Part shown: positions 1 to 64,000 of the stretch, in pieces | Position numbering within the stretch: the first letter of the stretch is position 1 | Layout of the letters: every line of letters begins with the position of its first letter | Assembly: GCA_032622095.1 (NCBI GenBank) | Contig: CP136067.1 | Location: 42,265,549-42,329,548 of the forward strand | From: Siphonodentalium dalli | Lineage: Eukaryota > Mollusca > Scaphopoda > Gadilida > Siphonodentaliidae | Length of the DNA stretch: 64,000 nt | Direction: 5' to 3' | Position numbers and translations under genes: made by a program | Notes under the pieces: generated by a model | What the model was told of the DNA's origin: nothing | The model's input: only the letters and a program-made list of their open reading frames with translations | Databases searched by the model: none

Positions 1-180
1 TTCAGCAAAAAGGTAACACTGGCTTAATCGACTACAAAATACAATATCGCAACAAAGATAAAGAAACTAGAAGCAAGTAACTATGCAAGTCAGAATAACG
101 ATGCGTGTGTATCGAACTCGAATTGAGCTCTAACACGTGCTCAGGTATCAGCGAGCATGTGGCATTGCATGTCGGAATAT

Positions 181-980
181 TAAAGAGCGTTTTAATCTAA
201 TATATATTTTGGGACTTCTGTTTGTGTGTTAGCTATGGCCGGGAAAACTGCCGGACGGATTTCGACCAAACTTGCTATTTATGGGTAAAATTCCACATGA
301 AGTGTTTACCGCCATGTTGGAGAAGCTCAGAGCACCCATTATCCACTCTCAGTCACAAAAATGACCGCCATTGGCACGGTGGGCTTAATCGCGTTGATAG
401 TTAAAGAGCGTTCGTATCCACAGTGTCGTCGATAAAGAGCGTTGTTAAACCGTTACATAGGAAATATGCATGCATTTCCATTGCATAGAACTCGCTTCTA
501 CGAATCTTCCCAAGGCTCGCAAAATTGTTAATAAATGCGTTTATGTCTCTTCGATAATTTCCTAATACAATTAAAGCGTGGGGTCTGTTCATTTTCCCAT
601 GAAAAATCGGGTCCACCAGCTAGTATTTATATAACCTACATTGCATTATACACACACTGCTGCAAGGGCATACAGTAGTCATGTAATTATCTCGTTGTCG
701 CTGTTTATATAAAGAGCGTTTAAATAATGCGTTGCATATGCGTATGCATTTAGCAATGCCCGTGTTACTATATATCTACATTGTAATTAAATATAGAATA
801 TCCCCATAGTGTGTTTGTTTCTGAAAATGTTCATCACGAGTGGAGAAGTTGGTTTTCACGCGAGCCTTGGCGAGCGTGAAAACCAACTTCTCCACGAGTT
901 TGTGGTCTACATCATACAAAATAAAGAGCAATTAACAGTTATCCCCTATATGGAGGTAGTCAAACAGAAACGCTCTTTAT
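181..980. repeat. Cluster of the 12-bp motif ATAAAGAGCGTT
   Basis: The motif or a one- to two-base variant occurs at 181-192, 401-412, 432-443, 709-720 and 921-932 on the plus strand, and inverted at 969-980. No gene is visible in this stretch. The same motif recurs in a cluster near 50.6-51.0 kb. The spacing is irregular, so this is not a simple tandem array. Its role is unknown. Confidence 0.7.
841..894. repeat. Perfect 20-bp foldback with CGAG-type loop
   Basis: The arms at 841-860 and 875-894 are exact reverse complements. The 14-base loop is CGAGCCTTGGCGAG. The left flank (about 788-840, containing ATATAGAATAT, CATAGTG and CACGAGTG) resembles the flank of the larger foldback at 40743-40884, so the two probably belong to one foldback family. 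Confidence 0.8.
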
Positions 981-1151
981 AATCGGTGGTGTAGATTGTC
1001 TCTTTAGGTAACTGTCTGATGGTCTTACATAGACGATATATTCCACACATGGATATATTATCCTTTTTCTAATGACTATTTTTATTTTAAAAAGTGAAGA
1101 TATTGACTAAAATGTGTAAAAAAATAAATACATATTTTCGCTGATTTTCGT

Positions 1152-1541
1152 ACATATGACGTCATTTTCGGCGGCCATTTTGGAAATTTTCTACACCAAT
1201 TTCATTCCGATTGAAGTAAAACATCCGTCCAATAAAATAAAGCACATAGTTGTTGACATTCTATTAACAGCCTGTGCAATTTGTCGATAAAATGACTATC
1301 AAAATCGTCTTGCAAAAAAAATCGAAACTTTCACCCCTCTTTTTCAAATCCTTTCTGTACTACGGAACCCTCGTCAATGGCAAATGTCTTAAAATGACGC
1401 TATACTATCACGCTTGATGACTGTCTCAAAAACATTGCCATTCACTAATGATTAATGTGAAGAAAAATGGAAGATATGGTGAAATATTAATTAAATTTCC
1501 TATTTTCGTGCATATGACGTCATTTTTCGGCGGCCATTTTG
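1152..1541 (+). repeat. Two direct copies of a CRE-containing 31-bp block
   Basis: The block at 1152-1182 recurs almost exactly at 1510-1541. It contains the palindrome TGACGTCA followed by TTTCGGCGGCCATTTTG. TGACGTCA is the consensus CREB/ATF site, but here the block looks like part of a dispersed repeat, because similarity extends loosely into both flanks. Promoter activity is not supported by anything else nearby. Confidence 0.55.
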
Positions 1542-2599
1542 ATTTTTTTCTCGAAATTATTTGCCGTCATTTTGAAGAAGGACATCATACCAACAAAATG
1601 GCATACATTTTGTCTGTGTCTTTTGCTAACAACCGATCTATTACAACGATTAAATACAGCTGGTCGGAATTAGAGGAAATGGCGGCCATCTTGGATTAAA
1701 ATGGCTCTAGCACCTAGTAGGGCCACCTTTATTTTTCGGTGAAATCCGGATTCTTTATCTGGATACCATAGGGAACAATAACACTAAGGTTATTTGTAAT
1801 CATCGGGGGGGGGGGCGTGCAGGTGGACATTATTGGCTCCCCAACTAAATAGGGTACTACGTCACTTCTCATTTTTCGAGATTCATCTGAATTTCTCATC
1901 TGTATAAAACATAAAGCGACGTATTTTATCCCAAGGGTTAACCATATGCGTGAATTTAAACCAAAATTGTGTACAAACGCAAACATGTTTGGTAGCGAGA
2001 TCTTTCACTGGCATAAATCACTACACCATACCGCATGACATTTCAGATAAGTAAGCTATACACTGATGTTGCGAAGTACTTAGACGAAATTAAAACATAA
2101 TTATAAAGTACAAGTATTTTGGCAGTAACACTATTTAGTTTACGAATGGGAAAAATTCGCAGAGCAGAATCGTGGCAACTATATTTTTTGCCGGAAGGGA
2201 TGCGCGAAGTGGTTGTGTTAACTTTTTTTCCAACAAAAATTATTTTGAAAACCCTCCCTCCCTCCCCGTTTGTTGTTGTTTTTTTTTTTTTGGGAATACA
2301 CATTCGATTGATGTCTGCCCCCTTTTGCCCTACATCTATATACGGTTATTGTGCCTCAAAAAATTGTCACCCACATGTTTGTATTTGTTACTACTACATT
2401 TATTTTATCGGCTTCCTGTAAATAATTACGTTTTTTCTAAACAGGTAGCTAGCTATTAACGCATTCCAGTTGTTGTCTTTCACTCTAACCCTGTGGGATA
2501 AATGTAATTTCTCCTTGTATATTATAAATGGAATCGCGACTGGCCATTCGCAAACTACGGCTGCAACCATCTAGTTTACAAATGTCCAGAGCGATACCA
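1542..2599. other. Stretch without recognisable gene
   Basis: The short reading frames here show no recognisable domain. The only structure seen is a G run at about 1805-1814 and a T run at about 2279-2291. Confidence 0.6.
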
Positions 2600-3221
2600 T
2601 TAACCCTGACTGAATATGCATCCTTCTCCACTTGTATATATGTGACCCGCCATATAAAATCCAGTCGGAAGTCGGGATTTTTGTACCCTGATCCAATGCA
2701 TTCTCTTATATATGCGGGTCGACCATAGGTCGCCTCGCATATATAAGAGAATGCATTCAATGGCCTAACAATTTTTTACAATTTTAATAATGTTTTCTTG
2801 TATTCTTTAACAATTTAATAATTTCACCCATACAGAGCCCCAGACAAACCTGAGCAGACGACACTCTTCTATATGCTTCTATATATGTGTGGGGCTCACT
2901 GCAGGATAATGGATGTTTTTTATTTTATGTCCTAAAAATTGTCAGAAACATTTATTAAAAAAAATGATAAAAAATTGTTAGGCCAATGCATTCTCTTATA
3001 TATGCGAGTCGACCTATGGTCGACTCGCATATATAAGAGAATGCATTGGCACAGGGTAAAAATCCCGACTTCCGACTGGATTTGATATGGCGGGTCACAT
3101 ATGTTCGTCTGTGTTTCCTCTGCTTTTAGTACATGAACAACCCTACGATTGTATAATGCACTGTTCCAGTGTATACTTATATAACTGAATGGGAGAATCC
3201 ATTCAGTGTAGAAAGGGTTAA
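2600..3221. mobile_element. TTAA-flanked piggyBac-like element hosting a nested MITE
   Basis: TTAACCCT at 2600 and AGGGTTAA ending at 3221 form imperfect terminal inverted repeats that continue with an ACTGAAT..TTCTCC motif on both sides. The right end matches single ends near 32.7 kb and 38.26 kb (TTAACCCTTTCTTTACTAAA type). The TTAA plus CCC terminus is typical of the piggyBac superfamily. Most of the interior (2638-3102) is a second element with its own terminal repeats, so this looks like a nested insertion. No transposase is present. Confidence 0.45.
2638..3102. mobile_element. MITE family B, copy 1, with two 67-bp hairpins
   Basis: Long terminal inverted repeats begin ATATGTGACCCGCCATAT and run about 50 bases. 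Just inside them lie the shared hairpins at 2693-2758 and 2983-3049. The centre (about 2835-2900) is a further imperfect palindrome bounded by GAGCCCC and GGGGCTC. There is no coding capacity. Family B copy 2 is at 5619-6067, with the centre in the opposite orientation. The superfamily is uncertain; TA flanks would fit mariner-type elements. Confidence 0.75.
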
Positions 3222-3262
3222 CTGTGTCTCTTTATATAATAGCCATATGGTCATATATAGAG

Positions 3263-4385
3263 GATCTACAATGAGCCCCAGTTTATAGCGGAATTTACAA
3301 ATCGAGTCAAGTAAATTAGGTTTGGATCGAAAATTTGGCGAGGTCCAGGCCTAATTTACTGGACGAATTTTGTAAATTCCGCTATAAACGTGACTCGTTG
3401 TAGATTCTATTTATTACATGACCAAAAACCTCGACCTGACTTATACTTAAGTCAACAGATGGGACGCAGGTTTGGAGTTTGGGATGATACCCGGGAAGAT
3501 TTGAAAGGGCTGTCGACCCTCTCCTACAACCCACTTTTGAATGCTGTAATTCCGCTGAAGAGCGTTTGTAGGGTTTGTGAGTTTGTAAGTAGATTGATAT
3601 CTACCCATACACAGTATGTGTTTGCCTACTGTACATGGGGTGAATGCCACCGCAGCAAGAAGCAAAGCCCCACCCCCATTCCGAACCCGGACCGACAATG
3701 AAGACTTACCTTGTTTTCTTTGTGAGTTTGTGCGTTGATATATATATCATTGTAAGTTGTGAATGTTTGTAATGTATTGCCCTATGTTATGCTTGCATGT
3801 ACTCCAGTTGCCTTGGTCTGTTGTATTCCGGGCTTGTGCTACGGGCTCAACGCTAGGAAGAGGGTGCAATGCCAGCTGGTTGACTCCTCAACTCTTGGTG
3901 GTGCAATGCCCGCCTTCCACTCCTGTACGCGTGTCAGAACCCGTTGACCTGTTGTGTGATGTGGTCGCGGACTGAGGAGGCAGCTGAGGCCAGACTGGGT
4001 TGCTTGGTGTGTTTTCTGAAGGTTTGGGACGCGAAACTAACATCGGCTTCTATAAGGCATGCGATTGCGTTTCACGTAACTATGCGTTGCTTGCCCGCGT
4101 AAAGAAATAGTCCCAGATAAATAATGACTCTTCGGTGTATTTAATGGCGTATATTTAATGACATAACTTTTCAAACTCTTCATTCATAATAGTTTGTTGG
4201 AAAAATATTGAAGGCATAGTATTTTGAGACGTAGCGCCCGAAATATAAACAGACGACAATCCGGAAGTCAAAGGTCACAGGCACTATTTCCTGTTATGCA
4301 ACGAAAATTTTATATCACAAGTAAAAGAATGGGTTATTTAATGGAATAAGGGTAGGATCATGTAATAAATATAAGAGTTTGAAAA
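3263..4385 (+). mobile_element. Family C element, copy 1, interrupted by a 557-bp insertion
   Basis: A foldback at 3263-3406 (arms containing GTTTATAGCGGAATTTAC) is followed by the family C body. The body starts with TATTTATTACATGA and ends with GGATCATGTAATAAATA near 4385. It is interrupted after 3467. The other copies start at 4386 (inverted), 6214, 9340 and 26852. No reading frame with a known domain is present. Confidence 0.7.
3468..4024. mobile_element. Insertion flanked by an 8-bp duplication, possibly hAT-like
   Basis: TGGGACGC occurs at 3460-3467 and again at 4025-4032. In the uninterrupted family C copies this sequence occurs once, so the 557 bases between are an insertion with an 8-bp target duplication. 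That length fits hAT elements. I do not see clear terminal inverted repeats, so the class is not settled. The inserted DNA is visibly more GC-rich than its surroundings, and its short reading frames have no recognisable domain. Confidence 0.6.
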
Positions 4386-4717
4386 TTTTTGCCATAAAAT
4401 TCGCAAAGATTTCTTTGTTTATCTGGAACTATTTCTTTACGCGGGAAAACAACGCATAGTTACGTGTGAAACGTCATCACGTGCCGTATAGAAGCCGATG
4501 TTAGTTTCGCGTCCCATTTGTTGATTTAAGTATGTTTTGTCGAGGTTTTTGATCATGTAATATATAGAATCTACAACTCGTCCCAAGTTTATAGCGGAAT
4601 TTACAAAATTTGTCCAACAAATTGGGTCTAAAACTAGCCAAAGGCGAGTTTCAGACCTATAATTTACTGGACTCGTTTTGTAAATTCCGCTATAAACTGG
4701 GTACTCGTTGTAAATCG
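4386..4717 (-). mobile_element. Family C element, copy 2, inverted and 5'-truncated
   Basis: Reverse complement of part of the family C body, ending in the family foldback (4567-4717). It abuts copy 1 tail to tail, making a 1.4-kb imperfect palindrome over 3263-4717. Confidence 0.7.
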
Positions 4718-4970
4718 TCTGTATACGAAACGTGTCATATGGCCAGTAAGGCCGCTACTCTTTCATAATAATTCACAATCGGTGTTATGTGGAGTTCATC
4801 AACAGGTTATACACTTATAGTGCACCATACCATTAAACTCGGGCTCACGATCTCCGGTCACAAATAATGGAATAATATAGCCTGTTGTGATTGAATGGCG
4901 AAGTTAGAAGGTATTTTCAATATAAACTTCTCCAGCATCCCGGGGGGGGGGGGGCGTAGAAAGTATCCTC

Positions 4971-5437
4971 AAAGGCCCACTTAATTTTCGAACCCCCATA
5001 TCACATATATAAAATATATGCCATATTATATACCATTTGAAAGAGGAAGCTTCAAAACCTTTATTATCAACTTATCCGGTGTAATAAACTGTTAACATGT
5101 TGTTTTTGTTGAGTTACCGACGTGTTTTTGTGCTCATGTTTGATCTGTTTTGTGGTGGAAAGTGTTTTATTTTCAATGGATGGGGGATTAACTCTATATC
5201 TTAAAGATAGAACTTTATTCCCCTTCCATTGAACATACATTTTTAGTTTGAATTCTGTTGCGTTCTATGATTTCAGCTGTTTTCTATGTCGCTATGGGCA
5301 TGTTCTGAGACACAGACATTTCAAAGGTGACGAAATATAGTATTTTAATCATATTTTATGGCATAGATTGTTATTAAAACCGTATATCAAGTCACTGTAC
5401 AACAATAATTGGTGACTTGAAAATTAAGTGGGCATTT
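4971..5437. mobile_element. MITE family F, full-length copy
   Basis: The terminal inverted repeats read AAAGGCCCACTTAATTTTC on the left and the complement of AAATGCCCACTTAATTTTC on the right. An internal hairpin near 5167-5240 (TCAATGGA..GGGGATTAACTCTAT) is also present in the copy at 31801. A 3' fragment lies at 53338-53515. A G run of about 12 sits just outside the left end. No coding region is present. Confidence 0.75.
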
Positions 5438-5618
5438 AAGAGGGGTGTCAAGTGACCAATTATGAATGGGTATTTCATTGCAAATATCCGGAGCAAAAGT
5501 TACACGAAGCAGTTGTCCATGAGCTAAAACAGGCATATCATTAATCAATAATACAATTTAAATGGCGGGTGGGGTAGGTAATTAAATGATCAATTTTAGC
5601 TATAAATTGATTTTTGAG

Positions 5619-6067
5619 ATATGTGACCCGCCATATCAAATCCAGTCGTAAGTCGGGATTGTGTTACCCTGTGCCAATGCATTCTCTTATATATGCGAGT
5701 CGACCATAGGTCGCCTCGCATATATAAGAGAATGCATTGGCCTAACAATTTTTTATCATTTTTTTAAAATAAATGTTTCTTACAATTTTTAGGACATAAA
5801 TACCCTGCATGGAGCCCCACACATATATAGAAGCATATAGAAGAGTGTCGTCTGCTCATGTTTGTTTGGGGCTCTGTATGGGTAAAATTATAAAATTGTT
5901 AAAGAATACAAGAAAAAATTATTAAAATTGTAAAAAATTGTTAGGCCAATGCATTCTCTTATATATGCGAGGCGACCTATGGTCGACTCGCATATATAAG
6001 AGAATGCATTGGCACAGGGTAAAAAAATCCCGACTTACGACTGGATTTGATATGGCGGGTCTCATAT
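5619..6067. mobile_element. MITE family B, copy 2
   Basis: Same terminal repeats as 2638-3102, with hairpins at 5674-5740 and 5946-6012 and a central GAGCCCC..GGGGCTC palindrome at about 5812-5874. The two copies are closely similar over their whole length. Confidence 0.8.
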
Positions 6068-6125
6068 ATAGAATGAAAAAACTAGAATTTTGAAAAATCA
6101 ATATAATAAATAAATACACCAACAT

Positions 6126-6925
6126 TTAACCCTTTCATGACTGCAGCTTCCTGAAAATTTGCGAAAGCGCTGTGCCAATGCATTCTCTTACATGTATATA
6201 TATATATATATATAGAGGATCTACAACGAGTCCCCAGTTTATAGCGGAATTTACAAAACGAGTCCAGTAAATTAGGTCTGGACCGAGCCTTTGGCGAGGT
6301 ACAGACCTAATTTACTGGACGAGTTTTGTAAATTCCGCTATAAACTTGGGACGAGTTGTAGATTCTATTTATTACATGATCCATAACCTCGACAAAACAT
6401 ACTTAAATCAACAAATGGGACGCGAAACTAACATCAACTTCTATAAGGCATGCGATGACGTTTCTCACAACTCTACGTTGTTTGCCCGTGCAAAGAAATA
6501 GTCCCAGATAAATAAAGACTGTTTGGCGTATTTAATGGCGTATATTTAATGACATAACTTTTCAAAATCTTCATTCATTATAGTTTGTTGAAATTATATT
6601 GGAAGCCATAGTATTTTGAGACGTAGCGTACGGAATGTAAAGAAACCACAAACCGGAAGTCAAAGGTCACCTGGCACTATTTCCTGTTATTAAACGAACG
6701 TTTAATATCACAATTTATAGAATGGGTTTATTGAATGGAATAAAGGTAGGATCATGTAATAAATAGCTATATATATGCGAGTCGCTAATAGGGCGCCTCG
6801 TATATATTAGATAATGCATTGGCCTAACACTAATTGCCTTGTTCTTGATAGACAGTGCATACTCTTATATATGCGAGGCTCACTTTAATGCTGCACGAGC
6901 GCAGCCCCCGTCATGAAAGGGTTAA
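6126..6925. mobile_element. piggyBac-like MITE family P2, copy 1, split by a family C insertion
   Basis: TTAACCCTTTCATGACTG at the left and CATGAAAGGGTTAA at the right give TTAA target sites plus CCC termini, the hallmark of piggyBac elements. A 67-bp hairpin starts at 6176 and is broken at its TATATA stem; its other half resumes at about 6770. The 6214-6768 family C element therefore inserted into the hairpin. The intact relative is at 7861-8122. Confidence 0.75.
6214..6768 (+). mobile_element. Family C element, copy 3 (complete, nested)
   Basis: Foldback 6214-6363 with loop CGAGCCTTTGGCGAG (6284-6298), followed by a body running from TATTTATTACATGATCC to GGATCATGTAATAAATA. It is the clearest complete copy, about 555 bases. 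A (TA)n run at about 6188-6209 lies at its left junction. Confidence 0.75.
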
Positions 6926-7860
6926 ATAGAACAAGTTTAATAAGTATCTATTAATTCCAATATCACACCCTATTAATTCCAATATAACACCGAGTGACAC
7001 CTGGAGAAATATGTGACTGTAAATCTTGCTCGGGAGATTTGCACGTAAATCCCCGTTAAACGTTCCCCACTTGAGCTCATTAAATTAAAACAGAAACACT
7101 GTAATAGAAAGTATCAGGTATAATACTCTTTTCCCTGTAGATCAGTGTAGATGAATATATATTTTTGTATTATTGGTGTTTGTGTCTCATTGTCGTAGCG
7201 CCCGTTATGGCGTGACAGTCGATCTCGACAAAGCGGTGCTTCCGTATTTCAGGGACATTCTAGCTGGTATCCATTTGCCTGTCCATCCCATTTCCGGAAT
7301 TGCCCGGCTGATACGGTTTTCTACTTCCGGTTAGACATATGACGTGTATCTGTTCACACGCACTGTGTACTGTAACGGGCACGGGGCAACCAAAAGCAAT
7401 TAAATTCACATAACGATTGCGTCAAAACCAGACCATTGAACTAGTCACGCGCTTGATAGTCTGAATAAACAGCAGGAAATCCCACTACTTACAAGAAGCA
7501 TTACGTCAGTACCAGTCAATCACAACATTCCGCGGTAAAAGGTGAAGCCGATCAGAAGATTGTCGTAATTCTTTCAGCGATCGCGATTCCAGTAAACCAC
7601 GTCACATAGCCAAGAATAGCAACAGTCTGCGTAATAGAATTTCTGCCTAATTTCACACAGTTACACATTTAAAGATTACGACCACAAAAAGTAACTAACT
7701 ATACAACACTGAAACGTGTTATAAAGAATCCAGAATTGACCAATATTATCTAATAAATAGAATAGAATTAATTATTTAGAATAATTTCAACAATTATCAT
7801 CGAATTAGTTATTCGCGAAAACGAAGCCGAAATGAGATATCTGGCAATAGTAAAACTATT
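6926..7860. other. Stretch without recognisable gene
   Basis: Apart from a small direct repeat (CTATTAATTCCAATAT) near 6947-6985, I see no coding signature, RNA gene or known repeat here. Confidence 0.55.
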
Positions 7861-8122
7861 TTAACCCTTCCATGACTGGAGCTTCCTCACATTTTGTGAA
7901 AACCCTGTGTCAATGCATTCTTTTGTATCAGCGAGTCTCCCATATAGGGAGCCTGATATATGAAATAATGCGTTGGCCTAACAAAATTTACCTTGACCTT
8001 GTAAGCCAGTGCACTCTCTTATATATGCGAGGCTCCGTGTGTGAGACTCGCATATATAAGAGAATGCACTGGCAAACGAACTTAATGCTGCACCAGCGCA
8101 TCTCCCGCCGTGAAAGGGTTAA
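7861..8122. mobile_element. piggyBac-like MITE family P2, copy 2 (intact, 262 bp)
   Basis: It is bounded by TTAA at 7861-7864 and 8119-8122, with termini CCCTTCCATGACTG and GTGAAAGGG. It contains a diverged hairpin at about 7910-7977 and a well-preserved one at 8006-8072 whose arms start CCAGTGCACTCTC. Paired changes on both arms keep the stem base-paired. Confidence 0.8.
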
Positions 8123-8306
8123 TGCGAAATATGAACGACGATATCATACTGTGGGGATTGGCGGGGAAACATATGGTGGTAACAGGAAGGGTGTTGAAAT
8201 GCTTCAGACTATCGGATGCGTAGCTAGTTCAATGCGCCTTAATTGGCACTGAGTCGCAGCCATTGTGTATTCATCCAGCCCCATTCCATTTTTAAGTGCT
8301 ACAGCT

Positions 8307-8450
8307 CAAAGTTCTGAAGTAGCATTCCATAAACATTGTATGGAGCTTTTCAATATTCATGAATTCCATATATGGAATGCTACTCCAGAAATTTGACATG
8401 TAACACGAAAAAACGGATAGTTCCAATATGACCGCGCCTCAGTGACAAGG
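8307..8450. repeat. Foldback family J, copy 1
   Basis: The arms at 8307-8330 and 8372-8397 (GTAGCATTCCAT and complement) surround a palindromic centre. The right flank (CCAATATGACCGCG..AGTGACA) is also shared with the copy at 21276-21440, so the repeat unit extends beyond the hairpin. Confidence 0.65.
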
Positions 8451-8838
8451 CATGGTTTCAATCAGACTGAGGCGAACGCCAATGTACGATGTTGAAATTT
8501 GAATCTAGATGGGAGAAAATTCGGTTATGTTATTATGAACAAGTTCCAATAAATCTGATTTTATTTTTAGAAGAAAAGGGTTTGGTCTGTCCATTGTGGA
8601 TTTCTAATTCTGTTTTAATTTTAAATCAATCTGAATTCTGCCCATTTCGGGTCCTTGTTAATTTGAGTTGAAAACCGTGTGTTGAGGTGAAGAATCACAC
8701 ATCGATGTTTCTCTCTGCGTGGTCACATAAAGACGATGACGATTGTGAGTTCCGGTGACCATGCAACCAAAGACAAAACAACGGTTATTGGAACATTGCT
8801 TTGTTCCTTCAGCAGTCGTTTGTATAGACAATCTTTCT

Positions 8839-9110
8839 TCAAGAATAGAAACTCATGTATTTCATGATTTTAAGATAGTAAGCCAGTGCATGGTCGTAAC
8901 ACTCCAACTGCGTCATATCCGGTGTGCACTCGAAGCCAAGTTTTTTCCCGTCACGTTTCCCCAGCAATTGTCTGCCCTTTCCGGCCTTGTGCCTCGCGAC
9001 CTTGACGTAAGCCTTGATGTAGGCATCAAAGCATGCTTTTCTGTCCATATGCGGCGGACATTGAAATTCTGTTCCAGCTAATCTCTTGTCCATCGTCGAT
9101 TCGTATTCAT
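8839..9110 (-). CDS. Probable 3' terminal exon of an unrecognised small cysteine-containing protein
   Basis: Reading on the minus strand, a pyrimidine-rich tract ending TTTTCAG (9111-9117) is a good splice acceptor. After it the frame is open for about 90 residues to a stop at 8839-8841, starting EYESTMDKRLAGTEF. The protein shows an internal twofold repeat, F-x-C-x-P-x-M-x4-C-[FY]-D followed by an A/Y-rich helix. The first repeat begins FQCPPHMDRKACFD and the second FECTPDMTQLECYD. A basic linker (about residues 36-52, with KAGKGRQLLGKRDGKK) joins them. The paired cysteines could be disulfides of a secreted protein, but no signal peptide exon was found upstream; the intron probably holds the family C insertion at 9340. 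Domain-like regularity and the splice site argue for a real gene. I do not recognise the family. Confidence 0.55.
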
Positions 9111-9339
9111 CTGAAAATAATTAAAGCGACATGTCATTTTTACGGCAGCTTGTATAGAGCAGAAACGCATAGTTCGCTTTATACTATAATCAGAGGTTTT
9201 TATATACCTGGTTATCAACATCTATATATGGTATGACCACTACTGTCCATTCCAGTGGCATTTCATCGGCGTGACATATAAGATTGAATGGACAGTGGGT
9301 TCTCCCCGAAGGCCATTCTTATAGGATTACATATAAGAT

Positions 9340-9780
9340 CATCTACAACTCGTCCCAAGTTTATAGCGGAATTTACTAATCGAGTCCAGTAAATTTGGTA
9401 GGCTCGGCCCAGACCTAATTTACTGGACGAGTTTTGTAAATGCCGCTATAAACTGGGGACGAGTTGTCGATTCTGTTTATTACATGATCCAAAACCTCGA
9501 TAAAACATACTTATATCTACAAATGGCACGTGAAACTAACATCGGCTTCTATAAGGCATGCGATAACGTTTCACTTAACTATGCATTGTTTGTCCGCATA
9601 AAGAAATAGATCTATATAAATAAAGACTCTTTGACGTATTTAGTGGCGCAAATTTAATGAAATAACTTTTCAAACTCTTCATTCAATAGGGTTTGTTGTA
9701 AAAATATTGAAAGCCATAGTATTTTGAGACGTAGCGTCGGAATATAAACAGAAGGCAAACCGGAAGTCAAAGGTCGCAAA
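9340..9780 (+). mobile_element. Family C element, copy 4, 3'-truncated
   Basis: The foldback (9345-9472) and most of the family C body are present. Similarity stops after CCGGAAGTCAAAGGTCGC, so the right terminal repeat is missing. Confidence 0.7.
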
Positions 9781-10318
9781 TAGATATAGAATTTACTATA
9801 TAATATTGTATAAAGTTCAAACGGGTCTTCGAAAAGAAAAAAACCTCACAGTGTACATCTGTGTGTTCCCTGGCATTGCTAACATACTAAATTGTGCAAT
9901 TTACCCCATGTGTTATCTATATTCCGCTCCAGTCGATCAAGAATGACCATAACTTATTATGAACATTGTTTCAATATTTTTCCAAGATTTCAGATATGGG
10001 AAAAAAACACAATATATGATTACATGTAAGAAGAGCAGATTGGTCTCATTCACCCACAATGAACGTGCACAGAGTTTAGAGTTTAGAGTTTACTGCGTCA
10101 GTATAGATTTATTAACCGCGGTGAGAGAGGGGCGGAATAGTAATAGGTAATATTGACTCCTTTCACACAATTCTGCTCGTTTCATGGCTAAATTCAGGAA
10201 TATGTTCGCGGCAAAGATTCATAATTATACAACATTATTCAAAATCACACTGTAAAATTTAATAACGTTATAACTACGGTAATGCACCGTCAACTTAGTT
10301 GCCAGTACAATCCCTGTC
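9781..10318. other. Stretch without recognisable gene
   Basis: AT-rich sequence with no coding or repeat signature that I recognise. Upstream exons of the 8839-9110 gene could lie here, but none is convincing. Confidence 0.5.
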
Positions 10319-10492
10319 GAAATAACAGTATACCGTTGATACATTGTACTGTTGAAGTAAACGGTAGGATACTGTTGAAATAACAGTATACCGTTGATAC
10401 ATTGTACTGTTGGAATGCACGGTAGGATACTGTTGAAATAACAGTACACCGTCGATACATTGTACTGTTGGAATAAACGGTATGATACTTGT
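10319..10492 (+). repeat. Three tandem copies of a 58-bp unit
   Basis: The units start at 10319, 10377 and 10435, each beginning GAAATAACAGTA. Within each unit GTATACCGTTGATAC is followed by TGTACTGTTG. Related CAACGGTA motifs in inverted orientation occur at about 10919-10990, suggesting a larger degenerate repeat. Confidence 0.8.
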
Positions 10493-11048
10493 AGTAATAT
10501 AGCTGACTAGAAGATCCAACAAAAATAATTACTTTGATTCGTTTATTAGTAGAGAAATTAGCGAAAATGTGAAAAGTGATCCGTTATAACTAATACTTAT
10601 AGAGTGAATGACTGCAGTGCAAACCAATTTTACTAGGTGACCTATTTTCGCGGTCGCTATTAAAACATCGCAAGTGGTTAAATAGGGCTTGTTTACACTT
10701 TCTTTAGCCCGTTCGGTAGACCGTTAGTGCTATTTAAACGGCTTGGAACCTGTCCCAAGCTGTTGAAACATATTAAAAAGTAGGCCTACTAAATTATAAA
10801 ACAAATCTCCCGCGAATGACGGAGACAGACACTGAGACATCAATTAATGGCGAATTTACCCGAGATGCATTGCGAATCTCACAAGGGAGGTGATCCTATC
10901 CATACCTCGTGTTTGTGCAACGGTACTTGGCCGTCAAAACTAGCAACGGTATAATACCGTAGGCAAACCAACGGTATCATATTGTTAAACCAACAGTGAC
11001 AAAATACAGTGCAAGTTGTGTTAGATTTTACAGAAATGTCTCGGATAC

Positions 11049-11639
11049 TTAAAGGGGTACTGTACGCCATTTTCATTAAATTTCCAGTGACAACAACGAT
11101 CTAATATCGATAATATATAGAAACATAAGTAATTTGAGTCGACGATGTATTCTGTAAACGCTCAGGTTAATAGGCTATCTTAAAATTTAATAATTTAAAA
11201 GTTAATAATTTGATATAAATTGAATTTATGACTGGAGCCATAAAATGGCGTCAATTAAATTAGGATTTTCCGTAATCATATAAAGTAATTGAGGGATACT
11301 GGATTGTTAAACCGATCGCACACACGATCGCTTAAAATATTATGATGATACGGGGAGAACACCCAAGCCACTCACTGACTAGCGACGATACAATAACTTA
11401 AATGATTATATGGGACTAGTATGCATATAATATAACTGTTATTTGATTCATTTGGTTGAAAACTGTACAAAAATTACTCGACAACGACAATTTGTATTTT
11501 TGCATTCCGGTAAATTTGCCATCCGTAACACTACTTCGTACTCAACAGACATTCAAATAATGGAAAAATTGTTACCTTATTCTCCGACTCGGAGACTATA
11601 GAAACCAACAACAACATTTGGCGTACAGTACCCCTTTAA
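11049..11639. mobile_element. TTAA-flanked element with 17-bp terminal inverted repeats
   Basis: The left end TTAAAGGGGTACTGTACGCC and the right end GGCGTACAGTACCCCTTTAA are exact complements. TTAA at both ends fits piggyBac-type insertion, although TTAA could be part of the repeat itself. There is no transposase frame. A similar GTGTACAGTACCCC end lies near 35018. Confidence 0.75.
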
Positions 11640-11939
11640 TTGATCAGCTATAACAAGAAAAATACTAAGCGAAAAGTTATCACAAAACTTGATCAAGAAA
11701 ATATGAGTAAAGAATATTCCACTATTCAATATCCGGTAGCTTTTTTGAGGCATGCTTGCTTACGGATCGCCAATGAGTATGTAGTATCCTAAATGTGTAT
11801 GCATATGTACATATGTTACAAAATATATTCTCTCTAAAATGCAGTAAAATGCAGATAAAATTGGCCAGTGCCAATTGTACAACGGCGGCCATGTTGGACA
11901 CCATTTTGTCTGTGATTTCTACACGGCCACCCAGTTTTC

Positions 11940-12600
11940 ATGCTTACAGTCTTAACCAGAGACGTGGCGATATGGGGGGTTTGGGGTGGTGCCAAAATTT
12001 TCAACAGTTGGAAATTGCATTCTGCCAAGACATTAGTTGGAAATTTCACACCAACAATAGATTTAAAATGTTCTTGTAGTTTGATTTTCAAACAATATAT
12101 TGCATATTTTACTATTTTTTGTCAAAATGTTGAACTGAAATGGTCATCAGTTGGAAATGTTCAAACTTTAGGGGGTGACAGGTTGGAAATTCCCAACACT
12201 TGGAAAGTTTGTGTCCTGGTCCCTCCCACGTGGCCAGTCAAAAACTGCTAGTTAATTTAAGAAAACATTATTGTCATACATTTGGTCAACATTGTCATTT
12301 TCATCAGTTGGAAATTTTCCAACTCTAGGAAGGCTTGAGGCTAGTCTAGATCCTAGGATTTTGCGATTTTAATTTTCAGTGTCCCTCCCGTGGCCAATAC
12401 AAAACTGCTAATTAATTTAACAAAACAATATTTTACTACATTTGGTCAAACTTGTGGACTGATATGGTCATCAGTGTGAGAATTTGCCGACCTGATGGGT
12501 ATGAGGTTTGAAATTTCCAACACAAAGAAAGCTTCAGTTGAGGCCAGTCTAGATGCTATAGGATTTGCGATTTTCTGGTATAGTTTTCAAAATTTTCTCA
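11940..12600. repeat. Degenerate repeat region rich in GTTGGAAATT
   Basis: At least two diverged units of roughly 200-300 bases share CATCAGTTGGAAAT, TCCCTCCC(A)CGTGGCCA and AAAACTGCTA(A/G)TTAATTTAA. The left part (11950-12075) matches the reverse complement of 61865-61995, and part of it resembles 26340-26410. This is a dispersed repeat of unknown class. Confidence 0.6.
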
Positions 12601-14603
12601 TACCGGACAGAACAACCATGGTCGGCCCGGTGTGTCCTGGTCTCTTGCCCGTAGCCGTGTGCATTTATTTGTCTGGAGTTAGACCACTAGATGTTAGGAT
12701 TTATGCAATTTTCAGGTTTAAAATATCTTAATGTTCTCATACCGGGAATATAGAACCATGGTTTATGAATATATAGGATATTATGCCTGAGCACTGAGAT
12801 CAAGGGTGCAAATGGAATTATGCAGAACTTGTGTTTGGTCTGATTCTGATTCAAGTGGGGGGGGGGGTGCAGTTGGAATTCCCAAGGTGGTCTTAATGTG
12901 TTGAAGGAACATAGTGAGAAAAATATTTTCAAAATATATACACTCTGTCCAGTGTACTCTCATCATATTAAACGAGGTAATTGGTTTAAGCCGGAACACA
13001 ACTTAAATTTCGACCAAACAAAAACGAAAATTAACACTTCTGAATGTAAAAATAAATATTAGAACATTCTAGCTTGATTACTAAGTGTTCTTAAGCACGG
13101 TATGCAAACGTATATGCATGAAAGAAGGCATCCATGTAGGTCGAACTGATCCGATATTGGTATCGCAGTGCGATGGCGTTTATCCACGCCAGATAGGGGA
13201 AGGGTTAAGTTTTTAGGCAATATTAAGTTATCAGTACGGGTTACCCATCATATTTCAACATATTTATATAGAAAAATTACAGTATCGCTAGCAATAACAT
13301 TTGGTAATAATTCGCGGATTTATTGTACGGTGTCCGCGCTCATATATCTGAAAAACGGTTGAAAAAATCAATACATTTCATTCTATGACAACCATGATGA
13401 CGATAATATGCGACCAAGCTCGGCATAGGTTATTCCACTAATTTCTCCTTGAAATCAAAATAGTTTAGTGGGCTTCCTGGAACAACCTTTTTGAATTTGC
13501 CGTCGATTTATTTATTGGACCGTGCCAATCCACATGCAATGAATAATATCACACCCGTGACGTGCATGTGTGCGAGATGCCAATGAATACGACAATAGCA
13601 AGAAATCTCGAGGGCTCGGGGAGTGCAGGGTAGAATGATTATTTCGAACACTCGTACTGGCCTATGCCTATGGGGATGTAACGTGGAATTGGGTCGAAAA
13701 AATATCTTCCCCAAGTGTGTTCTATTGATAATATATTGGCAGCAAATACATGGACCAAAACGAACCCTGATATAGTCGATGTTAAATAAAATATCAGCGA
13801 AAGGTACCTGTCTTTTGTTGACAGTCACTACACACTGACTCTAGCACATACGGGAATCCAACTCATATAAATATTAAAAACTTAATCGCATTTCCAGTTC
13901 AGTGATTCTAGTCGCAAACGATTACCATTTATCAAAGTTCCATTTGTGACCACGTGAATACAATCGCCGATGAGATAGGGCTATTTCTATTCATTATATA
14001 TCGACCACAGTTCATGATAATTTTTTTTAGCAACACATGCAGACGCTTGGGGTGTTGCATAATACTATTTTCAGTCGCGTTTTCTCTCTCCCAGAATTTT
14101 ACCCACAATTATTGAACAACAATTGCAGTTTAAATACGAAAATTTACTTTCAAAGGAATGTTCGAAGTAAATTAAACTTACACGGTTACAAATCAGAAAG
14201 TTGAATGGGATGCGGCTATATATTCTACAAGAAATGCAGCTGAAAAATGCGCATGGACTTCTATATAAAAAAAAATCCTTGACTGGTTTACATTATATAC
14301 ATTCCGGCTTTCGGTATCATAATCCTGAAATCTGGAAACGACACTAATGCGCTCACGAATGTTTAATTGTAGTTAAATGCATTTATAAGCCTGGTCATAT
14401 ATAATTGTAAGAAGCACAACCCTTCAAAATCCCACTCCACACTCATGCAGATTGAAGATTGCAGATGTTCGCCACTAATCAACATCCCCCCTTACTAGTG
14501 ATTGTAGAACAATCAGTGTTTAGTATAGGATGCTTTGGACACTAATATATAGTGTGTATTTTCCACAAACGGTAAAATGTTTAGGAAAAACATAAACTGT
14601 TCT
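12601..14603. other. Stretch without recognisable gene
   Basis: The longest open frame (13508-13828, minus) shows no domain, splice context or repeat that would support it. A G run lies at about 12857-12866. Confidence 0.5.
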
Positions 14604-14604
14604 T

Positions 14605-15449
14605 AGGGTGGATACACACATGCATGTAATCTCTGTAATTATCGTGTATTTGGCGTTTTACATGGATCATACAGACCATGTAATATGTGTCCGTTGACAA
14701 CCCAATCATTGCGGCAATGTTTGACCACAGTGAGCCAAGCTCTGATCGTGCAGATAGCCGTTGACTGAACAAAGTCGTTAGGCCGCTTAAAATAATTGTT
14801 CGCGCGATAATCCAAATGTTGGACTTTCTGTTTAAATCATTGTCAGCCTTCTCTTGATTTTTATACTGGTGATGACCCCAGGATTTCCCCAACGCAGGGG
14901 CTATTGTCACAACATGGGGGCGATATTATCAGGATGTCCTTACGCATGCAGGGGCTATATGATCACCGACTTGGGGCTATACATGATCCCGAAAGCTACC
15001 AGGCGGGGTGGCTAACTCTGAGCTATTTAAGTAAAACATATTATATTGTACCTTCTTGCCAAGATTATTCCGACTGATACATTCAACTAAGTCCCTTGGC
15101 GATTTGAAGCTTTCGAAACCCCACGCCAAGCAAGCTTCATTGTCGAAAATGTTCTATATCAAGCCTGTATACACCAGATGTGTCGCTTCTGGTGTTCGTG
15201 CATTAAGAAAATGCCAGATATCCCACAGACTTAACTAATTTCCACATCCGTAAGAGAAGATATGTTTTGGACTGGCCTTAAATGGCCTGATAGTAGAGAG
15301 TTTGACTTCGGTTATGACTACTCACTTGTCTGGCCTGTTAACAATGAACCGCTCGCGCTCAGGTGATTAAAGTTGTCAATTATTGGTGTGGCCATGTAAA
15401 ATACATGTATTTTACATACAGAGAGTACATGCATGTGTGTATCCACCCT
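14605..15449. mobile_element. TA-flanked element with ~30-bp terminal inverted repeats
   Basis: GGGTGGATACACACATGCAT at the left is complementary to the right end, and pairing continues to about 30 bases with two mismatches. TA lies immediately outside both ends, as in Tc1/mariner-type insertion. Interior frames (14581-14910 minus and 15056-15238 plus) have no recognisable transposase motif. The element is about 845 bases, long for a MITE. Confidence 0.7.
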
Positions 15450-16220
15450 ATGATCCACCGGGGACAGCAGAATCAAGAGGGTTGTCTATCTGCCGTCCAC
15501 GTACATAGTATATAGTCCATTGCGACCATCACATCCACTGACATCAAGCTGTACTACATTTAATTAATATAACACACTGGCCCTGAGTGTCATAGTCTGG
15601 AAATAACAGATTCCTCCACGAAGTTGACATTTCAAGATTTCTATTGTTTGTGTATTGACCCCCCCCCCCCCTTTCCAATCCATAACTTAACCTGAAGACA
15701 GCTAAAAGTTTTGAACCACGTATAATGTTTTTTAGTATTATTATGTCTTTGCTGTTTATCACAGAACAAAAGTACATTAGTAAACATTTGTATACATAAT
15801 ATATATTAATAACTTGATGAATTAATGGGTTTTATATTAATACATATTTACACGCTAAGTCCACCCATATGTGTATAGACCTGATATAAACAATGCATAA
15901 TGTCATACTATGCTATTGCTATATTTGCCGTATACTATGCCCAACACCATAAGTTGCGACAGGCGGAAAGCGTTAAATGATTTCCAATTTCAATTTTGGC
16001 TTATAATATAATTTCTTTGATTATCGACATATATTTCTTCTCATGTGTATTAAACGCACATATTAAATAAAAAGCAAAAATATTTAACTGTGTGCATACA
16101 GTCTATAAAATCTATGAATGCAAGCTTATCGATTCTGACACCAGCTTACCGGGAAAAACTTATATCAGAGGCACATAAACTCATTCAGGATATATCTCCG
16201 ATATATTGTTCACGCCAGTC
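15450..16220. other. Stretch without recognisable gene
   Basis: AT-rich; a C run lies at about 15658-15671. Nothing else is recognised. Confidence 0.5.
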
Positions 16221-16919
16221 TCATATGTCACACAGTGCCTGTTTAATAAATATGCATACCCTCTTCATAATTTCTAGATTATCAACAGATAGAAGACCAA
16301 TAAATTTATCAAGGTTGGGAAGCTCCCAATAATACGATGGTATGAATTTTTCTCTGATAGACTGAATTTGTTTGCATACGATAATAAAATGATATTCATC
16401 TCCGAGACCCTCCCCACATGCGGAGCAGAGTCTTTGTTCTCGTGACACGGCTTTCCATCTACCACTCCCAATGGCCAAACGATGGTTTGTTGTTCTAATC
16501 TTTGTCATGTATTCTGCCAGATATCTAGGCAATATTAGCAAATAGCCACTCATTTTAAGGTCGGACTTTATTTCTTTGTAAAGGATACTCTTTGATGAAG
16601 AAAGAATATATTGGCGCCATTCTAATTCAAATTGACTTGTCATGTCCATTTTAAATTGTCTGATGGTCCCCTTAGACAAGGGAGAGTTAGCTGAATATGA
16701 ACTTTTGGCATTTACCTCTTCGAAAATCACCTGTATAAATTCAAACCATTTCAAATCAGCACCGGAAGACTCCGATAAAACTCGCGACAATCTATATAGT
16801 TTCTTCACTAGATTTGAACCATATTCAGAAACGGTTCTTGACAAAAATGCCAGTGCACGGCATTTGGTGTCGTCCTGTTTCTCCGTACACCGTGTAATTT
16901 GGTGTACTGGACTTCATAC
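16221..16919 (-). pseudogene. C-terminal fragment of a non-LTR retrotransposon ORF2 (post-RT region)
   Basis: An open frame of about 230 residues runs on the minus strand from just after a stop near 16919 to a TGA at 16221. Its C-terminal third has the arrangement typical of LINE proteins downstream of the reverse transcriptase: a basic segment with TTNHRLAIGSGRW, then REQRLCSACGEGLGDEYHF followed by a C, i.e. C-x2-C-x7-H-x4-C. This zinc-knuckle-like module is well known from jockey/CR1-type ORF2 proteins. The catalytic reverse transcriptase and endonuclease are absent, so this is a 5'-truncated copy, as LINE insertions usually are. The frame has stayed open, suggesting moderate age. No polyA tail is obvious after the stop. 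Confidence 0.65.
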
Positions 16920-17579
16920 CAAGTAGAATTTTGCTAAATTTTAGGTGGACAAATTCGATAAACAACACCTGCATGCATGCATTCATGTCATGCAACACTG
17001 GACCATAGTCCTAATCCGAACTCATCAATCAATTAAATCTCTGAATTTGTCAAATTATCTTATTATTGTCACTCCTAATTAGCTATGACAAACACACTAT
17101 GTCACCAGAAAGACTCTGTCAAATTACTATGTTATATTACCGACTATTTACCGTTAAAAAGAGTACAGGACAAATTCATACAACAGAGCCAAATGAAACA
17201 CGACAACAACAGACATTAGTATATTCACATATTAGGATATAGATATCCCCATAACACCGGATACATGTATATAATGTATATATATATTGTATCTCACGTG
17301 ACTTTGTTATTGAAATCAAGCTTTCCGATTGGTTGGCTACTCGACTCTATTAGTCGTAGTTGTATACTACGCCTTCAAGTCTCTCCCATCGTGCACTATG
17401 CATATGTAGTTTTGACTACTAAAAATAGTAACGAACACTACATCAAACTTTGTTCCGAAACTACTTGTTATTTCGCCGCTGATCCAAATTAAAGCTTCAG
17501 TAAGGCGAACATCAATTGTCTGAACTTAGTAAAAGTTGAAAATAGTAGTTTCCTACTGCTAAATCAAAATTACACAAAG

Positions 17580-17706
17580 GTAAATCATAATGAGGTTTAG
17601 AGAGACTTACATTCAGTAAATTATAATGAGGTTTTAAGAGACTTACATTCAGTAAATTATAATGAGGTTTTAAGAGACTTACATTCAGTAAATTATAATG
17701 AGGTTT
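17580..17706 (+). repeat. 36-bp tandem array (3.5 units)
   Basis: Units at 17580, 17616 and 17652, with a partial unit at 17688, each contain GTAAATTATAATGAGG and GACTTACATTCA. The array recurs in the second large copy at 19151-19277. Confidence 0.95.
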
Positions 17707-17737
17707 GTAATTTCTGCATTTGTTCGATACAATATAA

Positions 17738-17880
17738 TAATTAGAGCATGACTTGTCGTGAAATACGCCGATATAGTGCATAGTGCGGTTGTGTAGTTCA
17801 CTCCGCTTCGCGTCGTGAACTACACAACCTCACTATGCACTGTATCGGCGTATTTCACTCCAAGTCATGCTCTATTTATT
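17738..17880. repeat. Large foldback, ~63-bp arms, GC-rich loop
   Basis: Arms at about 17738-17800 and 17815-17880 pair nearly perfectly (for example GTGTAGTTCAC with GTGAACTACAC). The loop is TCCGCTTCGCGTC. It is duplicated at about 19309-19451. Confidence 0.9.
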
Positions 17881-19074
17881 AAATATTCTTTTCTTTGTAA
17901 ATACTTCTTTCTCTGTACTTCTCTATGTTCATGCGAATTATGAGAATAAATCATCATCATTATATACACAACAAAGAAAAGACTACAACAATCGCGTCCT
18001 CAGCGTTCGGCAGTTGGAAACGAACTCTTTCGAAGTCTTACTTTATTAAAGATGAACTATCTCTTCCCAGTAAGATATATATATATTCTAGGGTATAAAA
18101 TAATAGATATGAATCGACGACTTCTGTCCGGAACAGCTTCTATCAATTAATATAAATTTTATTTATAATTTCTTATCACATCCGCGGGACAGTTTTAGGA
18201 GCTATTTTTAGAACAGATGTCCGCGCGAAAATGTTTGAAGCGTACCAAGATCGTACAAAGAAGGAGAACTCTATCTTGTTACCACCCTTAATCACGGAAA
18301 ATTGGCTATCAACAAAGATATTTACCGCTAATTACTATCCAAATAAACACTTTAGTATTCCTTTGTAGACAAATAATATAAGCCATCTTCAGTTTTATTT
18401 GTATTTTATTCACATAATAGCTATTTGTAGTCTTGAAATTGCGATTTATAAAAATGATGTTGTTGTTTTAATATTGACCCGAAAGAGATAGACCATCTTT
18501 AATCAGTTGTGGTGGGTTCTACGAGATCAATATCTGATGATGTTTTCCTCGGAGAATACTAGTATCTTAACTACCCACATGCAGTGGCCAACCATAAGCA
18601 TTCTTATTACTTCCGGGCAGGGTATATCTAATCCATCTTTGGTAACAATAGATGTGAACAGACATGACTATGCAAAACCTCTGCTTGTTGGAATACTCAA
18701 GCATAGAGTTTACAACAACCGCTTTGATCAACGCCATTGGAAGAGCATTTGGACGATGGTTATATATTGATGTGGCCCTATATAGTTAATTCAGAATAAA
18801 TGTGGTCAATTGTTCATCTGTGCCAGCATCGCCTATTGTTGTTTTGCTACCGAGTGTCGTGCATTGAAATGATGTGCTGACACATCACTAGTATTCTCTG
18901 AACTTGACAACGTGGCTCTGCGACTGACAACAGAATCGAGAACAGCCAATGTATTTCTCGAATTGTGAGTACTTGAGCACTTTCACCTTCGGGGACATGG
19001 CCATGTGTCATAGGGCTTCAGTCAAATCGGACTGTAGTGGAGTTTAAATTTTAGACCATTAGCATTGTGGGTAC

Positions 19075-20647
19075 GGCGAACATCAATTGTCTGAACTTAG
19101 TTAAAGTTGAAAATAGTAGTTTCCTACTGCTAAATCAAAATTACACAAAGGTAAATTATAATGAGGTTTAGAGAGACTTACATTCAGTAAATTATAATGA
19201 GGTTTTAAGAGACTTACATTCAGTAAATTATAATGAGGTTTTAAGAGACTTACATTCAGTAAATTATAATGAGGTTTGTAATTTCTGCATTTGTTCGATA
19301 CAATATAATAATTAGAGCATGACTTGTCGTGAAATACGCCGATATAGTGCATAGTGCGGTTGTGTAGTTCACTCCGCTTCGCGTCGTGAACTACACAACC
19401 TCACTATGCACTGTATCGGCGTATTTCACTCCAAGTCATGCTCTATTTATTAAATATTCTTTTCTTTGTAAATACTTCTTTCTCTGTACTTCTCTATGTT
19501 CATGCGAATTATGAGAATAAATCATCATCATTATATACACAACAAAGAAAAGACTACAACAATCGCGTCCTCAGCGTTCGGCAGTTGGAAACGAACTCTT
19601 TCGAAGTCTTACTTTATTAAAGATGAACTATCTCTTCCCAGTAAGATATATATATATATTCTAGGGTATAAAATAATAGATATGAATCGACGACTTCTGT
19701 CCGGAACAGCTTCTATCAATTAATATAAATTTTATTTATAATTTCTTATCACATCCGCGGGACAGTTTTAGGGGCTATTTTTAGAACAGATGTCCGCGCG
19801 AAAATGTTTGAAGCGTACCAAGATCGTACAAAGAAGGAGAACTCTATCTTGTTACCACCCTTAATCACGGAAAATTGGCTATCAACAAAGATATTTACCG
19901 CTAATTACTATCCAAATAAACACTTTAGTATTCCTTTGTAGACAAATAATATAAGCCATCTTCAGTTTTATTTGTATTTTATTCACATAATAGCTATTTG
20001 TAGTCTTGAAATTGCGATTTATAAAAATGATGTTGTTGTTTTAATATTGACCCGAAAGAGATAGACCATCTTTAATCAGTTGTGGTGGGTTCTATGAGAT
20101 CAATAGCTGATGATGTTTTCCACGGAGAATACTAGTATCTTAACTACCCACATGCAGTGGCCAACCATAAGCATTCTTATTACTTCCGGGCAGGGTATAT
20201 CTAATCCATCTTTGGTAACAATAGATGTGAACAGACATGACTATGCAAAACCTCTGCTTGTTGGAATACTCAAGCATAGAGTTTACAACAACCGCTTTGA
20301 TCAACGCCATTGGAAGAGCATTTGGACGATGTTTATATATTGACGTGACCCTATATAGTTAATTCAGAATAAATGTGGTCAATTGTTCATCTGTGCCAGC
20401 ATCGCCTATTGTTGTTTTGCTACCGAGTGTCGTGCATTGAAATGATGTGCTGACACATCACCAGTATTCTCTGAACTTGACAACGTGGCTCTGCGACTGA
20501 CAACAGAATCGAGAACAGCCAATGTATTTCTCGAATTGTGAGTACTTGAGCACTTTCACCTTCGGGGACATGGCCATGTGTCATAGGGCTTCAGTCAAAT
20601 CGGACTGTAGTGGAGTTTAAATTTTAGACCATTAGCATTGTGGGTAC
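19075..20647 (+). repeat. 1.57-kb tandem duplication, copy 2
   Basis: Head-to-tail copy of 17504-19074. It is two bases longer because of one extra TA in the run near 19645. Scattered single-base differences include GTAAAAG versus GTTAAAG near the start and TCGG versus CACGG near 20120. Confidence 0.95.
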
Positions 20648-20683
20648 ACTAACACACATGTAAATAATCCCATGACACCGTGA

Positions 20684-20702
20684 CCCCCCCCCCCCCCCCC
20701 CC
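20684..20702 (+). repeat. Homopolymer C run
   Basis: About 18 consecutive C bases just outside the second tandem copy. Similar C or G runs occur at about 12857, 15658, 42661, 59052, 59656, 60172, 60366 and 61681. The true length is probably uncertain in the assembly. Confidence 0.9.
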
Positions 20703-21275
20703 GCCACAAATTTCCGATCAGAGCTCTACCAAACTACATGATTGTGACATCGGATTGTCAGCACAAACATATTCTCGAGCTCGATGTGGACACGAATCAC
20801 CCACTCTAAGTGGCCATTACTTTTAAGAAAGATCAGCCGCGGGCCGCAGGGTACAATGGATAACCTGCACAATGCACTAGATGTTAGCTCGAATTCGATT
20901 TTGAAACATGGCTGTATAATATTTACAGACTTATTTATTGCCAAAGTGAACAACTATACAAATTGGGAGAGTCAGAAAACAAATCACCGAGGGTGGAGGC
21001 ATTTCGGACGTAGTGGGGATTAGATTGGTTGCAGGTGTTAAAGGCATTGAAGAATTCATGTCTGTTATACCCTCGGAAGCGGGGCTCCACGACGGGGTGT
21101 GGTACCTTACGTATTGATTGCCTATTATTATGTTTATTCACATTTTATTCAATAAATTGATTAACGTCAATATCTGTTGCCTAACTCCGTGGACTCTTGA
21201 AGAGTCAGAACACTTGAAATTATGTTAACGCCCAACCCCCGGGTCACTCAAAGGGTAGGACGTTACACTATACAC
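20703..21275. other. Stretch without recognisable gene
   Basis: The frames here lack domain or splice support. No repeat seen elsewhere in the window is recognised. Confidence 0.5.
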
Positions 21276-21440
21276 GTCAAAGTTCAGGAGTAGCATTTCC
21301 ATATATGGAATTCATGAATAATTCAAAACTCCATATATGGAAATGATACTCCAGAACTTTGACCTGTAGCACTAAAACTACGGAACCAGGCCTGGTGGAT
21401 CCAATATGGCCGCGAGTTAGTGACAGAGCATATTGACACT
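21276..21440. repeat. Foldback family J, copy 2
   Basis: GTCAAAGTTC..GAGTAGCATTTCC at 21276 pairs with the complement ending at 21363. The centre has two CCATATATGGA palindromes. The right flank, to about 21440, matches 8398-8450. Confidence 0.7.
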
Positions 21441-21542
21441 ACCAACCTCCAGCGATGAAGCAACCCCAGCTGCGACAAATTCGTCCGCATATCAAGGTTA
21501 GCATACTGACAAGATCAATCGACACACGAGCCGATTACTCCC

Positions 21543-21939
21543 TTAACCCTTTACCCAACAAACCGGCCAAAAACGGCCATATAAAGCTGCAACAGCCTAA
21601 ATTATCTTGGGTCTGTCTCAATAAAACCATACAAATATAGATATCATTGGAACCGGCTCATTGACCACATTGTGATGGTTACAGTTATGCCCTGTGCCAA
21701 TGCATTCTCTTATATATGCGAGTCGACCATAGGTCGCCTTGCATATATAAGAGAATGCATTGACCTAAAAAAATTTTTTTTACATTTTTTACCATTTTTT
21801 CTTACATTCTTTAACAATTTTATAATTTTTAATGTGTTAAGCCAATGCATTCTCTTATATATGCGAGGCGACCTATGGTCGACTCGCATATATAAGAGAA
21901 TGCATTGGCACAGGGCCGTTCTGTTGGGTAAAGGGTTAA
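21543..21939. mobile_element. piggyBac-like MITE family A, copy 1
   Basis: TTAACCCTTTACCCAACA at the left and TGTTGGGTAAAGGGTTAA at the right give TTAA sites and a CCC terminus. Between them lies a unique arm (with CGGCCAAAAACGGCC and GGAACCGGCTC), then hairpins at 21697-21763 and 21842-21908 separated by a T-rich spacer. Four other copies in the window are nearly identical. No transposase is encoded. Confidence 0.9.
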
Positions 21940-22098
21940 CGCGTGAGTGGTGCGAAGCAGCCACAATACGAAAAACCTTGCTAAATTGTTGCACATAGGC
22001 GCCACATTTGAACAGCGTATAACATTACAGTAACCCCCCACTTGAACGAAAAACCTAGCCACCGTTATGAAGCTCAGCGGTCCGCCGTTTAGGCAAAT

Positions 22099-22711
22099 GC
22101 AGACAGTCGTGATTTCATATAGTAGACCCAGTGTAGACCCTAGTTGGTATAATAAGATAGATAATGCAGTGGGGTTTTTTTGCAAATACTTCCTGTCAAA
22201 CTTTCCTAGTGACATACATGACAAATTGGTTGTTTGCTTTTTTTAAACCACTTTTTACACAATTCAAACATATCTCTCATACTGTGAGGGTAAACATGTA
22301 TTGTTATTATACTATACTATAACATACATTGGTTATAAAGGATAATTATTGTTTTCCTTCAAATTGATAGTTATAAATTGCGATTTTTGGAAAATTGAAT
22401 TGGGCGCCTTCTTAAACAAAACAAAAACAAAACAAAAAACCAGGTGTTTCTCTGTTATTTTGCACTGTTTATTATACCCCTGTTTGTTAACTGTAATCTC
22501 ATTCCCCGTGAGGGGTCGTAGATTTAAATAAATAAATCAATAAAATACTCTAGTATTTAATATAAATTTATATTAACTTGCAGATATAGCAAAACCTTCT
22601 ATGAATCTTCATTATTATTCATTTAGTTTGAAGTTTGACTACACATTTGTGATTTGTGAACATGTCAGTTATATAGCATTAAATACACATTTGGTTGTTT
22701 GAGATATCAGT
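22099..22711 (+). repeat. 600-bp dispersed direct repeat, copy 1
   Basis: Starts TGCAGACAGTCGTGATTTC and ends GAGATATCA; copy 2 is at 23473-24072. The repeat contains CCCCGTGAGGGGTCGTAGA followed by an (AAAT)n tract. The TG..CA boundaries and the roughly 760-bp spacer raise the possibility of LTRs, but I see no target duplication, primer-binding site or coding interior. Confidence 0.8.
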
Positions 22712-23472
22712 TATCTCCCATCGCTCCGCTGAGATACCACTGACATAAGGACATTTGGTAAGGATTTATTACGTGTTCTTAGTTCTTATGTTTTAGGATT
22801 AAAATTGTCTATGTCTGGCTCAGTTAATATTGTTCTTATCAATACCGAAAGAATTACCATTATTGCAAACGTTTGGTGGTCAAAATAAGATAATATGTGA
22901 CTAAATATAGTTCCCACGATATGTAAAAATAGATGTATCGGTCCGCAAAGTACCATCCTGGTGGCAGTGTTATATCGCAGTGATAACGTAGAGGGCGCTG
23001 CATGGAGTTTGCCGTTTAGGCCCAAGCCGAAGCCTAATCTCCGCGTTGACAACGACTACAATTAGAACACTTTAACCATTGAGCTACCGATGTCCACACA
23101 GCAATACCACATGGAAATACGCAAAGACATTCAATGGTTTCTCCCAATTAAACCACGATGAGGTGAGCAGTGTCGATAGCCACATGAAAGGTTGTTGCTC
23201 TTGGTACTGGCGTTAATACGTTCAGAAGGAGTCGTAATGGGTTCCAGAGTGTAACAAGAATGGCTAGACGGTGTGTGATGTGCTACATTTCTATCGCATC
23301 CCACGTCTTTCTAAATCACATAAAGTTGGTATGCGAGTATGAAATATTTGAAAAGCCACGACTGAAGCCATACTTACTAGGTTTGAATATCTCGGGCCGA
23401 TTAACCCTTTATTTTATAAATACGCATTGGCAAAACTACAAAATAAAATGAAGACTTTCTGATTTATTTTCT
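22712..23472. other. Spacer between the two 600-bp repeats, no gene recognised
   Basis: A small stem (GATATCAGTTATCTC..GAGATACCACTGA) lies across 22684-22745. The remaining sequence has no recognisable domain in any frame. Confidence 0.5.
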
Positions 23473-24072
23473 TGCAGACAGTCATGATTTCATATAGTAG
23501 ACCCAATGTAGACCCTAGTTGGTATAATAAGATAGATAATGCAGTGGGGTTTTTTTGCAAATACTTCCTGTCAAACTTTCTAGTGACCTACATGACAAAT
23601 TGTTTGTTTGCTTTTTTTAAACCACTTTTTACATAATTCAAACATATCTCTCATACTGTGAGGGTAAACATGTGTTGCTATTATACTATACTATAACATA
23701 CATTGGTTATAAAGGATAATGATTTTTTCCTTCAAATTGATAGTTAGAAATTGCCCTTTTTTGGAAAATTGAACAAAACAAAAAAAACAAAAAAAAACAG
23801 GTGTTTCTCTGTTATTTTGCACTGTTTATTATACCCCTGTTTGTTAACTGTAATCTCATACCCCGTGAGGGGTCGTAGATTTAAATAAATCAATCAATAA
23901 ATCTCTAGTATCTAATATCAATTTAATTTAACTTGCAGATATAGCAAAACCTTCAAATCTGTCTATGAATCTTCATCATTATTCATTTAGTTTGAAGTTT
24001 GACTACACATTTGTGATTTGTGAACATGTCAGTTAGCATTAAATACACATTTGGTTGTTTGAGATATCAGTT
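23473..24072 (+). repeat. 600-bp dispersed direct repeat, copy 2
   Basis: Same orientation as 22099-22711, with small indels and scattered substitutions. It ends at GAGATATCAG, after which the two flanks diverge. Confidence 0.8.
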
Positions 24073-24533
24073 TCAGATCATCTACGAAGTCATCTCATAC
24101 TTGACATTGATAGGGGTAATATGAGTATAAAACGTGTGACCATTGTCACCCTACTTGTCTATTAGGTAAATCTAATCTGTCTGTACTGACGATGTGTATA
24201 TTGAATATTAAAATATCTTAATTTATTAAACATTTATTAAAAATAATTTGAATAAAAATAAAGATGTGGTAAACTCAAGTACAGTAGTAACAATCTTAGT
24301 AGAAACTTGAGTGGTGGGTCCCGAAATTGCCCAAAATGAAAAAACATATCCTCCGTTTTTGGAATTTGTTTATGACCCCTCCCCCTTTATTTCATAGAGA
24401 AAAGACATTTATAAATAGCTGTTACACAATCTATTTGTCAAACCCTAAATGTTGTACCCATTATCCCGCTAAGCGGTATGCTTATTGCTAGACATGATTT
24501 AACATTTTACATGCAAAAACATATATATATTTA

Positions 24534-24984
24534 TTAAAGATGCATTTTCCGAATTAACGCTCCCAAATTACTATTTCTTTGGCTTTGGGGGTAAACAATA
24601 TTTGATTCGAGTCGAGGAACCCACCCATCAAAGCTCAGAGTGATCAGATATCGATTTTTGAAGTTTGTTATTTCTGGAGATGTGCAATTAATTGTGGCCC
24701 AGAGACACGTCGTCAAACGGACGCTCTTGGACAAAATTGCTGATGGAGATGGATAACTCTAAAAACAATTAGTGGTAATACGGCCAAATTTCGTGAATAC
24801 TCAAGTGATAATACGGCCATATTTCGTTGAACAAAATGTTGATAAATAACACGTTTTTGGGAAATTTGATACCATAATTCCCAGTGGTTAGCATTATTTT
24901 GCAATTAAGCGTATTTTGAAGAAATGGTGTTGTTGTTGTATATTGATGATATAGGGACCCTCTGATCGGATCCAGTAACTTTAA
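24534..24984 (-). mobile_element. TTAA-flanked MITE family G, copy 1
   Basis: TTAAAG at the left and CTTTAA at the right bound a sequence matching the reverse complement of 62080-62533, including GGATAACTCTAAAA, AATACGGCCA and TATCGATTTTTGAAG. The terminal repeats are worn compared with the 62-kb copy. Confidence 0.8.
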
Positions 24985-25545
24985 CATATGCCATGCAAAG
25001 ACTCATATACATATTTATTAAGCCTTTATAATATAATTATGATAACTATGTCAGCTAATGATATATACACCATGCGGCTCCGATAATGGGTTTGAGTACA
25101 TGTCATTCGTGTTGTTGTACAAACGACCATTTTTGTCATTCATTACTATGTTTATCACAAAATTAATGAGTATATCTTTAAAATGGACGCCAATTTCCTT
25201 GTATTATTGTCCGTTGATATATACAATAAGTCCAAATTGCGTGCATGATATCGAATGATGACGACGCCAATCGAAATGAACGGGTCAATGACGCTGAAGC
25301 TCAATTTCACATTGACAAGAAAATATATGGTCTGTGATTATTGGTATCGAAATGACTAGGATTTGATGCAGTCCAACAATAAGCGGGAGCAGCAAACTAC
25401 ACCGTCGATTCTTCTGGTGCCTGTCTTACTGACCTGTCTTTGCCACCGATATCCATAGCATAGCGTTCACACACTGGCAAAATGTCTTGTCGTGTTTTGC
25501 AGGCATTTCAATACAGAAAGCTAATATGACCATACGCTAGCGTAA
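24985..25545. other. Stretch without recognisable gene
   Basis: No supported reading frame or repeat. Confidence 0.5.
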
Positions 25546-25937
25546 TTAACCCTTTACCCAACAGAAGGGCCCTGTGCCAATGCATTCTCTTATATATGCG
25601 AGTCGACCATAGGTCGCCTCGCATATATAAGAGAATGCATTGGCTTAACACATTAAAAATTATAAAATTGTTAAAGAATGTAAGAAAAATTGGTAAAAAA
25701 AAGATTTTTTTTAGGCCAATGCATTCTCTTATATATGCGAGGCGACCTATGGTCGACTCGCATATATAAGAGAATGCATTGGCACAGGGCTAACTGTAAC
25801 TATCACAATGTGGTCAATGAGCCGGTTCCAATGATATCCATATTTGTATGGTTTTATTGAGACATACCCAAGATATTTTAGGCTGTTGAAGCTTTATTTG
25901 GCCGGTGTTGGCCGGTTTGTTGGGTAAAGGGTTTTAA
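25546..25937. mobile_element. piggyBac-like MITE family A, copy 2
   Basis: Opposite orientation to copy 1. Hairpins at 25577-25643 and 25716-25782. The right end reads AAAGGGTTTTAA rather than AAAGGGTTAA, a two-base insertion at the junction. Confidence 0.9.
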
Positions 25938-26851
25938 CGAACACTAAACACACGCATAAGCTAGGATAGATATATATGTCTTTTTAATCCTATAAAATAT
26001 CTTCATAGATGCGTATTCCCATCAAATAATATTAACTTAGGCCTTATATCGTGGTGTGATTATGATATATTACACTCCAGACATGCACATGGGTTCATCG
26101 ACAAAGTGGGTTCTATATAAATTTCGTGCATAAATTAGGCCAATCATATCAAACATCAAGGCATGAGTGCAGGAACATAGCGATATAATGCCACCCCGAT
26201 ACTTTGGTTAAGATATTCATAAGTTGAATCATTCATGATTGGTTTGAAATTTCAGAAAAATAGGATGTATTGTTCTAGTTGTTTTATATTCGATTTAGTT
26301 GTTTGTCGACCAAAAGTCGAATGTTTCATACTTTCGGATTGAAGTGGCAATCAATTGGAAATGTCCAACATATAATGGGTGTGCAAATGGAATTTCTCGG
26401 ACATGGAAAATGTCAGTCTGCTTCAGCGGGGTGCAGGTTTAAACCCCAAGTTGGGGCCCCAAAGGAAACCCCATAACAACGCCCCTCCACTAACATCATA
26501 ATGGGTCAATACTCCAATACAGACGTTAAGTTGTTTGCCCCGAGAAAACCGCTTGAATGCCGCAATGTGAATTCCGTTCTTATCAAACCCAATTACCCAT
26601 CGGTAATGAGTCCACGAGCACACGTGTATAATCTACACTATTATAATACAATGGTCTATTGTACCCGACACCTTATGTGTGCCTCACATAACCTTGAGAT
26701 TACAACTATTAGGTTCCATAGTATATGGCCCTGTTGTCTGACCGTAGCGATAAGACAGAACATTGCCTTGCATGTTGTCAAAAGACTTCCGTTATCTGAC
26801 AGCGTCATGGAACATCGTTAGCTTCCGACGTAGAATGCAATAACTAGGTGA
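25938..26851. other. Stretch without recognisable gene
   Basis: Around 26330-26410 there is a fragment of the GTTGGAAAT-type dispersed repeat also seen at 11.9-12.6 kb. Nothing else is recognised. Confidence 0.5.
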
Positions 26852-27370
26852 TATACAACGAGTCCCCAGTTTATACCGGAATTTACAAAACGAGTCCAGT
26901 AAATCAGGTCTGGACCGAGCCTTTAACGAGGTCCAGAGTCCAGACCAAATTTAATGGACGAGATTTGTAAATTCCGCTATAAACTTGGGACGAATTGTAG
27001 ATTCTATTTATTACATGATCCAAAACCCCAATAAACCATACTTAAAACAATTGGCTTATATAAAGAATGTGATGACGTTTCATCTAAATATGCGTTGTTT
27101 GCCCGCGTAGAAAATAGTCCCAGATAAATAAAGACTCTTTGACGTAAATTTTGGCGTAAATTTAATCAAATAAACTCTCATTCATCAGAGTTTGTTGAGA
27201 GAAAAAAAAACGACAAAAAAAACCGCCGGTTGTCAAAGGTCACGTTTACGCATTAATAATACATATTGGTACACCTGGCACTATTTCCTGTTATGCAACG
27301 AACGTTGCGTATCACAATTTATAGAGTGGGTTTATTGAATATAATAAGGATATATAGGATCATGTAATAA
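26852..27370 (+). mobile_element. Family C element, copy 5
   Basis: A foldback with loop CGAGCCTTTAACGAG (26916-26930) is followed by the family C body from TATTTATTACATGATCC to GGATCATGTAATAAATA. It is more diverged than the 6214 copy and has small internal deletions. Confidence 0.75.
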
Positions 27371-27810
27371 ATATATGTATAGCCCAACTTTTGGTTGGCA
27401 CAATTTGTCATATCACATGTACATGTACTCCAAAATGTGTAATTAATTCTTAGTTCTTTAAAAGAGTGAAAATCTAACTGTGAATCGACAAAATACAATT
27501 AAGTGCCCCTGTTTCATAGACCTATCTTTTAGCGCACCACTATTCGACTGGAAGGACACAATTGAGAACAATAACCATATCTACGAAACGCGTTATTTGT
27601 CTTGCTTATAAGTAAGATGATCTTCCCTGCAAATAAATAATTGGGAATCAAGTAACCGATGGAGTCACCCCCTTGGAATGTGATATCCAGCCCATTTCTA
27701 GGCGGTATACGCTGGGTTGATACCAGTTGTTAGTCAGTATTCATGATCCATATACCCTCGTTGTAAATGGTATTCGGGATTCAAATAAAGGCCTGGTACG
27801 CTACTTTCAC
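27371..27810. other. Stretch without recognisable gene
   Basis: No supported feature. Confidence 0.5.
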
Positions 27811-28360
27811 GGCAGTAATCAGTCTCTTTGAAAAGCCGACGAAAATCCTATATCGGATGTACGTCTCTAGAACTCTCTTATAAAATTAGCTTCTGTTTTG
27901 AAGGGATTCCCTCCATTTCATTGGAGTGTGGCGCAGACTACACGCGATGTTATTGGTTTATAGCATAACAGATCACTTCACAGATCTGAGGTCGATGACG
28001 CGTTGACAATTTCCCAACGCATCGTCAAACTCAACTATTGTTTGAAAACTGAATACAGGCGATATATCCATAATTCATTTTACTCATCGCAATATAGGAG
28101 ACATCATCTTCGAGTTTTTATCTGTCAACGATATTCATGACTGATTATTCTTTCGCAGCTTGTTGTATTTATAACTATTTCTAAATACTACCATTTTCAC
28201 AAACATTTATAAAGCCAGGAATGCACTCCATATTTGGAAACAGTTTATTACGTCATGTTGGGAATGCCGCGTCCTCGTAGAAATGAAATATACTGGACAT
28301 TTCTAGAGACGTATATCGGTTAGGATATTCGTCGGCTTTTCAAAGAGACTTGGCGGTAAT
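27811..28360. mobile_element. Mutator-like MITE with long TIRs and 9-bp target duplication
   Basis: GGCAGTAAT (27811-27819) and GGCGGTAAT (28352-28360) flank a 532-bp element whose ends pair over about 52 bases (AGTCTCTTTGAAAAGCCGAC and onward to GTCTCTAGAA). Long terminal repeats and a 9-bp duplication are the known signature of Mutator-like elements. There is no coding capacity. A decayed MULE transposase about 3 kb away at 31279 could belong to a related autonomous family, but that link is inference. Confidence 0.75.
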
Positions 28361-28634
28361 TTATTGTATTATGTGATGGCTATAGAATGGGCCTGTTTTA
28401 TCCTCGTCTGGTCTCGTGCTGTTAATCGTTGCTGTATAGCTTGCCCATGACAGATATTCAAAGATCAACCGCGTCGCATTGGCGCAACCTCCATTCAGTG
28501 TTTAACTCCCGTGATGACTCGGTAAGACCGCTGCTACCGGCGACATGTTACCCACATTTGGTGGACTTCCGCGATATAAAGATATTTTCTAAGTGAGCAG
28601 AGCAACATTTTGCCCTTATTAAGCACGCAAAATA

Positions 28635-28841
28635 TCAAACCAAATGTGTGTAATTTCGAACCTTAAGTTTGAAAAGTTCCACCAGAACCAAAGAACTATA
28701 TTGCGAAACGATGTGATTTGGTTCTCTGATTATTTTATCATCACAAAAATCTAAACCCACATGGACGACAATGTCACGACAACATGTATGGCCAGTCAAA
28801 CACAAGAGTTCTAATTTGCTGCAATATTGACGAGTCGGCAT
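28635..28841 (-). CDS. Short open frame, origin uncertain
   Basis: A 68-residue minus-strand frame from ATG to TGA. A central DIVVHVGLDFCDD segment weakly resembles the HVGxND motif of SGNH-hydrolase-like domains found in some invertebrate retroelement ORFs, but the Asn-Asp pair is not present as such. There is no splice or repeat evidence. It may be a chance frame or a decayed exon. Confidence 0.2.
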   Translation of the reverse strand: MPTRQYCSKLELLCLTGHTCCRDIVVHVGLDFCDDKIIREPNHIVSQYSSLVLVELFKLKVRNYTHLV

Positions 28842-29136
28842 TGCTTGCGTAAATCGTCAACAAAACTACCGCTCTGGTCCTCCATTATGTCATTATGTTT
28901 TTAGTGCGGGAATTGTTCTCAAAGCACATAGGAAATTTGACTTTGGGGGCGATCGGTTTTCGCCATTTTGGCTGGAAAATCCGGCGCTAAATATAGAAAC
29001 CACAGACTAGTACCCAGCCGGTGACAGAGTCAGAGAGGAAGTATAACTGGTGGCTCTTGTAGAGATGGGCATTCGCGGTCATCATGCACTGTACCTGGGA
29101 AAAAAGAGTAATCTGTAGCTATCACGACTTTTTCTC

Positions 29137-29536
29137 TTAACCCTTTACCCAACAAACCGGCCAAAACCGGCCAAATAAAGCTTCAACAGCCTAAAATATC
29201 TTCGGTCTGTCTCAATAGAACCATACAAATATGGATATCGTTGGAACCGGCTCCTTGACCACATTGTGATAGTTACAGTTATGCCCTGTGCCAATGCATT
29301 CTCTTATATATGCGAGTCGACCATAGGTCGCCTCGCATATATAAGAGAATGCATTGGCCTAAAAAATATCTTTTTTTAACACTTTTTAACATTTTATCTT
29401 ACATTCTTTAACAATTTTTTAATTTTTAATGTGTTAAGCCAATGCATTCTCTTATATATGCGAGGCGACCTATGGTCGACTCGCATATATAAGAGAATGC
29501 ATTGGCACAGGGCCGTTCTGTTGGGTAAAGGGTTAA
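29137..29536. mobile_element. piggyBac-like MITE family A, copy 3
   Basis: Same orientation as copy 1. Hairpins at 29291-29357 and 29439-29505. Its right TTAA abuts the terminal repeat of the next element, which starts within two bases. Confidence 0.9.
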
Positions 29537-29922
29537 TAGAGACCTTTCGCAAAATCACGATTACGGAAAGGATACATTGTCCTATTAAGGTGGACACCAT
29601 CGCAGTTTACCTACGATGGTTAATTGGCGAGACGGCATATGACCCAACATTCAGTTACACATATCTGATGGGAAAGGTAATGTGTGTGTCTCTTTCAGAT
29701 CCCATGTTCTTATTCGCGTGGTATGAACCACACAGGTAATGTTAGATCGTCCCGAGCAGGATGGTGGCACATCCTTGACACATATGCACATTATTAAACT
29801 GCGTGGGGCATATTTCATCTCACATAAGAACCCCCACGCTTAAAGTTTGAAATTTTTGTCGTATACTCGCAGAATATTGTCAATATCCGAAGTCTTAATC
29901 GTGATTTTGCGAAAGGTCTCTA
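29537..29922. mobile_element. TA-flanked element with ~27-bp terminal inverted repeats
   Basis: TAGAGACCTTTCGCAAAATC at the left is the exact complement of the right end, which closes at 29922; pairing extends through ATCACGATTA. TA at both ends suggests Tc1/mariner-type insertion. The 380-bp interior shows no transposase motif. Confidence 0.75.
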
Positions 29923-30004
29923 TTGTGATACATTTTGGGAGATTACTGTTGAGAAAATTAGGTATTGAAGTGTAAAGTTTATGTCCTTCATCACATATAT
30001 TCTT

Positions 30005-30390
30005 AGTTTGTATTCAGCATTCACCCGCTCTGTTAAATGGCATGCATTATTCACCCCCTCTGTTAGCTGGTATTCAGTATTCACCCCATCTGTTTAATGA
30101 CATTCAGTATTCACTATTCATCCTCTCTGTTAAATGACATTCAGTATTCACACCCTCTGCTAACTGGTATTCTATTCAGTATACACCCCTCTGTTGACTG
30201 GTATTCATTATTCACCCCATCTGTTTAATGATATTCACTATTCACTATTCACCCTCTCTGTTAAATGGCATTCAGTATTCACCCTCTCTGTTAAATGGCA
30301 TTCAGTATTCACCCCCTATTTTAACTGGCAATCGGTATTCACCCCCTCTCTTAACTGGTATTCACCTCCTCTGCTAACTAATATTCGGGA
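30005..30390 (+). repeat. Minisatellite, about 32-bp period
   Basis: About a dozen imperfect units of the form ATTCACCCCCTCTGTTAA(A/C)TGG(C/T) followed by ATTCAGT. Unit length varies slightly, and shorter ATTCACT insertions occur. Confidence 0.9.
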
Positions 30391-31278
30391 TTCGATGGTG
30401 AGTCATACAATCTTAACCACACAATATGTACAGCAAGTAATCAGATGCCGAAGTGTTAAGGCATATTACATCGGAATAATCGAATGGGTGACGCATGCTC
30501 ATGTTCATGCTCATCCTCCATAAGCGATGTGTTTCTTGAAAATATACACTTAACTTACCAGTGAGTGGTGTAACCGTGGGTCTCAAAACAAAACAAATTA
30601 CGGGAATTGCTGGCAGTGTAAAACCTCCCGGCAATATTATTAATGTCATCAATCTGTTTTCCCCAAGGTTATGTTATTTAACTATGGCATGTTGCTATAT
30701 AATATAAATTATTATGCAATCCCGGGGACGTGCTTCGGTCGGCAAACGAATCGCCCTTACGTGCCCGGCATTGTTATAACGGTTATAAACTAATTACGAC
30801 ACTAGACCGGCTCATGGTGGGAAGATAAACAAACTGTTAGTCTGGGATAATTTAGTGTTTTGTGGGGAATCAAATCTTATTTATCGCGAGACTTTGACGA
30901 AAAACATTCACAGCACGGCATATTTATTGGACGGTGTGAATTTTCTCAGCTGGCGTTGGTCTCGAGATCGGCCATCATGAAATCAATCCATTTCGACTGC
31001 GAAAGACTTTTGGTATTTCCATGGGGGGGGGGTTCTGAGCGTCTCCTGCTACTCAAGCCAATTCTGATTTTCTAAACCTCAAGAATAAGGGGTTTCACAT
31101 TATTACAGTTAGAACTTATATATGAAACTATCATTGTAATATGCGACATGATTCGAGCCTTCTTCGCCAACAGAGAAACATGCATGATGGAACTTAAATT
31201 GGAAGAGACGCTTAGATTAAATGCGACAATACTGCGCATATGTGCCGTGAATTTGGGGTCGTCCTGTTCACCCGGCGG
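30391..31278. other. Stretch without recognisable gene
   Basis: A G run lies at about 31023-31031. The block at about 31250-31278 (GTTCACCCGGCGGCTATTG) begins similarity to 37735 and belongs with the downstream MULE remnant. Confidence 0.5.
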
Positions 31279-31790
31279 CTATTGTTTCGGGTAGGTGTTG
31301 GGGCAGGTGTGATAATCCTCAACATCACAGAGCTGCCGACTATAGTTTTTATCATAATTGTTACTGGGAATTGGTGGCGATGGCTGCTGTAGGTGGCATT
31401 TCTTAACATTCTTCAGCACTGCTTGGCCGTAATGGAATAGGCATCCTTTCATTGTAGCTGACGGAAATGTAGCTGCCAGGGCGTTTTGGGCAGCTGTCTC
31501 ATAATCTGTGAAAATTCCACTTGGGCTGATGGTGATGTCGAGTTCTGCTGCCCTTTCTTTCACCAGATTGAAGAAACGTTGGTATGTGTGTCAGTACATA
31601 CTTCCTATTTCTTCCTGGTATAGCGTTGTTACTGGCTTGTTACTCGTCTTAACAAGCTTTTTGAGGTCTGCAATCCAGGAATCTGTATCTGTATCATTTG
31701 TATCTTGTATATCTTTGGTTGTACAAATGAACAAATATAATGCAATTCTCACGCGGGACAACTTCACACCTTCTACCTTCTAATTGTAAT
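31279..31790 (-). pseudogene. Mutator-like (MULE) transposase domain remnant
   Basis: On the minus strand the frame 31563-31279 reads FTDYETAAQNALAATFPSA then MKGCLFHYGQAVLKNV. This matches the MULE transposase core: an aspartate in F-x-D-x-E-x-A, then a GCxFHxxQ motif about 20 residues later. Upstream of a stop near 31600, the in-frame TYQRFFNLVKERAAELDI fits the segment that normally precedes this motif. Further upstream (TDSWIADLKKLVKTSNKPV) the frame stays open to about 31790, so one nonsense change at about 31598-31600 breaks the copy. After the FHYGQ motif the sequence turns Pro/Ser/Asn-rich and no longer resembles the family, so the C-terminal half is lost or interrupted. In active elements this protein cuts and rejoins DNA; here it cannot be functional. 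Confidence 0.7.
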
Positions 31791-31800
31791 TCCGTATTGT

Positions 31801-32125
31801 AAAGGCCCACATAATTTTCGAACCCCCAGATCACATATATAAAACATATGCCATATTATATACCATTTGAAAGAGGAAGCTCCAAAACATTGTATTATCG
31901 ACTTATCCGGTGTGAGCTACCACGTGCTTTTTGTGCTTAAGTTTCACCTGGTTTTGTTGTGCAAAATGTATTATTTTCAATGGAGGGGGATTAACTCTAT
32001 ATTTTAAAGATAGAGTTATTCCCCTTCCATTGAAAAGGCATTTTTAGTTTGAATTTGGTTGCATTCTAGTAGACATAACGGGGGGAATTTTTTTATGATT
32101 TCAGCTGTTTTCTATTTCTCTATAA
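31801..32125 (+). mobile_element. MITE family F, 3'-truncated copy
   Basis: Starts AAAGGCCCACATAATTTTCG and follows the 4971 copy to CAGCTGTTTTCTAT, then diverges. The internal hairpin at about 31978-32036 (TCAATGGAGGGGGATTAACT with its complement) is better preserved than in the full-length copy. Confidence 0.75.
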
Positions 32126-32339
32126 ATATATTCCACCCTATTTGACACCATACTGTACTACTATATCGTAGTTTCTCAACCGGAAGAACATACGCTCTAC
32201 ATACAACTTTGGGAGGCATTCATAACGATTTTAATGATATATTCATGCAGGGTTCTGAGCTATTTTTACTATACAAACCCTAGTTAACTTCAAATTTAGA
32301 AACTAATGTAATGTATACAAAATAGCAAATTTGAGCTGA

Positions 32340-32750
32340 GATGTGGACCCCACATTGGTAAGTGCGGATATATATGAGATATGCATGAGTGGTTTGCAAA
32401 CGGAACCTCTAAGACCCGCAACGTATACCTTGGATCGGAACGAAGAAAATCCATTGACACAGGGTTTTCGCAAAATTTCAGGAAGCTCAAGTCATGGAAG
32501 GGCTACTGGAACAGAAAATGTGCCTATTTTAGAACATCACACTATTCATGTGTAAAGTGTGTATGTACTAAACCTTTCCCACCAATTAATATGAATTTTT
32601 CCAAGCCTGTCGTCTGCTTATAGTACCTGAACATCCCCCTCCAAATGAATAGTATAGACTATTCGAATGGTGTGGCAATGTATACTGTTATAACTGTGTT
32701 GGTGGGAGTCTGGGAGAATCCATTTAGTAAATAAAGGATAAAATTGGAAT
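32340..32750. mobile_element. Single-ended relic of a TTAACCCTTTCTTTAC-type element
   Basis: GGGAGAATCCATTTAGTAAA at 32710 is the diverged reverse of the ends at 3190-3221 and 38255-38290. The adjoining sequence (CTGTCGTCTGCTTATAGTAC) resembles 3118-3135. No partner end was found. Confidence 0.4.
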
Positions 32751-32893
32751 CATATAAAGAAAATAACCCAGTCTCGATCCAATAACAAATATTGGTCGGG
32801 AAACTTTGGACTATCAGAAAAATCCATACCTACAGTAATGCCCTAATTAATCGACTCCATAACCACAGCAGAATTATGGGTAACTTTTCAGGA

Positions 32894-32984
32894 TTTAGTC
32901 GGAAATATGGCTTGTTGCCATTCATCGGAAATCTCTCCCCGAGAGCTTTCCGATGAATGGCAACAAGCCATATTTCCGACTAAA
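32894..32984. repeat. Perfect 38-bp foldback
   Basis: Arms 32894-32931 and 32947-32984 are exact complements (starting TTTAGTCGGAAATATGG). The 15-base loop contains CTCTCCCCGAGAG, which can extend the stem. The perfect match suggests a recent origin or maintenance. Confidence 0.9.
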
Positions 32985-33698
32985 TGAGCATTACTGTATA
33001 TATTTCAGTATGAATTTTACAAATCTGTTGTTTCAGTCGTGAAGTTTCCAACTGTTGAAAATGTTGACCAGAATTAATATTGTGGGCGTAAGAAGCTCAA
33101 ACAAAACCATGATAATACATCTATTAACTTATAAACCAGAAAAGAACACAAATACAATGCGTGCTGTTTGTGAAGGGCACATTTTCTTCGATCGAGGTTA
33201 CGAGTCACGTGATAATAGATAATTCATCCTGATCGAAAAAATATACGGACATCAAAGAAAGAATTTGTGTATACAATGATTAAAGTCCCGTAACGTACGT
33301 GACTTTCCAAAACAAAATCTACGGTATATAGAAAGATTTCCGTCCGCCCCCGTTTCTTTATACTCTTTTCTTAATTTCTTGCCCTGTAGATAATGTCACG
33401 AATCTCTGCACTAGCTAACGTCCGTAGATATCATATTCCACCAGTACAAACCCTTGGAACTTTTTGAAGTTTTGACAGGGAACCGGATAAAATCGAAAAA
33501 ATAACGCGGACCCGTATATATTTATTAGTTGTTATCTGTTTATAATAATGTACTTCACTGTAAGTGAATGTCCCAACTCAAAATTGCATGTTTTTCTCTG
33601 ACTTTTGTGAGCCGATATCGCAATAAACACCGAATTAATTACCCAGGATAAATTCCATAATTGTAAGCGACGCAAAGCAAAATCGCTCACAAATTCAC
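32985..33698. other. Stretch without recognisable gene
   Basis: No supported feature. CTAACG..TTCCACCAG near 33415-33445 and a partly complementary stretch near 34720-34755 form a weak long-range inverted repeat. Confidence 0.45.
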
Positions 33699-34179
33699 TT
33701 AAAGGTACTCAATCCGATAAAACTCCTCTCAATTACTATTTCAATGGCTTTGGGGGTCAAAAATATTTGATTCGAGTCGAGGAAGTCACCCATCAGATTT
33801 GTTAGATATCGATTTTAGAAATCTATTATTTTTCATTATCGGGAATACTTTCTGGCCCAGAACTCAGTCAAAATTGCGTTATTATTACCTCTTGATTTTA
33901 GAGTTATCCATCCTTGTCTGTTTGAATTGTGTTTTGGTGTACACATCTCGCGCAGGTTACGAAACTGACGGCAATTATTAGTACTCATCTCGAGAAACTA
34001 ACAAATTTCAAAAATCAATATCTAATAACTCTGAGTTTTGTTTGAGGGGTTCCTCGACTCGAATCAAATATTTTTTACCCCCAAAGCCAAAGAAATAGTA
34101 ATATAAGACCCTCTGATCGGATTGTTGTTGTTGGAATCTGTTGAGATGGGGACCCTCTGTTCGGATTGAGTACCTTTAA
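33699..34179. mobile_element. TTAA-flanked MITE family G, copy 2 (foldback form)
   Basis: Ends are TTAAAGGTACTCAATCCGAT and GGATTGAGTACCTTTAA. Both halves carry the same family G arm in opposite orientation (GATTCGAGTCGAGGAA near 33768 and TTCCTCGACTCGAATC near 34050), so this copy is a snap-back derivative. Confidence 0.8.
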
Positions 34180-34228
34180 ATCGTGATATTTCGAGTTGGG
34201 ACCTTCGCTTATACAGTGAAGTATAGTA

Positions 34229-34628
34229 TTAACCCTTTACCCAACAGAAGGGCCATGTGCCAATGCATTCTCTTATATATGCGAGTCGACCATAGGTCGC
34301 CTCGCATATATAAGAGAATGCATTGGCTTAACACATTAAAAATTATAAAATTGTTAAAGAATGTAAGAAAAAATGGTAAAAAGTGTTAAAAAAAGATATT
34401 TTTTAGGCCAATGCATTCTCTTATATATGCGAGGCGACCTATGGTCGACTCGCATATATAAGAGAATGCATTGGCACAGGGCATAACTGTAACTATCACA
34501 ATGTGATCAAGGAGCCGGTTCCAATGATATCCATATTTGTATGGTTCTATTGAGACAGACCGAAGATATTTTAGGCTGTTGAAGCTTTATTTGGCCGGTT
34601 TTGGCCGGTTTGTTGGGTAAAGGGTTAA
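34229..34628. mobile_element. piggyBac-like MITE family A, copy 4
   Basis: Oriented like copy 2. Hairpins at 34260-34326 and 34408-34474. TTAA at both ends, 50 bases after a family G element. Confidence 0.9.
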
Positions 34629-36445
34629 GGAACAGATAATAACTAAGAAATCTATTACCCGCTTTATTTTTTCGACTTTATAAGGTTACCTGTCAAAACT
34701 TCAAAAAGTTCCAAGGTTTTATTCTGGTGGAATCTGAACTATACGGGCGTTAGCCAGAGCAGAGATCCATTGCATGATCTACTTGTCTGGTAGTGGGTAG
34801 TGTGCCCTATGAACGATTCAAACAACATGGTCGTTATAACGAAAAAGAATTAATGACTGGAGTCATAAATTCATTTTCATTATAATTACAATGTTGTTTG
34901 CGTCGTTCATAAAGCACATGAGTGTATTTTGCACTAATCCATGGCCCAAATTCAGTCATTTGTTGCATATATTCTGTTGAGTATAAACGGAAATGGTCCC
35001 ATAAATGGCCGGATTTAGTGTACAGTACCCCTATAAACCAAATTCTTAGACGTTTCCAATTGATTCGGACATAATTTAAATACAAACTAGAATGCACTCA
35101 CTGGAGCTGCCTATACTTGCGCCCATCATACATTTGACATGTTTTGTTTTGTCTTACCAACGCCACTTTGAACCACGGGTGTTGGCTCCTCGTTTGAGAG
35201 ATCGATAAAAACAAATCTAGATATCAAATCTCAGTTCATTCATCGCTGAAATATTTGTGTACACGGACAGACTATTTCAAGTTGATCTATTACACTAATG
35301 ATACGTAGGAGTTGTTTGACATATGTATAGAACAATAGAGACATCGTTTACATGAAGGGTGTGAAGATGATTGATTGCCGATGATGCTAATATATATTAT
35401 ATACCAATTGGGTTAAATTACTAGTTTGACTAGAATGACGTCAAGCGTGTATGTCATAGCACTTCAGCGGCAAAAACCGTCAAAGTAAGTTACAAAAACC
35501 GACACAAATAAATAAAAGACACGCGACCACGCGAACAGTGTGTCAATGTGAGCATGCCCTTATAGCAACTGATCTATACAGTCTTCGGGAACATATCATC
35601 AAAATGTCTATTGCGTTGAAAATGAGAAAGGTTGTTTTCCCAGTTAATTAATAAGGCATTTAATAATCCGTATGTTTCAACATATACATTTTTCAGTGCA
35701 ATTGTTTCTCAATTGAACCACGCGCTCGACTGTTTGGCCGGACATGATTTATATGTACCATGATCTTTCGAAAATGTTTTGAACTTCAAAGAAACTTTCC
35801 AGAAATATGTTCGCACCTCACTGTCTCTGCGAAAAAAAACTATTCCGCGCGCATCTTTTAGACACATTTCCCGTGTTTCAAGTTACATAAAATAGGCTTC
35901 TAATGGGCAGTACTATTGCCCACTTTTATTTTTCATGCAGTATATATATATTTATAATAATAGAACACGAAGTTGTTGGCAGTTAGAATGGTTTAGCCTG
36001 CCAGTGCAATACGGGTCTCATCTGTCTGGACATCGACGCGATCATGTCTGGTGTTTTGCGCGCCCATGTAGCTTGTGACGTCCTGATGTGCGGCATGACG
36101 TCATCGCGTCTTGATCGGTTTCCAGAAAGAAATCATTAAATATTGTTCATTTATGAACGATTTATAACCAAAATAAAACCAGATAACAATGCAAATTAAG
36201 TATATATGTTGATTTAAATTACAATTGATGCAACCATTTCATATTATTCCGTGTGCATTCTTTACAGTATGTACTTCCGGTATGACGTAACATATTCACG
36301 GAAGGACAGACAACAGACAAAGATCCGCACCGAAAACATTACTTGCGTCCAGCATGGACTGGCGCAAGTAAATATCGATAGAGTAAAACATCGACCCTCC
36401 TGTTGACATGCAGCATGTTGGATCAATCTGATTGGGTACAAATAC
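34629..36445. other. Stretch without recognisable gene
   Basis: Nearly 1.8 kb with no supported coding frame. CAGTACCCCTATAA at about 35024 resembles the terminal repeat of the 11049 element. A small GGGCAGTACTATTGCCC stem lies near 35905. Confidence 0.5.
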
Positions 36446-36970
36446 TTAAAGATGCATTATCCGAATTAACGCTCCCAAATTACTATTTCTTTGGCTTCGG
36501 GGGGGGGGACTATTTGATTCGAGTCTAGGAACCCACCCATCAAACCTCAGAGTGATCAGATATCGATTTTTGAAGTTTTTTATTTCTCGAGATGTGCAAT
36601 TATTTGTGGCCCATAAAACAGTCGTCAAACCGACGGTCTCGGACAAAATTGCTGATGAAGATGGATAACTCTAAAATCAAGTTGTAATACGGCCAAATTT
36701 CGTGACACTCAAGTGATAATAAGTTCATATTTCGTTGCACAAAATGTTGATAAATAACACGTTTTGGGAAATTTGATACCATAGTTGACAGCGGTCAGCA
36801 TTATTTTGTTGCAATTAATTGATTCTGATAACTGAAGCGTATTTTGAAGAAAAAAATTGTTGTTGATGTTGTTGTTGTTGTTGCTGTTGTTGTTGCTGTC
36901 GTTGTTGTTGTTGTTGTTGTTGTTGTATCTTGATGATATGGGGACCGTCTGATCCGATTGAGTACATTTG
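36446..36970 (-). mobile_element. TTAA-type MITE family G, copy 3, expanded by GTT repeats
   Basis: Left end TTAAAGATGCATTATCC; right end GGATTGAGTACATTTGAG, so the right TTAA is mutated. The interior follows family G. A run of TTG/TTGCTG triplets (about 36857-36930) replaces the shorter GTTGTTGTT seen in the other copies, so the family itself seeds a microsatellite. Confidence 0.8.
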
Positions 36971-37095
36971 AGTGCAAAATTCTTCATCGTGTTCATGATC
37001 AGCAGCCTTATCATGTTTTACCATTACCACCAACGTCGATCCGATCACCACCACCACTACTGACACTCACATCATCTCAATCATTACCATCATCA

Positions 37096-37096
<1 letters not shown>

Positions 37097-37126
<30 letters not shown>

Positions 37127-37138
37127 CTTCTTCTTCTT
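37097..37138 (+). repeat. (TTC)n microsatellite
   Basis: About 13 TTC triplets directly downstream of a CATCA-rich stretch. Confidence 0.95.
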
Positions 37139-37734
37139 GGTAATCGGTGTGCATTTTTTCTATACGCTGCCGAATTTCAAAACAAAATAGAGCGTAATAA
37201 AAATATTTCTGTTAGTTCTTTATTCCATCGAGTAGACCTGCTATTCATGCAGTCACTGTGTTATGGATAGATATAGAGCTTAGGTTTCGTGCAGCCCTAC
37301 GAAATGTCTGTTCTCAAACGGGACGAAATGTCAATATATTCATACATCCGCGTCCCCACCAGAATTTTCGCTTCTTTTATAATTGTACTGCGTTAATCCT
37401 GCCCACATTCATGATTCAATCCCAAACAAATATAAAAGCGGTATCTGTATACAGAATTGAACATTAATTTCATCCAATAATTACAACTCCGGGGATACGG
37501 AACAATAAATGACCACGGTTCTGGCTAATTTCCATGTCACGTATAAATTATAGTACGCTTGTCAGTACATTTTGAAGTCACAAATTACATAAACGAAAAT
37601 TACACAGCACTGACTTATCGATCTTCGCATTTGCAAAAATTCTCTCACAAATCAGTATTGATTTATTGGTGCAAATAAAGGCGACATGTTCGGTAATATG
37701 ATGAGTGCACGCTATGACCCCCTGGTCGAGATAT
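37139..37734. other. Stretch without recognisable gene
   Basis: No supported feature. Confidence 0.5.
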
Positions 37735-37890
37735 GCTAGGGGTCTTCCCGTTCACCCGACAACTATTGTTTCGGGCCAAGGTGTCATAATCGGGTACATC
37801 ATAGAGATGCCGACTATAGTTTATATCTTAGTTTGGTGTAGAATTCCCAGTCACCCGACAAAAATGTAGCCGATACCATCATCTCAATTT
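37735..37890 (-). pseudogene. Short decayed relative of the 31.25-kb MULE-associated sequence
   Basis: GTTCACCCGACAACTATTGTTTCGGG followed by TGCCGACTATAGTTT parallels 31266-31348 with many substitutions and gaps. It matches the region just downstream of the transposase motif, so it probably marks a second, older insertion of the same family. It has no intact coding frame. Confidence 0.5.
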
Positions 37891-38254
37891 CACACCTTTT
37901 AATTAATAGCTACGAGCAACATGACGTAACAACTTGTTCACATAACATACACAAAATAATACATCATCATACGATATATATATATATATATATCCTCGGT
38001 TGCTAAGATCGTAATCACAATCACCGGTCGTAGTCTTGGTGTATCTATCCGGAAGATCTATGGTGGCGGGGTAGAGTTGGCGTTGTTTTAGCACGTGCTA
38101 TGCTGTTGGCGGTCATGCTTAATTGCTATGATGCGAGTAGGGCAAACTGATGCCGTTACGAACAAGTACCGTTGTTTTTTCTAAAGTCGCAATTTTCACA
38201 GTGTTTGGCTAATCCGAGTTTAGATGCACGCCCGTATGATTCCGGTATTGGGTT

Positions 38255-38350
38255 AACCCTTTCTTTACTAAATGGGTTTTCCCATCCAGTTATATAAAAG
38301 TATATATTGGAATGATCTCTTATCCATTTGAAGGGAGTTCAGGAAAAATG
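38255..38350 (+). mobile_element. Isolated end of a TTAACCCTTTCTTTAC-type piggyBac-like element
   Basis: TTAACCCTTTCTTTACTAAA then TGGGTTTTCCCATCCAG, similar in reverse to 3140-3221. No opposite end was identified. Confidence 0.45.
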
Positions 38351-38380
38351 AGCTGACGACAAACATACCAAAATACAAGA

Positions 38381-38985
38381 AACCCCATAGTCAGAAATGG
38401 TAACGCGCTCAAGATCATATATTATATACCCATGATTGTAATTATAGAATCTTTTGTATTTATATTATTTGTAATTGGCATAGCTTATCACAAACCAAAA
38501 ATCAATATTATTGATATGTAAACGCCAATAAACGAAATTGAAATTCTCAACTACACCTTTTATCGGGCTCGGCCTCGGGGTCACACTACAGCGCCTCGGG
38601 GTCGTACTACAACTTTTAATGTGTCAAAATAATTAACATTCTATACATAGAACCCCCATGCGCTATGGCGGCGCCCAGGCGAAACAAGAATTTGTACATT
38701 AGTATACACGCGGCGCGCGTAATAATAGAAGAGTAGAAGGATTACTATATGTACCGGTGGAAACTGTTCAGATAACAAGAGAAACAAAGGTCTCTGACCA
38801 TCAAAATCTCACACGAATGGCTTATTTCGCGCTCCGCGTGTATAATGTTTCGCTGATTCTTGGTATACATGTGCCATGGGCCTTTTATTTATAGAAATGG
38901 GAATTTTTGGGACGGATTAAAAGTGGAACTGCGACCCGGAGTCCGAGTCCGGTAAAAGGTGTAGTTGGGAATTGGGAAATTTGTT
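38381..38985. mobile_element. Foldback family H, copy 1
   Basis: Both flanks of the element carry versions of the same arm. CAACTACACCTTTTATCGG..CTCGG near 38552 is inverted as CCGGTAAAAGGTGTAGTTGG near 38950, and GCGCATGGGGG/CCATGGGCC and CGCGTGTAT segments recur on both sides. The left outer part (GGTAACGCGCTCAAGATCAT) matches the reverse complement of 43806-43830. No coding region is present. Confidence 0.6.
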
Positions 38986-39349
38986 TTTACCCCAAAATCG
39001 GAAATCTAATTCAGAAACCCAAAATGGTTTTGTAACGGGATCGACATGAGAATCATATTTACAGTTTGATCATCTGCTAATTGATTAGGTGATACAGCTT
39101 ACTGGGTAACAAAACCACTCGATCATGGCAGTGTACTATCAAACAATGTAATAAAACAGTAATGAGGATTAAGACTAACGAATCCATTGTTTATCATAAG
39201 GCTGAATGGTAGATGGTGGGTAGTGGTATATTGTCAAGTAACAATTATGGGATTAAAGAAGTCTAGAACTAGCTGATGTGCCGGACTTCGTCTGGGCTAT
39301 TTAGGGATTTCTTTGTGATCGCCTCCGTATGAGTAGAATATACACTGTC
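38986..39349. other. Stretch without recognisable gene
   Basis: No supported feature. Confidence 0.45.
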
Positions 39350-39672
39350 TCCAGAAACATGCATATATGAGCGTATATAGCGAGGTGAAGGTCAATGACA
39401 CGGTCGCACGTGAAATTGGACCCGCCCATATTGTTCCAGGGATCAAAGCAGGTCTACATACCAAACTTGAGTCGGGTCGATCGAGGTCCAGAAACATGGC
39501 TATTTGAGGGTATGTGAGCGAGGTCAAGGTCAAGGACACGGTCGCATGTTAAATTGGACCCGCCCATATTGTTTCCGGGATCATAGTAAGCCTACATACC
39601 AAATTCGAGTCGGATCGGTCGAGCTGTGTTGAGCCTATAACACACACACATACATACATATACACACATACA
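39350..39672 (+). repeat. 137-bp tandem pair followed by a CA/CATA tail
   Basis: TCCAGAAACATG starts units at 39350 and 39487. Each contains GGTCAAGGTCAA-type DNA and AATTGGACCCGCCCATATTG. The second unit runs into ACACACACACATACATACAT and then AAAATATATAATAAAT. A simple-repeat tail after a tandem 3' region is typical of invertebrate retroposon 3' ends. Confidence 0.7.
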
Positions 39673-40742
39673 GACAGAAGTTCCAAAATATATAATAAAT
39701 GTTAGATGTTAAATAAAACAAAAATATTCATTAATTGTGAGACCAGAAAATGAGTCATAAAGAAAGGGTCGATAAATGGGTTAAGTGGATTAATCGACGG
39801 TCGTTAAACCCAACATTCCGATTGGACGCGTTCTGCGTGTCGTTGGAACACGGAGGAGTGTCATATCTCGGGGCATGTCCTTATTGCCCCGATTAAAATC
39901 TGTGAAATTGAAAAGTTGAGTCTGATTATGCACGCGGTGATATAAATCAAGTGTATCGATAAAAGACGAATACTGCTATAACCCGTAGATACACTTTTGA
40001 TGTGACCTAAATTTGCTCTTGGTGTCTAAATAAGCATAAAGTGCGGACTGGGAATGTAGTGTGGGCCATTCTGCTGACGCCAATAAGGTAACTATGGAAA
40101 CTTCCAACATGGAAGCAAATCAGTCAATATACTATCACTCATAAATAATTTCCCGACTCAGTCCAAATATATTGGGGTTCGAGATATTTGATAGGGTGCG
40201 ATATATCTAAATATCAATAAATCAATAAAAATTGAGATCTGTGTTGAAAGATGGCACCAGTCTAATATAAGCATGTTTTATTGTCAGTTTCACAGTATGG
40301 GCATCGTGATGTTGATAGGCATCTGCATTTAGTCAAAAACAAAAATTTAGTCTGAAGTGTTGTCAAATATAGTGCACACCATATGTCGACGCTCAATGAT
40401 TAGTTCAAATAGTTACATATTGTATAAATGTGTGGAAACACGTATGCCCTTGGGATGCAGAAAATGCATGCATTCGGTTGGGTGACAAAATGCAAAGTCA
40501 ATTTTTTCCTTGTGGGTGATTGGCAGAATTTACAACCATTTCAACGAAATCACGTCTGAGGTGCACATCGTAATTGACAAAGGTAAATTACAATACAAGT
40601 CGGTCATGATTTTCACGTTACAAGTGCATCTGGATGAAACAGCTGAAATATACCGCTTATCTTTATACGGTGCTAAGACTAACTTAATTCATTATAGCAG
40701 CCTGATTTCATAAATATAAGATTAGGTATATAATAAATATAG
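39673..40742. other. Stretch without recognisable gene
   Basis: No frame has domain or splice support. Confidence 0.5.
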
Positions 40743-40884
40743 AATATACGCATAGTGTTTCTGAATAACAAATTTAATCCACGAGTGAGATTGGCGATTT
40801 ACACAACGAGCTTCCGCGAGTGGTCTAAATCGCCAATCCCACGAGTGGATTAAATTTGTTATTCAGAAACACTATGCGTATATT
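40743..40884. repeat. Large foldback, ~59-bp arms, CGAG loop
   Basis: Arms 40743-40801 and 40826-40884 pair almost perfectly (AATATACGCATAGTGTTTC with its complement). The loop contains CGAGCTTCCGCGAG (40807-40820). The left flank resembles that of the 841-894 foldback. Confidence 0.9.
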
Positions 40885-40887
40885 TTG

Positions 40888-41136
40888 TTTATGCCACGAT
40901 CTTTACAGTGCAATGGATAAACACTTTTCCGTTCAAATTGTATGAAGAAAGTTTAATCCACCCTGCGAAGTTTATGCCACGATCTATACAATGCGATGGA
41001 TAAACACTTTTCCGTTCAAATTGTATGAAGAAATTTTAATTCACCCTGCGAAGTTTATGCCACGATCTATACAAAGCGATGGATAAACACTTTTCCGTTC
41101 AAATTGTATGGAGAAAGTTTAATCCACTCTGCGAAG
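40888..41136 (+). repeat. Three tandem copies of an 83-bp unit
   Basis: Units start TTTATGCCACGATCT at 40888, 40971 and 41054 and contain GGATAAACACTTTTCCGTTC. They follow the foldback directly; together they may form one element. Confidence 0.95.
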
Positions 41137-41470
41137 TTTAATCAACAAGATATAGGCAAGTTTAATCAACAGGTGTTGATTAAGTGTAAAATTTAAACAG
41201 ATGGCTTTATTTATATAGTAAGATAGGCGATCGTGGTATAATATCGATATAATCCCCACAAAGGCGCACGATCATATTTCAAAGAGCAGCTTCGTGCACT
41301 GATGACTGTATTATGTCGTTAGAAAGTGTTGCGTTTTAACGACAACACCAGCTGGTTGTTGAAGTCAAAATATGAGCTCAACCAAGAAGAAATTGACAAC
41401 AAGTCGAGTTTGGAGCCAAAACATGCCCGCATGTACGCGGTAAACATAACCGAAATCTGCTATAATCCAG

Positions 41471-41599
41471 TATAATCCGCATTATTTGAATGATTCAAGA
41501 TGGCGTCCAGCATGGTTTGGAATACCGCATCCGCTATAATCCGCATTAGAGAATTTGAATGATTCAAGATGACGTGCAGCGTCGTTTTGAATACCGCAT
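41471..41599 (+). repeat. Two tandem copies of a ~64-bp unit
   Basis: TATAATCCGCATTA..GAATGATTCAAGATG recurs at 41471 and 41535, each ending GGTTTGGAATACCGCAT or close to it. Confidence 0.85.
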
Positions 41600-43032
41600 G
41601 CATGCTGTCGTCAATATGATCGTAATTTGAAATTATTTGCATGGAAATGTCGCATTTACGAATTAAAATCTCTTTCGAATTTTATTATTTCTACTTAGCA
41701 TACATTATTTAAATAATTTTTTGCATCAAATTTGTGATACAAAAACAAAAACGAAGCGGCATATAAACTGGACGTAAATAAATGCAAGTTATAGGTCGGT
41801 TTGGGGGGGCAGCTGTCATGTCTAATTGCCTTGTAAGAAGTTGCCTTGTTTATTTTTCGTGGCACCACTTACTGTGTGGAATCCTAAACATTCAGAGTGA
41901 ATAATAGTAAGTTATTTTGTGAAGTACCATCAATCACTATGAATAACTCACTATTCATGATGTATAGGTTGCTGGGTAGATTTCCACATAACTAATTGAC
42001 ACTTAAATAAATAGACTGGTATCAGTGGCAAGGGGCTCAGTTTGAGATTTACGCAAGAAGTTGGTTCCCTTTGTCGTGTATGAAATGTTGGAATTCCCTG
42101 CCGTAGAGCTCCAGTCGGACGACATTCTCGTCTATACTGCAATAATGAGATGAGATGAGTCTAAGAAGAGCTGTGTGAAGACTGCTGGTTCAATCTGTTT
42201 GAAGTATACGTTCCACCGTGAAGCTGTCAAAGTCTGTTAGTTTGTTTACTTCATCTTATCTCTCTGGAATTCTAGGGCTGCGGATTATGTTCTGTAATTA
42301 AGTGTTGTCGGTCTTACAATGGTTCTCGGCTCATCACCAACTAATCCGAACTTTACAACGAACATGCTATGGCTTCTAATTAAACAATACATTTATAAGA
42401 CTATATTCAAACCAATTAAATTATCGCTAAATGTTTTCCTCAAAGAATTTAATTATAGATACCAATTACCAATGTGAGAAGTATACCGCACGATGTCAAT
42501 CGAAACAACAAGAATTTTCGAAAAACTGGTTCCTTTTAGAAAAGGCTATACACATACGCACGAGTTAATACCAATAAACTTGAGTGTCCTGGAAATTATC
42601 TCTTCACCAGTTCGAAAACTCACTTAATTACTATACCCAAGAAATACTATTACCGACCACCCCCCCCACCCCCCCCCCCCAATAACACAATGTCGTCCAT
42701 AGTTAGATGTCGTACCGATGCGCCGTACACAGGAACAAAGTTTAAAGACTTAAAATCTGAATTACTATATAAAAATTAACATATATTCGATTTATCCTTA
42801 TTCACATGTAAGTCACTGGGAGTGCATATGATGTACGAAAGACGTGTAAATGAAGTGAGCGAGATGTGAGCGAATTGGAAGAATGTCACTTTACCTACTA
42901 TAGCATGTAACCCTGTATGTATTTACATTCGTTCATTGATGTATGTTTATTCCAATAAAAATAAGTGTTATCGGTCTTCTTCACATGAGTGAAATAGTTT
43001 TCAGGTACTGTATATATGGACGCTCTGCTGGT
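41600..43032. other. Stretch without recognisable gene
   Basis: It contains a C-rich run at about 42660-42681. No supported coding region. Confidence 0.5.
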
Positions 43033-43319
43033 TCAAGGCTGCACGTTTAGTCTGTATTCTGTTCCGGTAAGCAGTTTGGCCTTAATTTCTGCTCTGGCAT
43101 CAGCGTTCTTGTTTGCTCTAACATAACGGTAAACTTCGTGTATATTGTTGAACTTTACTGCTTCAAAATTTAGATATCGGATAGTTGATTTTTTTTTATT
43201 TCTTCTTCCCTCTTCTCAATTGCTGAATTGATTTCCTCTTTCATGATGGTTTTCCAGATCTCAGTGGTTGGAGTTTTGTTAATCAGATTATATGCATTAG
43301 CAAGGTTGTAAATTGTCAG
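43033..43319 (-). pseudogene. LINE ORF2 C-terminal fragment with a frameshift
   Basis: On the minus strand the frame from 43319 reads LTIYNLANAYNLINKTPTTE then WKTIMKEEINSAIEKREEEI and stops. One base is gained or lost in a run of T/A at about 43189-43198. In the shifted frame it continues STIRYLNFEAVKFNNIHEVY, RYVRANKNADARAEIKAKLL and TGTEYRLNVQP, then stops at 43033. The pattern (L+YLN..., H-x-x-Y/W, then KAxIKAKLLTGTY) is characteristic of the region between the reverse transcriptase and the zinc-knuckle in several invertebrate non-LTR retrotransposons. The CxxC..H..C knuckle that should follow is replaced by a stop. Upstream the sequence runs into foldback family H, which probably truncated it. 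Confidence 0.6.
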
Positions 43320-43329
43320 CAGACGACAG

Positions 43330-43835
43330 ATGTAGGAAAACCAGCTCTTATTATGCGCGCTCCGCGTGTATGTATACTGGTGTACAGATTCTTGTTTCGC
43401 CTGGGCGCATGGGTGTTTTATTTATAGAATGGGAATTTTTGGGAGGATTAAAAGTCGAACTGCGACCGGAGGCCGAGTCCGGTAAAAGGTGTAGTTGGGA
43501 ATTTCAATTTCGTTTATTGTCGTTAACATTATGTCAATATAATGTTGATTTTTGGTTTGTGATAAGCTATGCCACTTACAAATAAAAGATATGAAAAAGA
43601 TCATTTGTAAGTCTTATATTTCAACTTTTATATACATGTTTCGTTCTGCAGATAACTGGGGGTTGTAGTCGGAGACGACCGAGTCGGCCGCCGGTTCGTT
43701 AATTAGGTGCTGGTTGTTATTGTTATTTTAACGGAATTCTGAGTTGGTCATTCGCAAAACCAATATATTTTATATTCTATAATTACAATCATGGGTATAT
43801 AATATATGATCTTGAGCGCGTTACCATTTCTCACA
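43330..43835. mobile_element. Foldback family H, copy 2 (half element)
   Basis: TTTATTTATAGAATGGGAAT and GGTAAAAGGTGTAGTTGGGA match 38888-38970, and GATCTTGAGCGCGTTACC near 43809 matches the complement of 38398-38420. Only one arm is recognised, so the copy is about half the length of the 38-kb version plus internal sequence. Confidence 0.55.
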
Positions 43836-45985
43836 TTGGTTTTCTTGGCATGAATGTTACTGAAATTAACGATAGCTGATGCTGATCTCGTACCGCACTG
43901 TTCTCTCAGGGGAGATGACTCGGTAGAACATAAATTTATGAGGTTCTTTTTCTGGTGGCTATTACGGACGAAGTTAATTCATGTATCTTCACATATAAGT
44001 TACTTTTATATAACGCAATTATTCTATGTTACAATTTCGAATTCATATATAACATATAGCACACTAACGTATATATATATATCACCTAAATGTGAATTCC
44101 AACCGATTTCACCCATTTTGACGTCAATTTCATCCTTTCTTTATCGAATGGATTCTCACATTCACTCACAAACGTGTACATTGGATTGGTATATTATTCA
44201 TATGTGACGGTGATATATTTACATGTATAAGTAAGTTTTGTAGGAATTAATACTAATTCTCATTTATACATGCTTATTACTTATTTGGTTTAAACATAAT
44301 AATCTGTCTAGTCAATCTAGCACTCTTAATTCACTTGACTATCTTGTTCTTATCTTTTAGCCCAATCAAATCCCAAATCCAAATATAAACCAGCCCAATA
44401 ACTAAATTAACGCATTACCGCGTAATAATTTTCCCGGTAAATAAAAAGTGCGAAGAAAATCGAACAGGACGTTCACAAACAATTATGTTTAAATCATAAA
44501 GTATATTTTATCTTTACAAAACTACAATGTAGAATTAATTTAAATGGAAAAGCACAATAACTAAAACATACAGGACCTAAATCTTTCCGAATTGGGTAAT
44601 TCTTGGAATACTTGGAATCATGGAAATACTAGGAGTTCGATGTATAGCTCATCAATCATTCATCATTTGTTCTGTGGTGTACGTCCAGCATGTTGCATGA
44701 CCATATATTCGTCTCATCGATGTCATACTATTCATGTGTGTTGTTCGGATAATTGTGATTGATTCAGATTCAAAGAATACAGAATGTAATGTATAAACCT
44801 TCTCATTATGCACACCAACGCCCCTACACCAGAGACTCAAGTTACGAAGCGTGGAAGACATTGTCTCTCCTTTTATAAATGTATAAAACTCTATGGATTG
44901 GGATTGGGTTATCTCGCGAACAGTAGGTTACACCGACTGGGAGACATAGCCGAGTTACAATTACATAGGGCTTTGCATATGGATGGGGGTTCAGGAAATA
45001 TGAGCAGACGACAGAATGGCGAAAAGATAATGCAACTTCAGTAGGATTTCTATTCATTCGTGGCCAATGACCGTTTGTTGAACTTATTATCTGAACAGTT
45101 CCTAATGGAACTATTCGGCACTGATAATTTAGTAAAGAAAGGATTAAAGATAGTTTTAACTCTTCCTTGAAATGTTTATATCAATTTCAGGATAAACAAT
45201 TATATATATGAATCGAGGATATACCTGTCCGGAAAAGCTTCTATCAATTAATCTAAATTTTTTTAGAATTTCTAATCACATTCTTGGGATTTTTTAGGCA
45301 CTATTTTTAGAACAGACATCTTGCGAAATCATTCTGAGCGTTCGTGGAGCGTACCAAGAGGGAGAAATATATATTGTTAGCACCCTCAATCCCGAAAAAA
45401 GTTTATATCAACTAGGAGATTCGACGCATGACCGCGAGTCAGAGTCACGCTCAGCTGGATCCGAAACAAACCACTTCTTTGTGCCTTTCATATGTAAATA
45501 ATATACCAAATCTCCACTTTTATCTGTATTTTATTCACAAGAAGCTAGTTGTTGTCTTGAAATCGGGTTATATAAAAACTATGTTGTTGTTTTGTTGTAG
45601 TTGTAATTGTGTACCGGAAGAGCTCCACTATCTTTAAGTGTGGTACTGTTCTAATATATTTATCAGTACACGCTATTTGTATATATGTCGATGTAATACT
45701 AAAATCATTCAAAACGTGGCGCCTATATAATTATGGTACATATTCGATATTTCTTTTATTCTGACAGCCATCTTGGACGCCATGTTGAATTGTGAATTTC
45801 CCACAAAGAGGATTTTACCAGATTTTAGACGTGTTGTTAAAAACTGTCCTCCACATAGAATAACATCAAACTCGTCATGTCGACGATTTCTCCAAGGTGC
45901 AACGGCTCACTTACATGCAGACTAGAAACAATACAGAATGCAGTGTGGACTGCAAGTCTGACAATTATTACATATTAATTACCAA
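43836..45985. other. Stretch without recognisable gene
   Basis: ATCCTTTCTTTATCGAATGG near 44132 and TTTAGTAAAGAAAGGAT near 45129 may be the two ends of one old element of the TTAACCCTTTCTTTAC type, about 1 kb apart. No TTAA is kept on the left and no transposase is visible. GATTCAGG..GATATATATGAATCGA near 45180 resembles the 18.08-kb sequence of the large tandem duplication. Confidence 0.4.
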
Positions 45986-46125
45986 ATGAATGTACTTGGT
46001 CTGTTATAGTACCCAATCTCTACCAGAGCGCACCAGTCATATACTCACTTCTCATCCCTTTCTTATATATTATTATCCATCCCAACTAACACCATTTCCG
46101 ATTGGACAAAAGCCGCCACGTGATA

Positions 46126-46620
46126 GTCCTGGAAAAAGTCATATTGGACTCCCGAAAGTCATATTGGACTCCCGACTGTACAATATGACTTTTCATATTG
46201 GACTCCGTGACGTCACGAATTAACTCTATTGCGAAATGAATCGGTGAAATTGTGATGCGCGAGCAACATTGATGGATTTTAGCAGACGTTTCACTTCCGC
46301 ATTGAGTTTTTTTCTCGCTTCCGTGTTTACTTTTCCAAATCATGCTTTCTGATGATCAATATACGGTACAGGCTTTTATAGAGAATTAAGTGCCGACAAA
46401 TACCAAAAATAACCACAAAAGTTTTATTTCCAAAATTTGGATAAACATACAGATGGATAATAAAAATGTCATTATACAATTTTGTGTACAGTATGAGTTT
46501 TTCTTGTACTCGTCCAGGTTGGGGTGAAAAGTCATATTGGACTCGACAGTGGCGTGTCTCGTCCAATATGACTTTTCACCACAACCTGGACTCGTACAAG
46601 AAAAACACATACGGTACACA
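46126..46620. repeat. Foldback cluster built on AGTCATATTGGACTC
   Basis: The outer foldback has arms at 46482-46542 and 46561-46620 that pair with few mismatches (TTTTTCTTGTACTCGTCCAG and complement). The tip sequence AGTCATATTGGACTC also occurs three times at 46137-46207. The two sites together suggest a family of foldbacks sharing this tip. Confidence 0.8.
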
Positions 46621-46908
46621 ACATTGTATAATAACTTTATATTATCATCGTGGGGGTAAACCCTGCACGGAGTTTGTATTGGTAGTACACATCATAATCA
46701 GAATTATTTGGTGACTTGTTATCATTAATGAACTTCCTGTATATACGTATGCCGATATATATCAAGGGGTGGATATATGACCTGTCGGCATATTTTACTG
46801 TATATTCATCACCAATACAAATCTTACGTTACTGTCAGAACGTCAACATGTTTCAATAAATTTATAAGAGTTTAACGATATATATATATGCACGTAGTTC
46901 ATTAATGA
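46621..46908. other. Unrecognised spacer
   Basis: No gene or known repeat. Confidence 0.4.
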
Positions 46909-47308
46909 TTAATCCTTTACCCAACAAACCGGCCAAAACCGGCCAAATAAAGCTTCAACAGCCTAAAATATCTTCGGTCTGTCTCAATAGAACCATACAA
47001 ATATGGATATCATTGGAACCGGCTCCTTGACCACATTTTGATAGTTAGAGTTATGCCCTGTGCCAATGCATTCTCTTATATATGCGAGTCGACCATAGGT
47101 CGCCTCGCATATATAAGAGAATGCATTGGCCTAAAAAAAATCTTTTTTTAACACTTTTTACCATTTTTTCTTACATTCTTTAACAATTTTATAATTTTTA
47201 ATGTGTTAAGCCAATGCATTCTCTTATATATGCGAGGCGACCTATGGTCGACTCGCATATATAAGAGAATGCATTGGCACAGGGCCCTTCTGTTGGGTAA
47301 AGGGTTAA
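46909..47308. mobile_element. piggyBac-like MITE family A, copy 5
   Basis: Oriented like copies 1 and 3. Left end TTAATCCTTTACCCAACA (one change from the family), hairpins 47063-47129 and 47211-47277, right end AAAGGGTTAA. Confidence 0.9.
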
Positions 47309-48060
47309 AAGTCACCAAATCATTTTGGTCCCCGTGGGAGTTCGTTGTGCGTGCACACAGTGGGAGACATGACCATTCTAGATTACGAATGTCAACTTGT
47401 GGCATAAAGCACAGTATAAAATACACATTCGGAGAAATAGAAAGTCGAGGACCTGTGTTTTGAGTCCCTTTAGAAGATGTAGGTGCCTTTAACAAATCGA
47501 CGAAGATGATGGTATCATTATAAGGAACACTTATCAACAAATTGATTGACATTAATTTACGACATGGTTTAATTGCATGTGAGTCCCCCGCACGGATATA
47601 CATTATTTGAAAAGCGAATCCTGTATACGACAATATCCATCGATTTCAACCTGAAGAATCTCCACTCTGGCACGCACAATCAACAAGCGCGTTTCTCAAA
47701 GGAAGATGTTCCAATTGCGTTGGAGGTTAGGGAAATAAGAGTCCATTATGTGGAATGGCGCATGTCATATTTAAATACATACCGCATCGCTGCGAATACA
47801 CATCATGCAATTATTGACAACTTGTCGCCGAAAATGAACACGCTATATATGAGCGTCATCGTACCAACTAATGAATCAATCATCCATCTTATATGTTCAT
47901 TGTATATACAATCAATCTCCCATCATATATACATGGCAATGTCAATTTCTCTGTTTTGATTATACAAATAACTAAATTTATATATAGACAGTATACACAC
48001 CGTTAAGGTCGCACTAAACTCTACTTTCAAATTGCCCTAATTATTGGTCTGGCCCATTTT
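47309..48060. other. Region with unassigned open frames on both strands
   Basis: A minus-strand frame 47308-47633 and a plus-strand frame 47573-47959 are each over 100 codons long but have no motif, repeat or clear splice site that I can name. They may be chance frames or decayed exons. Confidence 0.3.
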
Positions 48061-48490
48061 AGAAACGGGCTCCGTCCGTCCATTCGTCCGTCCGTCCGTC
48101 GTGCCGTTCGTCCGTCAGTCCGTCACACTTTTGAGTACCTTCATGGTGTAATCATTTCCTCCTACATATTTCATCCCAGAGATTTGTAACTACAGAATAT
48201 TGTTGCCCATATATTGAAGATGTGCAACATGTATATAGATGACGGACAAATTATTTTTTGACAGAGTTATTAACCCTTTTCGACTTAGAACATTTCAACT
48301 TGTTTTATAATTTTCTGTATGAGGGTACCTTCATGGTGTAATCAACTCCTCCTACAGTTTTGATCTTAGATATTTGAAACTTCAGAATATTGTTACCCAC
48401 ATATTGTAGATGTGCAACATGTATATATATGACGGAACAATTATTCTTTGACAGAGTTATTAACCCTTTTGAACTTAAACAAATTCAACA
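48061..48490 (+). repeat. (CCGT)n tract followed by a 188-bp tandem pair
   Basis: TCCGTCCGTCC-type repeats at 48072-48125 are followed by two units starting GTACCTTCATGGTGTAATCA at 48136 and 48324. Each ends GACAGAGTTATTAACCCTTTT. The combination looks like the 5' part of a dispersed repeat, class unknown. Confidence 0.75.
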
Positions 48491-49539
48491 TTTTTTTATT
48501 TCTTTAACAAAGCAGCATCGACTTGCCACGTTTTCGGGGGACACTGTGGTCAGCTGACCTTTTATTTATTTGTTAGTAGGAAACTCATACTTTTTTAAGT
48601 TTTATATAGCTTTCTGGGCATAAACTAATAAATACGAATCGAAGACCCCTGTCCGGAATCGCTTCTATCAATTAATATTTATTTTATTTCGAAGATTATG
48701 GTATAATATAAAACAATAAATTTGGGCTGTGTTACTACTCGCGTTCGTTCGGAGCGCATATCATGCGGCATAACTCTATCTAAAAATTCTCAAAATAGTA
48801 ACGAAAAAGTGTCTCGTTTAATTATCGCTTTATATAAGAAAATATTGATACACAATCAATATTGACTCCTATATATTATGTTATATCCCGGAAATATATA
48901 AAACTTTATTAGCAAGATATAGACCATTACTATTAGTGTACACGCTGCGCTTAAAGGATTGCTCTCCTGATTAATGCAACAAAACACCACCGGAAAGCCA
49001 CCCCTATTATGATCACAATGACCCAAATCCCATTACAATCGCGTAATAAATAAGCCGAGAAATAAATAATTAATACCCCCACTGGTTGTCGGCTATTTCC
49101 GTCGCAAATCCTCATATGACATCAAATGAGTAGACTAATTAAACATACGGAATCGGAGTCGGAGTTAATTGTGTCTACCTATGTGACGTCATCTGAGTGG
49201 TGATGTAAACTGAGCAATCGACATGAGTGCATGAGTCAGAGTGCAATGGAATTACTGCGGGGCATGTCAATAATAATATTGTGTGTATGCGGTGAATTGT
49301 CATCGTCCGGTGAGTTATCTTCGTGCACTTGTGATTTGTCATAAGTGCTGATTGGGACGTTATTGTTTGGACACAAATACAGAAGGCCGATTGAGCGGGG
49401 TAGATAATACTGTCGGGTCAAAAATAAAGATTACAAAAACACGTCTATATTCGGGTGCTTTTTCACGATGTAGTTTTAATGTTCCATATAAATGTCTTGA
49501 GTTCCCGTATATATTCACAGTTCCGACCGCCGGTGGGAT
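48491..49539. other. Stretch without recognisable gene
   Basis: Contains a sequence near 48630-48670 (AATCGAAGACCCCTGTCCGG) similar to 18113-18135 and 45212-45235. No supported coding frame. Confidence 0.45.
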
Positions 49540-50290
49540 ATGACGTGCTGGATTGAGCGCTCCAGTATATTCGCCCACCTGACGATCGGATTACTGACAT
49601 CAGCGGATTATGGATACGTCTATTGTCCCGCTGAAGTCAGGCTCGTGCTAAGCTCTCTCCATTCGGGACCCTGTCTGAACTGGACTTTACACAAGTCAGG
49701 CAACCGCATGGAGCTGTTCCTAGGATTACATGTCACACCGGCACGGTCCTTGGACGCAGGAGCACATCGGCTACCCACCGACACAGGAGGGGCCACCAAG
49801 AGGCAAGAGGCGGAAACGACGGAGACGGATCAAAAACCCACCCCAACGTCACCGAGACCACAGGAGAATGGAAGTCTGGTGTGCGAAGAAGCGGACGGCA
49901 CCACCACCAGCTGCACAGGGGGTGAGTGATGTCGCCAAGACGCTCCTTCCACAATCAACATCACACCAGCAACTCCACAGACCACAGATTGAGACAAAAG
50001 AACTGGCTATCTCAGCTTCTGCAGCAGAAGAGACCCCGGAACCACACGAGTCCTTCACCGCCCCGCAGACTCCGGAATTTCTTCAAATACCGGAGCATCG
50101 GTAGGAAGAAATCGATTGGGTCCTCGAGGAGTGCAGGAAGGCATCATAATTAGCTGAAGAGACACTTTGAACTTCTAGAGAAACACCAGACTCTCAAAGG
50201 AAAAAGAAGCAGCTTACCTCTCCTCGTCAGAAAATGCAAAGACACCACCATCGTCACAAGAGAAACCACCAAAGAAAATACGAAAGAAGA
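49540..50290 (+). pseudogene. Possible retroelement ORF1-like basic protein, frame disrupted
   Basis: This is the longest interval with protein-like, GC-richer composition in the middle of the window. The first frame (49540-49929) contains CPAEVRLVLSSLHSGPCLNW and GNRMELFLGLHV. An overlapping second frame (49730-50104) continues with PPTQEGPPRGKRRKRRRRIK, then a Pro/Gln/Glu/Thr-rich tail ending APQTPEFLQIPEHR. A third stretch further on reads SSQEKPPKKIRKKK before a stop near 50300. Arg/Lys-rich blocks and disordered Pro/Ser/Thr-rich segments are common in ORF1 (gag-like) proteins of invertebrate retroelements, but no zinc knuckle or RRM is visible. The frame changes would make it a decayed copy. 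Identity rests on composition only. Confidence 0.3.
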
Positions 50291-50638
50291 AAATCTAAAA
50301 ATTTGCTAAAAAAATTTACTCTTTTTTTTGTTGGTAATACTTACAAATTAAAGGCGAAAAACATGAGGGGTTAGGGGAGGCACTTTCATATAAATATTCA
50401 GTCATCTTTCGTTTATTCATTCGTGACAATGCAATGACGAAATGGTCCAGAATTTGTTCCGTCCACTTCGAAAAAAAGGTGTTTTAACTTGGTCCCAACA
50501 GTGGCTCCCGACGACAACTCAGAAGAGACGCAACACCCATATTAAACAAACAAACGGACGAGAATGCCATCCTAAGAAAAACGTCAACTCCCGTAAAGAA
50601 TATAAATTTGCCGGAGCGTCCAGTTTTGTATATATCAC

Positions 50639-51030
50639 ATAAAGAGCGTTTAATTTTACGAATTTTACGAATACATAAAATAGTAAATATTCACGATGAC
50701 AACTATTCTAAGTCGAATGCCCACTTTCCTTCACGATGACCCAATAAAGAGCGTTCCATGTTAAGTGTATTACTGATATGGTGCGAATAAAAAGCGTTTA
50801 ATAAACCGAAAATTGCTATGACTTTGACGGGTATATAAACATATATATCGAAAGTTCGTGTACATGTATTTACGTGTATTGGACCATTGGTGTAATAAGT
50901 AAATATTCACGATGACAACTAATCTAAGTCGATTCCCCATTTTCCTTTACAGTGACTCGATAAAGAGCGTTCCCTGTTAAGCCTATTCCCGATATGGTGC
51001 GAATAAAGAGCCTTTGTATATGTGATCACT
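50639..51030 (+). repeat. Second cluster of the ATAAAGAGCGTT motif within a 216-bp direct repeat
   Basis: AAATATTCACGATGACAACT starts copies at 50685 and 50901. Each copy carries two motif occurrences (50744 and 50787; 50960 and 51003), and another lies at 50639. Four of the five keep AATAAA-GCGTT or nearly so. Confidence 0.8.
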
Positions 51031-51186
51031 TATTAAACCGGATAATTATCCCTCCTTCAAAAAGTGTTAAATATGATTGGATTTTCAAACGAACCACGGC
51101 CAACTTAGATATATTTCATAATGATATTGTTATGCGTAATTGACACAAAGAGGTCGATGTTATATAAGCCGAATACCATATATACA

Positions 51187-51943
51187 TATAAACACCTAAA
51201 AATAAATCATGTCCCCCCTTAATATATTCGGTAATAGTTTACGAGATATTGGATGGATTTTGATGAAACTTTTCACAAATGATTTGTGGTACCAGAGACA
51301 TCAAGTGTGCTAAGAACTGTGCTCTGATGTGAGATATGGCTGAGTGAGCACTTTCAAAAGTTGCAAAAACGCAGGTAGAGTGATCATTGTCGTTTCGCTG
51401 TGCCTTGGCCCCCACTTCTCGCACGGATTTGGAAAATCCTTATCTGTTGGTGCATCAATGACCTACATGGTGGGAAACATGGTTTACTGAAAAATGGCTT
51501 CAAAGAGACTGATTTCATTAACTATGTGTTGCTTACGACATGAAACTTCTGAAAGGTGTCATTCCAAAGGAATGTGGTTAGACTGAATGGCCTGGGCATG
51601 CAGCGGGCATATTGTGTCCCGAAGATGACACGCATGTTATCGTGGACTCAGTGTCACTTTTGGACCACATTTACAGCATGGCATTAACAACGTGTGTGAA
51701 CAATGGAACAATGGAGTGACTCCCCACTCTGCGTCAGTGTTTTGCAACTTTTGAAAAGCACCCATCTTCCATTCAATTCGTGCTCAGCCGGCCATAATAT
51801 AACTCACAGGACGGTGCCTCGCACAGGCTGTGTCTCAGATACCACTAAATATTTGCGTAAAGTTTCGTCAAAATCGATCGAATATCTCATAAAATATAAC
51901 CAAATATATTAGGGGGGAATTTCTATTTTTTGAAGTGTTTATA
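51187..51943. mobile_element. Foldback element with ~200-bp diverged terminal inverted repeats
   Basis: TATAAACACCTAAAAATA..CCCCCCTTAATATATT at the left pairs with AATATATTAGGGGGGAA..GTGTTTATA at the right. Pairing continues inward through GAGATATTGGATGGATTTTG and AACTTTT(C/G)AAAAG(T/C). The spacer is about 300 bases. No transposase is present. Confidence 0.75.
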
Positions 51944-52864
51944 AACTGGCAAGCAGCACAAGGCAGTGACAAATTAACACATCATCGACATCAACGTTCG
52001 AAGACTACAACTCAACAACGGACATTGATCCCGACTACATCCCGATGGATGAGATCGTTTTGTTTTGATAGTAACAGGAATTCCCCTAATCCGCGCTACG
52101 TCATTATCACGTATTAAATCATGTGACCGCACCGGTCGCTGATCATGTGACTTCAATCACGTGACTTCGCCTGCAATATAAGATCTTTGGCATTTTTCGT
52201 ATTTTTTTTGTTTTATTACAAAAACAAAGTTAGCGATCAAACGCAAGATTATTTAAGCAAATTGGACATTTTAATTATATAATATAGGTATATTGAAAGA
52301 AAATACTAACACATTTTCAGAATAATATTCCTTTAATCTGGTAGATACCGCAAAGCGAATTCTCACTGCGCACGATTAGCCATGCGTTGTCCAGTTCAAT
52401 AATCATATACATACTCTTCGTCGGCATTGCTGCGAAACGATATTGGACCTACATGTATTTTATTAAGAGAAATAGCTAAACCTATATATAAAGTGAAGTT
52501 TATCAGTTTCTGACTTTGGTAAGCCGGCCAGTAGCGGGTTACAATAGTCAAATCGAACAAATTTATTTAAAAATCCTCAAGAATATACTATAGTATTGTA
52601 TAATAAGTGTATGAATGGGAAATTATCCACAAAACACACTTTGTGTAAGTGAAAATCCTGTTCAACGCTGGTTTGTTTATCAGCAGAAAGTCACGAAGTT
52701 ATCCGTAGATTATAACGAAATAATAAATGTATTAACGAAATAACACCCTTCGTCGCAGCTATTATAGATAATATATACAACAGAAGGACCTAACCAAAAA
52801 ATGGGAAAAGTACGAAAGCACATTATAGGGGCGCCGAAACACCACCGCACCCCCAAATATACAA
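51944..52864. other. Stretch without recognisable gene
   Basis: Short CACGTGA/TCACGTG-like words cluster at 52110-52170, but no gene is adjacent. Confidence 0.45.
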
Positions 52865-53022
52865 ATACACAACTCGTTATAACGACTTGTTGGAAGTAGT
52901 TCTAACGACTTGTAGAAATGAAAACAAGTCATTTTAGCGACAAGTCGTTATAACTTGTAGTCGTTATGACTTTCAACAACTCACTATAACGAGTTGTCGG
53001 AAGTCGCTACAACGACTTGTAA
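52865..53022. repeat. Cluster of ACAACTCGTTATAACGACTTGT palindromic words
   Basis: Variants of AACGACTTGT and its complement occur about nine times in 160 bases in both orientations, giving several overlapping stems. Immediately downstream is the reverse transcriptase fragment. Confidence 0.8.
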
Positions 53023-53054
53023 GTGTGGTGATGTTTCCGATGACCCTAATGCGC

Positions 53055-53321
53055 TGTCGCTTTCACACAAGGCACTCGCCTATTGCTGCAGGGCTGGTGG
53101 TCACGGAAGCCTTCAACGAGAGTAAATACAGCGGATGTAACATAGTACTAGAAACACAAGATGCCGAGAAAGCATTTGGTGAGGTATGGTATAATGGCCT
53201 ACTGAGAAAGATATACCACGATGGGGACATGTACATGGCTCCTACTGCACACTCTTCACCAAGAGGCATAATTATACTAACTCAAGTTCAAAAACAACTA
53301 CACCCAAGATATTGCTATTAA
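53055..53321 (+). pseudogene. Reverse transcriptase fragment (motif A region) of a non-LTR retrotransposon
   Basis: The plus-strand frame reads FHTRHSPIAAGLVVTEAFNE, then SKYSGCNIVLETQDAEKAF, then GEVWYNGLLRKIYHDG. This fits the fingers-to-palm stretch of LINE reverse transcriptases: a helix ending TEAxxESK, then the motif A strand with the catalytic aspartate in DAEKAF, then VWxNGLLRKIYHDG. The second, usually conserved aspartate of AFD is glycine here. Only about 65 residues match; motifs B (SPxLF) and C (YADD) are absent, and similarity stops near 53262. The fragment runs directly into a family F end. It is a short relic. Confidence 0.7.
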
Positions 53322-53337
53322 ACCAGGAATAATTTTA

Positions 53338-53515
53338 TTATTTCAGCTATTTTCTATTACTCTATGGGCACCTTCTGAGACACAGACGTTCCAAATGGTG
53401 ATGAATTATAGTATTTTAATCATATTTTATGACATATTTATCAAAATCGTATATCTTGCAAGGTACTATAACCAAAATAATCGGTGACTCGAACATAAAT
53501 TAAGTGGGTCTTTAA
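53338..53515 (+). mobile_element. MITE family F, 3' fragment
   Basis: TTTCAGCTATTTTCTATTAC to AAATTAAGTGGGTCTTTAA matches 5271-5437. The 5' half and left terminal repeat are missing. Confidence 0.75.
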
Positions 53516-53984
53516 CATGCGACAAAAATATATAGACAATCTAGAAAAATTCCAGAGCAACACTTTAAAGAGCCTTCAAAGCCGCCTACCGGATAAGCGT
53601 CTATATGTAGCAGTTTTTAATAAGCAGCATATGCCCTAACCTGTGTACTCTCAGTGCACGTAATCATTGACATTATTTATTAATATTGCATAAACAAAAG
53701 ACTCCACGAACGAGCACTAGCCGAAATGCAACTAATAGTCCGACCGCCAAGTCACAAATGCTTGTTTTCGCGTATAAATTCGGAGCATCGTTCTGAAGAA
53801 CCCAGCAGCTGACAGGCTGGCGGCCTTGAGGAATTTAATACATTTGATTTAAATAAAAATGGCAATCAAAATGGCCATCCCTGCCACAATTAAATGGCTT
53901 CTATTGGATATGAAGCGGGAAACCATAGAACTAGCACTATGATTATGTTCTTATGATATATTTGTGTCATTTCAACCGAGTTTT

Positions 53985-54460
53985 TCGGTACGCCTCGTCG
54001 ATTACAAGTAATTTGCTTAACTGCAACCAGTGAACTGATAAACGGTATTTTTAACTGCTGAACTGGTCAATTACAGGTCATTCGCATAACCCACGCACGA
54101 CTATCTTCGTTACAATTGGGTTAAATTTAGCTGCGGGACCTATACCGACGATGGTCGCTATAATTGAGTTAAATTTGTTCGATGAACTGCTGAATGGGTA
54201 TGGCGGTCGGTGAAATGGATTCCTCTTTCTGATTAGGTTATATCCCATCGATTACAAGTCATTTGCCTAACATCTTATATACTATCTTCTTTATATTTGA
54301 GTTAAAGTGTTCGGGAGAATCTGGTAAACTGTTGCCTATGAACTATACTGAATATGCTTTTGAACTGCAAAACCGGGTTGGACGTCGGTCAAATGGTCTT
54401 CCCTCTCTGTATTTAGGTAAAACACACCAATTACAATTCATTTGCCCAACATTTAACTTA
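53985..54460 (+). repeat. Diverged tandem repeat, ~180-bp period
   Basis: CGATTACAAGT(C/A)ATTTGC(C/T)TAAC occurs at 53999, 54068, 54249 and 54428, with ATTGAGTTAAATTTGTTCG-type words between. The units are strongly diverged, so the array is old. Confidence 0.65.
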
Positions 54461-56212
54461 ATATTGTGCTGGAGCGTTATTTTCCCGGTTCTTCCCCAAT
54501 AGAACCCACCTTCTTGCGGCAGCGAATAATAATATGTTTAATTTAACCCAAATTTCTCAAATTCAACAATGCTGTCGCTGGGTCAGTCGGTGGATTCTTC
54601 AGACCGATACCCTAGATGAACCGGAATCCACAAAGAAAAAAACTTCATATACGCGAAAACAGGCATTGGCAAAAAATACCGATTTGGCTGCTGGACTATA
54701 ACAGTTAAAATTAACAACAGTCACATCTGGTTCATAAAGGATAGAGCAATAACAAGACAATATAATCTCGCAGACCATTAAACAACAATGTTGGATAAAA
54801 TAATGGACATATCATCTGCTACCAAATAGAAAATCATATGCAAACATGCGATATATCAATACTGGCACAACATCAACATGGAAAAAGACAAAACATGGCC
54901 GCTATCAATGGCATTCAAATATTATGGTTAATTGGGTCATGTTTCCGGATATTTGGTGAACAAAGAACTTGAACAATGCATAATTATTAGATCGAATAAA
55001 TGATAGTTATGAACATAACTGGTTTTACGCGAAAGTTACCATTATATACAATGCAGTTTACTATAGTCACATTCCTTAGATTCAGTATTAGAAAATGTTA
55101 ATTGTTACAACGGTTGAGCAATCAAGGGGTTAATTAAAAGTCGTGGGCAGTTAGAGAGTAGAGCAAAATTCATGCAATGGTTCAAGACAAAGTCATCAGT
55201 GCAGGCATCGGGGGTAATTTAATCGATCGTCTTTCTCGGTCAAGCCTAATTAAAAAGCAATTAAAGGGAAAAGTCTTGTAATCCGATAATCTCAACCAAT
55301 CGGAAACAAGAACGACCCAAAGAATCTGGGAATTGGCCAGGGAAGAAAACCCTTACAGACGTGAGTTTTCTCATATAGTGCATGACAGGTAATGTAAATT
55401 TCTCTGTTATAACTTTTTACCAAATAGATTAAAATACTGTGTTTTAAGTCAAATTACACATTGAAGGGATATTGGCACACTTTCTTTTACCCATCCTCCT
55501 CGCCCATAAAAAGTCAACATTTATAATTAAGATGTTAAAGAGATCTTCTGTCGTCACGATCTGAGTGGCTTGCATACACATGATTATCTCTATATATATC
55601 TGTGGTGTGTGAGAATGATTGCGTGTGAAAGGATGTGTTTATGGTATAAGTCCGGGCGAGTTAGCCATACCTTGTTACAATGTAAACATATAGTCTTTAA
55701 CCTCAACTATTGTGTCACATTTAATAACAAGCAGCTCCCTTGAAGTGCTAATCTTTGATTGGGGACACTGAGACATTGAGTCTAGGTTGAAGTAGAGGCG
55801 CTCACTTAAAGTATCGATGGGAAAGCATCGGTTTATGGTGCTTAACTAATACCATTAGTAGATTGGATAGCACTCTCTTGTGGTAGGGATACAAGCTCGC
55901 TAATGAAGCAATGGGGATTCAAGGGTTAATATTGAATGGAATATGAACGTATTGCTTGTTTGTGTAAGCATCGATCGTTTGTTGCTTAGCCATACCACTG
56001 GTGGATTGGATCATGCATGCTCTCCAGGACAGGGGATCCAAGTTTGATAATGGTTGGGAACAAGTGCGTAATTTGTTATATAACAATACACGAAATTGGA
56101 CTATTTTATCATGAACGTCGGCTATAGAGTTGTGACACATTCCTTCCAGATCTGGATATAATCATCCGCGAAAATGAGTTATAATTATATACAGTAATGT
56201 AATAGCATTCAG
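54461..56212. other. Stretch without recognised exons; weak tRNA-like words
   Basis: Two related segments at about 55843-55905 and 55993-56060 share AGTGGATTGGAT(A/C)..GCTCTC..GGGGATCCAAG(C/T)T. This loosely recalls the A- and B-box spacing of tRNA-derived sequence. Exons upstream of the 56213 exon would be expected here or further left; I could not identify them. Confidence 0.35.
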
Positions 56213-56659
56213 TTTGGTACCCTAGGACCTTTTGGTACTCTAGATGACATATATGAAATATTTTATCTAAGAGTGATTGATATGGACCATGACCTAAGAG
56301 GACTCATTCTTAGCGATGTTTCAATGAAACTAAAAAAGCAAAGTATGGTGATATCGAGTATGGACGCGGCGTGTGAGATATGTGCAGACAACCCTGGCGT
56401 GACATCTTCTAATTTAACTCGACTCAACACGCCAACGAAGGATGAACATGCCAAAAAGAACTTGTTCGACGAAGCAGATTGTGCGATGGGAGAATCGTAT
56501 GGACTGTCTAATGAGCCTTCCGTGACAAATCATGACATGTTCAAAGATTGTCAAATACCTTTTTGTCCGGCTGAGATAAAAGATATAATGTCAGAAATCA
56601 ACCAACTTCTTCCATCAGCTTTAGACACACTGGGAAAAGATAACCGACTAGATGACTGA
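56213..56659 (+). CDS. Probable 3' terminal exon of an unrecognised protein-coding gene
   Basis: After an acceptor-like AGCATTCAG (56204-56212) the frame is open for 148 codons to TGA at 56657-56659. It starts FGTLGPFGTLDDIYEIFYLR and continues VIDMDHDLRGLILSDVSMKL. A lysine-rich helix KLKKQS is followed by a DAACEICADN segment. The C-terminal 80 residues are acidic: TRLNTPTKDEHAKKNLFDE, then MGESYGLSNEPSVTNHDMF, then IKDIMSEINQLLPSALDTLG, ending GKDNRLDD. An FGTL..FGTLDDI doublet sits at the start. No known domain is recognised, and no transposon protein motif is seen. The upstream in-frame stop (TAA at 56195-56197) limits the exon. The last 245 bases of coding sequence plus about 510 bases of 3' sequence are tandemly duplicated downstream. 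I infer a real host gene whose earlier exons lie outside my recognition. Confidence 0.5.
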   Translation, partial: FGTLGPFGTLDDIYEIFYLRVIDMDHDLRGLILSDVSMKLKKQSMVISSMDAACEICADNPGVTSSNLTRLNTPTKDEHAKKNLFDEADCAMGESYGLSNEPSVTNHDMFKDCQIPFCPAEIKDIMSEINQLLPSALDTLGKDNRLDD

Positions 56660-57119
56660 TTATCTTTTCTCAGACATACCGGTTATATCTGTGTGCATTT
56701 GGTTTTAAGGAAACAAACTAATTTCCTGCAGTGCTAGAATGTTGTGTTACATATTTATATGTGGTAAGACAATGCATCAACCCTTATTTTGTGAGAAAAA
56801 TGCCAGGAAACGGAGTTCTCATTGTTTAGAAAACTGGTTTTCTCTTGTTTTGAGGAAATATATTTTCTAAGTGTATTACAAAAACACTTTCGACTCACTT
56901 GATATAAGAAATTACCTTTTCTAAATGTTAGGAATTGCAAGAAACACAACTATAAGAAAATCTGATGCAAGAAATGTTTTTAAGTATTTTCCCCAAGATG
57001 ATATTTCTTGTTTTAAGAGGTTTTTCTCTCAAATTAGGAAAATCCTTTTTGGCAATGCAGCTGGAACATTTCCATTGTTTTCCAATGAGAAACATCTTGT
57101 TTAAATTGTTCATTCATGT

Positions 57120-57435
57120 CGTGAGATTTATGGAATGTTCAAATTCTAAGGAAATGCGGTATCCACCAACAAGGCGATTCTGTTCTAAGATAACTCGACT
57201 CAACACGCCAACGAAGGATGTACATGACAGAAAGAAATTGTTCGACGAACACGATTGTGCGATGGGAGAATCGTATGGACTGTGTAATGAGCCTTCCGTG
57301 ACAAATCATGACATGTTCAAAGATTGTCAAATACCTTTTTGTCCGGCTGAGATAAAAGATATAATGTCAGAAATCAACCAACTTCTTCCATCAGCTTTAG
57401 ACACACTGGGAAAAGATAACCGACTAGATGACTGA
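57120..57435 (+). pseudogene. Duplicated terminal-exon segment, copy 2 (frame intact)
   Basis: From 57191 the sequence repeats 56415-56659, with the frame open to the same stop. Changes relative to copy 1 give DVHDRKK for DEHAKKN, EHDC for EADC, and C for S in YGLCNE. Upstream the frame runs into VVRFMECSNSKEMRYPPTRR, which is not present before copy 1 because it derives from the 3' part of the repeat unit. It has no start of its own, so it is probably non-functional unless spliced via the AG at 57188-57189. Confidence 0.6.
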
Positions 57436-57879
57436 TTATCTTTTCTCAGACATACCGGTTATATCTGTATCCATTTGGTTTTTAAGGAAACAAATTAATT
57501 TCCTCTAGTTCTAGAATGTTGTTACCTCTTTATATGTTGTAAGACAATGCATCAACCCATATTTTGTGAGCAAATGGCGGGAAACATAGTTATAATTGCT
57601 TAGAAAGCTGGTTTTCTCTTGTTTTGAGAAAATATATTTTCTAAGTGTATTACAAAAACTCTTTCGACTCACTTGATATAAGAAATTACCTTTACTAAAT
57701 GTTAGAAATTGCAAGAAACACAACTATAACAAAATCTGATGCAAGAAATGTTTTTTAAGTATGCTCCCAAGATAATATTTCTTGTTTTAAGATTTTTTTT
57801 TCTCAAATTAGGAAAATCCTTTTTGGCAGTTTGTTATCCAATGAGAAGCATCTCGTTTCAATTGTTCATCCATGTCGTG

Positions 57880-58175
57880 AGGTTTATGGAATGTTCAAAT
57901 TCTAAGGAAATGCGGTATCCACCAACAAGGCGACTCTGTACTAAGATAACTCGACTCAACACGCCAACGAAGGATGAACATGCCAAAAAGAAATTATTCG
58001 ACGAACACGATTGTGCGATGGGAGAATCGTATGGACTGTCTAATGAGCCTTCCGTGACAAATCATGCATGTTTGAAGATTGTCAAATACCTTTTTGTCCG
58101 GCTGAGATAAAAGATATAATGTCAGAAATCAACTAACTTGTTCAATCAGCTTTGGACACACTGGGAAAAACCGAC
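57880..58175 (+). pseudogene. Duplicated terminal-exon segment, copy 3 (frameshifted)
   Basis: It matches copies 1 and 2 until ACAAATCATG, where one base is missing relative to them (CATGCATGTTTG versus CATGACATGTTCA), moving the frame into a premature stop. Later a small deletion shortens GGGAAAAGATAACCG to GGGAAAAACCG. It is clearly not functional. Confidence 0.75.
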
Positions 58176-58624
58176 TAGATGACTGATTATCTTTTCTCAG
58201 ACACACCGGTTATATCTGTATCCATTTGGTTTACTTTTTAAAGAAACAAATTAATTTTCTGTAGTGCTAGAATGTTGTGTTTTATCTTTATATGTGGTAA
58301 GACAATACATCAACCCTTAATTTGTGAGAAAAATGCCGCGACACGCAGTTCCCATTGTTTAAAAATTGGTTTTCTCTTGTTTTGAGAAAAAAAAAATTCT
58401 TAGTGTATTACAAAATTTCTTTCGACTCACTTGATATAAGAAATTACCTTTTCTAAATGTAAGAAATTGCAAGAAACACAACTATAAGAAAATCTGATGC
58501 AAGAAATGTATTTAAGTATACTCCCAAGATAATATTTCCCTCAAATTAGGAAAATCCTTTTTGGCAGTGCAGCTGTCAGCTGGAACATTTCCATTGTTTT
58601 CCAATGAGTAACATCTAGTTTCAA

Positions 58625-58806
58625 TTGTTCATCCATGTCGTGAGATTTATGGAATGTTCAAATTCTAAGGAAATGCGGTATCCACCAACAATGCGACTCT
58701 GTTCTAATATAACTCGACTCAACACGCCAACGAAGTATGTACATGCCAAAAAGAAATTATTCGACGAACACGATTGTGCGATGGGAGAATCGTATGGACT
58801 GTCTAA
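58625..58806 (+). pseudogene. Duplicated terminal-exon segment, copy 4 (cut by a transposon)
   Basis: Follows the other copies to GGACTGTCTAA, then enters the terminal repeat of the element at 58807. Sequence resumes at 60820 with CAATGAGCCTTC and jumps straight to the 3' part (AAATTAATTTCCTG), so the rest of the exon is deleted. Confidence 0.8.
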
Positions 58807-59077
58807 AGCTAGCCACACATGCTTGCGTATGCGTTAGCGAAAATAATCGGATCCGTTCGTCGTGCGAATGTACCCACACATGTTTGCGTTATCGTTCCGT
58901 TGGGGTCATGCGAACGTTGTCCTATAGTGATCGTTTCAGTCACTTCACCATGGATTTACAGGAGGAGGAATTGTTATATATGAATAAAATGTCAACAATG
59001 AATTGATAGCACAATATACTCACCATCTATGGAGGAATTGCCCATCTTCTCGGGGAGGGGGGGGGGGTGGAAAAAAA

Positions 59078-59225
59078 TTACGGATACAAGGTGGAAATTT
59101 TGTGTTTTTCAGTTTTGGGGACCCACCACCCCGGGAGCGTAAGTTTTTCCACCAGGTCTGGGACACCCACCCGGGAGTGTAAGTTTTTTTTTCCACCCAG
59201 GTCTGGGACACCCACCCCCAAAATT
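59078..59225. repeat. Two tandem copies of a ~45-bp Pro/Gly-coding unit
   Basis: CCCGGGAG(C/T)GTAAGTTTTT..CAGGTCTGGGACACCCAC occurs twice (from 59131 and 59170) inside the Harbinger-like element. A related GGACCCACCACCCC precedes them. Confidence 0.7.
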
Positions 59226-60313
59226 GATGAAAATCTTGTAAATTCTACTAAATAATGTGTTGTTGGCATGGTAAGGGGTATCTCATTGTGTCTGCACCGG
59301 AACTGAGAGAACGCTGATCAAGTAGACCCACAAACAATAAACAAACAAAGCACATGGCTGAAAAATATGCCAACAAAACCAGTGACAAAACCATTAAAAA
59401 CCCAAATATTTATGGTTATAAAGGTAAAATACCCACTTTAACAGGATAGGTGTGTCCCTTATTAGCAATATGTTAAAATATGTGCATGTGTAAAGTAAAA
59501 ACACCATCAATTTGATTAAATAAACACAGTCCAGTCCTCTCCATGTGGTAAATCACTGGTGAGCAAGTGGCGAGTAGCTCTCCTACAAAATGTTCGTGGT
59601 GAGTAGTATCCCAACAGGAGATGCCAAAGGCCTGAGGGGGTACGTGAGGGGTCAGGGGGGGGGGGGGCTCCCCCGGAAAATTTTGAAAATTAGAAGCTCT
59701 GAGATTGAATCTGGAGCCTTTTAATGCTCCAATCAGTGAACAACATGTCATGTATCGACATCGACCATGTACTTCGACCACATGGTCACTGTATTTATCG
59801 TTTATTCAATATCTTGGCTGATGTCATCAATATAAACAAATGAGGCCAATACAACGGTTTTTCGGCTTTTTGACAGCAAATCAATCTAATGGGTCACACA
59901 TTACCGGTATTTATTTAAAAGTACTAGGGTGTCCAGTGGGATTTCAAGGAATGAGGGAACCAAGAACTTTTAAGCAATATGAATTTCTAAGTTAGAGTAT
60001 ACCTGCGCGTATAATAAGTTAAAAAGGCATGATAAACTATGAGAAAAGATGAGAATAGATTTTTTTTTTCATTGCAATTTTTTTCCTCGACCAAAACCCG
60101 ACCCACCCCATGGTTTCAACTGTTAAAACTTAAAGGGAGAAATTGTGGACTAAAAATGAAAATATAGAGCCCCCCCCCCCCTCATTTGTATAAGGCTATA
60201 TATAGCATGCACTACTATGTGAATCTGATTGTTTCAATTCATTTTGAAGCCCTAGTTTGCCTTAGAAATGATTTTGAAAAAAAATGACATCAGAAAAAAA
60301 TATGGATCCGGGA

Positions 60314-60535
60314 TCAGGGACACTCACCCACCCGGTCCTTGTATCCTATAATTCTTTTTCGACTCCCCCCCCCCCCCCCGATCTTCTCGGAAATATCCTG
60401 CCACGCATTAAATGATTTCTGGCTGTCGTGATAGTCCACATCCTGGCCCACATACAGATAGACCCGGGGTTTAACTAGAAGGCACAAAGCTTCCACTTCT
60501 TGGGGTGTTATGGGAGTAGATCTAATTCGCGGCAT
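60314..60535 (-). CDS. MADF/Myb-SANT-like protein fragment (Harbinger accessory-type)
   Basis: The minus-strand frame begins with ATG at 60535: MPRIRSTPITPQEVEALCLL, then VKPRVYLYVGQDVDYHDSQK, then SFNAWQDISEKIG. The arrangement E-x-L-x3-V+xRxxLY......DYxD...+..AW.xI.E.+G is that of the MADF subtype of Myb/SANT domains. These bind DNA and form the second protein of many animal Harbinger transposons, where they recruit the nuclease to the termini. Three helices are expected; the first and second are visible. After GGGGGS (encoded by a C-run at 60366-60380) the similarity ends and the frame closes at GECP. The third helix may be on another exon or lost. Its location inside a Harbinger-type element supports the call. 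Confidence 0.6.
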   Translation of the reverse strand: MPRIRSTPITPQEVEALCLLVKPRVYLYVGQDVDYHDSQKSFNAWQDISEKIGGGGGSRKRIIGYKDRVGECP

Positions 60536-61250
60536 GTTTTATTATTTTGAAAAATCGCGGCTTTTCCAGGATGACGTCATAAATAATTGCGAATTCCGCT
60601 GCGAACGCAAACGGAGCGCCGATTTCTATCGGATGGAAAATACGAGTATTTTCGGTCCGATAAAAATCGGAGGCATTCGGAGCGTCAGAATAGTTTCGCA
60701 TCGGAACCGCATGCATGTGTAGGTGCTCGTGCATTTCTATTTGATTTTCCGTCCGACAATCGCAAGCGATAAAAATAACGCAACGCACCATACGCACACG
60801 CAAGCATGTGTGACTAGCTCAATGAGCCTTCAAATTAATTTCCTGTAGTGCTAGAATGTTGTGTTACATCTTTATATGTGGTAACACAATGAACCATCCC
60901 TTAATTTGTGAGAAAATGGCGGGAAACACAGTTCTCATTGTTTAAAAACTCACTTGATATAAGAAATTAACTGTTCTAAATGTTATAAATTGCAAGAAAC
61001 ACAACTATAAGAAAATCTGATTCAAGAAATGTTTTTACTTGAAGTATACTCCCAAGATAACATTTCTTGTTTTAAGATTTCTTTTTCTTAAAATAAGAAA
61101 ATCCTTTTTGGCAGTGCAACTGTGATGGAACATTTCCAATTTTTTCCAATGAGAAATATCTCGTTTCAATTGTTCATGAATGTCGTGAGATTTATGGAAT
61201 GTTCAAATTCTAAGGAAATTCGATATCCACCAACAAGGCGACAGTTTTGT

Positions 61251-61600
61251 ACCGACTCTTTCGCGGAAAATGCATTCGTTTTAGGAGGACCCAGATGCAT
61301 TAATGACTGATGGAGAGAAACGACCGAGCTAGACCAACAGCAGGCCAATATTAATTTCGCCTGACCCAGTTTGAAAACATTGAGACGTGAATTCACATCA
61401 GCCGATTTGGACTGTGATTCACCTGGGATACTACGACATAATATTAAAACACAGAGGGAATTTAAGCTAAGATATGCCTTGATGGCAAACAAATTTAAAT
61501 GGGATTCGGAAATAAATTGGGGAAAGTTGATATGTTTTGTCACGAACAATCACCCACTTTTACTGAACGAGAACACAGTGACATCTTCGTAGAAACAGAC
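61251..61600 (+). CDS. Unassigned open frame after the tandem array
   Basis: From about 61371 a plus-strand frame reads LKTLRREFTSADLDCDSPGI, then LRHNIKTQREFKLRYALMAN, then KFKWDSEINWGKLICFVTNN, and stops at 61592. The amino-acid make-up looks protein-like (mixed charged and hydrophobic, few low-complexity runs), but there is no convincing start, acceptor or domain. It could be an exon of the neighbouring gene or a remnant. I do not recognise it. Confidence 0.3.
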
Positions 61601-61689
61601 TATAAGAAGTGAAATACACTTGATATTTCCAACCGCACCCCTACCAGATCTATATCAAAGGTTCGCGAAAATCAATTTGCACCCCCCCC

Positions 61690-62040
61690 CCCCACGGGTT
61701 TGAACTTTCCTATAATGTTGCAAGTTTTCAACCAACATGACACCCCCTAATGTTGGTATTTCAATTTGATAGCAATTTCCGTCCAAATTTTGTACTAAAT
61801 ATTGAAACGATTTGCTGGATTTAGTCTAAAACAAATTAATGTTGTTGAAGATTCAACCAACTAACAATTTCAACCTATAAGTGGTGCAACATGTCCAACA
61901 AATGTTGTGTGAGGCATGATCTTTCCAACTTTTGAAAAATTTGTAGGGTGCATGAGACACACCCAAACTCCCCCGCCATGTTGCCGCGTCCCTGGTGGCG
62001 GAATACACCCCATATAAACCGCCAGTCGCCAACAAACATA
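61690..62040 (-). repeat. Dispersed repeat related to 11.95-12.08 kb
   Basis: The reverse complement of 61900-61995 (CCAGGGACGCGGC, GGGTTTGGG-like words, CAAAAGTTGGAAA) parallels 11956-12060. Further left, CCAACATGACACCCCCTAAT resembles the TTTAGGGGGTGACAGGTTGG block at 12168, inverted. Both ends are diffuse. Confidence 0.6.
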
Positions 62041-62079
62041 GCTTCCTGGAAATTGTAAAGCATCGAAATCAACATGAAA

Positions 62080-62533
62080 TTAAAGGTACTCAATCCCATC
62101 AGACGGTCACCATACCATCAAGATACAACAACAACAACATTTTTTCAAAATACGCTTTTGTTATCAGGGTCGATTTATTGCAACAAAAAGTGCTAACCAC
62201 TGTCAACTATGGTATCATATTTCCTAAAACATGTTATTTATCAACAAAATATGGCCGTATTACCACTAAAATATCACGAAATTTGACCGTATTACCACTT
62301 GATTTTAGAGTTATCCATCTTCATCCGCAATATTGTCCGAGACCCTCCGTTTGACCACGTGTTTCTGGGTCAGGTATTATTACACATCTCGAGAAATAAC
62401 AAACTTCAAAAATCGATATCTGATCACTCTGAGCTTTGATGGGTGGGTTCCTCGACTCGAATCAAATATTGTTTACCGGCGAAGCCAAAACAATAGTAAT
62501 TTAGGAGCGTCTGATCGGATTGAGTACCTTTAA
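62080..62533 (+). mobile_element. TTAA-flanked MITE family G, copy 4 (best-preserved ends)
   Basis: TTAAAGGTACTCAATCCCAT at the left and GGATTGAGTACCTTTAA at the right give the clearest terminal repeats, about 24 bases. The interior holds CGTATTACCACTTGATTTTA and CTCTGAGCTTTGATGGGTGG. TTAA at both ends suggests a piggyBac-type transposase. No coding frame. Confidence 0.85.
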
Positions 62534-63012
62534 GCACGTTGAGGTTACGCATATCGCGGAATTCGCACCCGCCGTGTAGCGTCGCTCAGCGGGCTAGTGT
62601 CACCAAATTCATTCTTTGTCACCTCATTTTGCATGGCCTCGTCTGCTTTGGGGGACATATAGACTTATATAGTTTAGTTTCCAGATGGGTGAATATTGTG
62701 ATGTGCACCCATTGGGCACCTCGATTATGCACGGTGTCGTCTGCCAACTTAGGGACCTATATATAGAGAAACTAAACTAAAATAGAACATTATTCTTCGG
62801 AAGAAGATTGAGAATGGAAACTAAATTTGTTAATTTTATAACAAAGATACTTTCCAGAGAAGATGAGGTCTACAAGCAGAATGGAGTTCCCAGAGGGTAA
62901 ATTTAGTTATGCTAGCCCGATGTGCGTGGTAGCGTCACTTAATTCACCCTCTGCATGGGGAACTCATTCTGCAAATGTCAGGCACCATGCATGTTCTCAG
63001 GCCTGGATATTG
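62534..63012. other. Stretch without recognisable gene
   Basis: TATAGTTTAGTTTCC near 62668 and GAAACTAAACTA near 62768 form a weak inverted repeat of about 100 bases span. Otherwise nothing is recognised. Confidence 0.4.
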
Positions 63013-63999
63013 TGTTGTCCTAGCTGTCTGACCACGGAAAGGGGGCATAATATCATGCAGCGAATACCCCTCTGCGTCAATAAGCGATCGGGCATGTTGC
63101 TAGCTAAAGCAGAAGTGAATATATTAACCCATTCGCGACGGTAGAATTCGCTATGCGTTTACGCAAAAAACACAGAAAATAACACCCTCCGATCGTACCG
63201 CTACCAGGGGATCGAGCGAAATGGGGCATGTACTATCGTGCAGAATAGGCCTGTATGTACCAAAGTTCCAATCCCCAAGTGGATATCTCGAACGGGAACG
63301 GCACTGTTAAACCTCTAACTTGCAGCCCGTTCCGCCCATCGTCGCAAGATAAAAACAGGTATCGACCGCACCTCTACTGGCTGTCTGACCACGAAAAGGG
63401 ACATCATATCATGCAGCGAATCCCCCTCTGCATCCATGGCCGACCGGGCATGTTGCTAGCTAAACCGGAAGTGAATATATTAACCCATTCGCGACGGTCG
63501 AATTCGCCATTCATGTACTTAAAAACTCGGTTGGCGATTATCGCAAAACGATAGGGGAACACCGTGTGCGTAACGTAACTATCACATGTATAACGTACTC
63601 TGATAACAACTTATCGCCAATTTCATGCTTAAGAAATTTTAAACATATCATCTTCGGCTTGTTTTATTTTATTTTTATGAAAAGGAATAATAAATGGGGT
63701 GATAAATATATATATATATATATATATAACGACACATAGAATCAAATTAGCCATTTTTCCGTGAAACGTAGGACAGGGAAGCTAGATAAAAAAAATTGGT
63801 GATATCTGAGTACGAACGTCGGTGTGTTCCCCTATCGTATTGCGATAATCGCCAACCGAATTCGCTATGCGTTTACGCAAAAACACAGAAAATAACACGC
63901 CGATCGTACCGCCACCAGGGGACCGAGCGAGATGGGGCATGTATAGTTTCGCGCAGAATGGACCTATTTGTATCAAAGTTCCAATCCCTAAGTCGATAG
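63013..63999 (+). repeat. Interleaved direct repeats with TTAACCCATTCGCGACGG ends
   Basis: Block 1 (63028-63140) recurs at 63380-63500, both ending at TATTAACCCATTCGCGACGG. Block 2 (63147-63300, starting GAATTCGCTATGCGTTTACG) recurs at 63861-63999. TTAACCC followed by an AT-poor word again looks like a piggyBac-type terminus. The repeat continues past the window end. Confidence 0.75.
63523..63861. mobile_element. Small inverted-repeat element within the 63-kb repeats
   Basis: CGGTTGGCGATTATCGCAAA at 63528 is matched by the complement closing near 63861. Pairing extends through CGATAGGGGAACACCG over about 36 bases. The interior includes a (TA)n run at 63705-63728. It separates what would otherwise be adjoining blocks of the surrounding repeat. 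Confidence 0.7.
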
Positions 64000-64000
64000 C

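Follow-up and report, generated by a model that had tools for sequence, protein, structure and literature searches.

One 67-bp hairpin in MITE families with unrelated ends in the scaphopod Siphonodentalium dalli

MITE families with different ends but one interior have posed a puzzle, as to both cause and route, ever since the coral CMITEs were described. The same question is raised by the window, i.e. the whole 64,000-nucleotide stretch of Siphonodentalium dalli DNA analysed here (contig CP136067.1, positions 42,265,549 to 42,329,548), in which a 67-bp hairpin lies within short elements of families A, B and P2. The hairpin folds into two 26-bp arms with a single T/C mismatch, a 5-bp inner stem and a 3-nt loop, as a sequence-only reading of this DNA had described it, at -50.9 kcal/mol as RNA (z -13.9) and -33.2 as DNA (z -14.2). 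The 20-bp tip of the arm has 33 matches in the window at three or fewer mismatches (shuffle mean 0.01), and the two-armed 67-bp hairpins number 16 (10 in A, 4 in B and 2 in P2); since broken remnants come in addition, the "about 18" copies of that reading are a fair figure. No hairpin arm adjoins the remaining TTAACCCTTT-type ends there. The elements and hairpins are the following, in window coordinates.

2642..3098, first B element (GTGACCCGCC...GGCGGGTCAC), ATAT flank on each side
2693..2759, + strand, hairpin 1 of the first B element, 3 differences from the consensus
2826..2897, - strand, second shared segment (GGAGCCCC...GGGGCTC) at the centre of the first B element, from blastn
2983..3049, - strand, hairpin 2 of the first B element, inverted, 1 difference, which gives a perfect stem
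5623..6063, second B element, ATAT flank on each side
5674..5740, + strand, hairpin 1 of the second B element, identical to the consensus
5808..5885, + strand, second shared segment at the centre of the second B element, from blastn and fold
5946..6012, - strand, hairpin 2 of the second B element, identical to the consensus
6126..6925, P2 element (TTAACCCTTTCATGACTG ... CGTCATGAAAGGGTTAA), interrupted by nested repeats
6175-6194 and within 6755-6877 (about 6767-6822 and 6852-6877), hairpin remnants of the split P2 element, broken arms
7861..8122, complete P2 element, TTAA at each end, two diverged hairpins
7910..7976, + strand, P2 hairpin 1, 20/67 positions differing from the A/B/C consensus, ungapped
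8006..8072, - strand, P2 hairpin 2, 10/67 positions differing from the A/B/C consensus
21543..21939, + strand, A element, TTAA at each end, hairpins 21697-21763 and 21842-21908
25546..25935, - strand, A element, distal TTAA altered, hairpins 25577-25643 and 25716-25782
29137..29536, + strand, A element, TTAA at each end, hairpins 29291-29357 and 29439-29505
32447..32506, - strand, truncated P2 end with a decayed hairpin tip
34229..34628, - strand, A element, TTAA at each end, hairpins 34260-34326 and 34408-34474
46909..47308, + strand, A element, TTAA at each end, hairpins 47063-47129 and 47211-47277

The second shared segment folds moderately (z -2.4). In the window the hairpins of A, B and P2 are arranged as inverted pairs, in keeping with the earlier claim that the second copy is inverted; the claim does not extend to a further family, C, in which the hairpin is usually single.

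Hosts of the hairpin comprise at least four families of short elements with unrelated ends. Families A, C and P2 have a TTAA target and CCCTTT... ends, the terminal CC[C/T]T motif being present in the TTAACCCTTT ends of all three, and family B has GTGACCCGCC ends and 4-bp AWWT flanks. A, P2 and B had been correctly named as hosts in the sequence-only reading, but the list lacked family C (ends CCCTTTGAGTGCCAGG), which occurs outside the window. Sampling by element ends (L061-L160, all from contig C1; L119 and L120 selected for odd spacing; L110/L112, L123/L125 and L151/L153 duplicates) found hairpin arms at 40/40 A, 20/20 C, 19/20 B and 18/20 P2 loci. TTAA is present at the second end of 38/39 complete A, 15/17 C and 4/5 P2 copies, all selected by a first end having TTAA. 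Identical 4-bp AWWT flanks enclose 16 of the 18 complete B copies (2,000 permutations: mean 7.3, maximum 13), a count that includes L110 and L112, a single duplicated locus; TTAA duplication was seen in none of the 18.

A whole-genome search of the kind proposed in the sequence-only reading yields 123,366 exact hairpin cores, and sampled copies fall into the four families. An alternative already considered there is that the hairpin belongs to one family, the foreign ends being contributed by insertions inside or around it. Nesting does occur: the P2 element at 6126-6925 is interrupted, and L120 has a B element within a P2 hairpin arm. As a full explanation of the different ends it was rejected and has practically no likelihood, since sampled copies of A, B, C and P2 are bounded by separate target duplications and place the hairpin at a regular position, with arms present at the end-sampled loci, and since exact ends number 32,042 for A, 18,296 for B and 5,410 for C genome-wide.

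The common sequence extends beyond the hairpin to a longer cassette, CCCTGTG-hairpin-AT-rich spacer-hairpin-CACAGGG, whose boundaries are nearly the same across hosts. The hairpin consensuses of A, B and C agree at 67/67 positions and in orientation (n=52 for A distal, 56 for A proximal, 42 for B and 25 for C); mean differences are 0.25-0.88, figures that are biased low because the comparison pools loci found via an exact half-arm (L001-L020) and via a perfect hairpin (L021-L040). P2b hairpins with the old spacer show a mean of 6.9 differences from this consensus (n=7), and P2 hairpin-spacer units also occur in tandem. Because its hairpins are the more diverged, P2 is the likely source of the hairpin for A, B and C, as judged from divergence and similarity rather than from a tree. 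The hairpin is probably the core of an internal MITE cassette that came from old P2, was taken up by A, C and B, and spread by recombination. The core hairpin would most likely have arisen in the old TTAA family P2; A and C, with TTAA and piggyBac-type ends, and B, with AWWT flanks, would have taken up the cassette later, each family presumably being copied by whichever transposase recognises its ends. Exchange may have taken place when breaks or gaps were repaired by gene conversion or template switching, with the hairpin and neighbouring homology as guides. Nearly equal boundaries would also result if the cassette were itself a transposon, bounded by CCCTGTG...CACAGGG, that had entered A, B, C and P2 by insertion and owed its later amplification to these hosts, and truncated cassettes with flanking duplications of about 17-31 bp (L033, L173) are consistent with such an origin. 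It is nevertheless unlikely, since no direct target duplication around A cassettes is apparent by eye, in B and C the host end itself, in inverted copies, makes up both cassette flanks, and the outer flank is unassigned in only 2/30 hairpins of L001-L020.

Spread of the hairpin by recombination is indicated by hybrid elements. Exact 93-mers that join B outer sequence, hairpin and A spacer number 108 and are spread over all nine contigs; 17 of the 20 fetched hybrids retain an A end with B-type sequence behind it, seven junction types are present among the 17, and a single junction type recurs in 7 elements with differing flanks. Other mosaics join C to B (L135) or B to A (L111) at the hairpin, or consist of C with a B interior (L139). 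Slippage could account for some joints in T runs, and repeated formation at the same short homology could explain the recurrent joint. Together with the separate target duplications and the equal consensus in A, B and C, the hybrids joined beside the hairpin uphold the earlier suggestion of a module captured by several transposon families. Since families exchange the DNA adjoining the hairpin, a transposon interior can travel between families; and since MITE families can be mosaics, classing them by interior or ends alone can mislead.

The documented exchange between families also favours a reading in which the hairpin is a passenger with no role in transposition, spread through palindrome-provoked breaks and their repair and constant because of recent capture and gene-conversion homogenisation among more than 100,000 copies. 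This reading deserves appreciable weight, short of being probable. In its favour, singleton changes, mostly post-insertion, are not fewer in the A hairpin (31/4881 vs 19/4728 in the body, p 0.12; 19/4747 vs 19/4600 without one mis-aligned copy), in an alignment from which 3/40 copies (L073, L078, L094) are omitted. Against it, A columns with variants common to several copies are strongly depleted in the hairpin (1/134 vs 19/128 in the body, p 7e-6; 1/134 vs 18/128 without L072), which hints at either cis function or homogenisation. The corresponding counts in B are 2/134 for hairpin, 9/220 for interior and 5/74 for outer columns (16 copies, oriented by alignment score), a difference that supports hairpin constraint weakly, the B hairpin being hardly more constant than the remainder; these shared-variant tests leave out L112 and copies outside 380-500 bp (e.g. 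L119). The earlier proposal that the families require the hairpin stays conjectural: the constancy among A lineages is suggestive, that in B weak.

The T/C mismatch, with T in the outer and C in the inner arm, is kept in both the old and the new consensus and in 123,366 cores, as against 579 and 219 cores with a perfect stem, whereas simple correction of a passenger palindrome would erase it. Loss of one hairpin, a further point for a passenger, does occur: a solo hairpin lies between A ends at 6/20 loci chosen for a perfect stem (L026 and L028 of these having identical flanks) and at 1/40 end-sampled A loci. That a solo hairpin always consists of two outer arms was rejected, the end-sampled case (L094) having an ordinary T/C stem and the other 6/7 coming from the perfect-stem selection.

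A role as RNA, the hairpin transcript being processed to small RNAs or otherwise functional, would fit the very stable RNA fold and the paired changes in older copies. Among 15 hairpins of 67 bases with recognisable arms, picked from the consensus-comparison set, 16 cells are altered on both sides vs a shuffled mean of 7.2 (0/500 shuffles), the old or new P2 label being assigned automatically by spacer and the P2 groups being small (2, 4, 7 and 3 of length 67); these paired changes count in favour of the cassette reading as well. Such a role is very unlikely, however, since a DNA palindrome yields the same pairing pattern and an Rfam search of the window at gathering score returned no match. 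A search of viral contigs for the exact 26-base arm found none.

The coral CMITEs of Acropora, in the portion of their report consulted (PMC2872659), are TTAA MITEs of about 100 bp, with about 1,600 copies in A. millepora, tandem forms, several different ends (mostly of CCCTTT type) and one common interior that is more conserved than the ends and of unexplained origin. The likeness to the present families is in the common interior, here the invariant consensus of A, B and C, despite differing ends. Compared with that portion of the report, the differences are a 67-bp hairpin that is usually paired, elements of about 240-460 bp, more than 120,000 cores, and hybrids; also, all CMITEs are TTAA elements, whereas host B has AWWT. 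The published CMITE 60-mer matches this DNA at chance level (10-14 bp among the matches listed, best E 0.57). The sequence-only reading's "not yet described" is too strong for the principle, which is that of the CMITEs (PMC2872659); this hairpin itself is unreported in the parts of the open-access literature consulted. So far as the consulted portion extends, that precedent is exceeded in scale, by a host outside the TTAA group and by the hybrids. For Anopheles P-MITEs the consulted part of the source (PMC1562414) proposes interiors acquired from ectopic sequence by break repair, without significant identity between families, unlike the one common interior and visible hybrid joints here. This genome offers more than 120,000 cores, an older candidate source family, a non-TTAA host and recombinants (one at seven separate sites), so that the shared-interior question becomes testable by junction counts and simple excision assays.

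A, C and P2 resemble piggyBac/TTAA MITEs in their TTAA duplication and CCYT ends; B differs in having no TTAA, and no end-matching transposase was found among 20 piggyBac loci. In piggyBac and piggyBat, according to the parts of the sources consulted (PMC7351741, PMC11707139), subterminal palindromic repeats of 14-19 bp are protein-binding sites in autonomous elements, and the piggyBat left end has three imperfect palindromes. By analogy, the palindrome near the transposon tip may parallel such sites, with the difference from those accounts that here a 67-bp hairpin is common to several families and its binding is putative. The cassette might even be a mobile unit of second order that parasitises transposons: it would pass between families, including ones with different transposases, through recombination guided by the hairpin, make TTAA hosts more mobile via its subterminal palindromes, and repeatedly build new successful MITE families; this must be considered tentative and doubtful. 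Since B is without TTAA, a single piggyBac-binding role cannot cover all families.

The loci sampled for an autonomous partner were the 20 fetched from 128 listed piggyBac transposase matches. At 20/20 loci the A, B, C and P2 ends and the hairpin were absent within about 1.1-1.3 kb of the catalytic domain, partial matches being at chance level. A scan for TTAA plus inverted repeats gave one weak match. Two pairs of inward-facing A ends with a spacing of about 3.2 kb (5927873/5931045 and 6377048/6380209) were rejected as autonomous elements; the common internal layout of L065 and L075 led to their being read as a single duplicated stretch. All-against-all comparison of the piggyBac loci yielded ends for few elements; those observed were TTAACCCTTTATCTGC and TTAACACGTTGAGTGCC.

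The hairpin is present in the window as 16 two-armed copies, ten of them in five elements of family A, four in two of family B and two in one of family P2, and the tip of its arm finds 33 window matches at three or fewer mismatches, against 0.01 in shuffled sequence. The abundance described in the sequence-only reading (about 18 copies) is now put at these 16 plus remnants in a further P2 element:

6126-6925, P2 element split by nested repeats, carrying further hairpin remnants

The fold described there (26-bp arms, one T/C mismatch, 5-bp inner stem, 3-nt loop) was reproduced by folding. Other TTAA CCCTTT/CCCATT-type ends in the window (3204-3221, 38253-38270, 63124-63141 and 63480-63497) have no adjoining arm and are possible hairpin-free controls.

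The window sits on C7, one of the nine contigs of the 2.23 Gb assembly, whose size and repeat content point to a eukaryote. A genome search with the hairpin, as proposed earlier, gave 123,366 exact matches (61,817 + 61,549; about 1 per 18 kb) to a 23-base core that includes the T/C mismatch, and placed the hairpin in four element settings. A 21-base half-arm gives 152,164 + 151,927 exact matches genome-wide and its reversed control zero. Perfect cores composed of two outer arms or two inner arms occur at only 579 and 219 sites; thus the mismatch is retained in ~99% of hairpins having exactly these stems. For CAGTGCATTC...TCTCCCATA, which represents an older version of the stem, there are 1,224 + 1,165 exact matches. 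On contig C1, at ~727000-926000, hairpin-bearing units are spaced 14,558 bp and then ~11,175 bp apart, a large tandem duplication.

Among the 40 loci sampled by hairpin (L001-L040), the cassette CCCTGTG-hairpin-AT-rich spacer-hairpin-CACAGGG was found in families A (ends TTAA CCCTTTACCCAACA), P2 (TTAA CCCTTTCATGACTG), C (TTAA CCCTTTGAGTGCCAGG, where the hairpin is usually single) and B (GTGACCCGCC). Exact matches to the end patterns total 32,042 for A, 5,410 for C, 18,296 for B, which includes both ends of each element, and 11,759 for P2, which is inflated by 37-bp tandem arrays. When loci on C1 were fetched by their ends alone, ignoring the hairpin, at least one hairpin arm was present in 40/40 A, 19/20 B, 20/20 C and 18/20 P2 loci. 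The P2 right end is itself repeated in tandem as a ~37-bp unit, TTAACCCTTTCATGACGGGAGCT... (C1 3257437-3273396, 4325740-4329315 and 4907344-4924003; also locus L157), a satellite derived from a transposon end. A second segment of ~76 bp, GGAGCCCC...GGGGCTC, is also common to several families: it forms the B centre (window 5808-5885 and 2826-2897), lies within a C element (L139), and adjoins B, P2 or C elements in L113, L120 and L122.

Each family shows its own target duplication. For A, C and P2 loci chosen by one end bearing TTAA, the opposite end of complete copies is also TTAA in 38/39, 15/17 and 4/5, respectively. Complete B copies have the same four bases on both sides in 16 of 18 (two being one duplicated locus), all AWWT (ATAT 10, AAAT 3, AATT 2, ATTT 1), whereas permutation gave a mean of 7.3 identical flanks and a maximum of 13 in 2,000. 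AWWT flanks are equally compatible with a 2-bp duplication bordered by A and T; with either length B is not a TTAA element. In the sampled copies, the separate TTAA or AWWT duplications rule out nesting as the source of the differing ends, and with it the single nested family that the sequence-only reading had named as its refutation. Nesting itself is seen in L120 (~17-470), where a P2 hairpin arm is interrupted by a B element inserted at ATAT. Long duplications flank cassettes or A/B pieces in L033 (475-619 and 644-1058) and L173 (~17-31 bp) and in L162 (72 bp), and a 29-bp duplication surrounds a complete element in L163; these are unlike plain TTAA insertion and perhaps result from break repair or aborted excision.

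Hybrid elements with the joint at the hairpin are present at several loci: L135 (C distal end, one hairpin, B right end), L111 (B left end, then A cassette and partial A body) and L139, a C element whose centre is that of B. A 93-base B-outer, hairpin, A-spacer junction has 57 + 51 exact matches, on all nine contigs. Of these 108 sites 20 were fetched: in three the left side is truncated (L162, L173, L174), and 17 keep A terminal sequence, switching to B-type sequence ahead of the cassette at seven distinct points (T-run length ignored), one at a common ACCC (L179). Seven elements with different flanks share the junction CAACAG|TCGGGATT..., TTAA being intact on both sides in six. Most simply the hybrid itself transposed; the rival explanation of the recurrence is that resident copies were joined repeatedly at one short homology. 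A solo hairpin between A ends was found in 6/20 loci picked because their stem is perfect and, with the ordinary mismatch, in 1/40 end-sampled loci; therefore loss of one hairpin occurs.

Read outer-to-inner, the hairpins of A distal (n=52), A proximal (56), B (42) and C (25) share one consensus at 67/67 positions; in each set the outer arm has T and the inner arm C. Copies average 0.52, 0.25, 0.88 and 0.84 differences from it, respectively, values biased low because some loci were found by exact arms. In P2, the P2b hairpins average 6.9 differences from their own consensus when the spacer is old (n=7) and 2.3 when it is new (n=3), the P2a groups being small or mixed. The old P2 inner stem is CTCCC/GGGAG as against CGACC/GGTCG in the newer form, and the spacer differs too; old hairpins can also be arrayed in tandem (L002, L155). 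In some P2 elements (L006, L148) the stem is already of the new form and the spacer is AT-rich, like that of A, B and C. Judged by divergence and similarity, the simplest order would start with old P2, pass through new P2 and lead to A, B and C.

An alignment of 37 of the 40 A copies puts total divergence at 0.36% for one hairpin and 1.04% for the other, with 1.71% for the body and 2.82% for the spacer. Singletons, for the most part post-insertion changes, show no difference between hairpin (31/4881) and body (19/4728; p 0.12), nor without the mis-aligned L072 (19/4747 and 19/4600). Variants common to at least two copies, a sign of change in active lineages, occupy 1/134 hairpin columns versus 19/128 body columns (p 7e-6; 1 and 18 without L072). 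Such depletion is expected of a hairpin that contributes to mobility; homogenisation of source copies or a single block of linked body differences could produce it too. Sixteen B copies run weakly in the same direction (hairpins 2/134, interior 9/220, outer 5/74). In 15 diverse hairpins, picked for recognisable arms, both sides changed in 7/31 pairs, with 16 cells versus 7.2 when shuffled (0/500 as high), several of the 16 being one inherited change.

The closest precedent is the CMITEs of two corals, a group of TTAA MITEs that has six end families and one interior 75-base region, of unknown origin and conserved above the ends (Wang et al. 2010, PMC2872659). They are of one kind with the hairpin families, which differ in size and copy number, the hairpin, the non-TTAA host and the evidence of recombinants. 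A 60-base CMITE sequence gave chance-level matches only in this genome. Within an open-access library, PMC2872659 alone was found for a CMITE-like internal region with piggyBac, and the papers listed included no report of this hairpin or of any hairpin common to TTAA and non-TTAA MITEs.

The observed steps are a common cassette, separate target duplications and several kinds of hybrid joint. Exchange may have taken place while repair proceeded at or near the hairpin, and the hybrids would then have transposed. In the TTAA families the hairpin may act in cis, by analogy with piggyBac, in whose ends two C-terminal domains are described as binding a 19-bp palindromic internal repeat, and with piggyBat, whose left end has three imperfect palindromes (PMC7351741 and PMC11707139). 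A repeated transposon of this genome (L046/L047) ends in TTAACCCTTTATCTGC, with short palindromes close by. The parallel is absent for B, where the hairpin may be a passenger. Ends of A, C or P2 were found at none of 20 transposase loci fetched, among the 128 matches listed. A piggyBac-type transposon in two near-identical copies (L041 from 320, L045 near 3146) has ends TTAACACGTTGAGTGCCGG; TTGAGTGCC, common to its end and that of family C, is a lead that may point to the C transposase. Stop-free piggyBac transposase matches are numerous genome-wide (the listing has 128 matches, some genes split in two, several in repeated groups), which suggests recent activity.
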